NCBI GenBank assembly: GCA_003194525.1
Contig: NBIV01000353.1
Location: 1-57,622, forward strand
Source of the DNA: Gracilariopsis chorda
Taxonomy: Eukaryota > Rhodophyta > Florideophyceae > Gracilariales > Gracilariaceae
Direction: 5' to 3'
Length of the DNA: 57,622 bases
Position numbers and translations under genes: made by a program
Part shown: piece by piece, positions 1 through 57,622 of the stretch
How the letters are laid out: each line of letters opens with the position of its first letter
Position numbering within the stretch: position 1 is the stretch's first letter
The notes under the pieces: model-generated
Database searches by the model: none
The model's input: the letters and a program-made list of their open reading frames with translations, nothing else
What the model was told of the DNA's origin: nothing

Positions 1-2180
1 TCAGTATCCACTTCGAAGGGTAAGTCCGGGTGCGGTAAGGCCCAGAACTGGCGGGGACGTTTACAGCGTCGACAAGAGACGAGAATGCTGACGACTCAGC
101 CTCGTTCAAAGACGTCCAGTTCGGTGGGTTGTCCTTTCCGGAGGAGTGCGTTAAGCGGTGCTGACAAGTCGGCGAAAGTTCGGGGACGAATCGGCGATAT
201 ACATTGCAAAGTCCTAGGAAGGATCGAAGCTCCGTTTGATTAGTCGGATGTTTCGCCTCTCGAAGTGATTTCACTCTTGCTTCATCGAATTGAAAAGCTG
301 TCCGGGGCGGATGATGTGCCCCAGATATTTTTACCGAGTCGGCGCAGAACTCACACTTTCCCAGCTTCAGGGTGATGCCCGCGTTGCGGAGCACTGTCAA
401 GACTTCCCGGACATGGGACAGGTGATCGTCCCAAGTTATTGGAGAACACTATAATGTCGTCCAAGTATACCAGACAGCTGGTCCATTTGAACCTCGCCAA
501 GAGGATATCGATTGCCCGTTGGAATGTAGCTGGGGCATTCGTTAGTCCAAACGGTATCCGCTTAAAGCGATATAGTCCTTGATGGCACACAAACGCGGTC
601 TTATCACGATCTTCTTTCCTAATAGGGACCTGCCAGTATCCCGAATTGGCATCAAGGGTAGTGAACACCGTGGCGCTCCCCAGGGAGTCAATGTACTCGT
701 CCATTCGTGGAACCGGATAGACGTCCTTGACGGTAACCGCATTCAGGCGGCGGTAATCCACACAGAAACGCCATGATCCATCCGCTTTCGGAACAAGGAC
801 AACAGGAGAAGCCCAAGGGGATTGTGCTGCTTCGATAACTCCAGCTCGCAGCATCTTCTCCACCTGAGATTTCTCTTCCCCCCTTGCTTTAGGGCCTGCC
901 CGATACGGGTGCTGTGCAATAGGCCGTGTATCCGGCAACAAATCAATCCGATGTTCGGTTACCCCTATCGTCCCCAGGGAACCGTCCCACATGGCGGTAA
1001 AGTCCCTGAGCATGTCACGAAACTTCTCACGATGAGATTCATTAATGTGATCCAGGTCCAACTTATCCAAAGCCTGTTCTGGGTCTAACGCAGTATCTGC
1101 CGATGCTGAAGTCGTGCTCTTCTGAGCTTCTTCGACAGTCGAATCTGAACTTTCCCGGGCGGGATCCAACGGAACGAACGGGACCCCCTCCCCCTCCTTA
1201 GGATCTTGTATTCCGAGAACGTCGGATATCGGAATCTTTGTAGGAAGGGTAGCCAACGGATGCGGAAGCATGTTGCCCGGGACCTGGTTTTTAACCAACC
1301 ACTGGGTGGTAGTTCCGAGGTTAGCAACGAGAACCTTAAAGCGTTTGTCCGGCTCGACGGATACGATCCCATTTGCTAATGCGAGACGGTGCTGTTCGTA
1401 GAGCGAGGGGAGCGGTTGAACAACCTGCAACCCGTGGTGTTTGGATGTTACCGAGACCCACACCTGAGATTCCTTCGGGATCGAAACTGGTTCCGCGACG
1501 CGAATCTTCGTAGATGCTCAATCCACATTGGACGCTTCCTGAGCAGCAGGTAAAGGTACCCGTTTACGGGAGGCGTGTCGCAAGGGCTTCCGTACAATCG
1601 GGATGGTCGAACCGTTGGCCAATTCCACGGATCTGGAGCGAGGGCGGATAGCTTCCACGAAGCGGTCACAGAAATCACAACCGAGGATGACCGGTGCAGC
1701 AAGAGAATCGCATACGATGAAGTCCAACTTCACCACGTAGGTGCCTAGTCTGAGTACCAGAGGAATTGTTCCAAGAGTCTGGAGCGGGTTGTCATTAGCG
1801 TCCGCCAGATCCAGACTTGGACCAATGCGAATGCATTTCTGCATGGCGGGTGGAATAATCCCGATATTGATCAGGTTCGGAGCGGCACCTGTATCCAGGA
1901 CAGATAACTGACGAACCATGAACTGGTTAGAGAGACTGAGGTCACTATAAACTTTATAGTTCCTCTTGGCCATTACCAAAACTCGATCCGGGATGCGGAG
2001 GTTACGGGACCGTATCCACGGACGACGCAGAGCCACTAAGTGGTCCGAGCTCACGTCTTCTTGAGCCAGTTTCCTCGTAAGGATTTTGGCAGGGGAGCGA
2101 AGCGGTGGCGCCTCAGGCGTCTTCAACTTCGGCTTGGAAGACACCCCTCCCGTGGGGGAGACTCCCAAGATTAGTTTTTC
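1..2180 (-). pseudogene. pol: Gypsy pol (protease and reverse transcriptase), broken
   Basis: The pol frame overlaps the end of gag. It encodes an aspartic protease with active-site DTGA (in LSVLDTGAAPNLI), then an RT with conserved stretches such as SPWASPVVLVPK, DYRRLN, TLDANSGYWQ, FGLTNAPATFQ and YLDDIIVFS. A TGA at 1518-1520 interrupts the same frame between protease and RT. Just after the YLDD block, around 430-440, the frame shifts by one base; the continuation (HLSHVREVLTVLRNAG) is readable in another frame. A second shift is seen at about 325-335 before YLGHIIRPGQL, and a third near 20-45 before a segment reading PHPDLPFEVDTD. The protein would mature and copy element RNA in the particle; this copy should not do so. 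Confidence 0.9.
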
Positions 2181-4213
2181 CGGACCGAATCGACCGCTGG
2201 GTGCGGCTGAGCCCGTTCCGAAAGGTTTGGGTTGTTACCGTTCACGGTTTTCGCGGCTTCTCGAGCTTGAGCATTGTGGACCGCAGTCTTTGCGTCTTCA
2301 TACGAATTACTCGGGACACGAGCCTTATGCTCCGGTGGGAGATTCTCATAATTTCCCACGATCTTCCACATCTCGCGAATGGGGATGGTACACTGCGACG
2401 CAGTATGACCTTCAAGGTAACAAATGTAGCAAATCAGCGGGGCTGAACGTGTTCCGGTGGCGTGGGACATCATTCCGCGGTGCTGAGGGTGTTGTGGTTG
2501 TAATGCTGGTTGCTTCGGGTTGGACCATCCCGGGCGGGAGTGTCGTGTGGCGCTCGACGCGTAGGCTAGCGGGGCTGGGGGGACCCGACCGGGGTTTGCG
2601 TAAAAGGCCGGATCTACCACGGGTGGTGTAACCGTGGAAGGCAGTTCCGAGGTTGCCAACGACTGTTCAAGACTGCCAAGATACTGGATGTTATCCGCAA
2701 ATCCGGAAGATGGCCCCGGGTTAGGGAGAGATGCCGAGGAATCCTCGTTCTCGACGAAGAGAGCCTTCGACGACCGACGCCTCGCGTCTCTCGCTCTGAG
2801 GGTGTCACCCTCAGCCTGCGCGTACTGGACCAGTTCCAGATACGTCGCCTTGCGCTTCTCTTCCCTGTAGCGGGACACCAGTGCCCTGATACCAGGATCT
2901 AAACCATCCACCAGCATGGAGCAACGCTCAAAAGCGGTAAACACATTTCCACAACGATGAAACGCTTTATTCAAGCGAGTTGAATACGACGTTTCCGTTT
3001 CACCAGGCTTCTGTTTCGTATCGCGAACCGCCACGATGGCTTGACTGATTGCAGTTCCCGTCGCGTACGACCTGAGCAGGTAGTGTACAGCCTCGGGCCA
3101 GCACGTAACACCTCCTTCTGAGGCCCTGGACGAACCCCTGACCGAGTTGTACTGATCTTCAGCCATTCCTGAAAGAAAGTAGGGCAACGCAACGTATGCC
3201 TGCGCCTCACTCATTTCGAGTACGTCTGCTTCCTGCACAAAGCGGGCCAGAAAATCCAACACGAGGATCGGATCTTCACCGGAGAACTTCTGCTTAAGCA
3301 TCGTCACATTCATACGACGTATGAGATCCTTCACCCGACCGGTGTCTCTCGAACTTCGAGTGCCCGAAGAGTCTTCCAATCGGTAATAACGATAGGACAA
3401 CAGCTTTCTGTAAAGGGGATTTGTCGGTTTCAATTCCTTCAAGCCGAGATGACGGCGACCTTTCTCCCGCGCACGGATTGCTCCATGGGAGGTGTAGGTA
3501 GCCCTCGAACTAGGTTCTTCTCCGCGACGGCGGCCTCTCCCTTCACGCGATGATCTCGAAGGCGAGCTACTCGAACTTGTTTCCGAGTCGGAACTTGACG
3601 AAACTTCATAACGATGAACTCTCTTTCCAGGGTGACGGGGGAGGTGACTGGAGCGGTGTTGGGTTGAGATGACCTTCACTTCCTCCTGTCTCGGAGCGTT
3701 CAGGTCTTCTCTGAACAACGCTTCCAGCGTGTCCATACGTCCGGTTACCCGCATCATATGGGTTTTAACTTCCTCCACGAACTCCCGATATCCTTCTACG
3801 AAGGCAGCCGGAGTACCCAGACACTCCAGAATGGAATTCACATCAGCTCTCAGGAGACTAATATCTCCCGAGTAATCCCGAGCCAGGGAGTCACTCCATC
3901 GCCGTTCCAACTCGGTAACTTGCTGCGAGAGGGAGGCGTGTGCCACATTGGCAATGTCGATTCTTGACTCGAGGAGATGGTACTTAGGCGACCCGGGTCT
4001 CGGGGGGACAGCCGACGGCGTTTTGACCACCGGAGGTGGCGTAGTGGCCACAGCTGTCACGGCTCGAGGCACCGAGGTTACCGATGGGATTCCTTGGGAT
4101 TCCAGACCGACGGCATCGGTAAGTAGTTGTTCCGGAACGGACCTTCGTGATCTCGCCGCTGCGGCGTTCCGTTGCGGACCATTCCTGGGGGAACTCGGAG
4201 CTGTGGGCAGCAT
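2171..4213 (-). CDS. gag: Gypsy Gag polyprotein
   Basis: An uninterrupted 680-residue frame from an ATG at 4213. The middle is arginine/serine-rich (about residues 190-260) and is followed by a capsid-like helical region. Near the C-terminus is a zinc knuckle, CYICYLEGHTASQC, which fits C-x2-C-x4-H-x4-C and would bind packaged RNA. The stop at 2171-2173 overlaps the pol frame, which is -1 relative to Gag. Gag should form the cytoplasmic particle in which reverse transcription occurs. The reading frame is complete, in contrast to pol downstream. Confidence 0.88.
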   Translation of the reverse strand: MLPTAPSSPRNGPQRNAAAARSRRSVPEQLLTDAVGLESQGIPSVTSVPRAVTAVATTPPPVVKTPSAVPPRPGSPKYHLLESRIDIANVAHASLSQQVTELERRWSDSLARDYSGDISLLRADVNSILECLGTPAAFVEGYREFVEEVKTHMMRVTGRMDTLEALFREDLNAPRQEEVKVISTQHRSSHLPRHPGKRVHRYEVSSSSDSETSSSSSPSRSSREGRGRRRGEEPSSRATYTSHGAIRAREKGRRHLGLKELKPTNPLYRKLLSYRYYRLEDSSGTRSSRDTGRVKDLIRRMNVTMLKQKFSGEDPILVLDFLARFVQEADVLEMSEAQAYVALPYFLSGMAEDQYNSVRGSSRASEGGVTCWPEAVHYLLRSYATGTAISQAIVAVRDTKQKPGETETSYSTRLNKAFHRCGNVFTAFERCSMLVDGLDPGIRALVSRYREEKRKATYLELVQYAQAEGDTLRARDARRRSSKALFVENEDSSASLPNPGPSSGFADNIQYLGSLEQSLATSELPSTVTPPVVDPAFYANPGRVPPAPLAYASSATRHSRPGWSNPKQPALQPQHPQHRGMMSHATGTRSAPLICYICYLEGHTASQCTIPIREMWKIVGNYENLPPEHKARVPSNSYEDAKTAVHNAQAREAAKTVNGNNPNLSERAQPHPAVDSVRKN
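2174..2180 (-). promoter_or_regulatory. Possible -1 ribosomal frameshift site, gag to pol
   Basis: The minus-strand heptamer G AAA AAC directly precedes the Gag stop TAA (gag codons AAA-AAC-TAA). A -1 slip here enters the pol frame, which is open through this point and has no ATG near its start. The heptamer departs from the X XXY YYZ rule at its first base, so this is a candidate only. Confidence 0.4.
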
Positions 4214-4346
4214 ACTGCAGATAGCCGTCCACGGCTTACTTCACCAGTCCCACGGCTTGGGAATCTCAACGAATGAGCAAAAAGGGATAAAAGGGAAAAG
4301 GGGAAGCGGACTTCCGACAGGCCGGATTGAAAGCCAAACCCTTTCT

Positions 4347-4360
4347 AGGTCGGGAGACCA
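4347..4360 (-). other. Primer-binding site of the left Gypsy element
   Basis: Minus-strand sequence TGGTCTCCCGACCT lies two bases inside the LTR. It begins with TGG, the complement of a tRNA 3' CCA end, and predicts a primer tRNA ending GGTCGGGAGACCA. The tRNA identity was not determined. Confidence 0.75.
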
Positions 4361-4362
4361 CT

Positions 4363-5275
4363 TGTGGTGCAATCCCGGTGTGGGAAAGGCACCCAAGGCA
4401 GCTCGAAGCCTTGCTCTCTTGGAGAGGTAGGCCCAGCTGGGTAGAGCCCTCCGTGTCCCGTATGACGGGTGTAACTCCGTCGGGAGCCTGGATGTACCTC
4501 GGAGGTTCAGGGGTTAGAACGGGTCGGAACCACGGCTGGTACGGAAGTAGCCTGCGAGCAGGGGAACAAAAGAGGGAAAGGGACCACCCGACGGGGGCGT
4601 GCGGAAAGCGGGAACAGACCCCGGAGGAGGGTGCCGATACACACGCACGAACACGCACCGCGCGGCGGTTAGGGGATATGAGGGGAAGAGATGGTCTCAC
4701 GGTCTCACGACACACGTCGGTAATATCAATACCCAAAACTGGGGCGGAGATAGGGCCTGTACGGGCGGTCACACGACAGCAATGAATACGACGAGTGGTC
4801 ACAACCCACTGGGTACGACGAGCACGGTCTCCTCGGTGGTGCGAGTCGGGTGAAACTACCGGGCAAGCGGTGTACCTCCGCGAGGAGTTAGACACTTCGC
4901 ATGGCGAATAGAGTCAGAGCCGAACTCGGTCTTCTTTTCTTGGTGAGCTCGCCGTCGGGCCGCCGACGCTCAAGTACTAGCTCAGTGCAGTACAGTAGGT
5001 AGTGCACTAGCCTAAGTAAAATTAACCCCTAAACTACACTAAAATAAGTAGCCATTTTGGGCCTCCTGGCCGGGGCTGTAGCCACGTGTCCACCACCCTT
5101 GCCAGGCAAGTACCACAAAATATGAATGTTCCCATAACCACCCTGGGTAACCCGACCGCTAATTAGCCCGGTAAACGGGGGCTAAAATTCATGCATTCCG
5201 CTTCATCGCTCGCACCGAGTACACCTCAGATATGAGTTTCACCATCGCCCGTACGCCGGAATGTATTGCACTACA
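4363..5275 (-). repeat. 5' LTR of the left Gypsy element (913 bp)
   Basis: On the minus strand it begins TGTAGTGCAATACATTCC and ends GATTGCACCACA, so it has the TG...CA ends of LTRs. The boundaries come from alignment with the solo LTR at 44552-45464, which is also exactly 913 bp and differs by only scattered substitutions in the stretches I compared. Two bases separate its end from the primer-binding site. Confidence 0.9.
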
Positions 5276-5567
5276 AACACCGGTTTTCAGACTACGACAC
5301 GCTAGCGTGGGAGATGGTAACGCTGATGATGCTGATGCTCCAGAGGATGGGGTACATGTGATGGGACTTCAAGGGGATGACCGACACTTCATTGAGAACG
5401 TGCCTTACGAATTCTTTGAGTACGTATTGGGAACGCCATTGCCATTTCCACTGTGCATTGGAGAAGTATGGGAAGCGGAGAAAGAACAGGGCAGTGACTT
5501 CTTGAGTTCAAGCCAGTCAAGTAGTGCAACGGAGTCTGAAGAGAGCGAGGGCGAGCGTTCGGAGTAA
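5276..5567 (+). pseudogene. C-terminal fragment of an acidic protein cut off by the Gypsy LTR
   Basis: A reading frame enters directly from the LTR edge at 5276 and stops at 5567. It encodes about 97 residues ending in a Ser/Glu-rich acidic tail (SSSATESEESEGERSE). The ATG at 5232 lies inside the LTR and cannot be the ancestral start. This is probably the 3' end of a gene whose 5' part was separated by the insertion. The gene family was not recognised. It converges with the recombinase gene on the other strand. Confidence 0.45.
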
Positions 5568-5973
5568 AGACCGCTACAAGGTTTCCTGAAGACCATTGAA
5601 AATTCCTTCAAGCCCATTTGGTTTAACGCCGCTACTGTTTTCAGGTTCACGTGGACAGTTATGCTATCGTGTCGAAGAATGACATGGTTTTCACCCCCCT
5701 GATGACTACACCTCACCCGGATTGTTCTGCACTACGGCATGGCTCTAGAAAGGGACTGCAACCCACACGGATGTCAACATCTAGTGTAATGCTAGCTACA
5801 ATCCGATATGTAAACCGCGGACATGGTGTCTCCGTAGGTACGCAGTGTACCCCGCCGGCCACTTGCACCCACATTTTATGTGGGCTTAACCGCCAAATTG
5901 TGACGCAACGCATGTTTCTAGAGACTGTACTCTTCTCCCATATACCCGCGCTGCTATACTATTCCTACAAACT

Positions 5974-8618
5974 TCAATCGTCTTCCTCCTCTTCCTCGTC
6001 AGGGAATACGTTTTCAGCGTCATCTCCACCATCAAAACCACTGTTGGAGGAACCACCACTACCGAGCACCCCTGTCTCCTTGGTCTTCCTCCTCACCTTT
6101 CGCTTGGGGGACGGTACTTCCGCATCACTTTCACTGTCATAGTCGAATAGACCCTTCGGTAATCTACGACGTTGCTCAACGCGTCGTCTCTTCAAACGCG
6201 ATTCCCCAACATCCACTTTATCATCATCATCTTCGCTTTCTTCTATCTCAACACAACCTTCGTTCTCGTCACCCTCTTCGTTCATAAAAATGCTGAAGTG
6301 CTTCGTGAACAGCTTCATCGTCTGCTTGAAGTCCTTGGAGTATGCAGCCATTTAAGTACCTCGCAATTGCTCAACTGACGTGTTCATTTGCTTCGCTACT
6401 AACCCCAAGAACTCGTCCTCCGACAACTTGCTGTCCCTAAACATTCCTTGTCGGTAGCTGTGAAGCATGGAAGTTGCGTAGCTTGCGCGCAGGGTCATTG
6501 CCGTGACGTTGGTGAGCTTTGGGTCTACGCCGCGCATGAATGCACGGATGGAGTGACTCACATTGCTGGGATTCATGTCCTCTCCTGTTCGAGTATGGAG
6601 AAGAAGTGGCTCGTTCTTTCGGAAAACAGCAGACGGCTTAACGTGCCTGCGGCTGATTAGGATCGGCCTTATCACGTCCACGTGAAACGTAATGTATGGA
6701 AGCACGATGACTGGGAATGCAACATCCGGTATGTAGAGGGCACGAGCATTCTTCTCTCTGAATGTCTTCACACTGACAACTTCCTGGGTAAGCTCATCGT
6801 CTCCGTACACCGCCTCTAAAACCTTTTGGGGTGGACATTGTAGACGTGCGTACGCTTGGGGTCTCTGGCCACCACCGCTGAGAGTCAGCAAGCCCAGAAA
6901 GTTAAGGCACCACTTCTGGATAAGTCCACTCGTCTTGGTCAACATCCTCTCCGCGGACTCAGGCCCCTTCTTCTCCGCCCTTTCAAAGTAAGAGTCAATG
7001 ATGTCTTCCAGAACGGCCCTTGCCAAACGAATACCCTTCTTGGTCTGGCTCTCGGTTACGATGCGGTGCTCTTTGACGCGGCGATCGGCATCCTGCTTCT
7101 GTCTGGCGTCCTCCCTGTACTTGCACTTTGCCGCATTGAAGGTGGTTGTTAGATACAAAGCCACTCTTGCGATCCGAAGACGGGTTGCATCGTCATTGAA
7201 CTTAAGCGTCGCATATTTTGTGACAATATGAAGAGCGTTGCACTTCGATGGCACAGTTGAGGACGAAGAGGTGGTAATGAAATGGTTCACAAACACTTAG
7301 ACGAGGTCTTCTTTGGCCAGTTGTCCGAAAAGTGCCCTTTCCTTCCACCCATCGTAGCGGCTCAATCGCTTGGAACTAATACACCAACGCAGGAACTGGC
7401 CCACAATCGACTGCAACAGCTTGAAACTGGATCCGGATGCCATATTCATCAGCTCCTTTGTGCGATATCGAAGCGTATAGATTTCATTCAGGTCAAGGCA
7501 GTTGTACCGGTTGACTTTGAGTCCGGAATACGCCGCAGAACCCTTTCCCACACACCGATTTGAGTTCTTCATACGAGCGTCGTCACTGGAAAAGAAGCCG
7601 GGGTCGCGAGCTACTGCAAGATCCACCAAACCTTTCCACAACCCCTCTGGAGTATCAGGCTTGTTGCTATTGTCACCCATCGTGGCTTGAAGTGAATGAA
7701 TGCGGAGCAGTGCCGCAGCGTTACCCCGGTTACGTGGGCTTTGAAAGATGTCAGCCCTTTCATGGAACAATTCGTTGTTCCTATTCTTCAAGGTGCGCTC
7801 CTGCCTTTGTAAAATTTCTCGAAGATCGACCTGTGTTTCTTCAGCACCCTCCTCCCCTCTGGCTGTAACATCTTGACTGACCTCCTCCCCTCCTCGTGTT
7901 CTTCTTCGTCCAAACCCCGCTCAGTATCAACTCCGTAGACATCCAGCACCGCTTCCGTGTTGTCTAAACCACTTCCTTCCTCTGGGGTCTCTGCAACTAC
8001 CTGAACAACGTTCATGCCAGCTTGCTCAACACCTTCCACCTCCTGTTCATCTTCCGATACCTGTTTTCCGACTTCCTGCGTCGAGAACTCCTCGACGTTC
8101 TCAACGACGACCCCAACGGGTACTACGGGGTTCCCAGTGACCTCTTCTGCGGTATGAGTGGAGCGTCGTACTTTCCTTGGAGCACCTCCCCTCGCACTTG
8201 CAGCATTTGCCTTTCGGGCTTTCAGATTCGAGATCAGGAAGCGGGTTGGGCTTTCGGATTGTGGATGGGAGTTGCCCTTTGGAACAGCATTGCCCTTCTT
8301 GGCATCTGTGGAGGTACTCTGAGCTTTGGATGCAAACCTCTGTGGTGCTTGACGGTGGCGTACGGGAGAGTTTAACGGCGCCGGAACGCCCCGCTTTTTC
8401 GTCACAGCCTGAGCGGCTGTGAAACCCTGCGGAGGTTGGTCCGTGCGAAGTGCAGATGGGCCATTCGTACTGCCTTTTGCAGTCGGTGGACGTTCGTGCG
8501 TCAAAGCGGCAGTGTCGGCGGATGTACCTTTCTTCCGGTACACGGATCGGATTGGTTTTGCGAGCCCACGGCGTGAGGAATCGTTGGATTCGAGGTGATG
8601 GAAGAGAACGCTCTTCAT
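5974..8618 (-). pseudogene. Tyrosine recombinase with acidic nuclear-type tail, broken
   Basis: One minus-strand gene of about 880 codons is spread over consecutive frames. The ATG at 8618 begins a low-complexity N-terminal region. A one-base shift in the G-rich tract 7881-7895 moves to the frame that carries the rest. A SAM-like core-binding segment (about 7500-7150) is followed by catalytic box I (GGGQRPQAYARL) and a box II-like segment (AMTLRASYATSML) in which the His of the usual HxxR is replaced. The C-terminal tail is acidic with basic clusters such as RLKRRRVEQRRR, suggesting nuclear import. In-frame TAA stops occur at 7297-7299 (EDLV*VFVNHF) and 6352-6354, the second close to where the catalytic Tyr is expected. 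Family members break and rejoin DNA via a 3'-phosphotyrosine. The exact subfamily (Crypton-like, Starship-captain-like or other) is not settled. Confidence 0.72.
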
Positions 8619-9066
8619 GTTGTGTATCAAGCTGACGGCGATGAATACGGAACAAACTGGCGACGGTGTGTTGTTTTCGTATGCACCTATTCGGATAGCG
8701 GTGATGAAACGGAATGACGGCAGCTCTGTGCACCTCAAGACCCGGTTTGGTAATGCTTCAAAACTAAAATCCCTCCCCTCACGTCTGGGATCACCAAGGA
8801 GGTGGGTACACCAGCGATGCGTCGTGAATCCCTCGCGCACGCGTACGTCACGCTTTATCGATACCACGCGCGCAACTGTCTTCTCTACAGAGCCACACAG
8901 GTCACTCAAACACACGCTGTAAAACCCCTGGACACCCCTTTCGGCCTTCCACCCCACACTGTCAGCTCTAAAGGTAAGGCAAAGTGCGTACTATGTGGTC
9001 TAGGGCACACGACGGTGCACGTGCCACATGAACTGTGTAATTTCAGAGAGCGCGGTGTTACGTAAT
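8619..9066. other. 5' flank of the recombinase gene
   Basis: The recombinase frame stays open upstream of the ATG at 8618 to about 8957, but with no further ATG that I trust. No TATA box or other promoter element was identified with confidence. Confidence 0.3.
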
Positions 9067-9105
9067 GTACAGTGCGCTGTCAATAAAAAAGGCAGCGCAC
9101 TGTAC
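9067..9105. repeat. Perfect 13-bp inverted repeat with 13-bp spacer (lox-like)
   Basis: The arms GTACAGTGCGCTG (9067-9079) and CAGCGCACTGTAC (9093-9105) are perfect inverted repeats around an A-rich spacer. They lie about 450 bp upstream of the recombinase start codon. Tyrosine recombinases bind paired 11-13-bp inverted arms, though usually with a 6-8-bp spacer. A transcript hairpin is the alternative. Confidence 0.55.
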
Positions 9106-9540
9106 TTTTGGTAATATGTTTCTACGCTGGCGTTACCTGTAAACCCCTTCCGTCACATGACAGCACGATGTACATTGCTCTACGGTCAAAATCTCGATGT
9201 ACGCATGTACTTGCAGTATCGTTTTTTTACATGCCTTCTTCTCTCATTCAAATGACACGTTTGTCACCAGCGCAGTTTAGTGATAGCTTGAAGTGGGGGA
9301 ACGCTTCCCCCATTCCGAGGAACCTCAGTGTAGCCTGTACCATAAACAATCCACACCTACAACATAATAGACTATCGTTCCCGGTCCGTAGAGACCTGTA
9401 CAACCTACTAATGTATTTAATTAAACTAGTTTCTTCCTAAAACCAACCTAGAGTAGAAAAAGGCAACGGGAAAAAAACATTCCCCCCCCACACACGCACA
9501 CATTGCGCAGCGTGCATGGCCAGTGCATGCTGCAGAATGT
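9106..9540. other. Noncoding, no recognised gene
   Basis: No convincing coding sequence. At 9500-9540 a hairpin-forming sequence shares the core CATGGCCAGT with the adjacent tRNA-like element. Confidence 0.4.
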
Positions 9541-9621
9541 GCGTGTGTGGAGAATCGAACCCATGATCACCGGTGTGGTAGCACAGTGGGCATGGCCAGT
9601 ACCCACTGCGCTACCGCAGCG
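9541..9621 (-). repeat. tRNA-derived (SINE-like) element
   Basis: On the minus strand, an A-box match TAGCGCAGTGGG is followed about 45 nt later by a B-box-like GGTTCGATTCT, the two parts of an internal RNA polymerase III promoter. The D-arm region has grown into a hairpin (TAGCGCAGTGGG with CCCACTGTGCTA). The acceptor stem does not pair well. It is therefore more likely a tRNA pseudogene or the head of a SINE than a working tRNA. Confidence 0.45.
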
Positions 9622-9844
9622 ATTTTCACTTGGCAAAACACCTCAGCTTTGCTCTTCTTAAAGCAATTAGTGGCGGTGTAATGCGTTGTAAAGCGCCAGC
9701 TGCAATTGCGTACGTGTGCTGCGTGTCACCGCGTGTGCTGCGTGTCATCTGCGTGTGATGCGTGTCACTTGTGTGTAATACGTGTCACAAGCCACGGGAC
9801 AAGCCTGGGTGGGTGGGTGGCTCGTGCCAGGTGGCAGCGGCCGG

Positions 9845-10092
9845 TTGCCGTGGTGGAAACCCCACTGTTACCCGCGTAAAACCACCCGTAAACTGAAAAC
9901 GCACCGTAAAACCACCGTAAAACCACTCTATCAATATAATCCCACCGCAAAACCTTCGCAATCCTGAAACCCCACTGAAAACCCTTTGAAAACCGCACAA
10001 AACCACAGAAAACCTGAAAACCTCGTAAATCCTGAAATCCTCCTATATCTATAAAATCCTATAATCCTACAAGACCTGAAAACCTGAAAACC
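9845..10092 (+). repeat. Degenerate short tandem repeat based on TGAAAACC
   Basis: About 250 bp built from variants of AAAACC, GTAAAACCACC and CTGAAAACC at spacings of roughly 8-16 bp. It does not code and no ends resembling a transposon are visible. It introduces the C/A-rich motif that recurs on the plus strand as far as 22.5 kb. Confidence 0.6.
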
Positions 10093-10094
10093 TA

Positions 10095-11250
10095 ATGTCC
10101 ACGAAACCATCCCCCATTCGTAAATCCAAAAAAACATTGGTCTCTATAGCTATAGACGTGAAAACCCTAAAATCTTTCTTTTTCCATTATTTTCCCTTTT
10201 TTACACTCCTCTTTTCACTGTTTTTTCCAATCATTCTTTTTTCTCTCTTTCTCTTTTTTTTGTTTTTCTCGGCCTTCCTTTCTTCTTTACCCCCTAAAAC
10301 CCCCATTGCTCCTAAAAAACCCATATCTTTCCACCCGTCTCGCTGCACATGCACAAAATACCGCAAACGCTTTACTGCGCATGCACATACACGTGTGTGC
10401 TCTTGCGCACGCATGACTCTGTGCACAATCTCCAACTACCTAATTTTCTTTTTTTTATGTTTCCTTCGAACATTTCCTGATTTTCGTTTTTTCGATCGTT
10501 TTTGGCCTTTCTCAAATATTTGCCTATTTTTAATTTTTTCTAAAATTTCCCGTTTTTTTATTTGTTTCTTTTTTTGCCATTCTTGGTTGGTTTTTTTTGG
10601 TTTCTACTCTCCAAAATCCCCGCAAACTCCTTCGTTCACGCCCACACCCGTAAAACGCTCTACAATGCACATACACATGCATACATGCGCATACATGCCT
10701 CCACACCTGCACACTTGCTCTCACGCCCACACACCCCCACGCTCTCGCACACTTTCGCAACCATCCCCATCAACCGTACATCCGCAAATACACGTGCATA
10801 TACGCGGCACTTTTTTCTTACTCCTCCCAATGCTTTGCAAATTTTTCGGGTTTTTTTTGATCTTTTCGTATTTACTCCTCTTTTATATATTTTTTCATGA
10901 CTTATTCCTTTTTTCATTTTTTTACATTTCCCGATTCTTCTTCGTGTGCAACACCTCTTTCCTCGCACAAACCACTCCCTACACTCTCACATGGGTAAAC
11001 CGCTCTACAATGGACACACACATACATAGAAGCACATACATGCCGACACACATGCACATTTCCCCACACGCACACACACGCCCTCGCCCTCGCCCTCGCA
11101 CACACTCGCACACACGCGCATACACGCACAACCATGGGCAAAAAACCCCTTAAACGCACACACGCCCATACACGTGCCTACTCGCCACCACACGATCATC
11201 CATAATCACTCACGCGCCTAAACGCGCACACACGCACCCGCACGTCCATG
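10095..11250 (+). repeat. Pyrimidine-rich and CA-rich low-complexity DNA
   Basis: T/C-rich blocks (10180-10340, 10440-10620, 10810-10970) alternate with CA/CATG-rich blocks (10340-10435, 10635-10810, 10985-11250). A long open frame across it translates to runs of Phe, Leu, Ser and His-Thr and reflects composition rather than a gene. The alternating C/T then CA pattern occurs about three times, suggesting a duplicated unit of about 330-350 bp. Confidence 0.6.
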
Positions 11251-11475
11251 CGCATCCACGCATGTGGGCGGCCGCTAGGCATGCAGGCGCCTGACGGTGC
11301 ATAAGCGCTCAAGCACATGGGCATGCATACGTGCAAGTTCTTGTGCCCATTTCGCTGCACCTTGGGTGTGCAGGCCATCGCAATCGGGAGAAAGTGCCCC
11401 GTGTGATGCACTTTCAATAAAACGGCCGCACTAAAACCAAACCCAAACACTGGTAGTTTGCAATGATTCATGTTT

Positions 11476-12345
11476 TCACAATGTTTCCCATATAAGGGTT
11501 TTACATTTCATGTATACATCCTTGCATCGTTCTAGCATCACATTAACGGGGTTCTCTAACCTCTCTGGCACTTCCCTTGCCGAAGCTCTGTTCCCCTTCG
11601 TACTGAACAATGATGGAAACAGCGCAAACAGCTGACTGTTGTTCACGATATGCCAACCCTAATCAACTCCGTCCTGCAAGATGCAGTCTCCAGGAACATA
11701 CTGAATGGGTTTGGGCAGCCTAAACCTAGTAAAACCCCTAATATCCAGAATCACAGCAAGTAAAAACCCCTGTTCTCATGAAGCTTCAAGTGCCGGCTTC
11801 CCCTAGATTTATCCTGCAAAAATTTGCAGCTCCGTATAGCTTGTTCACCCCTTGAAGCATTGTCCGAACTAAATCGGCGTTTCAAGTCCGAAAGACTAGC
11901 AACAACACACAAGCTGTAGTGCCTCTCACTGGAGCCTATGCGAATAGCACCCACGTTATACTGAAGCATTTCCTTAAGACTTCTCCCGCAAGCACTTGAC
12001 TGTTTGTCGTCTTTCTTTTCTATTAGCGTGGTACGCAGTGATACCTTGCACTGGCTAGTCAAGGAGTTTCATGGACCCTCTCCGAAGAATACACTAAAAG
12101 CCCACTCAATGTCAATCACCTACACTTCTTTCGGTCCCTGTAACGATAAATGAATACCATAGCGCACTGAAAACACCATTTCATCATCGAACGACATTAG
12201 GCCTTCTTCATCCATTAATTTTGTATCAATCACAGTGCAGTAGCGCCATATGAAACCCTCTGGATCGTCTTCGGGGTTGCCGTTGGAAAGAAATATGGTA
12301 GAGAGTGTCCTCTCATTTGGGACAGGATTTTAAAAAACCCCTGAA
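11476..12345 (-). pseudogene. Unrecognised decayed gene
   Basis: A minus-strand frame reads as ordinary protein from about 12345 to 11751 across two in-frame stops (TAG near 12124, TGA near 12072). Examples are ERTLSTIFLSNGNPEDDP, DEEGLMSFDDEMVFSVRYG and VGAIRIGSSERHYSLCV. Near 11760 the sensible reading changes frame and continues (ILDIRGFTRFRLPKP, VPERLENPVNVMLERC) through one more stop to 11476. Balanced composition and continuity across the stops argue for a dead gene. The family was not recognised, and the true 5' end is not visible. Confidence 0.5.
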
Positions 12346-14968
12346 TTACAAGTAGGGCGTTAGATGCTTGGCAATGTTACACATGACAGGGTGGGGCTTT
12401 GAGAGTCTGTAAAACCCCCGGATCGTGCTGAAGGAAACCACTGGAACCCTCCCCTAAAACCGTACTGCAACCATCGAGCGAATGTCGCGTACTTAGAAAC
12501 CCATTATAGTTAAGCTGTTAGCGTACAGAGACGTTTTCGGAAAGGGAGGTGGAAATTTGGAATATGGTTGCGCTGCAACACACCCCTTCGACCCTCCAAA
12601 CGAAACGTCTACTCCAACTCCCTGTACTAAAGCCAAAACGTAAATATACGAACAAAAGTTTTTAGCGTAGGGACTTTTACGAAATTCTTCTGCACAACCT
12701 TTCCACGGATCTACGAGTGAATGCAGTACTTGGGCGGTTTTTGTCTAAAAGTCAGGTGCAGTGAGAACTGCTAACGCACCCTTCGGATGCCCAGGTGTTC
12801 ATTGTACTTCGTGTAGAGTGCTCTGCAAGAACAAATCGCATTTATACCTCAGTTAATACTTTTACTCACAGTAATGCAAACTCACGTAAAGCAAACTCTT
12901 CACCGATAGTGCAGTATTGCTAACATCTGCTTCGAACTTTCAACCGGCATTAAACCCACCCAAGCACTTTCCATTTGTAAGGACATATTATCTCCCTTCG
13001 CGCAAAAACTTCTTAGGGGGCTTTACTGAGAGAAAAGGGCTATCAGCAAGAGCAATTGCTTGAGGACAAATAGTTTACGTTGTTCTAGGGGGGTCGGGCT
13101 TTAAAAGCCTTATTTAGTATACGCCACACCACCAATGATGCACACCACCCAAAGCCTGTAATACTACTAAAGCCGTGCATCTGCATTGCAATGCAACAGG
13201 CGGGGCTCTGTACTATAGTCATTAAATTACTGCACTTAACAAGTAAGTTGTTTTGAAGTGCACTGGGTGCTTGGTTAACGGTTACCTGTTTATGCATTCC
13301 CTTACCCTCTCAGATAAACGTGCACTACGGGTTTTCTGGAGGTAGTATCGTAACCAGCTTTCAAGGCAATGACGTTACCTCCTAAAACACAGAGACAAAA
13401 ACCCTCGGTCCATCAAATGCATTACTCCAGAGCCTAAACCTGTTCAAAAAACCCACACAGGCCGGTTTGAGAGCGCTTCTCCATAGGCCGTCGCACTCGG
13501 CATACATACTGCCTCCATGGCGTGGCCCATTGGAAGAGAGCCACTGCTTTGCCAACACACCTAAAGCCAATCCGGTGTCAAGTACCACTGGGTTAGTCTG
13601 TTCTTAAAACATTTGGCAGGAGCGGGTTTTGAGCTCAACCTGAAAGATGGGAGTTGGGTAACCGAATGGGTGTGGGAGCCCGAAACCCCTAGGGGTGCAA
13701 GATAACCAGGCGGGCTTAACGTAACGAATTGGTACTGTTGGTAGTACAGTGCACACGGGTTATAAAAGCCTGAATAGTCTTAGGCAAACCATGATATTGA
13801 CTGTAGAAACCAGTTGGTATCACGTTGAGCCAATAACAACCGCTTAACCATCCATGGTGAGGGAGCGCTGCAGTCACGTTAAGAGTGAGCAAGGCTCAAG
13901 CTCAGTTGCATTTGGCTACGTGGTTTACGTTGAGACCGGTTCTAGTTAAAAACCCCACACGACAGGAGCGGGGTGCCACTACCTATCTAAAATATTAAAA
14001 AAATCAGTAAACTAACTACTCAGCAACTCCAACCCCTAAAACACCCTCACCAATTGGTCCAGTGCGTGTTGCACTTCCCATGTGTTCAGATCTCACTGTA
14101 TTGCAGTTGATTATCGCATCGGGCACGAGTTGCAGCTCCATTAAGGGCTACATGGCAAACGGAAGTGACAATGGCGTCGGTGGAAATGAAAAAAACCCCT
14201 CGGGGCTAAAAGCGCCTCAAGATTAGGCTCAATCGTACAATTTTAACCGTGGGCAGGGTCGACACCATCCTCACGTTGTTGAGCTTAGCTTGACTGATAA
14301 CTAAAGCATTGGAATGCGTATACGTCATAGCATGGGCGTATTGTTGTTCTTGAATATGCCTGAAAACCTCGATATCGTTCCGATGTTCTCAGAGGTACTT
14401 CTTGTCGCTTTTATGGGCTTAGCACCACTGTCAGATGTGTTTGGTGCTTGGCACGCCATTTTTGGAGTTTATACTGTCCAATGTTTTAACTGTGCGTAAC
14501 GCTTCTAAGATGTTCATGAAATCAGTGTTTTAGATTGCAGTCCAACGGCTCAGTTAGTACAGTGGAACGAGTAGGATACTGTACTTGACGGCGCAGGTAA
14601 TATGTTGTTCTAGGATCGCTCAAATGGTTTAAACGTGTCACGTTCTGCGAAGGATGATGAGCGTTTGCATTAATTAATTTACATGGTTCTAGTTTGGGGC
14701 TGCCTTGCCGTTCTTACAGGTATTTGTATGCAATAGTACACTCATAGACAAAAGAGCAGATGCCTACACACTTTTCTACAAGCATCTCCTAAGCAAGCTG
14801 CGCACGGGAACTTGAGGCAGTCTTCCGTCCCTAATCGCCTAAAATGAAGGGCACGGGGTTATCGCGCGTAGCGTTGTGCGTTTGCAAAGTTATAGCGCTA
14901 TTTGCGTCTGCTGGCTTTGCATCGCCACGTGTAGCACCGCTCTACGCAGCTTGCAACACTGCGTGCTG
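12346..14968. other. Noncoding spacer with scattered coding-like fragments
   Basis: No intact gene. Two short minus-strand frames, 13085-13297 and 13382-13588, have protein-like composition and may be further remnants of a gene upstream of 11476-12345, but homology could not be assigned. The plus strand repeatedly shows AAAACCCCT or close variants (for example 12334-12342, 13682-13690, 14174-14182). Confidence 0.35.
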
Positions 14969-15059
14969 TGTCAATGAGCTTTAGAGTACAAAACGTACAT
15001 AAGAGCGAGATGTGCGAGCTCACACAGTAAACCAAGGGAGTTTGAGTCTTCCTCTCACA
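14969..15059 (+). repeat. Copia 5' LTR (91 bp)
   Basis: Begins TGTCAATGAG and ends CTCTCACA. It aligns without gaps to 17474-17564. The shared core ACGTACATAAGAGCGAGA probably contains the transcription start region. Confidence 0.83.
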
Positions 15060-15071
15060 GGTTATGAGCCC
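15060..15071 (+). other. Copia primer-binding site, half-tRNA type
   Basis: GGTTATGAGCCC begins directly after the LTR. Its complement, GGGCTCATAACC, matches the anticodon arm of initiator methionine tRNA (CAT anticodon). Several Copia elements prime from a cleaved initiator tRNA instead of its 3' CCA end. Confidence 0.7.
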
Positions 15072-15182
15072 AGCGCTGCACACAACTTGTGACCCACCCT
15101 TTGCACCTCAGTTTGTACATCACAACCCCTCAAAACGCACGCAGAGAACAGACTAGCGCGTCACGTCCAGAGGGAGCACACC

Positions 15183-17391
15183 CGGGAAACCCCTGAAATC
15201 ACAAACGAACCATACAACAACGCCCTGACTGAAGTGAACGACACAAACCAAGCCAACGACACCACAGGACATCAAGCCATCATGGAACAAGCTTGTTCCG
15301 CCACCTACCCCGCACTACATAGGCTAAACCAAGCCAATTATGCACCTTAGTATTTCTCCATCAAGAATCACGCCCAAACACTTGAAGCTACACATCACCT
15401 CACTTCAAACCCAGCACTTCCCCTAGACCAACCCGAACTCAAATGATTCCCGCAGCAGAATAACATAAACACCACGGCAATACTCAGCAGCGTTCCAGGG
15501 GACATCTAGGGCCAAATCCTGGTCCCACAACCTCCAAAGCCCCCACGACCTAGTCACACGCGTCTTCAACTACATCAACCAAACCAACAAGGCTGATCAC
15601 CAGTTCCTAGAAACCGAAGCTGAGAGCGTACAGTTGACATCAGAAACGAAAATCGACGATTATATCAAGGGACACAAAGAGATCTGGCAACGTAAGCACG
15701 CTGCGTGCTACCCCACCATCAACGATGAGTCTACGATCGTAGACGTCCTTATTGAACCCCTAAAACCCAACTACACACTATCAAATATAGTGTTCCACTT
15801 TCTGGTTCTAAAGCTCACCGACATAAAGGACTTCGCACGCAAGTTCAAAGAACTATACACGTACAACCAGATGTTGAAGCCCGGAGCATCCAGCAGTCCA
15901 ACCACACCGCAAATCATCGGGGAATACGGACGTCCCAGACCATACCGACGATATGACACACGATACTACAACTCACCACGATCCCGGAAGCCGTTTACAG
16001 GAAACCCATCTCAATTCCACATCTCCTTACACATCCCAGCCCAACACACCGATATGGAATGCCGTGACCCAAAAAACCCCAAAAAATGCCAACCCCGCAC
16101 CCAACCCAATTACGCCACAGCACAAAACCCTTACATGGCCCACGTCCCACACAACCCTTCCGACTATTTACAGAATCCACCCATAAAACCCAATTAAAAA
16201 CGCCAACCCCGCACCCAACCCAATTACGCCACAGCACAAAACCCTTACATGGCCCACGTCCCACACAACCCTTCCGACTATTTACAGAATCCACCCATAA
16301 AACCCAATTACCCCACCCCATACGCTCATCAGCAACTAGCACCCCCCCTCCCAACAGATGTTGCGTCAGAACCGGATACTGCTGCAACCGGTAAGTTTTT
16401 ACTAGACAGTGGCGCCCTACCAACACATGTTACTCTCCCCACGAGTGATATGCACAAATTACGAACACATACACTAACGCATACTGCCACCGAACAAAAG
16501 AGCACGTGCACACACCATGGACTGCTGACAACACGTCCGCACAACAATAAGGGCAGCATTCGCACATACGCCGTTGCGAATAAACACCTCTGCCACAATC
16601 TCCTCTCCGTTCATCACCTAGCTTCACGATACGGACTCGTAATCTTTACCAGTAACCTTTCCCATATCTTCGTCACCAGAAAGCTACCAGAAAAGGTCAT
16701 TGCCACAGCAATATATAAGAAAAATCAATATAAACTCAAATGCAACACAGTGACCCACACATCGACATATAAAGCACCTCTAAAACCGCGTAAACCTAGA
16801 GATCACAACAAATACAACCCAGCTTCCCAGCCCCCAACTTCATCTCCAAGCACCTCCAATTCCCCCTCAAAAACTCCTGTTACCTCCATCCAACCCATCC
16901 AAAACAGCCCAGTCCACCTCAGTACACTTCACAACCCCGTTTTAAGACACCGCAGATCCCACATTAAACTCCAAACAAAACAATGGCACATCAAGCTCAA
17001 CCATGCACATCCAGCCAAACTGGCACTCACAGCCAAACACAAACTCATCCCCACAATGCCGGTGTCAATACCAACCAGCCCCGGTCTCACCTGTACTGCA
17101 TGCCACCACGCCAAACTAAATCCCGCACCCCATAAGCGTACCACTCACAACTACAACCTGGGCGCATATGTCAGCTTAGACACGTATGGACCCATCAAGC
17201 CAACCTCTACTCGAAGAAACAATCATATTCTCATCGTTATATGCGCAGCCAGCAAATTTGCATTCGCCCACTTTCTCAAAGACCGGAAAAGCATCCCCAG
17301 CTACGTTGATACCACAATGCATCACATCAAACCACGCATGAACCACCCTCTATCGGATTTTAGAAGTGATCACGCCAAAGAATACACATAA
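15183..17391 (+). pseudogene. Copia gag-pol, broken and truncated
   Basis: Gag-like sequence begins near 15183 and runs through stops. From 15634 to 16197 and again from 16198 to 17391 the same frame is open, separated only by a TAA at 16195-16197 made by a tandem duplication. The zinc-knuckle region (HTDMECRDPKNPKKC) is incomplete. Protease has DSGA (FLLDSGALPTHV). GAG-pre-integrase shows H...H...C-x2-C (WHIKLNHAH, CTACHHAK). Integrase shows its first two acidic residues (SLDTYGP and SDHAKEY). The frame ends at 17391 before the catalytic Glu. The product could not integrate on its own. Confidence 0.85.
16088..16310 (+). repeat. 114-bp tandem duplication inside Copia gag
   Basis: The segment 16088-16196 recurs at 16202-16310 essentially unchanged, with a period of exactly 114 bp (38 codons). 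The first copy ends CCC AAT TAA at the junction while the second reads CCC AAT TAC, so the duplication kept the frame but its junction created a stop. Near-identity of the copies suggests a recent event. Confidence 0.92.
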
Positions 17392-17473
17392 ACACACATG
17401 CAGACAATATACTACAATCACAAAATAGCACACCACCTCCGCACTCCCCACAACCCTTAGGAGAACGTTCAGC

Positions 17474-17564
17474 TGTTAATCAGCCTTACAGTACACAACG
17501 TACATAAGAGCGAGATTCGCGAGCTCACACAGTAAACGAAGATAGTTAGAGTCTTCCTCTCACA
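17474..17564 (+). repeat. Copia 3' LTR (91 bp)
   Basis: Begins TGTTAATCAG and ends CTCTCACA, directly followed by the target duplication TGCTG. About 88% identical to the 5' LTR by eye, which points to an insertion of some age. Confidence 0.83.
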
Positions 17565-17569
17565 TGCTG

Positions 17570-18083
17570 CTCTTCTTCTGTACAGGGGTGAAATTCGTTG
17601 GGATAGTAATGCGTGTATACGTCTACAGTGCAAAGACATAGCACGGTTTACTGTGCGGTGCAAAGTCATTGGTGTGTATGACCATGGTTCGGAATAGCTT
17701 GCAATGCCGTTGGTGCATACGACCGCTGAAAAATGGTAAGTAAAACGGTCATGTGCATGGTACTGCAATAGCTCGGTTAGTGTACGGTAGCCCGTAGGCT
17801 ACTGTAGGTAGTGGGCTGGGCTACTGTGGCGTGCAAGGTAAACAACGTGGAAACGTGTCACACTATGCGGTGCAAGATGCCTCTTGAAGCGCATAAGACG
17901 CCACGTTTCCACTTGTCGTCCTGCTTTGCGAGGTTTCAGCCAATGAGTGGCGGTACAGGAACAGCCCGGTTTAAAACACAGACAACCATTATCTTCAGTA
18001 AAGTGCGCGGGAGTACATACTAACCTATTTGTTCTGACAGTAATCTTCCCTAAACCTTTTTTAAGTGTTTCCTAAGACCGGCA
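17570..18083. other. Noncoding, no recognised gene
   Basis: No open frame with protein-like composition and no recognised repeat. Confidence 0.35.
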
Positions 18084-19240
18084 CTACCCTTCAATTTCAA
18101 AGCCAGTCACAATGGGATTTAGCCGCTGAAGAGTAGCGCTAGCCTCAACAAGCTCGTAATGTAAGACTGCGTGTGATGCTACTAGACTTACGGCAAACAC
18201 ACTGTTCGTAGATACCAATGCAACCGCGGCACTTAAAACGCCACTTCTGTAGAAAACTGCAGAAGCCAGCGATCCCATCATGCAGGAAAGCATTCTGATC
18301 CCAATCAATCGAAATGTTCTGGCCGGACAGCCAAGAAAAAGTGTGGTTTTCAAGTAATTGCTTAATGCTGCAATCACTATTTTGCTAAAGGTTCTTTCAC
18401 GCATATGCGGCAGCAATGTGTACTTGGTATTGAAATACGTACCCGTAAACAACGAGATTAACCCAAGTTGACAGAGGTAACTAAACGCGCCAACGCTAGC
18501 GCCCCCGACTAAGAACGCAATGCAAGTGGTCTCCAAATTGGAACCCAACGTATTCTGGGGGGATGTAACCAAGCAACCAGAAACAGGACGATATTCAATG
18601 GGACTAACAGTGCGAATAGTAAACCACCAAATTCGAGAAACGCTCGTATTAGCCACCTGTAACGATCTAATGCGTTAAACGGGGTACATTGAAGAGTTCC
18701 ATATGCTGTGTTAATGTAAGCAACACCTCCCTCAATAAGCAAAATATGCAAAAAGCTCTGAATAAAGCACTGAACGAATGTTCTGAGAGCAAAATGAAAC
18801 TGAGAGTTCCCCGAATCTGGAACGGCATACTGCAGCAGAGGACTGCAAACCCCATACATTATGGTAAACGTGACCATAAAAACTACAGAAGAAGCAAGAA
18901 GTCGCGTTACACTGAACATGTTCCAGAATGCAAAGTTTTGTGTCAAGTTGTCCACATGTTCTACATATCTAGCAATATGAGCCCTATCCTTCAATATACC
19001 GTCAACCACGCCCGGCTCCAGAAGCCTACGACGGACCTGAAGCACTTTTATCGCTGTACAAACGTCATCAAGCTCTTGTTTAAGTTCTTCAGTAATATTT
19101 TGCATTCCTCTCACTTCAAATGCATTACTGGTTGTTGGAATTTTTACATGTAGCACGTTATTTATCGACACCACCGTGTGTTACGGAAGAATATCAATTG
19201 TAGTAGTACATGGGCTGGTAGGACCTGCACATATAGGGAT
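18084..19240 (-). pseudogene. Multi-pass membrane protein, dead paralogue of 20060-21196
   Basis: The minus-strand protein aligns along its whole length with the plus-strand gene at 20060-21196. Paired blocks include ICAGPTSPCTTT with IHIGPPVPCNTT, and NTLGSNLETTCIAF with NTLQSHVTKKCIAY. That alignment reveals two lesions: an in-frame TAA at 19181-19183 where the paralogue has Glu, and a one-base loss in a C6 run near 18560. No ATG remains at the expected start near 19240. At least four hydrophobic segments are present. The family is not recognised; the second half faintly resembles a mitochondrial-carrier repeat. Confidence 0.65.
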
Positions 19241-19474
19241 ACGTGTTTCGGACGACTGGATACAACGTAGAGCGGAGTACTTGAGACGCGCCAGATTTTT
19301 TTGCAAAAACCGCTGGGAACAACGTCCCCGCCCCTTCGATGCCCATTGTTGGGATCCAATTTTATAACGCCAAAGTTCGATTTTGTTTGCCTGTTTAGAT
19401 GCAAAATTGAGTGTTTACTGCGATATATGAATGTAGGGATTCTGTACTCACCCCTTAAAACTAAATTGTTTCCC

Positions 19475-19792
19475 TCATAGGCCTAGGTCCTCTGTAACGC
19501 AAATCAAAACCCCACGTAAACGCCCTCCACCCTGTCCCCTAAAAACAATGAAATAGCCACGGTGCTCACAAAGCCTTCGTTTGAAACTCCCTGAAAGTAA
19601 AACCTCCTCATGAAATAACCCTTGTTCTCTGGTTTCTATATCGTACTTCTCAAGAAATGATTTGATATCCTTCTCCTGGACATGAAAACCAGGTAACTGG
19701 TTTTTCAAGAATATGAAACGTATGTTCATCCCCGCGTATGAACCGCTTGGTACATATCCAGTATCCTCGCTTAAACCAACTTTCATAAACAC
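19475..19792 (-). CDS. Small hypothetical protein
   Basis: A 105-residue frame from ATG 19792, lying between the two divergent membrane-protein genes. Composition is balanced, with no low-complexity run, no signal peptide and no membrane segment. No family was recognised. Random occurrence of a frame this size cannot be excluded. Confidence 0.35.
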   Translation of the reverse strand: MFMKVGLSEDTGYVPSGSYAGMNIRFIFLKNQLPGFHVQEKDIKSFLEKYDIETREQGLFHEEVLLSGSFKRRLCEHRGYFIVFRGQGGGRLRGVLICVTEDLGL

Positions 19793-20059
19793 TCCTTATT
19801 CATTACTATAATATGGTGCGTTGCGTTTTGTAAAGGCTTGTAATGTTCACGTACCGATGTTTTACGCTAAGAGCCCTACATATACTATTTTATGTCACTA
19901 AGCCTCATGCATAACAGTAACATTGGTAGTCGCAGTACACTTGCATCTCAAATGTTGTTTTTAAACACTATAAAACGAGAACAAAACCACACTCCCAACT
20001 TAACGGTATTAGATTGATTCTGTTCAAAAACCCTCACTCAATTCAGCTTTCTAAGCTTC

Positions 20060-21196
20060 ATGAGATCTTACGAGTCTTGTGTACTAATTCACATCGGACC
20101 GCCAGTTCCCTGTAACACAACAGTTACCTCTTCAGAAGAGCATACCACTATCTCATTTGCGGATGTGCTGCAACTCACTGTACCCAAGCAAGGTGGAAAC
20201 TACCAAATAAGATGTGTCCAGGACCCAAGTACAAACGTAATGACAGAGCTGCAAGAAATCTATATTGCTGTTACTAATCTTCCCAGTCATGACGTCTTAC
20301 TGCAAAAGGCTCAAGTAGCCCGCCTACTCTCCGATCGATATCATATTGCCCTGTACATCCAAAACGTAAGTACCACACGTCATACCCCTAATGTGTGGAG
20401 CTTGTTCAGCCTTTCCAGATTTTTGTATTCATCTCTCGTCCTAGGATTTGCTCACACATTGATGAAAGGTATCATAGGCGGGACAGTTGGTTTTGTTTTG
20501 GGAGGTCCAAAGAATTCTCTCTATCACTTTGCCCGCAAGGCTTTGCTCCATTGTTTCACCCAGAGTTTCCTAAAAATTGTATTTGGGGGCAGCGCAAAGC
20601 ACTTTTTAACTGCATTGTGCGGAAGCTTATGTAAAAGTCCTTTTAATCCGAGTATTGCATACTCATGGAGGACTAGATCAATACTTCAATTTGGGGGTTC
20701 CTTACTAACCAGTCTGCGTCCTGTCAACATAGCCTTATATGTGACACATCTCCTCATCCCTTCTGGAAACACACTCCAATCCCATGTGACGAAGAAATGT
20801 ATCGCTTACTCTCTAAGTGGGTCCCTGACGGGTGGCTTTACATACTTGCTGGATGTCTGGATTCTATCTAGATTAACAACAACACATGCAAATACTACCT
20901 ATACATTGCACCGTGATATAGCAGTCAGATCCCTACGTCATGCGGCAGGAAACGCCGTAAAACGCTCTTTACGCAGTGCACTCTTCATAATCGCGCCGGC
21001 AACTACATGTCGGTTGATCGGCTTGAAAGTGTTCTCCTGTACTTTAGCAGCCCTCAAATCTAGTGTTTTCTCTTTGCGGCATGCAGGTGGTAGAGGAACT
21101 CCCATCCTAGTCGCGAATACAATATCCACTACGACCTCTACACTATCTAATGCTCTCAGCCTGTACGAGCAAATGGAGCAAGACAAACACACTTAA
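20060..21196 (+). CDS. Multi-pass membrane protein, possible divergent mitochondrial-carrier-like
   Basis: An intact 378-residue frame from an ATG. The N-terminal about 110 residues are soluble-looking. Hydrophobic segments follow at roughly residues 118-150, 165-195, 210-235, 250-275 and 300-335. The paired gene on the other strand (18084-19240) shares the whole layout, so the two arose by inverted duplication or pairwise acquisition. The segment SGSLTGGFTYLLDVWILSR and the spacing after it recall the SGG-AG...PLD...R pattern of ADP/ATP carriers, but the Pro of the carrier signature is absent. The similarity is suggestive only. Function and substrate are unknown. Confidence 0.6.
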   Translation: MRSYESCVLIHIGPPVPCNTTVTSSEEHTTISFADVLQLTVPKQGGNYQIRCVQDPSTNVMTELQEIYIAVTNLPSHDVLLQKAQVARLLSDRYHIALYIQNVSTTRHTPNVWSLFSLSRFLYSSLVLGFAHTLMKGIIGGTVGFVLGGPKNSLYHFARKALLHCFTQSFLKIVFGGSAKHFLTALCGSLCKSPFNPSIAYSWRTRSILQFGGSLLTSLRPVNIALYVTHLLIPSGNTLQSHVTKKCIAYSLSGSLTGGFTYLLDVWILSRLTTTHANTTYTLHRDIAVRSLRHAAGNAVKRSLRSALFIIAPATTCRLIGLKVFSCTLAALKSSVFSLRHAGGRGTPILVANTISTTTSTLSNALSLYEQMEQDKHT

Positions 21197-22687
21197 CCCT
21201 TTCCAATGTTCACATTCCCCTTCAAACCTGTAAAGCCTGGACCTATGTCGACAAAGTTTGAAATAAAAAGTGCACGCATCGTACATTACCAATCTAAAAC
21301 CCCTAACAAACCGGAAACCCGTTAAATAAAACCCCAACTCTCGCGAAACCCACAACGCGCAGGATACCAAAACGAATACCAGTACTCTTGGTCTGTACCA
21401 TCATGTCTTGGCTCAGGCATTGACCCCTAACACAGGTTTTTGAAAATCCCTACTTCTACAAGCCTAAACTGCGTTAAGTTCGTTTCCCACAAAACAAACT
21501 TATTCATTCATTCCTACGTGACCCTTTTGCTTAGGATGAAACACAACACGAACTTGTGTTCGACACGGCACACATTCATGTACAGACAGACCCAAACACT
21601 TTTTATTGTTGCCCGCAGTTCGTAAAGTAGAGTACAAGTCATCGCATGCCATTTACCCGCCCAATACTGGCTTTAAAACCCCTACATACTCACGTCAGCA
21701 GTGATTTGGCCAAGCCACACAAAAACCCTGCGTGCTTGTTATGCTTATTACACGTCAGTAGAAGAAGAGTATCTTTAATACTTTTTCAGTTCGTTCATTT
21801 CACAATTGAAATGAACGCTCATGACTGAAACCCATTTCGTTGTGTTTACTTCGTGCTACCTTACCGCCGTATACTCGCTAAAGGGAATCCATGCTCCACA
21901 ACGCCCCTAGAACTGGATTTCTTTTGTTTTGAAGCGGGGTGTTGCTTCAACTTTGCATAAAAGCCCTTGGAACTCATTGGCTCCGTACCTGTTCCCTCTC
22001 TCTTACAGCTTTGATTGTTTAGAGTAACTACTCGCTATTCTCAAAACGTTTTTATTACGACAACAGAACCTTTTGTAGAGCCGAACAACGTTGCGTCGTG
22101 GTCTTTTTGACATATGAAGCACTTTCCCAAAAGCCCTGAAAACCCCTTATACTATCCCTAACATGGCCATACATCTTTTTAAACGTATTACATAAGATAA
22201 CTTTTTTATCTTTGAATACACATGTTGCGATTTGCGGCTTTCATACATTCATTTCTTACATAACAACACTGGCTTTTTAAACATGACTACATAACTTTGG
22301 TTGCTATGAATTTGTGTTCACATGTGCCTTTTTTTACAAACGGTGAAAGTATTGGGGGGAAACCCCGATGTGTAACTATGAGGTTTTAAAAAACCTCTCA
22401 TGAAACCCCTAGAAAAATCATTAAAGCATGCAGCCCCGTAAACCTGAGAGATGGGATTTACAACCCCCCTCCCAAAACCCCTAACATTCTAATCGCGGTT
22501 TAGGCTCGAATCCATATCCTACATATAATATAAAATGTTAGTACAGCAATTTCTGTCGTCAAACTTCTAAACAAACTTTAAGTAAGTAGAAACATACACC
22601 GACTCTTTTGTTAAAACCTTCACTTGTAATGCAAGATTCGTACTACCTACACTCCAAAAACTACAACAGCTATAACAACAAAACCAA
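21197..22687. other. Noncoding spacer rich in AAAACCCCT motifs
   Basis: No gene found. Plus-strand AAAACCCCT-type motifs recur (near 21297, 21666, 22139, 22403, 22473). A perfect 11-bp hairpin with a CAAT loop lies at 21792-21817 (arms CGTTCATTTCA and TGAAATGAACG); its role is unknown. Confidence 0.4.
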
Positions 22688-23608
22688 ATGGTTGGCCTTC
22701 TCAGATTCATCAAAATCGTTTTCCGAAGTTTTACACAGCGAAAGCGCATGAAACCGGCGGTAATTATTGGAAGGGGCAGAATTGGCTCTCTTTTCAATAT
22801 CAAGACTGCGTTTACGGGCTGGCGTTGGATTCTCAATTTCTTTTTTAAGCGAGATGTAGTGCTTGGCCGACACGACTTTATCCCAGAGTCATACACCGGT
22901 CCCATTTTTTGCTGTGTACGAGCAGATGTTATCGCCACCAGAATTAACGCGTGCCCGCAATCCAAACGTGAAGATCTCATCTTCATGCAAAACGGCCATA
23001 TCGCACCTATTCTGGAAAGAACTGGTGTGCTCTCTTCTTGCACCAGGGCTGTGCTTTATATTGGTGTTCCAGCCGTACACGAGCTTCCTACCGACGGTGT
23101 TACCGATAAAGACCCTCAGGGACTCACGGTGGTCTTCGGAAAATGGGCTCAACAAGTTAAAAACCGCCTGTCGTATCACAATCTGTCCTGTAACATTGTG
23201 GACAGTGAACATTTTGAAAAGTCGTACTACGAGAAGATCACCTGGCTCTCTACTTTCAACCTAATCGGAATGTACTACGGCGGCCTACTCATGAGTATGG
23301 TTGCGAATGACAAAGCAGACGAAGCCAAGAAAATGATGCACGAGCTTTTTGGGGTCGTCCAGCAGCGCACTTCCATTTCTTTCGACGTGAAAGACTCCGT
23401 AGAAAGACTTCTCTCGTACAGTCGGACGCTAACCACCTTCCCAACCTCTTTTTCGGAGTACGAATCAAGGAACGCTTTCTTCTACGAGCATTCCAAACGG
23501 ATAATGGCACGAGGCGAGACAGAACCCTCACCAACGCACTCTTTTTACCTTCAAGCGTTATTCCAACAACAACATTTAAAGAAGCCGATCCCACCGGCAA
23601 ACCTCTGA
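22688..23608 (+). CDS. Ketopantoate reductase-like NAD(P)-dependent oxidoreductase
   Basis: An intact 306-residue frame. A dinucleotide-binding start (PAVIIGRGRIGSLF, GxGxxG type) follows a short basic, hydrophobic N-terminus. Next come PIFCCVRADVIATRI and DLIFMQNG, which match the conserved strand and QNG region of the PanE/ApbA family. A C-terminal helical half starts near YEKITWLSTFNLIG. Authentic ketopantoate reductases convert ketopantoate to pantoate for vitamin B5 and CoA synthesis, but many relatives have other substrates. ATG 22688 may begin an organelle-targeting peptide; ATG 22748 is the alternative start at the Rossmann strand. It converges with the ParB/oxygenase gene about 110 bp away and is one of few undamaged genes here, so it may be cargo or a resident host gene. 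Confidence 0.62.
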   Translation: MVGLLRFIKIVFRSFTQRKRMKPAVIIGRGRIGSLFNIKTAFTGWRWILNFFFKRDVVLGRHDFIPESYTGPIFCCVRADVIATRINACPQSKREDLIFMQNGHIAPILERTGVLSSCTRAVLYIGVPAVHELPTDGVTDKDPQGLTVVFGKWAQQVKNRLSYHNLSCNIVDSEHFEKSYYEKITWLSTFNLIGMYYGGLLMSMVANDKADEAKKMMHELFGVVQQRTSISFDVKDSVERLLSYSRTLTTFPTSFSEYESRNAFFYEHSKRIMARGETEPSPTHSFYLQALFQQQHLKKPIPPANL

Positions 23609-23718
23609 ATCTGTTACAGAGTTTCCCACGCTCCTAAACTCATCGCATTATCCGTTCTCATTTTTGAAAACTCAGTTGAACATAGAACAGCAGAATGCAC
23701 AACTAAAACTTAAAACTA

Positions 23719-26700
23719 TCATCTTTCGCCAGTGTCTATGTTCTCCCCTAAGGCCTCACTTAACTCCCTTTCAACCGCACTAACCGGATCGTCCTCAAGC
23801 ACAACAACCTCTTTATCTAAATCTCCTAAAACCAGGTCTTCTTCTTCTCCATCTCCAACAACACCAGTGTCATCGCCTGCACCATACAACCGGGTATCCT
23901 CCTCCACAAACTGGGGCTTGAAACCATTCTCACGATGTACGGCATCTGGAAGATCGTACCCTTCAGGGACTATGTACATGTGATAGCGGAAATTCACGCC
24001 GTCCATATTGCTGTCTGCTCCCCCGGCCCCTGCGTGGAAAACATCACCATGCCCGACGAATATGGAGAAAGGTGGAACTAACACCTTCGTAACCACCATC
24101 CCTTTCGACACATTTCGCAAACGTTTCCAGTCGGTCACTACGATTTTGTGACTTCCTTCACATACCCAGATTGGAAACGAGTACTCCCCGGCAATCATCA
24201 TGAAATATCCGGGATTTGCTCCTTCCGCCTTCTCTTCTACAGACAGGGCCCGAAAGTCTGTGTGCAGAGTCTGCCGCATGCACTGTCGAGTAGTAGCTAA
24301 CACCCGTCCACGAGTTTTGGGGGCGTACGTTTTCCTGGTTTCCGCTCTTCGATTGTTGCCCACGCGCAACGCTGTCATAACTTGACCCAGACAGGCGTCC
24401 ATCATTGCCCTCCGCTTCACTACCCAGTGTGTACTGGGGTCTTCTTCCAAAGCGTCCACAATACCAGCGCGGGTGGTAGTGAATCGACCGTCCCCCTTCG
24501 CTCCTTGTTCTATATCACGCTCTGCATGTCCACTGTTGATTATCCAGGTCCACCTCTTTCGATTCTCCTCACGGCGGAGATCCGCTTGCTCCGTTTAGTT
24601 TTGGCGGAAGAAAGCCAATACAGATTCCGCACTATCCACATCCTCACTGGGGTTTGGGAGCACTTCAAACTTCCTGTCAATAGTAAACCCGGGTAGAATA
24701 CAGAACCCCTTTTCGTTCAGTTCTGCACGCTTCTCCCCAAAGTATTCCAAAGCCAGATAGTCCACCTTCTTCGCATCCAAGTACAATCGATCGTAAGAAC
24801 TCAAGTTGTCCGTAGAAAGTCCAGCCGCTATAGCCATTTCACTAATGAAATCACCTCCAAGTATATTCCCCTTCATCAGCCCTGACTGTTCGTGGCCAAG
24901 CATCGCGGCGTGGTAAAACAACGTGTGATGAATGTAATTGAGGTCACCTGGACTCAGAGTTTCCGCCCGATGTCCAGGTGGAAGGTGAATACATTGCAAC
25001 CACGCTCCAACATTCTGAATAGGGTTCTCTGCTTGTGGCCAAACACTGGGCAACATAATGCTGTAGACGCACCACTCTGGAAGTGGGTTCTCAGTATTGA
25101 ACGGCTCACTTCGACTTAGAGTAGACGGCCATGCTGTCGGCAGTTCGTCATCGAATCCTTGCGCCGACTGTTCATTTGTTCCTGTCTCGTCCTCGAATTC
25201 AACCGATTCGTCTTCCGAATCCAAGTCCATATCGATTTCTTCAAACCCTTTCCGGAGCAGCTGGAGCAAGTCATTGTCCTTGAAGAAGTTGAAAAACAAC
25301 GTCAGGCTCATACGTTCGCAGACGTTGAACTGTTGCAGCAGTCAATATCGCTCCACCTTTCTTCCTCCGTATGTTTCTTCTCTCCGTCCTGCGTCCCGAC
25401 TCTGAACTAGCCGCACCCGCCGACGAAGAACGACTGGATTTCCGCCTAGTGCTCCAACGTGCAGCACTTGATTGATCAGAACCAACTGCAGGTGTTCCAC
25501 TCTCAGCACTGAAGGCAACACTAGCGGGCGGTGTAGATGGTTTGGATCCCCCCTGGCTTTCAGGCACACTGCCGGTTGTACCCAACCTAGAAGTCCCGGT
25601 ATTAACAACCGACGTCACTGGCTCCCCGATAGCATCTGGCTGCGAAACGGAAGCCTTTTGCACGTCCGGCTCCACACGAAGCTCTGGAATCCAGTTCTCC
25701 AACTTCCCCTTGAACAACGCCACAGCTCTTATTATGACGGAGCCCTGATTGCGAGGATTGGGAACTTTCCTAAAATGGTTCACCTGTTCTACAGCAAAGT
25801 CCCGAACTGTTGTCTCACCAGACACAGAGGCAGACATCCGAAACGACTGAGCTAAGAACGACTCCATTTCAACCTCAACCCCAAGTGCCATTCGCTTCAT
25901 CTCTTCCAGGAATTGTAAAAACCCTGCTGTAGAAGTACGATCGTACCATTTCGAACCCACCTCGGATAGAGGGGCCCTTGGGACCGACGTAGAACATCAA
26001 GCAGTTCATCGCAAAAGTAAACTCCAGCGGTTCCATCCTTAACAGCTTGTCGGAGGACATATGCGTGATACCCACATTCGAATATTGCGCACCAAACCGC
26101 TCGGAAACATCCACCAACATAGGATTGTTAGCAAGCTGGAGCGCAATTTCTGATATGCGACGCAGCTGTCTTTCTTCAATCTTCTTGGTTACTGCAGAGT
26201 TTTGAAGGGCTCCAATTACCATCCCAACAGTCAGTTCACCAACAACCACGCCGAAGACCACATAAAGAGAGTTAATGATACTCACTACTGAGTGAATACG
26301 GTCCGAAAACCGCATTCTCAGTACAGACGATGCGGTATCATTCAGAAGAACTCCAATTTCCACAATCTCATGCGACGTCAGGTCCTTCCCGTCCGGTCTC
26401 GACCAGCTGAGAACTCGAAGCGATTTCAGCACCGCATACCACCTTCTTTCCTTGATCTTCCTCCTGAACATGGCAAGTCGACGATGTCGTCCATCGACGA
26501 GGTCTGGAGATACAATTATCCGCCCATTCTGAACACACGCTTCCAAAGGTCGCCCGTTCATCCGAATGGTTACACTCATCAACCCCGCCGACTCCAACAA
26601 ACCCTTTCGCTCGAGCTCATTGTCCAGGCTCTGGACATGCTTCTCTTCAATTCCACGAGGACTGTGTTCTGGTAGTCGTACTAAATCCAGATCCAAAACG

Positions 26701-27649
26701 AGTATCTGGGCTTGGTAGTCCTGCAGACGAATGGTGTCCTTCGAAAACTGTGTGTCCACCTGAAGAGGTTCAACCACATCGTCCTCACTATACAGCGTCC
26801 TATCATTAGACTGACCCAGAACTTCAGACGCGATCTGAACTTCATCCGAGTCACTACCCAAATCGTGGGCTAACTTCACACTCCCCCTACCTTCCTCTGC
26901 AACAGACTCAGGAACAGAAATGGGTGTATCATCTTCAGATACAGCACCTGCATCTTCCGTAGACTTCCCACCCTGACCAGTACCCACGCCCGATAAAGAG
27001 ACGGACGCCTGGCTCTTGTGAGGCGCCACCTTCTTAGCGGATACAACCCCGTCCCCTAATGGTGTTCGAACGCTTGATGTGTTCTTGACACTAGCCCTCG
27101 TGGGGGTAGGTGAGGGATAGAACCGTAGCCATCCATCCTCCGTTCGCTTGGCGTTGTAGCTTCTGAGCCGGGCAGCGGAACGGTTTTCGACAGACGTGTG
27201 TTGCACGATACGGTAGGTAGCCGTCGGCTTCGGGGGGACTGTGTCGTCGACCGAGTTCCTCGGGCAATCGCTGTACAGCGCTCCTGACTTCGGCTGCTTG
27301 TACCAGACGCCCCTGTTGAACGAGGAGAAGGTCGAGGGAATCCTCGGGGGCGCATTAGCTTCAGGTCCCAAGCATACATTCCATAAAACGTCATCCTGGA
27401 TAAATGCTTCGGAGGGGGTTCGGTTCCTTTAAACGGGTATGGATAGGCCTCCATGTTGTTTTCTATTATGGTGATTTTGCTCACCACAACCAGATCCTCT
27501 CCGGGTTTTGCACACGCAGACAATGGATGTCCGTGGAGAGTGCGGCGAAACTCCCCTTCGGCCTCAAACACTGTAGCGATCCCAACGACATCCCCGTTCG
27601 CCAGAAGCAGAGAAACCGACGCCCCTGGTACGATTGCTGATGACGACAT
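23719..27649 (-). pseudogene. Large ParB-like plus 2OG-Fe(II) oxygenase protein, broken
   Basis: A gene of about 1,310 codons from ATG 27649. A ParB-like domain (about 26700-26445) carries VDGRHRRLAM, resembling the GxRR box of ParB/Srx-fold proteins. Ser/Thr/Glu-rich linkers follow. The C-terminus (24460-23950) has LHTDF (HxD), GHGDVFHAG (distal His) and NFRYHMYIVP (2OG-binding Arg), the order of 2OG-Fe(II) dioxygenases such as phytanoyl-CoA hydroxylase or TET/JBP. Lesions are one-base shifts near the G5 run 27414-27418, the G4 run 25971-25974 and 25271-25311, plus TAA 24595-24597. Readable protein continues across each lesion. ParB folds bind DNA or hydrolyse nucleotides; 2OG enzymes oxidise bases, proteins or small molecules. 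The pairing suggests DNA binding or modification, which is inference. Confidence 0.68.
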
Positions 27650-27971
27650 GCTCGTGTGTGGATTTATTCCAGAACGGAAACGCTTGAGGATAGGCGCAGA
27701 CGTATGGCGGAATGTTTCGAGCGATGAAACGATAACGCGTAGCGTGCTTAGAACACGCTTTACTAACCCTTAAGCGGTAGCGGATGGAATCACGCAAACC
27801 CCTGAATCAACAGCCCACGACGGCACAGTACAACAGTCGCAACCATTCCCTCCCTTACTTTACGAGACCCTTCTCGGAAGGGGCGCCAACCGCACTATTT
27901 TATCATTTCGAATACGGGCTATTTTCAATACCCCCATTTTTCGAATTTTTGGGACACTTTCCCATAATGGT

Positions 27972-29348
27972 GTGTCGAGCGACAGGCCCGGTCGTGCACG
28001 ACAGGAATGAGTTCCTGTCGTGCATGGCCAAGCCTGTCGCTCAACACAATATCCCCCAACAATAAACTCAAAACAAGGGGCCGACGGCGCTAGGCGCAGG
28101 CACACACGTGTCGGGTAACGGCCAACTCCTACACGTATGTGCATGCGCCACGCCCCATGCGCATCAACATAAATATTTTTCAAATATTTCGGCCAGCCGG
28201 GTGTGTCGAGCGACAGGCCCGGTTGTGCACGACAGGAATGAGTTCCTGTCGTGCACAACCGGGCCTGTCGCTCGACACACCCCCCACCTTACTTAAAGCA
28301 AAAATAAAGGCGCGGGCAACGGCGCTTGACACAAACCCACACGTGTCAGTTTGCATACAACTCTGACACGTATCTATATGCGCCATGATGCATGCGCTTT
28401 CCCTGAAAAAATTATTTCAATTTTTTGGGCCGCCAAGTTTGTCGAGCAACACGCCCGGTCGTGCACGACAGGAATGAGTTCCTGTCGTGCACAACCGGGC
28501 CTGTCGCTCGACACACCCTCCCTCAAAAAATTATGTCAAAACAAGGGCATGACCAACACCGCTTGGCGCAGGCACCCACGTGTGATAGTACTGACACCAC
28601 TGACACGTATTTGCAACGCCATGCCCCTTGCACACTCTTTCAAAAAATATTTCCAAATTATTTGGCCACCAGCTGTGTCGAGCGACACGCACGGTCATGC
28701 ACGACAGGAACGAGTTCCTGTGGTACACGGCTGGGCCTGTCGCTCGACACAATCCCCCACGTAAGTAATGCAAAAATTAAGGCGCGGGCTACGGCGCTTC
28801 ACACAAACCTACACTTGCTACTCTACGTACAACACAGACACGTATGTTCGCATTCCCTCAAATACTATTTCTTTTTTTTTGGGCCCCCAGCTGTGTCGAA
28901 CGACACACCAAGTCGTGCACGACTGGGCGTGTTGCTCGACACACACAACCCCCCCCCCCCCCCCCCCCCCCCGAAGTGAATGCAAATATGAAGGCGCGGG
29001 CAAGAGCACTTGGCACAGTCCCACGCGTATTAATATACGTACAACTATGATACGTATGTACATGTGCCACGCCTTTTGCACACTATTCTCATTTCATTGA
29101 TATGTTTTGGGATCCGATTTGTGTTCAGCGACACAGCCTCTCGTGCACGACAGGAAGTCGTTCCTGCCAAGCACGCACGGGGCTGTCGCTCGACACAACC
29201 CGTGCTATCCATGTTCTAAAATATAGTATAAAAATTGGGAGAGTTTCGAGGTTTTAAAACGTATATGGCGTATAGTATTTGTATTACAGCGGTCGTGCAC
29301 GGCAGGAACTGGTTCCTGTCCGCCGAGAACCGAGCTGTCGCTCGACAC
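27972..29348. repeat. Seven-unit tandem array of long palindromes
   Basis: Seven palindromes lie at 27972-28047, 28201-28280, 28437-28516, 28675-28750, 28893-28943, 29121-29196 and about 29279-29348. Spacing is about 230 bp, with the last interval shorter. Each starts GTGTCGAGCGACAGG or a variant, is centred on GCACGACAGGAATGAGTTCC or a variant, and ends with the inverse CGCTCGACAC. The spacers between units are also related: CACGTGT...ACACGTAT followed by an AT-rich box and TTGGGCC. It is thus a satellite of about 230 bp with a cruciform-capable core. The fifth unit lacks the central AGGAATGAGTTCCT and a C24 run follows it. The array fills the gap between two divergent large genes, one encoding a ParB-like protein. 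Confidence 0.93.
28201..28280. repeat. Perfect 38-bp-arm palindrome, best unit of the array
   Basis: The left arm 28201-28238 and right arm 28243-28280 are exact reverse complements around a TGAG loop. Exactness over 76 paired bases, while sister units have drifted, implies recent homogenisation or selection. Confidence 0.95.
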
Positions 29349-29499
29349 TACAAAGCAACCCCTTACGCCAACACCCGTTCGTTTTGAATCACCTGCATTT
29401 CAAGGTATACCCTTTTATACCAGCTTTAGTCTCATCTCCGACAAGAACGACGCATTCTCTGCTACCTCCTCCGTCGATTCGATCTAAAAACCCGTCAAC

Positions 29500-32400
29500 A
29501 TGCCACAATATGCAAGCACAGTGTACGCATTTTTGGAGTTACGTGACAACTATGCCACTGAACGTACACCGGAAGACCACCCAAGGGACGTGAAATACAA
29601 GATCATTGTCGAGTTGGCTATAGCAACACGCGGTTCGTCAGCGTCTGCCATGGAGTTATGCAAACAGGCAATTGGTTCCTCCGATATGTCAACGTTTAGA
29701 GACGTGGAGGTACTAAATGCCTTAACTAACACGCACTCGCCCAAGCACAACGCTTTGCAACAGGCCTTTCAAATCGCACGGTCCCTAGATCAGATGGATA
29801 ATGAAGAGGATGTTCGTGTCAAGGACTACTACCGCTTATGCCAGGCGCAAAGGTTTCCTTTCACTATACGGTATTTACTTGCCGATATCGTTAGGTCTTG
29901 TGTGGATGGAATGAGTCTCAGAAGAAAAGGGAGGGACGAAGTCACTACCGAAAGAGCGACACGCTTTCAGGTTCTTCTATATCTGAGCATGTACGTTCTG
30001 TTAACTCAGCGATTGAAGGCTCTCTCGAAGAAGCGAAAACGCTCTGGTTCCACCGACGACCTAACACAACCTCAGGCAGTCCCTTTAAAGAATTTCGGGG
30101 ATCAGAACTGCAATCGAATTGCATATGGCGTGCAACAGGTTGTTCGTTCTTGGGACAACTTCGCCACATATCTTGGTTTCCACAACACCGAATCGATGCT
30201 AAGCGCGTATCTATCCTTTAACGGTTCATCTTCACTTTTCAAACCTCTAAAGACTCGCATTAGAGGGTTCGTACCGCTCAGACAGTCTTTCTCTCTCATC
30301 GGAGATATAACCCCCAGAACGACATCATCGGGGGTTGATAGCCACGCCTACGCACTTCTGCAAGATGCTGACGAGGGACTTAGAGCTCTGGCAGAAGAAT
30401 TCCTCAATGACATTGTCACGGTCATCTCTCACCCACGCCTGTACGAAAAAGGAGTTGAACAATGGTTACTACTATTGGAGTTCCTCCCAGACGTGAAGCG
30501 GGCTCAACTGGACCCACAGCATACCCGACATCGTTCGTATCCACAACGATTCGACCGCCTAAGTTAGAATCTTTGGGCTCCAATCCGAACAGCTAGCGCC
30601 CAGGTACCTCCTACCTCTAGTGGTGAAGGACAAACCTCAACTGTTCACACGTTGGAAGTCATTGACTTGGTCACCAGTCCCAACAATGAACTGGAGCCAG
30701 ACACGCCTTCTGAGCAACCTCTAAGACCACAAGACGCAGACAGCGAGGCTGCTTCAAACGTTCAGCCAACGACTTACCTCCCTTACGACGTGGAAGGTAC
30801 TGGTGTATTTCTGCCAGACGAAGACGTCAGTGGTACGGTTTGGAAGGCAATGGAGATAATGGAGCAGGAGATAATGAAACACTATGCCATGTACTCTACT
30901 CCCTACGACGAACTCCCTCCAGTCCACAATACTCTCCGCTCCACAGATTCCGTCCCATATGAAGATGCCCAGTTCGCTTTGTTGGATGCTCCAACGTTCG
31001 TTTGCGCTGCGGCGGACAGAAGGAACAGTGAGTACGACGCCTTAACCGTGGCTGAAATGAAGGGCGTTGTGAATAATGTCGCTAACGTTCTGTAGTGCAC
31101 GCCCTTCTCAAGGGGGGGGAATTCCAGGCACTGGTTCATAATATCCGATACATCGGGGATGGCACTTACTACACTGTTATGAACAGGAGCAATGCGGCGA
31201 CAGTGGGTATACACGTGGTGCACGGCATAGCCGGAATGCGCCGTGGCAACGGCTCGCTCACGTGTCACACGGGTGGTGGTACTGTAGTGGATACATGGTT
31301 AGAAATATTCTATTTATTTATTTATTTATTTAGTTATTACTGGGTAGTCTACTGTACTTAGTGCAGCGGCAACCGCCGCTGCACCTCAGTAAACTTCCCC
31401 AACAAGGGTGTTCCTGCTTAGAATCTTCCCGAAGAAGGGTGTCTAACCAAGGACTTGGCTCCGAACATTCACGCCTTCGGCGGTACTCGACTCCACCACG
31501 GAGAGGTATCCCGTTGCATACGGTTTGTTCAACCCCCTTGCTCGCTTAACAGAACCCATTTCTGGGATACCAGTCTACTCACAGTTGTGGCTTCGCCGTG
31601 TATACGGTTTCACCCGGCCCTGCCGATATCCATCGAGTCCCTCTTGTGACTCGCTTCCTTTTCCCTCACTTCCCTATTCCTTTTCCTTTTCCTTTTCCCC
31701 TTTTTGGGTAGCCCCCGCTATCCGCGGCTCACACCGACTCATTGTCGTGTGCGCCACCGTTTGGACTCGTGCCTCCTACTTGGAGCAATACACCGTGTGG
31801 ACGGAGCTTCTCTGGTTTGCCAGCTACCCCTTCCTACGCAAGTCGTGAAGGCTGACCTCGGCTTACAAACGACCTAGTCGTGTCATCCCTGGAAGGGCTC
31901 TGCTACTGCGTTCACCTCGTGAGAGGAAGATCCCGAACGTCTTCGTGGTGTTCTCCCGTCGCCGGGCATTGCACCATACGTTCCCCGTGAAGGAGGCCAT
32001 TTCGTTCTATTCTGTTCCGTTGAACTGTTCCTCAGTTGGCGGAAAATGTTCCAAAACGCAACTTTGAAGGATGAGGACGGCAACGATGGACCAGTTTTTA
32101 AGGTGGATGCTTGCCCACTTCACTTCATCCGAGGGTCGGGTAACATCACAGCCGCACCTGGAAGAGCATCTGAAGAACTAATGACAATTGTGGAATACGC
32201 CGTTCACGGGGTAAAGGTTGGTGCTTCCCGAGAACAGGAACAATCTCAGGTGAACTACATGAACTTCAACCACGTATCCTCCACGGTTGCTGTTTATAAA
32301 ACGTTATAGATAACGTACCGACCTTGGACGTCAATGGGACTCTCATGTGGTCTAAATTGAACCCGAGTGGCCAATTGATGCGTGAAAGGGTTCGCGCTGA

Positions 32401-33499
32401 ACAGAAACCAATTCGTCTTGCGAGGGAACTTATAGCGCGGTTCTCCAACCCGGGTGACACGGTTGTAGACCTCTTTGCTGGTACTTTCTCCACCGCCCTC
32501 GCCTGTATGTCTTTCAAGCGTGGTGAGGGTCGTAAGTTGGTTGGGTGCGAAAAAGATCCGGCATGTTTCTACCACGCAAAGCATGCTGCCATCAAATTCT
32601 TCTCACGGCTCATTGCTGAAGACATCGCAAACGTCACGGTAACTCAAGGGGTTTTGGACGCTGCTCGATTAGTAAGCAATTACTTCCAGACCTACACTCG
32701 CCCTTCAAAAGTTTGGACCCCACCCAAACACTTTCCACATTACCAGAGATTCCCACAACATATTATGTTTCATTGCGCATCTAAATGGAACGACACCCTG
32801 TTTGCTTGCAAATATATCAACACGGAATTGTCTCAATGGCTGGCACAGTATCAAAGCGCTTTAAAACTCATGGATGCAATGGACTTACATGCTGTGGAAG
32901 CTACATCCTCTCGTCTGGTCATCGCAATGTCTACTATAAACCATCCTAATGCAGGCATTGGGCTGTTCGCCGGAACAACTTTCACGCGAGGGGAGATAGT
33001 TTGTTATTTCTACGGTACACTCGTCTACCACGAACTTTCTCAACGCCAGGAGATCCACAAGACATATGGAGAGGGGCCCCTGGGTGTAACCCCTTCACAG
33101 TTTCGCTCGTCTTCCATGGAGGTTGATGTCTCTGGCCCGGATTTTGCCGCCTTGGTTGGTCTCAACCGGGACAAGAAGCGAACTTCAATCTTTATTTCGC
33201 CGGCCCCTTTCTGTATTGGTGGCTACATCAATGACCCAAGGTACATTGAGGGCGATCTGGACATCCAAGCTGTCCGCGACAAGTATAAAAAGAAAAGAAC
33301 GGAGAATGTAACCTTGGATAAGCACAAATTGGCTTCCATTCGAAACAGGAAGCAGCTCGAAGATTACACTATTATAACGATTCGTGCAACTCGCCGGATT
33401 GAGCGTGGGGAAGAGTTGTTTTTATCGTACGGTGTAGAGTACTGTTGGAAATCAAACCTCCTCGACAGCAGAACCAGCAACACCTCCAAAGCTTCGTAG
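29500..33499 (+). pseudogene. Amino-methyltransferase plus SET-domain protein, broken and LTR-interrupted
   Basis: A gene of about 1,100 codons from ATG 29500. The first about 355 residues match no family I know. An MT-A70-like methyltransferase half follows: ALLDAPTFV replaces the usual DPPW motif IV at 30985-30996, then YDALTVAEMKGVV and LLKGGEFQALVHN. After an inserted LTR come motif X (QKPIRLARELI) and motif I (NPGDTVVDLFAGTFSTALA), the permuted order of beta-class N6-adenine or N4-cytosine methyltransferases. A SET domain (about 32900-33450) has GIGLFAGTTFTRGE, GGYINDPRY and RRIERGEELFLSYG. Lesions: TAG 30565-30567, a shift near 31090, LTR 31283-31976, and an A-run shift at 32298-32301. 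SET domains methylate protein lysines, so one polypeptide may have carried DNA and protein methyltransferase modules. Confidence 0.72.
31283..31976 (+). repeat. Diverged Gypsy-type solo LTR inside the methyltransferase gene
   Basis: It begins TGTAGTGGATACATGG, like the 913-bp LTR family (TGTAGTGCAATACATTCC), and ends near GCATTGCACCATA, like that family's GATTGCACCACA. It contains a TTTA microsatellite near its start and internal blocks shared with the LTR at 47352-47980, such as AAGATCCCGAACGTCTT. Coding sequence of the methyltransferase is recognisable on both sides. No matching 5-bp duplication was found, so the exact ends are uncertain by several bases. Confidence 0.65.
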
Positions 33500-33858
33500 T
33501 CCAGTGAGCACCAAAATCCAGTTACCCCTTATACTCCTCTGCTCCACTGTATGGGTACCGCCCGCCTGCTAACACCTGGTCAGAATATGCATTACGTAAT
33601 TAACATCCCCTAAGATCTTAGCCACGTCTTCAGTCCGTTCATTACAGATGTTAAAGCACCCCTCATACACCTGCGCAATTGCACTATAATAAGCAAACAC
33701 GTTACCGCGTTAACCTGTTGCAGATCCCCATTACGATCTGCTCAGTACATCTTGATCGTTCACACTTCCCCTCCTCTTAGTCATCCGTATACCTCAGTGA
33801 GAACATTGTGGAACCCACTTCGACTATACCCTATAAACTCCTCTCCACCCTCATCGTA
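33500..33858. other. Short intergenic region
   Basis: Separates the SET gene stop from the zinc-finger gene. No element was identified. Confidence 0.3.
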
Positions 33859-34590
33859 ATGGCAAACGCAACGCTTAATATGGCTATCCTCTCGTCTCCT
33901 GCAACTCCGCAGAGTCTGCCTGTCAACTTTAACACCGTAACACTAGGCGTACATGAGTTTCTGCACGTTATGGTTTGCGTGGACTGCCAACTGGCGTTCC
34001 ATTCAAAGCGCTCGATGCAATTCCATCTCAGACATGAACCGCATTACATGGAACCCCTTGAAGCCCAAAAGGCAACAAATGAGCTGCATATGGTGTGTGA
34101 AAACACGCGTTTATCGGGACCCCACCCCCTTTTTAACCGTTACGATGTTCAAAACCGAAATGCTCTACAGGACGTACTACCCCCTCTGTTTGGTCTTCGA
34201 ACCGAACTACGTCTCCGATGCCCTGAATGTGGATTTGCCTGGGTGGATACAGCCACCCTCCAAACACATATATCAGAATCCCACAATACGAATATAAGCT
34301 TTGCGCGTAGTGCTGTCCAGAAAGAACTCGACCGGGGAAGATTGCGCGTTCAGAGCGTTTTCCGTGGAACTCATAAACGGTCTTTTGTGGTTACAAATGA
34401 CAACCCAGTGGGCTCTGTTTTACATCGACGGATTCTTATGCTGAAAAGCACACAGAAGCCTACCTCCCACTCAACACCTTCGCACACCGACCACACAAGT
34501 ATCGCCCGTGATACCCTCCCACAAATCGCAAATGACACGCAGCCAGTGTTGTTGAGAACCCCAAATCTCTTCCAATTCGTCCTCTTGTGA
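33859..34590 (+). CDS. C2H2 zinc-finger protein (two fingers)
   Basis: A 243-residue frame from ATG 33859; the frame is open 51 nt further upstream without an ATG. Finger 1 is CVDC followed by HLRH (C-x2-C-x12-H-x2-H). Finger 2, about 80 residues later, is CPEC followed by HISESH (C-x2-C-x12-H-x4-H). Two widely spaced fingers with this layout are found in proteins linked to fungal and protist mobile elements, for example the OrsD/DUF3505 type; that link is from memory and weak. The C-terminus is Ser/Thr/Pro-rich. No lesion is visible, unlike both neighbours. A DNA-binding role is likely. Confidence 0.55.
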   Translation: MANATLNMAILSSPATPQSLPVNFNTVTLGVHEFLHVMVCVDCQLAFHSKRSMQFHLRHEPHYMEPLEAQKATNELHMVCENTRLSGPHPLFNRYDVQNRNALQDVLPPLFGLRTELRLRCPECGFAWVDTATLQTHISESHNTNISFARSAVQKELDRGRLRVQSVFRGTHKRSFVVTNDNPVGSVLHRRILMLKSTQKPTSHSTPSHTDHTSIARDTLPQIANDTQPVLLRTPNLFQFVLL

Positions 34591-34659
34591 CGTCGGGGAC
34601 CCTCTCCGGTACCAAGCTTGATACGGTTAACTTAGAAGTTCACGCTTCAGCTTGATGGA

Positions 34660-35378
34660 ATGGAGCTTGAGATTGCTATCATTGATATGACAACGACTGT
34701 CAGACCTGGTATCAAGTTATATCCGAACTGTAGCCGGCGTGCAACGCTCTTCTATGACACTGACAATGATATCATTGTCCTGGCTGTGACTACGGAGTCT
34801 GGAAGTGTACACATTGAAGTGAGCCAAGGATTAGCTACTGTAAACGCCGTCCTTGAAGGGGCGGAAGTAGATCTAGCTTTGCTAGGCGCGTTCGGAGGAG
34901 CGGTATCCAAAACCGCCTCCTCCGCCGTTACAATTGCAACAAAAGCGGCCATGGATGCTAAGATGGTGGTTGGTCAGGAAGCAGCTGAGACAGAGCAAGT
35001 TACGGTACTGCTTGCAAGGGTATTATCTCCGCAACGTCTGCTTCACTTTCCAAACTTGCTGCGCAGTTCATGGTGATGGCGAAGGTAGCTCTCATTGGTG
35101 GCTTCGTCGCTGAACTTATCCCGGCGATTACGGCAACCATCGACTCCGTCGCAAACCGAGACTACGACTCTTTGCCAAAGATCACTGATCTCACTAGCAG
35201 CGCTGTCGGAAAGACGATTATCTAGCCATCCACGACAGGCGCGTTTACCGTACCCAGCATTCAGCTCAACGGGCCGTTGCAGTTTGGCCTGAATTCGAGT
35301 TCATCCGATGACTCCGATGGCAATGGGACTACTAGTGCTAACATTCGTACCACCAGGAAACGCCGTAGCAAGAAGTAG
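34660..35378 (+). pseudogene. Hydrophobic Ala-rich protein with basic C-terminal tail, broken
   Basis: ATG 34660 begins a frame of about 115 residues that shifts by one base near 35000-35015. It then continues through a hydrophobic, Ala/Ile-rich stretch (VMAKVALIGGFVAELIPA) and an in-frame TAG at 35223-35225 to a tail ending TTRKRRSKK at 35378. Total about 239 codons. An amphipathic/hydrophobic centre followed by a nuclear-localisation-like basic tail is seen in some minor structural proteins of small DNA viruses, but there is no sequence-level evidence for that here. The family is unknown. Confidence 0.5.
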
Positions 35379-37298
35379 GATTTGCTTTGAGATTGTAACA
35401 CAGATGTTGCGTCCACTGAGGATAAAGTAGCGATATGCGCAATAGAGCTCGCATGGTGCCGTTATGGCTTCCCTCTGGAGTTCATTGCCGCATTGGTGTT
35501 TTTCGCAGTTCAGAGTTCTCGGAATAAACATAAGCGTTCTTTTGGAAGGCAAGAAAGAAAAAGCCAGGCTATTGCACACAGCAGCTTGTTTATCAACCAG
35601 AATCACAGTGCTGAATAACTACCTTGCACAGCTCTGAAACTAATCTGCGCATTGTGCCAAACGCATGGGTTTCCAATCTGCGTTGCTGATATCAATAATG
35701 TTGTGCGAAATGGCGTGGTGGTCATGTTCTACTTCGTGCATCTCTATTCTTTTTGGAGCCAACAAGTCAGGGTTGTACAAAACGTTCGTCTTTCATTTTT
35801 CTCTGATTTTTGTTTGTTTCAAAATAGCTTTCCACCGATTCTGCATGGTAATTTGTGTACATGCACCGAGTAAACGGTTACGGCGATCGTATCTACTCTG
35901 AGAGGAAGACTCTAGCTGAGTTTTACTTTCGTTTTCGTCGCCGAAGCTGAAGACGGCTAGTGTTGCAACCGGACGAATATTTTGACGCAAATATCCGGTT
36001 TCACACGCAACATATACAGTCCTAAGCAGGCTGAATTAAAGCAGTTTTGGACAAACGAGATTTGGGGTGTGGATGTTCGGCGTGATACCTACCACGATGC
36101 ACGGCGAGAAAAAAGGATAAAAGAGATGCAAACAGAGAGTCAGCCAATCGTTGTAACCTGAGCGTTTGTGGTTGTAGCTGACTGGTGGGTTTCAAAGAGC
36201 GGCAGTGGAGTGTGCAGAGATTTATCGAGAGTGGTTTGCCAAGCGAGGGCAGAAGCGGAAGCAGAAATTAAACATGTGGTGGAATGACGAGGGCAGGTGG
36301 AATAAGCGTTCTTGGTAAGCTATCGCCGTTGGCCAAGCGTTTACGGTACGAACGTATGAGGGGTGGGGTTGTTAGTAGTGTACCGTTGTACCGTAAGCTA
36401 GGTTGGCCTACGTTTCAGTTTAAGACTAGTGAATCTTCGTAGATAGTGCTGCACATGGTGCGTAAGGGTGCATGCACGCATATTTTGGGGAAGGCAACTA
36501 GTACATTCAACGACAAAGCTGTGACATGGGCGTAAATTTTGGATAAAGCTGCGTAGCACATGGGGGATGTGGGCGGCTAGGCTGGTAGGGCAAACTGCAG
36601 GGAAGGTTCTTTACAGCGGTGAAGCGCGAGAGAGACGTTCGAGCGCGCACTTACGGCGTCGACTTGTGCTTGAGAGCTAGACAGCAGCAACATGAAGCGA
36701 TACCGGGGGGGGGGAATGTTCGGTTTTCCTCTTTTGCAGAGATACGGTGGCCGCGATGGAGCTGGTACCGTCCCACTTGGCACGACAGCAGGCTGGAATT
36801 GGGACTACAAAAGCGGGCCGGGCGGTGTAGGCAAGAGCGGTTGGAAGCAAATTCACAACTCGCGGCGCGGTCTCTTTTAGAGGGAGGGATATGACACTGT
36901 ATCCGCAGGCAGTGCGCTGTACGCCGCTGCGCACAAAGGTAGCGCTCAATTACTTGATAGTTTTGTGTGGTTTACGAGCTGTGTCGCAACGACGACCTTG
37001 CGTCGCCGGAGAGGGCGACCGCGCACACGCGCTGTAATCCGCCGTGACGGGCGGTGACCAGCGCGGCGCTGGAGCGCCAATGGGAGGCGCGCATGGCGGC
37101 CGCATCGCAGCCGCGTCACGACGCGCCGCGCACATGCGCGGCTGCGCAGTCGCCAAGCAGCGACCGCAGCAAAAAAAGCAGCCGTTCACACGTGCTCGCC
37201 ATCGCAAAAATCCAAAGCTTCATTCTCAGCCCCAAAAATCAACAGCCAGAAATGAAATATACCCAAACAACCTCCCGCCCTTTGAGCGCAGCTGTTAT
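35379..37298. other. Noncoding region, no recognised gene
   Basis: No protein-like frame. It contains a G10 run near 36703. At 36908-36922, GGCAGTGCGCTGTAC differs at two of 15 positions from the right arm of the lox-like repeat at 9067-9105. GC content rises sharply from about 36.9 kb toward the neighbouring gene. Confidence 0.4.
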
Positions 37299-38685
37299 CT
37301 ACGACTCCGTGCGTCTCACAAGAGCTACCGATCGCTCGCCTTCACGCGCAGTTCCGGGCATCACAGCAATGCGCGTAGATCCGCCGGCCATGGAGTCCTG
37401 ACATGTCTGCTCCGCGGTACGTTTCGCCTCGCGTTCCTCCTTGGCGCGTTCCTTGTCGCGAAGGCGCTTGTCAATCATCTCTGTCAGCGTCGCAAAGTCA
37501 TCCGGCACGCGTTCACCCGCCTTCCTCATGGCGTTCACAACGCGACAACGACTGATCACGTTGTACATTTTTTGCTTGCGGCGCACGTTGCCGTCCCAAC
37601 GGTAGCCGATCGCCGCCTCGAATCTCGAAGCGCCTAAAAACTCAAACGTCCTCCCGATAGTGCGCCGCTTCTCCAGTAGTTTGCGGTCATTCACACGACG
37701 ACCGTCTCCTTTGCAGTGATCGCGCAGCGGCACACCGTCCGGAGCACCAGTTCCGTGCAAGTACATGTCGACCACAGCCTCCCAGTCATTCAGAGAGGTT
37801 TCGTCCACATCGGCGGACGTGGAGCCGTAGCTGCGGGTACGCACGTTATGGAATCCATCTTCCCCACCCTCACACTCGCTTGAGTTGGATGTGGGCATTG
37901 TCCGTGCAGACAGACGGCTGCGTTTGCTGGGACGTTCCGTCATTGGCGACAGCCGAGGTAGTGAGCGTACGGACGGCAATGTGCCGAGCGGCGGTGGAAG
38001 ACGCTGTTGCGGAGCGTATTGGCGGGTTGGAGCAGGGTGAGACGTGCGGCCGGCCGGATGCACTGGCGCCACAGGCGGTATAGGGTTGACTGGCGCGGGA
38101 GGAGGGGCTCTGTTGGCCGACTGTTGACAAGACACGACGTGGGTGAAGCCCTGCCCGTCACCTAAGGTTTGATTAACAGTGCAGCTGGAGTGAAAGTTAT
38201 AGTAGCCTGTGCGTAACGAAACGACGAAAAGAACATCTTGCTTGTCAGCAGCTGGCGAAAGGGAGGTGGAAAGGGGGTGGGGCGGGAGGTATTCGTGAGC
38301 CATTAAACGTACAATAGTTTTGAACATAAGTCTGCACGCCAGGCATCTGCAGTTGAGCCGGCTGCTGCTGAGCCTGCTGCTGCTGAGCCGGCTGCTGCTG
38401 AGCCGGCTGCTGTTGGAGATGATCATTCTGAGAGAACATGGGCGGCAGATTGCTCGCGCCTGGCGCTCTGTGGTACGTCCGGTGGTGCGGAGGGTGTTGC
38501 AGCGGGTGCTGCGGCGGGGGCTGCGGAGTGTGTGGCGGAGGGAGCGGCGAAGGTAGCTGCGGAGGGAGCTGCGCAGGGTGCTGTGGAGGGTGCTGCGGTG
38601 GGAGCTGCGGCAGGTGCTGGGGCGGGTGCTGCGGAGAAGGCTGATGACCGCGTGAGACCTGGAGGCCGGGGGGGGGAACGTTCAT
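37299..38685 (-). CDS. Pro/Gln-rich nuclear-type protein, one intron
   Basis: Two minus-strand exons, 38685-38313 and 38206-37299, join to exactly 427 codons including the stop (426 residues). The intron (38312-38207, 106 nt) has 5' GTACGT, a branch-point-like CTGAC and 3' CGCACAG, and restores frame across an otherwise unexplained frame change. The N-terminus is repeated Pro/Gln/His (PPQHPPQHLPQ, then QQPAQQQPAQQQQ). The C-terminal half has a charged conserved-looking domain (DETSLNDWEAVVDMYLHG, KKRRTIG-type basic segments and a Lys/Arg/Glu-rich helix), perhaps a transcription or chromatin factor. ATG 38685 is the first in frame; a further 5' exon is possible. The gene is GC-rich and undamaged, so probably a resident host gene. 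Confidence 0.62.
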
Positions 38686-40045
38686 TTGTGAAGCCAGAGA
38701 TTGAGCTGGTATTGCTGTAGTTGTGACGATGGAGTTGCAAGCAGGGTCGGTGTGATGGGAACGGTCGCGAGTTCTGTCCTCTTCTTTGTTTCCGAAGAGA
38801 GGTGGGGCGGCGAAACAGGGCGGTGCCGACGCAGGCCCCCGCTCAAATACGGAAGCTGGTGGTGCGGAGGTACGTGCGCGCCGCGTGCGGATGCTGTTTT
38901 TCGCATTAATTTTGGGTGCGTTACCGGAGCATGTGGCGGAGGGCGCGCTGTCAGCTGCGCGTTTGTGCCGCGTCCAGGGAGCGTGCGTACAACGCGTGCG
39001 AACGGCTCGCTGGATGCGGGGAGGGGGGAGAGTGTCGGTGACGGAATGCAACTTTTTGAATGGGCGGGCGGGTTTGCTCTTCCGCTAGTACTTACTGCTG
39101 CTGCGTATGTGACAGCGCCGGTTTCGTGCCGGCACTGTCCTTGGCGCGCCTCCCCTCAAGGCGCCGTTTTGACCGCTTTGCGAGCCGACTGAGAAAAGAA
39201 AAGGTGATCGCCACCATCTGGCGGGAGAGAGTGACGGCGGTTGAAATCCCAAGTGGCATTGTGATTGACTTTACAAATGTGTCAGCGCTTTCGGTCGGGC
39301 ATTGCTGATTATCGACTACGAAGGTAACTGCACCGATCGCGCCTGTTTCGGTGCATTCTCCCGCAGACATGTAGATACCGCAGCTTTTGCGCTGTCGGCA
39401 ATCCCTCTCCGGCAGCCTTGCTTCATCCCCCATCCCCGTAACGCGCTTGTGACGCACCTATGTAGAGATTACAAGACGCGTTGTCTCAAGATTCACGTGA
39501 CACCCCGCGGTCGATCTCTCAACTCACTACCTGTCAACTCAACTCGCTACCTGTCAGGTAGTGAGTTGAGACGTAGTACCTTGCCACACACCAACCTCAC
39601 ACCCATCGCATTGTCAACACCTCTGCTCTCACCCTAGGTGTAATGCTCGGGTGCTGCCACGTGACCGATATTTACCCTTGCCGTTATTGGTCACATGCCG
39701 AATGCTCCAGCTCAGCGCGCTCACGTGCAATCCATTTCCGCACCAAACGTACTCCAGAAATGGTAAAGCTTTCTACTTCAATACAGACACGTACTCTTTC
39801 AAGTATCGCTCCTTCTCAACTTTCTCTCGCATTCAAGCCTCGTTTGATGATCCAGCCCTCATATCATATCATCTGTTCTTTCGGGTTGTACAAAATCATA
39901 AATCCAGGCCATGCTGCGTGAAGCTCTCTAAGAAAGAGTCACTTTCGATCCAGTGGTAGTTCTAGTTTGACAGTGTCTCCCTCATCCAGAGATTTTACTG
40001 GTTAAGAAAAACTCGAGATCTTTTGCTGCTGTAGTGAACTGGGGG
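38686..40045. other. Upstream flank and spacer with a 16-bp inverted repeat
   Basis: No gene recognised. At 39518-39533 and 39555-39570, CTCAACTCACTACCTG and its exact complement form a hairpin with a 21-nt loop that itself contains a partial third copy. The promoter of the 38685 gene should lie just upstream but was not identified. Confidence 0.4.
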
Positions 40046-40131
40046 GAGTGGCCGTGGCAGGACTCGATCCTGGCTTCACGATCTTCTGTAAAAAGTGCTC
40101 ACAGTGTTTAACATCTGAGCTGTGGCCGCTC
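40046..40131 (-). repeat. tRNA-like element, tRNA pseudogene or SINE head
   Basis: An 86-nt minus-strand sequence folds as a tRNA. The acceptor stem is GAGCGGCC with GGCCACTC (one mismatch), the D-stem is GCTC/GAGC, and the T-arm is CAGG-ATCGAGT-CCTG. The T-loop reads ATCGAGT instead of TTCGANT and the anticodon stem is weak, so it is probably not a functional tRNA. Its length fits a class II (Leu/Ser-type) tRNA origin. Confidence 0.5.
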
Positions 40132-42901
40132 ATGTGCTTGTCCAGGGCACATGGCTGGAGGTGTTGAAGTACTGACACTGTCTTCGATCTGCAGCTCGCC
40201 GACACTACAGCTGCCTAGGTCTGGCTCCACGGCGCCCGTTCTTACGCTTCATGACTAGAATGGCACTTCGACGCTCACAGATTTCAATCCTTTCATCACC
40301 AATGCCGAGAATTTTGCAGAGAGCTCTGTACTCAGAAATACCGCTGCGTTCATTCGGATTCTGCCTTGCTTTTATTTCTGGAAAGTGCCTGCACTCAGGC
40401 TCTTGGTGGAAGTGAACTGTAGCCGGAGGGCTTCAGTTCACTTCTACCTCAAAGAAACCGAATTTCTTCACCAGAATACTGTGCACTATTCATGGGAGTC
40501 GGTTTAGCTTCGTTTTGAATGCGGTCTCGAAACAATTGTAGAGCTGGTTTCTGAATTTTTGTGTCTTCTTGTCACACAAAACGATATATCCTCAAACGTC
40601 TAAACGGTGTGCCCTAATTTTCTGTTGACTGCCACCCACTTGTTCTCCGCTAAGCCATGCCAAGTGGTGATCAATAACGTCACCCACTCTTTCACTATGG
40701 TCGCGTTTCTTAGGGCCAAATGAAACATCTTGCGATGCTTCGTGTGCTTTTCTTCCGCCGACAGGATGGAATTCCAAATTCATTACCTCACTTCGTGTTT
40801 TTGAAGGCTTGCTTTTCTGCCACAGTATGTAAGTAGAACATGGAGACCACATTTTTGGTATAGACTGCCGCCTTATCTCCTCACGGAAAGTGGTTCCCAA
40901 TTCATCCCGAAGTTTGCCAACAAGTCAGCTCAGTCTCAGGGCTGAAACATTTCTTCACCACCACCTACCACGCTAACCGATAGGCATGCAAAATGGTTCA
41001 ACAGCTTTCGATATACAAGGGTCCAACGCACTGTTTCTTTTGAGCATGCAATTATTGGCCTTCGACCGTCTCTGTACTCTACTCACCTTTCAAGCGCTTC
41101 AACCGTACTCTTGGCTGCTTTGCCGGTCAAGAAGTATCTTGACAACAGCACGAGATTCGTGACAGGATTGGGATCATGTTGTCTGCTATCCTCCTCCCGC
41201 GTTTTCAAGATTCACGTGTCCGTTTTCTGCCTGGTCCACTTTAGTGGACACTATCAGATCTTTACGTGATAGTGCTTGATACAGGACACCTGCTTATGTT
41301 TTCGATATGCCTTCACATTGATCTTTGTCGTCTCATATGCTGGTGTTCTCAGGTATCGTCGACGGATTCTCTACATCAGTGTTTTCATACGTGAATGCAT
41401 TGGAGAAAAGAAATGATCGGCAGCCATTCTGGTCCTGAAAGGAGGCAAAGTAAAGACGTTTGCTTCTATTATGCAAATTGAAACTGCGACACAGAATATG
41501 GGGTACCCTTGCGCTTTTACGGGGAACCGTCGGTACTGCGTAGAGAGTGTGGGGGAACCTTACCAAAGAACATCGATAATCGCCATAGGGTATCCACTGG
41601 TACCACAGGGCTTGGTACTTTACCTCTAAAACCACCCTTTCTTCATAAACTTTCGTCATAATGTACTCAAAGTTGATCACATCGACCGATCTGACAGAAG
41701 ACGTCAATTCTACCACCATACCGTACCCATCCCACAGTTATTCCGCAAAGTCCACATCCACAACACATCTTGTTCGTAAGATACCAGACGAACAATCTGC
41801 TCATCGCAGTTCGGAAACCTGTGTAGACAGATTCTTTCGCAGTCCCGGTGAAAGCCGCTTCCCAGAAAAGGGCATGCAACCGGACGCCAAAACAGGCATG
41901 GCCTAGAGGCGCCCTCTCGGCATCTGTTACCGAGCAACCGCAACAGGTATTTGTCGCGTGTCCCATTTGCGCTGTAGAATTCAAGCCAATTGTCATCGAT
42001 CATGCTGTAGTTAATGAGTGCAGGTGGGTGTGCAAAAAATGAAGGGGAGGCTGAAGTTAGAAGGCAGGGGCGTATTTGTGACTAGGCTTTTAGAAGCCTT
42101 GGAAGTTAGTAGTCATGCCCTTTTTGACGGTAGTCAGTCAGATGAAGTCACATTATAGTCAGTCATCTTTACTAAGCGTAACTTGCTCACCAACAGACAA
42201 GCGTACCCAGATTGGCAACGGCTGCGGGCTTCATCGGTGGATCTAGGCCCACGGTGTGTTTTGAGTAAAGACATACCCAATCACAGTGCAGAGTACAGAC
42301 TGACGCAGAGAGTGCAGCATCGGAGAGTACAGTCTTCTGAAGTCATATATGAGCATATGCATCGAACCAGTCACAGGCCAGAGTTCAGGTTCATGCACCG
42401 TGGGTGACACCAGTACCCAACCACGACTTGCCAGTTCACTCATTACATAATCCCAACCAATCACCTCACAATCCAGAAAAAGCGCCTTTTCTCTTCTTTA
42501 CCAAAAACCACTTTAGTTGCGCACATTGTATCAAGCAACTGCGATGCTTCATTCATCTTTGCTTTGTAAGGACAAAAACGCCAGGTAGTTATCCGACATC
42601 CTGAAGATGTTAGATTCATTCCATTTCGACCGAAATACAAACATTGGTTTGACGTAATGCTTTATGCAAAGATCGCCGTTTTCAAACTAAGTTCAAATTC
42701 GTTCGGAGCATCACTAAGGTTTGTCATTCAAACATCAACGCAAAATTGCAAACGCAAGCTTATTCTTCCTTCGTTAAGTTCTGCACATTCACTGAGTCAC
42801 CAAAGATCTTGCCTGACAAAATGTTTGCTTTAGGGTACGACCAATCTCTAACAGATGTTTCTGATGGACTTCAGCCAAAGTGAGGGTTCCGAGTATAATC
42901 C
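40132..42901. other. Noncoding region with weak coding-like fragments
   Basis: Minus-strand frames at 40592-40900, 41333-41719 and 41710-42003 have fairly protein-like composition but no recognised domain and do not join into one gene. They may be remnants of an old transposon. Nothing else was identified apart from the hairpin cluster at 41216-41289. Confidence 0.3.
41216..41289. repeat. Nested inverted-repeat cluster
   Basis: Outer arms GTGTCC (41216-41221) and GGACAC (41284-41289) enclose two adjacent hairpins: GTCCAC/GTGGAC (41234-41249) and CACTATCA/TGATAGTG (41249-41274). It resembles a small structured element, but no terminal repeats or duplication were found. Confidence 0.4.
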
Positions 42902-43273
42902 GTGCGACACGAGAGATTGGCTCCGAAGAAACTGGGCAGGGATATTTTGTTAGCTCTTCAGCACAAAAACAAGATAGAACTGCTCAAAAAAGGGAAAAGA
43001 AAATGCAAGATAGACGAGCAGGATAGTGGAGATGCGATAGACAATAGAAAGGATGGAGGGCGTGAAAAGGAATCTTATTGTGTGGTAGGAATTGAAAAAT
43101 TTGGCGACATAATTCAAACAGCGTTCTCATCCCTTGAGAATGGCTTTCCAATTGAAGATGAAAATGCTGAAGTAGATAGGAACGAGTCGCACCGAGAATA
43201 TCTAGAGGTAGTTCGGAGGAAAGAGAGGATGTGGTATGGAAAGGAGTACGACAAATGTGTACTGCATTACTAA
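42902..43273 (+). pseudogene. Unrecognised coding remnant
   Basis: A 123-residue frame rich in Lys/Glu with ordinary composition; its first codon is not ATG. Further plus-strand frames follow (43452-43850, 43894-44364), changing frame repeatedly. Together they suggest a degraded plus-strand gene of about 1.6 kb whose family I cannot name. Confidence 0.3.
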
Positions 43274-44551
43274 CGACGAAGCCTAATGAGATTTGATGAC
43301 TCCGCATCTTTTATTTCTAGTCTCATCGAAGAGATGCTGCAATTGATATGGAAGAGAGATGCTAACAACACTGGGAACAGTGACGTAGACGATAAGGGAA
43401 GAAGGAGCACAGGGAGAGGACGGAATATCGCATCCATTCCTGGCGTCGCGAATGAATCGAATAAGAATTGGGAAGTATCTGATCGGCCATTCTTCGTGTT
43501 TCAAACGTGTAGAGCAGAAGAGACGTTTGGATTGCAACGATTTCAAAAGAGACCTGAGAGGTTCGTACAAGACCATCACCTCATCAATGCGCGTTTACGT
43601 TGTATGCGCTATAAAGGTCTCCATTCTTGTCGTTCAGCAATACTTGCAAACTTGCAGAGTTCTACAATGGTTTGCTCGCTCTCGAGAACGCCCACTCATA
43701 TTCATGAACCATCGTTCATTTCTGATACCAATTCAATCAAATATTATGATGCTTTTATCACATCAATTTGTAATAGAACCAGAGAATAGAGGAAGGAAAA
43801 GGCTTTCATGGATGCAGCTGGTCGTTGGAAGTGTTTTGAAGACACTTTGATTCTCTTATATGATCGGAAACGCGGCTGTTACCGAGGACGTCAGTGGGGA
43901 TTAAACACGGTCCTGCTCTTGGGGTCGTAACAGCTCCTTTACCACAAAAGAATGCAAGTCAGGAAGGCATACGTCTTCCTCGCCTTGCGCCTCGTAGTGG
44001 TAGAGAAGAAATGCTACGAAGTGGGCATGTACCTTGCGTTGCAGCGGGGCTGGACTCTGTGGAGAATTGTTTCGAAGATGTAGAATGCACGGAGTCTGGC
44101 AACAAAATTCCCGAAGCGCATGCAAACAGATGTGCAGAGAGAAGAACAGATATTGAACTCACGGTGGCCGAAGGTAATACAGAGAACAGCTGGGACAGAT
44201 GCGAAGATGTCTCCGCTCCGGATGAATTATCAAACCACAGTGTAGTACAGGACAAAAGCCTTGCCATAGATAGTTCTTGGGCTACGATTCTGTTCTTCCC
44301 TACCATCTCTTTGGAAATAACTCAGCAGAAGACTCTTTGCAGTATTTTCAGGATATCTCTTTGAAAGAATCATCGGACGAGAGCGCTAAGAATCTGACTG
44401 CCGCAGCAGACGCCGCAGAGAAAGGGAGGGCGCTGTTTTTAGAATCTGCAGGATCTTTTATATCAGAGGTACAGGAGAACGCCTCCGGGTCATATGTTCT
44501 GTAACAAGTACACCACATTGCGTCTTGCTTTGGGTTCCTTTTCTTTAATCG

Positions 44552-45464
44552 TGTAGTGCAATACATTCCCGCGTACGGGCGATGGTGAAACTCATATCTG
44601 AGGTGTACTCGGTGCGAGCGATGAAGCGGGATGCATGAATTTTAGCCCCCGTTTACCGGGCTAATTAGCGGTCGGGTTACCCAGGGTGGTTATGGGAACA
44701 TTCATATTTTGTGGTACTTGCCTGGCAAGGGTGGAGGACACGTGGCTACAGCCCCGGCCAGGAGGCCCAAAACGGCTACTTATTTTAGTATAGTTTAGGG
44801 GTTAACTTTACTTAGGCTAGTGCACTACCTACTGTACTGCACTGAGCTAGTACTTGAGCGTCGGCCGCACGGCGGCGAGCTCACCAAGAAATGTAACAAG
44901 AGTTCGGCTCTGACTCTATTCGCCATGCGAAGTGTCTAACTCCTCGCGGAGGTACACCGCTTGCCCGATAGTTTCACCCGACTCGCACCACCGAGGAGAC
45001 CGTGCTCGTCGTACCCAGTGGGTTGTGACCACTCGTGGTATTCATTGTTGTCGTGTGACCGCCCGTAAAGGCCCTATCTCCGCCCCAGTTTTGGGTATTG
45101 ATATTACCGACGTGTGTCGTGAGACCGTGAGACCATCCCTTCCCCTCATATCCCCTAACCGCCGCGCGGTGCGTGTTCGTGTGTGTGTACCGGCACCCCC
45201 CTCCGGGGTCTGTTCCCGCTTTCCGCACGCCCCCGTCGGGTGGTCCCTTTCCCTCTTTTGTTCCCCTGTTCGCAGGCTACTTCCGGACCAGCCGTGGTTC
45301 CGACCCGTTCTAACCCCTAAACCTCCGAGGTACATCCAGGCTCCCGACGGAGTTACACCCGTCATACGGGACACGGAGGGCTCTACCCAGCTGGGCCTAC
45401 CTCTCCAAGAGAGCAAGGCTTCGAGCTGCCTTGGGTGCCTTTCCCACACCGGGATTGCACCACA
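44552..45464 (+). mobile_element. Solo LTR of the left Gypsy family with 5-bp target duplication
   Basis: Exactly 913 bp, beginning TGTAGTGCAATACATTCC and ending GATTGCACCACA, in opposite orientation to the LTR at 4363-5275. It is flanked by AATCG on both sides (44547-44551 and 45465-45469). With no internal sequence present, it is the product of recombination between the LTRs of a full element. Few differences from the left LTR suggest recent activity of the family. Confidence 0.93.
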
Positions 45465-45469
45465 AATCG

Positions 45470-46119
45470 CACATCAACCTATCAGAAGCATCTAACCGCT
45501 GTCTCTGGTAGCGAAGGTACTATGAGGAATACTTCTGTGCTTGAAAGGGCAGTCATTAGGTGCAACGGCATATCCTGTCCATTTGAGTGGGTTATAAGAA
45601 CTCGAAATGCGATGTCGAGAAAGGAGGGAGATGAAGGCAAGGTGAAACTGTACTCATGCCACATGAAAGCTACGATGCATAGCCACGGTTCTGATCTCGC
45701 ATTATTCAGAAAGCACCTACCGCCAGATCTCCAAAATGAAGCCTCAGAACTGAAACACGAGCTCCATTTTCCATTTGGTGATATTACGCGGCTGTTGGAA
45801 CGAAAGCATGGACTCATCGTAGAATTGCTCTCTGCCGCTATTGGTACCAAAGTACATACTAGAGAATATTATCCTATATTGTACGTCTTACGCCCTGCAG
45901 ATGTTTGTGGATCTGACTGTAACGCCCCATAAACAGTACGTAGTCCTCGATGCGAACGTCAAAACGGTCTCCAGGGAAAGGTGGCCGGATGTAATGGTTA
46001 CAGATGAAGAACTTCTGGAAGAAGTTGTGGTCTTCAAGTTCCAATGCTTGGGGGAATCCAAGATCTTCAACCGTACACAACAGCCGAGAAACTTCTATGA
46101 GGTTTATATGGCTTTTTGA
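45470..46119 (+). pseudogene. Zinc-finger (WRKY/GCM1-like) protein remnant, LTR-interrupted
   Basis: Starting directly after the LTR target duplication, a frame runs to 45932 and a second one to 46119. The first has IRCNGISCPFEW, then CHMKATMHSH, a C-x4-C...H-x-H pattern like the WRKY/GCM1 fingers found in host factors and in Mutator-like transposases. A conserved-looking FRKHLPPDLQNEASELK segment and RLLERKHGLIVELL follow. The upstream part would lie before 44547, but no clear join was found. Assignment to a transposase is a guess. Confidence 0.35.
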
Positions 46120-47351
46120 GCCAATTCATCCTCCAGGTCTCCCCTTCAAGATCTACTTGCAGCTTGCACTTGCGGTTAGCACGCAATGGAAGACTTTCCC
46201 TGTAGTCATATAGTCCGCTGTGCTGTTACTTATCCAGAGATATAGCTTCACAACGACGGTATAAGCAGAGTATTTGGATCGCGAGTCCAAATTGAGCTTC
46301 TCTTTGATAATTATTGGAAGCACAATGCAGACGAGAGTACGACGATCTAGCCCTTTCACCTGAGGCGCACAATTGGAAACCACATTAGAACATTAAGGTT
46401 AGCCAGCAAAAGAACATTTCTCAGGACGCTAAAGAAGCCGTTGAAAATCGGGAGTTAGATATAATTAGCGAGGAACACGAAGAGGTTGAATCATACCGTT
46501 CATGGTCGGACGGATGGGCAATGTTCGACAAAGTACATTGATTGGCTACTGGGTTAGGACCTTCAGCAGTTCGCATCTTAAAAAACGTCTTCGAGCACGC
46601 CATCAATTCACTTTCCAAAGTCCATTTCCCATTACCTCCATGTGCGAACACTCTCCAAAGATACAATTCAGTGCGAAATCTTATCCCAGAACATAGAGCA
46701 AATTCTGCAACCGGTCACCAATATTTGAGAACCCGAACCCGGGATATACTCATAGACAAAAGCAAAAGCGAGGTTGTTTGGAATCAGAAAAAAAGAAGAA
46801 AACAAGACCGACAAAAATTATTCAGCCACACACCATAGGATGGCAAACTTTGAGTTCCATTCAATCAGCTAGGGACTTCCAAAATTTGACGTCGTCGACG
46901 CAAAGGAAGATCTTTAACGAAGCCATTAACAAGGGTCTTGTTATCATAAATGGTCTTTAAACCGACAATCTAGTTCTTGGGTTCAATAAAATTTCATGTC
47001 GCAGCATAGAGTAAAATTTAGCCAAGTATGATGATCCCATCACTAAAGTGCAACGCTTTCAGCGGTATCACCACTACTTGGTGTCATATTCCGCTTTGGC
47101 GATGCTCACATCCCGACTGTGAAGTATGAGTAATGCACCGGTATTCAGTCTCCGTTGGAAGGGCCCCAATTTGGATTGCAGTTTGAAGTGCAATGCCCTC
47201 AGAGAGGGATTCTTGGTACTTGGTAGACTTCCCGAATGTTTCGGTAATGTAGTCATTGCATGAACTATGACCACTAATGGTGGATTTGACACGTGGGACA
47301 CGGAAGAGTCAATTGGCGGTTGGCCACAGTAGTGGGCATGAACCACCAACG
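46120..47351. other. Region with one coding-like fragment
   Basis: Plus-strand frames at 46542-46838 and 46778-46960 read as plausible protein (VRILKNVFEHAINSLSKVHF) and may continue the decayed gene before them. No family was recognised. Confidence 0.3.
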
Positions 47352-47980
47352 TGGAGTAATTTAGGTAATTCTATTTATTGTTTTTACACCCATTTCTGGG
47401 ATGGTTAGTACTTAGCGCCGGCGGGCTGCCGTCGCACCAGTAAACCTTGCCCAACAAGGGACCCCAACCTGGGGAATTGGCTCGAGACCTCACTGCCTTC
47501 GCTCGTTCTCTGCTCCTCTTTGGAGGGAAGCACCGTCGCATACGGGAAGTCTAACCCCCTTGCCTATCTAAAGGACCCGATTATTCGGATTTTTATTGCA
47601 GCTTTCTTGGCGTTCGCCTTGTATAAGGTTTATTTACCGGCACTGCCGTTAGTCTTCGTCAGGACACTCGTGACTCAGCACCCCCTTATTTTCCCTTTAT
47701 AGGGTGGCTTTCCCGCTACCCACGGTTCTTGTTCGCGCATGCCACTAACGTGGAAACCTCACCTCTCTAGAGGACGACCACCCCCATACACCGCTCCTGC
47801 GGATACCGGATTCTTGCCTCAACCTCCCTGCGCAAGTCGCGACGGATGGCCTCGGCCTTACAACGCGACATCTTCGTGCCACTCCTGGGAGGGCTCTACC
47901 CAACTGGGCTCACCTCTAACGAGGAAAGATCCCGAACGTCTTTCGGTGCGCTCCTGCTTCCGGGCATTGCACTGTACAGG
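47352..47980 (+). repeat. Diverged Gypsy-type LTR
   Basis: It shares ordered blocks with 31283-31976, including AATTCTATTTATT near the start, CAACAAGGG, AGATCCCGAACGTCTTTCG and GGGCATTGCAC at the end. It shares weaker blocks with the 913-bp family (GGGCTCTACCCA). No internal region and no target duplication were seen. The start is placed by alignment and may be off by tens of bases. Confidence 0.55.
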
Positions 47981-50343
47981 TGTAGTGCGCAGCATTTTTG
48001 GCATGTGCCACACGTGTGTAGAATTAGAAGCCCCCTTAGAAATATTATAAGTTAATTTCATTGTACTTTCAGGGAGCCGACCACCATTACTTATGTGAGT
48101 GACCTCCGGCAACCCGGGTCAAAGTAAACGCAGCACGCGAGTGTCGGCTCTGACTCAGGACCCCTGGTGAGTGTTGGCCTCCGTCCAGAGAGACGCCACT
48201 TACTGCAGGCCTTGTTACCCACCTTGTGGAGTTTTCAACACATTCTGACTACTATTTTGTTTGTTTCTGTGCGCGCTTTTGCTGTTGCTGTTTTCCCCCG
48301 TATAAAGATGTAGCTGTACGGCGACTACTGGTGATTTCCATTGCCTCGTTCACCAACGCCCTACTTGTGTGGTTAGCGTGCCACCCTTACGCGTCGCCCA
48401 CCACTCTTATGTAGCCACATATCCCCGCGCCGTTTTGATATCTCTTTTAAGCAAAACCCCGCTCTCGATTTCTTGGATTTCTTTGAAATGCTTTCATATT
48501 TTTCATGCAGAAAGCAGGTATCTTCATTGTTTCCATACTGTTTCATCCCCGCGGAGTTCGTTCGTCCTTCTGCGATGTATTTTTCATTAGCTTCTTGTAC
48601 GTGCTTCAGTTCAATGCGGGCATGGCTTATAATAACTTGGTTTTCTATTCCGTTCTCATATAATCTTGCGTTGATACACTTCAGCACTCAAATGCTGTCA
48701 CCGCTAGTCCTGCAACGATCTTTATAAATATTCCTGCAGAATGTCGCTCTCCATCTTCACCCTCCTTTCACACATCCACTTCGATACCTCCTTAACCCTG
48801 TGTTCCGCTTTCTGTATAATCGCCTACCCTGCCTTTCAACCGTAATTTTCCGTTCGTTCCTAGCCCTTGTTTCTGGATTGTCGCTCTGCTTCTACATAAA
48901 ATTCATTGGCAAACATGGATACTATGGATAACACAGGCGCAGTAATCCACTTCGAGCTCATCAAATTGGTCTTGAGTCCCGCTTTCCGATACGGGATCTA
49001 TCAATCAGGTGACGACAGTGGGTTTGAAGTGCGTGTGCGTACAATATGGCCCAGAGAGTCTCATTCTCACTTCTCCCAGGATCTAAGACCTCCCGGCCTT
49101 TCTCGTCACCGAGAGCCAGCAGAAGCACAAAATGACAATTATTTCTGCCATACTTTCATGATTTTCTTCATATTTCCCCTCTCCCTAGCCAGCACAACCA
49201 CCACGTCTTGCAACCTTGGCATATGCGACAAGATGGATCGCTCCTCTTTGCCATTTCACCAATATCGCCTCCGTCGGTTGCCTTTGAAGCAGCGTATTGT
49301 CATGCCTGGATTGATTTGGCGGTTGCCTCACTTGGAACCTTTTAGTTCTGCGTTAATGTCATTCTCATTAAGAACAGAAGCACAGGCTACCATGCCTTTC
49401 ACAGCCTCGCACCCTTAGTTAGGCATCCCATCAACACAACTTCCCTACATCCATTGAAGTTCTTTGCCCCGGTCTTCATCGCTCTCTTCCCAATCTTATG
49501 CGTGACCAACAACGGGAGAATGTCGCCCTGTTTCTTGTCGGGTTGTCATCATTCCTGTTTCCACTTGCTGATTTATCATCTTTCAAGATGTGAATATATA
49601 GTGGAGGAATGGTATCTCCAAAACTTTTATTGTACGCAGCTGGCAACATATCTACAGGGATGCTCACTGCATCTCTTCCGTTCTTCCCCAGCCATATTTC
49701 TGCTACCTATGTGTTTATCCATCTCGCATGGGATGAAATACGTGTCCTACACAAAGGAGGGGTAATATATCACTTGCGTTAAGCATCTGCTGTGATCTGA
49801 TCCGTGAGCAGATACTCGTTTTTGAACGACCCAGAATCAAACACGGCTTTTGATTCTTTACCCTGTATTCTGGGCTTGATCTCTGTGATCATCACCGTCA
49901 TCAGCGCACTGTATCCGGCTATGTCGAAAGTAGTCGGGAATAGATCTCAACGAGATGCAGTTTCGCCATCCGACCGCTGCGACCGAACATTGTCTTCGCT
50001 GCGCTTCTAGCCGTCATTTGTGCTGCAGGAGTGATTTGGTCGCTGTTCGGATCAATATCAAGCATCCAGAAGGCTGCCGGTGCAACCATTGATAGGTGCG
50101 AGCTCCCAACTTTAACTTTCAAAGGCAATGATTAAATGCAAACCGCTTGGTCTTCTCCTGGAAGGTGAGAACGGCAGGAACAGTGAATTCCCTGTTCTGA
50201 ATGTGAGCAAACGACGATATCAGCCACTGTGTTCACAAGGATTTGAGTACCCTCGAGTCTCTCAAATCCCCTTGCACGCGTTCTTTTTGGTGTTACCTGG
50301 GGGTATCTTTGCTTTTCTGTACGGCCTATATCTGGAACCAGAT
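47981..50343. other. No recognised gene
   Basis: Open frames such as 48906-49418 are present but show no domain, and they may be chance. No repeats were identified with confidence. Confidence 0.3.
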
Positions 50344-50571
50344 TGTAGCTGCATTGGCTAGTTACCAGAGAAGCATATACATTTTGTCAGTGCTCTCCAT
50401 GGAGAACTGAAAAGGGTACAGACATTTTAACGTTAGCACAGAGACATATCTACTGTCTGTTAGTCGATAACAACGGACACCCTACATAACTCCCTCAATA
50501 GAGTTCTCGGCTTGGCAGAAAGAGGTATCGAACCATCGACATAGTCATACATTTTGAAAAACATGCCATAC
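50344..50571 (+). repeat. 5' terminal repeat of the degraded Gypsy element (228 bp)
   Basis: Begins TGTAGCTGCATTGG and ends CATGCCATAC. It aligns to 55664-55891 over its whole length, at roughly three quarters identity by eye. It contains TGGCAGAAAGAGGTATCGAA, which looks like a primer-binding site (TGG plus acceptor and T-arm complement) about 60 nt before the end of the repeat, so the true LTR may end just before it. Confidence 0.75.
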
Positions 50572-50648
50572 TGATCACTAACTTGTTTTTGCTAGTCTGT
50601 TCGATCTAAATTCATAGCATCTACTGCGGTAGATACACAACTTTCAGC

Positions 50649-50975
50649 ATGGATCTAAACCCCGCGTTTCGGCCACCAAACAATGAACATAACTCAACAC
50701 TAATTTCATCACCAATCAATCACTCTTGTCTTTCTCGAATCGATGCAGAATCAATTTGCGTTTTCCATCGATTATGTGATTGTTATTGCAAAGAAATTCA
50801 AAAGCGAGGTCAAAAACTTCGGGTAAGCAATTTCACTTCATTTGAGCCTGATGAGCCTGTCATTCTAACGTTTTGCGTATACTCGGAGTATATTGAGTCG
50901 GCCACTGCGCTTGGAATATTTCTGAAGCTCACTAAAGCGCTTACTGCCGATGGGTTAAGCGAGTATTTGGAATGA
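50649..50975 (+). pseudogene. gag: Gypsy gag N-terminal remnant
   Basis: A 108-residue frame from ATG 50649. It is placed directly after the 5' repeat and contains SRIDAESICVFHRLCDCYC and VILTFCVYSEYIESATAL, a pattern I associate with Gag of Gypsy elements of oomycete/algal type. It stops at 50975, and the remainder up to 52350 is too degraded to read. Confidence 0.5.
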
Positions 50976-52356
50976 AAGCCGAGGTCTCGAAGGAATTCGC
51001 TAATTTGGCTACCCTTGACAAGGTTGAGCAAAGTGAATTTTAGATGCACAGGCTGACGTTGATGCCAATTTTCGAATCCACACATTTTTCATCAATTATC
51101 GTCCTCTCCTCCGGCAAAATGGACTTACGTGGATACTACAATCAAACCCAAAGGTTGCAGTATACCATGTGTTCTTGTGCACTTTCACGGTCGGAAGGCG
51201 CGCGTGGTTGGTTGTGAAGTCGAGGCTTCGTAGTTCGATGCCTCCGCTTTACTTGGTGGTGTTGTATCTCTATCTTATATACTATTCAGGTGTTTCCCTA
51301 TTCGGAAACACCTTCTAGGCGGAGGGTAGTTATCTTGCGTGGACAACAATACGTGGTAGGACGAATTCATAACAATTCATCCGTTCCTTGAATTGCGTGG
51401 CTTCCCCTAGTGGGTTGCTTGCCACCCACTACAGTTCTTCAGCAATCAAGCCCAAGTCTTGGCGTAACAAACTGGAGTCTGATTTGCAATTCTCACACCA
51501 TGAACTACATAGCGACTTCACTGGCTTCATGGCCCATGCAGTTAAGGTATTTGACGCCTTTCAACTATTGTATATTGAGGGACAGCGTGGTACATCTCAG
51601 AAGTCCATTCGTAGGACGAAACCACAGATTATCTTGGACAGAGCGCTCGTGTGATGATCATTGTTAGAAAGAGGGAAGAATTGGTAGGAAAGAAAAAGGG
51701 AAACAACAGTCATTCAGACAGGATAGGCCTCACCGGCCAGTTCCATTCTGTCCCCTTCCAATATGTAGACGGGATAGAAATAGACAATGGATTGATGATT
51801 GCGAACTATCAACTTATGAGTAGAAGGAAAAAATAAAGCAAGACCTGCTCAAAATAAACCAATGACTACGTCCTCATAAAAATTATAACAGATATGATAA
51901 CCCCTAAACAAGCAAACGTAGTAATCGTGGGCAGGGAGTGGTGGAAAGAATAAATAAGACTATACATTTTGGACCTGCTCATCAGCTAACTTCCTCATGT
52001 GATTTATCTCTTGCTGATAGCACAACACACATCAAGGCTTTGGATTGTTGCGATGATCGTAGCGACAGCAGCATCTTTTCGCTGAAGCACGCTAAGAAAT
52101 AATCTCTTCAATGCGTCGGACGAATTAGAGAAATGATGCCTATGACGCAGATTGTAGCACTCAAAGTAGGTGCGGAACGCAGAAATTCAAACTCTTTAGG
52201 TCGTGGACATCACCCCCGAACAATTTTCTATTTAATATGAGGGCAGCTGGCATTGATTAATGTGATATTTGTTTCGCTGATGACGATCTAAGTTGTGAAG
52301 ATCTCCTTATCCGACTCCCTCTACTCAGATATCTCCTAGATGACACAAGAAAACTA

Positions 52357-55300
52357 ATGGAGCAAACTCTTGCTGCGCTAGATGGTGCAGATTGTACCAA
52401 ACTTGAAGACCCTGCGGCGTTCACGAATGGTGGGATTGTTAGTCGAATGATGATAGCACGTCTAAATACAGAGAAGTCAGATCGATCTGCGGGTCCTTCT
52501 GACAGACCTCGCGTAAACTATTATCAGGCAAGAAATGAAGAACATCCATCTCAAACGCTTCTCTTCTGGATATGGTCGACCTTGATCAGCACGAAGAAGT
52601 TTGTCATGCCGTTAAGCAAGTGATGGACACTGCGATTTCAAATGGTTTTCTAGATTCTGCTCATCATACCTTGCGGTGCAAATTGCAAGCTCATGTTGAC
52701 ACTTTTGGCACCGCGTTCTCTTCGGGACCACCAGCCCACCTCAAGCTGCTGAAAATACAGCTGACAGCTGATCTAAAACCAGTCAAAAGTACACTTGCGG
52801 AACTAATCGCAGGAACAGGAAGAATTCTTGTCATCTTTCGTCCAGAAGCCGATGCAGCAAGGCTTAGGTTACCCAAACCCAACTTTCCCTTGGGCTTAGC
52901 CCAGTGCTTGTTCCAATACGAGGATCTGCCAGATTCCATTTCACTTTTGACCTCAACCTGGTTAATAAGTATACTATCCACCACCTATATCCGATGCCGA
53001 ACATTGAACATGAACTCACCAAACTTTCTGATTCTCACAATTTTGCTTCTTTTGATCTATCGCATGGGTACTGGCAGTTTCCACTCGAGGAGGAATCTCA
53101 ACTATTTTAATCCTTTATCACCCCAAAAGACATATACTCTCCAACTCGTGTCTTACACGACACTACTAATGATGTTACTTATTTGCAGTCATCCTTTTCA
53201 CTACCTCTCTGCAGGATAATATTTGGTACTGGTTGGACGACATATTACTCCATACGGTAACAATCGAAGAACTCTTGTTCATTATGGATACTATTCTCTA
53301 ATTCTATTCAGAGTAAAATATCAAACTCCACCCTGCAAAGTGTATTTTGTTGCAATGACTATCAAGAGGCGTGGTCTTCTAATATCTAGTAAAGGAGTTC
53401 GAGTTGATCCGCGTGGATTGGATGGTCTCTTGTCAATGGCAGACCCGCATACTGGGGTACTTCTCCAGCAATTATTGTGCGCCTTGGAATGAGTGAAGAC
53501 TGCTATTCCTGAGTTTAACTCGCTCGTCTCTCCGCTCCATTAATTTATAGAACGAGTCTACAAGCAGGCCGGCAAGAGTACTAAACGGCTGTTGTTTGCA
53601 TTTCTCTGATCTCCGCTGGATGATCCGCTAAGGAACTGCATGCATGTAAAACTTGCAAATCTGCACTATTTACTCAAGTTACTTTGAACCACTGCGACCA
53701 CTCCAGGCGTTTATGTGTTTATAAAAACGTATCTAACTTTTTCTAGTCCGGAATAGTTACTCAAGTTCGACCCCAAGACCTGAAAAGCCACGCTTGGAGC
53801 AAAACCACCAACGGTTAACATTCCTTTCCGGATCCATTAATAACACACAGCTTGGTTGATCAGTTTTTAGGAAAGGAAGCATATGCCGTTATTGCGACAC
53901 TAGAAAGAGTGCGTCGGTTGGCCGTAACACCAGAAGGTTTTGACTTGTACACCAATCGCAACAACTTAAGTTTTCTCTTCGACTTCGATTCTCTTTCGGT
54001 GGTGCCGCATTTATCACAGACCTCGGTTCTTCGCGCTACGCTTTGCCGTGCGTCTGAGCATTTACAACTACACCTGTTTCCATATACGTGGCACCGAAAA
54101 CATTTGGGCTAATATGCTCGACAGATGGTCTGCACTCCCCACAGTTCGTCGATTTGTCAATATTCCTCAGCTTTCAGAATCCAGTTCACCGAGGTTTGCT
54201 TGGCAGACTCTCCAGGAAATTCCGGAACTACAACAGAAACAAGCTGTGTCCCGTCCGACGCATTTCGCTATGGTTGAGGGCTTATGGAAGAACCCTACTT
54301 CTGCCACATGTGTACCAGATAACGGTTCTGACATGCAACTTCACCTGTGTTTCGTTGCACACAACGAGCCTAGAGGTCATCGTGGGCAAATTACAACGAA
54401 GCAAACACTGCGTCAATGGTAGTCTTGGAAAACCCTCACCTCGGACATCTGCTCCTCTACTCGTGCTTGCATTCATTGCCGTTAAACCGTAGGAGGTACC
54501 AAAATTCCTCATGCTTTTGGACCAGCTGTACATGGTATCGAGTCAAACTATTTGTTACAGTTTGAGTACATCGAACTTGATCATATTCGTATCGGTGAGA
54601 AGTATGTGTTGGTGTTATGCGAAGACCATTCAAAACTACAAATGGGTTTTCGCATTCCCTGATACCTCACCAGAGAATGCTGCGCATGCTATTATTGAAT
54701 CGCGTGCCGCGTTCAAAGTTCCAAGTAGCTTCATGTCAGATGGACCAACCTATTTTTGGAATGAAACTGTTCGCCTTGTTTGCGAAGGGCTTAAAGTTCC
54801 CCATCACTTTACCCTTCCGTACTGCCCATGGAGTAACGGTGCAGTCGAATGTTTAGGAAAAAAACTGCTTCGAGTATTTCGTGCTATTCTGTTCGAATTG
54901 CAGTTCTATCTGACCGAATGCCCCGGTCTTCTTCTGATCGTGCAAAGCGTTTTCAACAATTCTTCATCTTGTCACGGTGGCAATATAGCTCCCACAACCA
55001 CTTTTACTTGCATGATGCCTACAGCTCCAATCTCCACATTTTCTCAAACTATATCTCATAAAACGGTAAGGCTCTCCGAGGCAGTGCTGGAAAAAGCTTT
55101 CAACAATGAGCAGCTTTAGAAAGTTCTCTTGGAGTACACACACTCTTTCAGACAAGGTTGCAACAAAATCAGGAAAGATCTAGAGCTATTAGCATCAATT
55201 GGAAATCTCCCGAATTTTCTTGAAGGGGATTTTTGTGCTCGTTGTACGCGAGCACTTCAATGAGGGTGAGGAACTGGCGCTCAGGTGGAAAGGATCACGT

Positions 55301-55654
55301 CCAGTTGTTAAACCATGATCTTTATTCCATATTGAATTTCAGCGTAATGGAGACTTGGAATGTATCCATGGCAATCTTTTGAATTTTTACTCCGATCACT
55401 CTGTGGAAATGTATGCTATCATTTCGCATGTTCTATCCTCGGAGACTGGGATGCCTATAGCTAGGCTGCTCCGTCTAGAACGCACAACTGACGGACTTAA
55501 AGCGACAGTCCGCTGGAGGGGTCTACCCTATTCTGAGAACACGCCTATTGAGAAGGTATAAGAAGAAGTTCCACAAATTTTACTCCGTCGTCTTTCTCGA
55601 ACGAATACTCCGCACGATTTGGCAGAACAAACGGGTTGCATTCCTTCCCTTTGA
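52357..55654 (+). pseudogene. pol: Gypsy pol with chromodomain, heavily degraded
   Basis: Readable pieces in different frames, in order. RT has LVNKYTIHHLYPMPNIEHEL and FASFDLSHGYWQ (52950-53090), then the catalytic WLDDIL at about 53230-53247. RNase H has GFDLYTNRNNLSFLFD (53935-53985) and FHIRGTENIWANMLDRW. A zinc-binding domain with paired His and Cys lies at 54340-54480. Integrase has ELDHIRIGEKYVLV, FMSDGPTYFW and PYCPWSNGAVECLG, carrying its two Asp and the Glu. A chromodomain-like end lies at 55430-55650 (VRWRGLPYSENTPIEKV), with an in-frame TAA at 55559-55561. Chromodomains steer integration to marked chromatin. Confidence 0.82.
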
Positions 55655-55663
55655 AGATGGGAT

Positions 55664-55891
55664 TGTAGCTACATCGCTAGTAACTTAGAGAAGTATACAA
55701 GTTTTGTCAGCGCTTTCCATGGAGATCTGAAAAGGGTACAAACATTTTTACTGTTATACCGAGACATATCTGCTGTCAGTTATTCAATAACAACAGAAAC
55801 CCTACGTAAGTCACTAAGTGAAATGTAATGCTCGGCAGAAAGGGGTATCGAACCATCGACACCCTCACGCATTTTGCGAAGCATGCCATAC
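55664..55891 (+). repeat. 3' terminal repeat of the degraded Gypsy element (228 bp)
   Basis: Equivalent of 50344-50571, starting ten bases after the chromodomain frame ends. It too contains the primer-site-like sequence (CGGCAGAAAGGGGTATCG), which a normal 3' LTR should not carry in full. It could be the 5' end of a second, otherwise deleted tandem copy. Confidence 0.7.
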
Positions 55892-57622
55892 AGGTCCAGG
55901 GAGTTGAAATCCTGTGTTCAGCGTGTAATGAAGAATACTAAAGAAAACTATGGTGCGAACCGTGTGCAAGCCATAGGGAGGGGATTCCAAACACAAAGCC
56001 GGAGGCTTTGTCGTCATGGTTACGCTGTATATGTCGCACACCCTAATCCGAGCTTACGGGATTTGTCTATGTACTCTCGGAGTGCTGTATATAAGGGCTC
56101 CTATTCTCGCATCGTGCTGTGTCTACCGTATCATGCAAGGTGTGTATCCAACAGAAAGAACTCTTTGGATTACCAAGACTTGGTTTTGAAGAGCACTCCA
56201 CAACTAAAGGGCTTTTACTGTTGCGAACTGTCATATTTGTTCGTCCAAAAAGCTGAGATCTGGTGCCTGTGTTTTTGATCAGAGGCTGCTCCTTCGCGCT
56301 TTAGGTGCACGAAATGAACAGCAAAATCCCCTTTTTATAGTCCCTGGTGCCTAACAGACAACCTACGCAACGCTAAGGTAGACGGAAACTGTGAACGGTA
56401 TTTTTTGAATAAATAACGGCGGTGATGACAACCGCTAAAGCTGCCCAAACATAGGGAAAATAGAACGACAAAAATGAGTTAAAATGCAAACAAGAAAAGA
56501 ATTTCAGGTAAATGGCCGGCACAAAGATAAGAAAAACACCTGTGTGTCTCCACAACACCACAGAATTAAACGTAGAGTAAGAAGCAAGCTGTCAACAACG
56601 ACCAACGAAGTGCCACGATTAGACACCGAGAGTACCGAAGAAAAAACATGGCCAGTCACCTAGTGTCTATCCGCCCGGATGTAATGTTGCTAAATGATTA
56701 TTTGAAGGTTTTGAACCTTTTATACACGAATCAGAATCAAAAGTACGTTTTTTGATATCAAAAAGGCTGTTTTCTGAAGCTCTGTAGTAAATTCGACATA
56801 TTTTTCAAGGACATCTCTATTAAACCATTGGTTGTCTTATGTTTCTGCTTCTTACCGAGCATAAACAACAGAGGGTTAGAATTTCTGCTGTACAAAAACA
56901 AGTTGCATAACTTCTACGGACTACAAAAGGCAAAAAAATCGATCAAATTAACTAAAATTTAAGGTTACGTTGATTGTTTTGAGCTCATATGAGGTTAACG
57001 GTCCCATAGTCCCTAAAGACCAATCTCAGAAAAACCAGCAGTAAATGAAAACTGATAGAAGTCGAAGGCCCAGGAAAAAACGAAAAATAATTGAACACTT
57101 GAAAACAATAAAAAATGAAAATATAGAACTTTTAAATGAAGCGCACTACCTGCGGAATAGAGGATAAAAATAAAGAAAGAGAAAGGGTTGAGAAGGAAGC
57201 TTGAATGGTGGTATTTTTAATTGGCGGGTGTGTTTGCTACAGTAATTTTTCACGGAAGAAAAACGTTAACAGGACCAAACTTTTCTATATAAAGAATCGA
57301 GACTAAGCGACTATAGCAACAATGCACCGGATTTTCACGGATGCTGCCCTAATAATCATAAGTTGTACAGAACACATACTTCATGCAAACTTTGTATCAA
57401 GTATACGTGAAGCGATAGAATCCTTCTTTTCTCTTTGCTTTTCCCAAAAATCTATATCCTACAGCAAATATGTCCCTAGCATACACTGTGAACGTAAATA
57501 ATCTGGGTTTCGCTGAAGTATCTCCACAAGTTTGATTGAAATCAAAACTGAGATCCATTTGTAAATGTTCCTTGCTTCCACGCCATTGTTTCGTCAGTTT
57601 TCAATACTTTTATCTTTATTCA
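55892..57622. other. AT-rich region without recognised genes
   Basis: Open frames at 55874-56278 and 56373-56561 have no recognisable domains; the first overlaps the terminal repeat. I see no repeat structure in the remainder. Confidence 0.4.

Follow-up and report, generated by a model that had tools for sequence, protein, structure and literature searches.

A red algal chromosome-end segment probably built from two telomere-directed mobile elements

Introduction

The window analyzed here, a stretch of 57,622 nucleotides of the red seaweed Gracilariopsis chorda, to which a deposited protein of that species that is identical over 680 residues also points, combines within about 30 kb a tyrosine recombinase (YR) gene with genes putatively involved in DNA modification, which raises the question whether these genes form one mobile element or belong to several. 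A first-pass annotation had proposed a single element; the genes it listed are mostly real, but its grouping of them did not hold. Two distinct mobile elements adjoin each other in the window (Table 1), which is probably best explained as a piece of a chromosome end that was built from two telomere-directed mobile elements. No Rfam families or tRNAs were found in the window. Contigs of the G. chorda assembly, which is fragmented (1081 contigs), are designated by C numbers, C353 being the contig of the window.

Table 1. Features of the analyzed window, in positions of the window.
Feature	Position	Strand	Remarks
Ty3/gypsy-like retrotransposon	1..5275	-	gag, protease and reverse transcriptase (RT) by ORF reading; LTR end at 5275
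ORF2, C-terminal remnant	5276..5567	+	convergent partner of the YR gene
YR gene	5974..8957	-	split into several frames in the window copy
Inner non-coding part of YR element	8958..10142		many degenerate A4C3-like repeats (by eye)
Palindrome TCTATAGCTATAGA	10143..10156		beside the fixed inner end of the YR element
Junction	10160..10172		...GACGTG, then telomere-like AAAACCCTAAAA; homology of YR copies stops
Segment between YR end and confirmed large element	10173..12866		2.7 kb
Large-element fragment	12867..34635		common to other copies
Copia-like fragment	15469..17391	+	weak gag_pre-integrs match below the Pfam cut-off
Hydrophobic protein gene	18084..19180	-	two frames; C58 collinear through the gene
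Second hydrophobic protein gene	20018..21196	+	resembles the first (18084..19180) by eye
ORF, family without assignment	22676..23608	+	no match of weight in the family search
Putative ParB-like + 2OG-oxygenase gene	23719..27769	-	several frames; names by motif only
Array of ~236-bp units	27969..29350		palindrome arms of 37-40 nt; between two divergent genes
U-domain + N6/N4 DNA methyltransferase + SET gene	29488..33499	+	
886-bp insertion	31092..31977		inside the methyltransferase gene; ACGTTC on both sides
C2H2 (OrsD) gene	33781..34635	+	start only

The tyrosine recombinase element

The YR element extends from approximately 5276 to 10166 and is cut at 5275 by the LTR end of the Ty3/gypsy-like retrotransposon, whose positions 4362-5275 are repeated in inverted orientation at 44552-45465 (97%) and also occur in C379. 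The YR gene has 52 matching stretches in the genome and is open as a 917-aa ORF in C299, and ORF2, which matched no Pfam family, is open at 560 aa in C172, C104, and C266. Gracilaria domingensis contributed three YR relatives, in the form of proteins only. The claim that mobile DNA with a tyrosine recombinase is present is borne out by the YR fold and the conserved residues, and the YR would be the mobility enzyme of the element. No family in the Pfam search recognized the window YR; PF00589 missed it and matched six other places in the genome. Foldseek alone returned nothing below 0.001 (best value 0.0099, XerH), and when PDB sequences were searched with the YR profile, neither of the two hits was a recombinase.

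Fungal Starships combine a YR with large cargo, the DUF3435 captain YR lying at one cargo end. The window resembles them in having a YR and a large gene set, but its host is a red alga and its YR is separate from that gene set; the suggested Starship-like identity was rejected based on the host, the lack of a DUF3435 match for the YR (Pfam), and the varying termini. Crypton DNA transposons also have a YR as recognized mobility enzyme, but telomere targeting is absent from the accessible part of their description (PMC3212892), and the YR found here is missed by Pfam.

The YR element has a constant inner end (TATAGCTATAGACGTG or a close variant), and in all 15 junctions read (13 plus those of C9 and of the outer copy of C299) it is directly followed by AAAACCC, the core of the telomere repeat, in constant phase, the join being written as TCTATAGCTATAGACGTG-AAAACCC. 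The sequence beyond AAAACCC differs between the junctions: eight of the 15 go on with one or more additional units of the host telomere repeat CCCCTAAAA, and the other seven have AAAACCC(C) alone. In 11 of 11 flanks compared, the homology of YR copies stops at window positions 10167-10175. The inner-end motif had 34 matches at up to two mismatches, versus 0 for the reversed motif. The palindrome near the inner end, which is expected 0.06 times by chance at up to two mismatches, is probably what had been described as a lox-like inverted repeat. Insertion into telomere repeats at one relative position was found on the inner side of the YR element, and neither an outer end nor an outer telomere junction was seen in the copies read. 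A sequence once taken for the outer part was rejected as such, since it also occurs where the large element ends on its inner side.

Insertion at one position in telomere repeats and the possession of a YR are shared with the TATE/VIPER-like elements of kinetoplastids, and TATE is described, in the portion of the source available (PMC6681497), as occupying one fixed site within telomere repeats and forming tandem clusters. A TATE-type YR retroelement with an RT gene in its outer part is nevertheless improbable here: the C172 ORFs scanned beside the YR gene contain no RT family, and ORF2 lacks a Pfam family. TATE differs in carrying gag-like and RT/RNase H genes (PMC6681497, as far as available), of which none was detected in the ORFs scanned here, and in its kinetoplastid host. 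No complete YR element was among the sequences read.

The large element

Summed across copies, the large element measures approximately 31 kb or more and contains the unconfirmed ParB-like/2OG gene, the palindrome array, the methyltransferase-SET gene, and a C2H2-helicase gene. The segment 10173..12866 showed no sharing with another copy among the 13 of 508 candidates scored. The 2OG part of the ParB-like/2OG gene has 138 matching stretches in the genome and lies within ORFs of 1349-1417 aa in C172, C550, and C204; the names of this gene are based on motifs and unconfirmed, and the structure model was too poor to support the putative 2OG fold. In open copies the methyltransferase-SET gene is one ORF of 1039-1065 aa; at least 100 genomic stretches match it, and the 886-bp insertion is absent from all 12 other copies compared. 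In C172 the C2H2 (OrsD) gene is followed by YR-like motifs, seen by eye only (hhalign 0.7%, no Pfam match), and then by a DEAD/RecQ-type helicase, for which a DEAD match of 9.9e-15 was obtained in a G. chorda protein and whose best PDB match was BLM, with an E-value of only 0.02. The Copia-like fragment, which includes a 114-bp tandem duplication at 16067-16310, is also found in C58, C379, and C685. No relatives were detected in viral contigs scanned with YR, 2OG, and methyltransferase-SET queries, a scan of few patterns and limited reach.

The large element likewise has a constant inner end, which is filled with decayed telomere-like repeats and near which a palindrome similar to that of the array recurs. 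Three different sequences follow it in three junctions, one with and two without telomere units. Position 34635 was rejected as right end of the element since other copies run on, and so was 19973 (from C172) as left end, beyond which C58, C379, C138, and C685 continue. The right cut at 34635 has no account in the model proposed below.

Two elements instead of one

A recurrent linkage of the genes, as the first-pass annotation had predicted, was indeed observed: YR, 2OG, and U-methyltransferase genes keep one order and one orientation on C353, C138, C172, C70, and C435, and C182 shows this order without a listed 2OG match. The 2OG-YR pair is reversed in C474 and C584, and against linkage, large-element pieces on C173 and C140 face away from YR copies or both ways. 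At least two copies thus have the same gene order, but they do not share termini. The constant YR inner end adjoins the large element at different points, corresponding to window positions 16966 in C138, 19973 in C172, approximately 28.4-28.9 kb (within the repeated array) in C9, and, from coordinates alone, 12867 in C685, and elsewhere it meets sequence other than the large element. One giant element, for which the shared gene order on several contigs would speak, is therefore very improbable. The two elements probably look linked because both tend toward contig ends, which are likely chromosome ends.

Assembly chimeras might be suspected in so fragmented an assembly, but the agreement of numerous contigs in inner end and phase and the telomere units at the joins make this explanation just as implausible.

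Probable position near chromosome ends

A pattern of three CCCCTAAAA units had 796 matches versus 18 for the reversed control. Among the matches listed, telomere-type arrays begin C95, C45, and C9, and one is internal (C58:225496-225612). We regard CCCCTAAAA(A) as a candidate telomere repeat of a florideophyte red alga on the basis of these sequence patterns; telomere information for red algae is mostly missing or fragmentary according to the accessible part of a review (PMC7046594). C9 starts with telomere sequence, followed by a YR remnant, telomere units, and a cut large element. Orientation could be judged for 26 of the 34 inner-end motifs and not for the other eight, with distant YR families (25-41%) left out of the count. 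On contigs of known length, 24 of these 26 motifs point to the nearer contig end, including all 13 on the eight contigs of at least 100 kb, which lie within 33 kb of that end; the two facing the farther end (C474 and one on C497) are on small contigs. YR copies can lie in tandem, as do two inner ends 7.3 kb apart on C247, and there are head-to-tail arrays in which the copies have lost their outer parts. Since assembly contigs tend to break in repeats, some closeness to contig ends would arise anyway; the evidence therefore consists of the orientation, the C9 telomere, and the junction sequences, by which the window appears to lie near a chromosome end.

A passive subtelomere could also produce such a pattern, by exchange through break-induced replication and telomerase healing, with the YR element as an ordinary DNA transposon preferring AAAACCC and the large element as a Y'-like subtelomeric duplication. 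Long blocks that are 93-96% alike between contigs, older insertions included, are in agreement with it, as are the decayed telomere-like repeats at the large-element inner end and the joining of the C247 YR to such sequence. We consider this account unlikely, although less so than a TATE-type element. Telomere units are missing from the uncut alleles at four of five junctions (C138, C172, C173, and C9; in the fifth, C247, AAAACCC is present beforehand, which makes it uninformative), and the YR end joins them in constant phase at several cut points; moreover, the fixed inner end of the large element is joined to different sequences. Telomere-linked helicase or Y'-like units are characterized by a RecQ-type helicase gene in repeated subtelomeric blocks; the 96 stretches matching the helicase gene here are not all close to contig ends, and numerous distant copies of the methyltransferase and helicase genes are located deep inside contigs.

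Comparison with telomere-colonizing elements

The telomere-colonizing elements named in the available parts of the literature are retroelements (PMC6431247, PMC10088271, PMC12857005, PMC6681497), and a literature search judged by titles and abstract openings yielded no YR element at red algal telomeres. The closest parallels in organization include the Terminons/Athena of bdelloid rotifers, described in the part of the source at hand (PMC6431247) as large multi-gene elements at chromosome ends that form head-to-tail arrays, most copies being cut short by telomere repeats at one end and adjoining telomere repeats with the other. Telomere repeats at joins are found here as further units in 8/15 YR joins and 1/3 large-element joins. 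Penelope-type RT and hammerhead ribozymes are part of Terminons (PMC6431247, same part), whereas methyltransferase-SET and helicase genes occur here; no Penelope-type RT was detected in the parts scanned, which exclude 3.6 kb of C172 between the helicase and the inner end. The fungal MoTeR/FoTeR elements, associated with telomere-linked helicases, are similarly telomere-flanked, often truncated, and near helicase genes, but differ in being non-LTR retrotransposons (PMC12857005, as far as accessible).

Proposed mechanism and implications

To account for two probably telomere-directed elements, we suggest that chromosome ends erode and that telomerase then adds a few repeats, into which the YR protein would recombine a copy of the element, perhaps circular, beside its palindrome. 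Continued erosion would truncate the outer side, and the cycle would repeat. The large element may attach likewise via the YR-like domain seen by eye in its helicase gene; alternatively, it may pass from one chromosome end to another by recombination. The methyltransferase-SET protein and the putative oxygenase that it encodes would, as a guess, modify DNA or chromatin at the ends. In its full form, this reading describes a DNA-only colonization of red algal telomeres, in which a YR transposon integrating specifically into newly healed telomeres and a companion element (approximately 31 kb or more) that has methyltransferase-SET, putative oxygenase, and YR-RecQ genes of its own rebuild the ends in rounds of loss, healing, and capture that involve no reverse transcription; we put it forward tentatively, at somewhat less than even probability.

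If healed ends are marked by a YR element that apparently lacks RT, DNA transposons would prove capable of this as well, and the joins would leave a readable record of terminal breaks. The companion element combines a bacterial-type DNA methyltransferase with a SET domain, which would make 6mA/4mC together with histone methylation testable in red algae.

The YR element and its inner end

The searches covered a 91.3-Mb eukaryotic assembly of 1081 contigs (C-numbers), of which C353 is the window. The first-pass annotation had tentatively joined the tyrosine recombinase (YR) gene and the genes beyond it into one element. This was not borne out: YR ends meet the multi-gene large element at differing points, and two telomere-directed elements, rather than a single one of Starship type, are the probable reading instead. 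Our confidence in it was lowered slightly because the 2.7 kb separating the YR end (window 10172) from the start of the confirmed large element are unassigned and some contigs do not fit.

By protein search, the YR protein matched three Gracilaria domingensis proteins (local identity 43–45%). P0006, a relative from this species, bears the database name 'angiomotin', apparently a misannotation. PF00589 matched at six other places (L001–L006), whose recombinases are unlike that of the window.

In a genome search with window 5277–22200 (13 of 508 candidates scored), homology among YR copies stopped at 10167–10175, as it did in 11 of 11 fetched flanks. All 15 inner junctions read, including C9 and the outer copy of C299, had the same order of palindrome, GACGTG or a near variant (GGCGTG in C9, GATC in C172) and AAAACCC. 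Eight (window, C138, C70, C343, C422, C173, C172 and C9) continued with at least one further CCCTAAA-like unit, the first C70 junction reading CCCCTAGAA, and seven diverged immediately. The 23-base YR end had 34 genome matches at up to two mismatches (reversed control, 0). C422 (L082) and C479 (L086) share the flank GCCAATGAAGGGGACATTTTCGA, with the YR end joined at cut points about 95 bases apart.

A pattern of three CCCTAAA units with spacers of 0–3 bases had 796 matches, versus 18 for the reversed control. Among the matches listed, arrays start C95, C45 and C9; some are internal to contigs. From base 1, C9 comprises telomere repeat, roughly 100 bases from the inner end of the YR element, AAAACCCTAAAAACCCTAAAACC and the large element cut within its palindrome array; judged by this sequence, its start is read as a true chromosome end.

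Orientation on contigs

The YR end motif faces the nearer contig end in 24 of the 26 cases (of 34) on contigs of known length. Among contigs measuring 100 kb or more (eight contigs), all 13 motifs do so, at distances of 0.1–33 kb. Eight contigs carry two or three motifs each, uniform in direction within every contig. Since contigs break in repeats, closeness to their ends is weak evidence alone, and orientation is the informative part.

For the large element, 21 of 33 methyltransferase rows with at least 51% identity were used; the rows left out were two more C723 pieces and ten whose contigs had no known length. Fourteen of the 21 come from contigs measuring 100 kb or more, with the telomere side nearer in 13 (only marginally on C151 and for one copy on C96); six of the 14 are 57–171 kb from the end on the telomere side. 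Pieces on C173 and C140 break the rule. Methyltransferase copies of other subfamilies sit inside contigs and may move differently.

The large element

Matching stretches numbered at least 138 (2OG query), 116 (U) and 105 (methyltransferase-SET); the ParB and 2OG names are putative. Where the gene is open, U and methyltransferase share a single ORF, which has 1039 aa in C637 and 1065 aa in four further copies. The 1065-aa U-methyltransferase-SET ORFs of C53, C241, C332 and C745 have near-equal scores, possibly a sign of recent spread. Nine contigs (C12, C32, C34, C37, C64, C144, C232, C253 and C546) hold methyltransferase-SET in 608-aa ORFs (45% identity, near-equal scores), with no U or 2OG match nearby among the matches listed; they apparently represent another family carrying this gene.

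Other copies run on rightward from the cut in the window through a C2H2 (OrsD) gene toward a DEAD/RecQ-type helicase. YR-like motifs were seen by eye between these two genes; profile tools gave no support for them. The helicase protein search led to a 'Bloom syndrome protein-like' entry from Gracilariopsis chorda, identical to the assembly (locus on C220) across all 680 residues; the host is therefore very probably this red alga. Past the helicase, a 2.2-kb sequence first taken from C299 recurs in C172, C9, C338, C58, C138, C176 and C236 and ends ...AAGTAACACTACTATAAG. Three junctions read at this inner end led into three different sequences, one being telomere units (C173). By coordinates, in C138 the next copy begins directly behind it, inside its methyltransferase gene. 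Summing C685/window to 34635 and C172 thence to the inner end gives about 31 kb, older insertions included. The array palindromes reappear near the inner end (L087, 446–634) and could be where the putative ParB-like protein binds.

Coordinates of features (window positions unless a contig is named)
Feature	Position	Remark
YR end on large element, C138	16966	abutting
YR end on large element, C172	19973	abutting
YR end on large element, C9	~28.4–28.9 kb equivalent	exact unit uncertain owing to array
YR end on large element, C685	12867	by coordinates only; end motif with two mismatches; leftmost confirmed common position
Large element cut, C379	near 11.65 kb	likely, from collinearity
Window copy cut	34635	
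Palindrome array	27969–29350	
Insertion in methyltransferase gene	31092–31977	886 bp; ACGTTC on both sides; portion similar to 47823–47972 and L049
Gypsy LTR-region, second copy	44552–45465	97%, inverted
Retroelement remnant	52572–55119	integrase-like ORF, by eye; no Pfam match
Tandem units at large-element inner end	C9:13002–15517	~0.66 kb each
Internal CCCTAAA array	C58:225496–225612	
'Bloom syndrome protein-like' entry	C220:35782–37821	

Junctions and affinities

The YR element shares with TATE elements a tyrosine recombinase, a fixed phase in telomere repeats and tandem copies, and the arrays resemble Terminons or MoTeR/FoTeR. ORF scanning, which did not extend to 3.6 kb of the large element in C172 or to the outer YR part, turned up no reverse transcriptase, and membership in these groups is therefore not established.

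Five YR junctions have an uncut allele for comparison. In four, telomere units stand at the cut and are missing from the uncut allele; in the fifth (C247), AAAACCC is already in the uncut sequence, making it uninformative. On the inner side of the YR element, such units are the pattern of a mechanism in which a chromosome end would break, telomerase would heal it with telomere units, and the YR element would then join the healed end.
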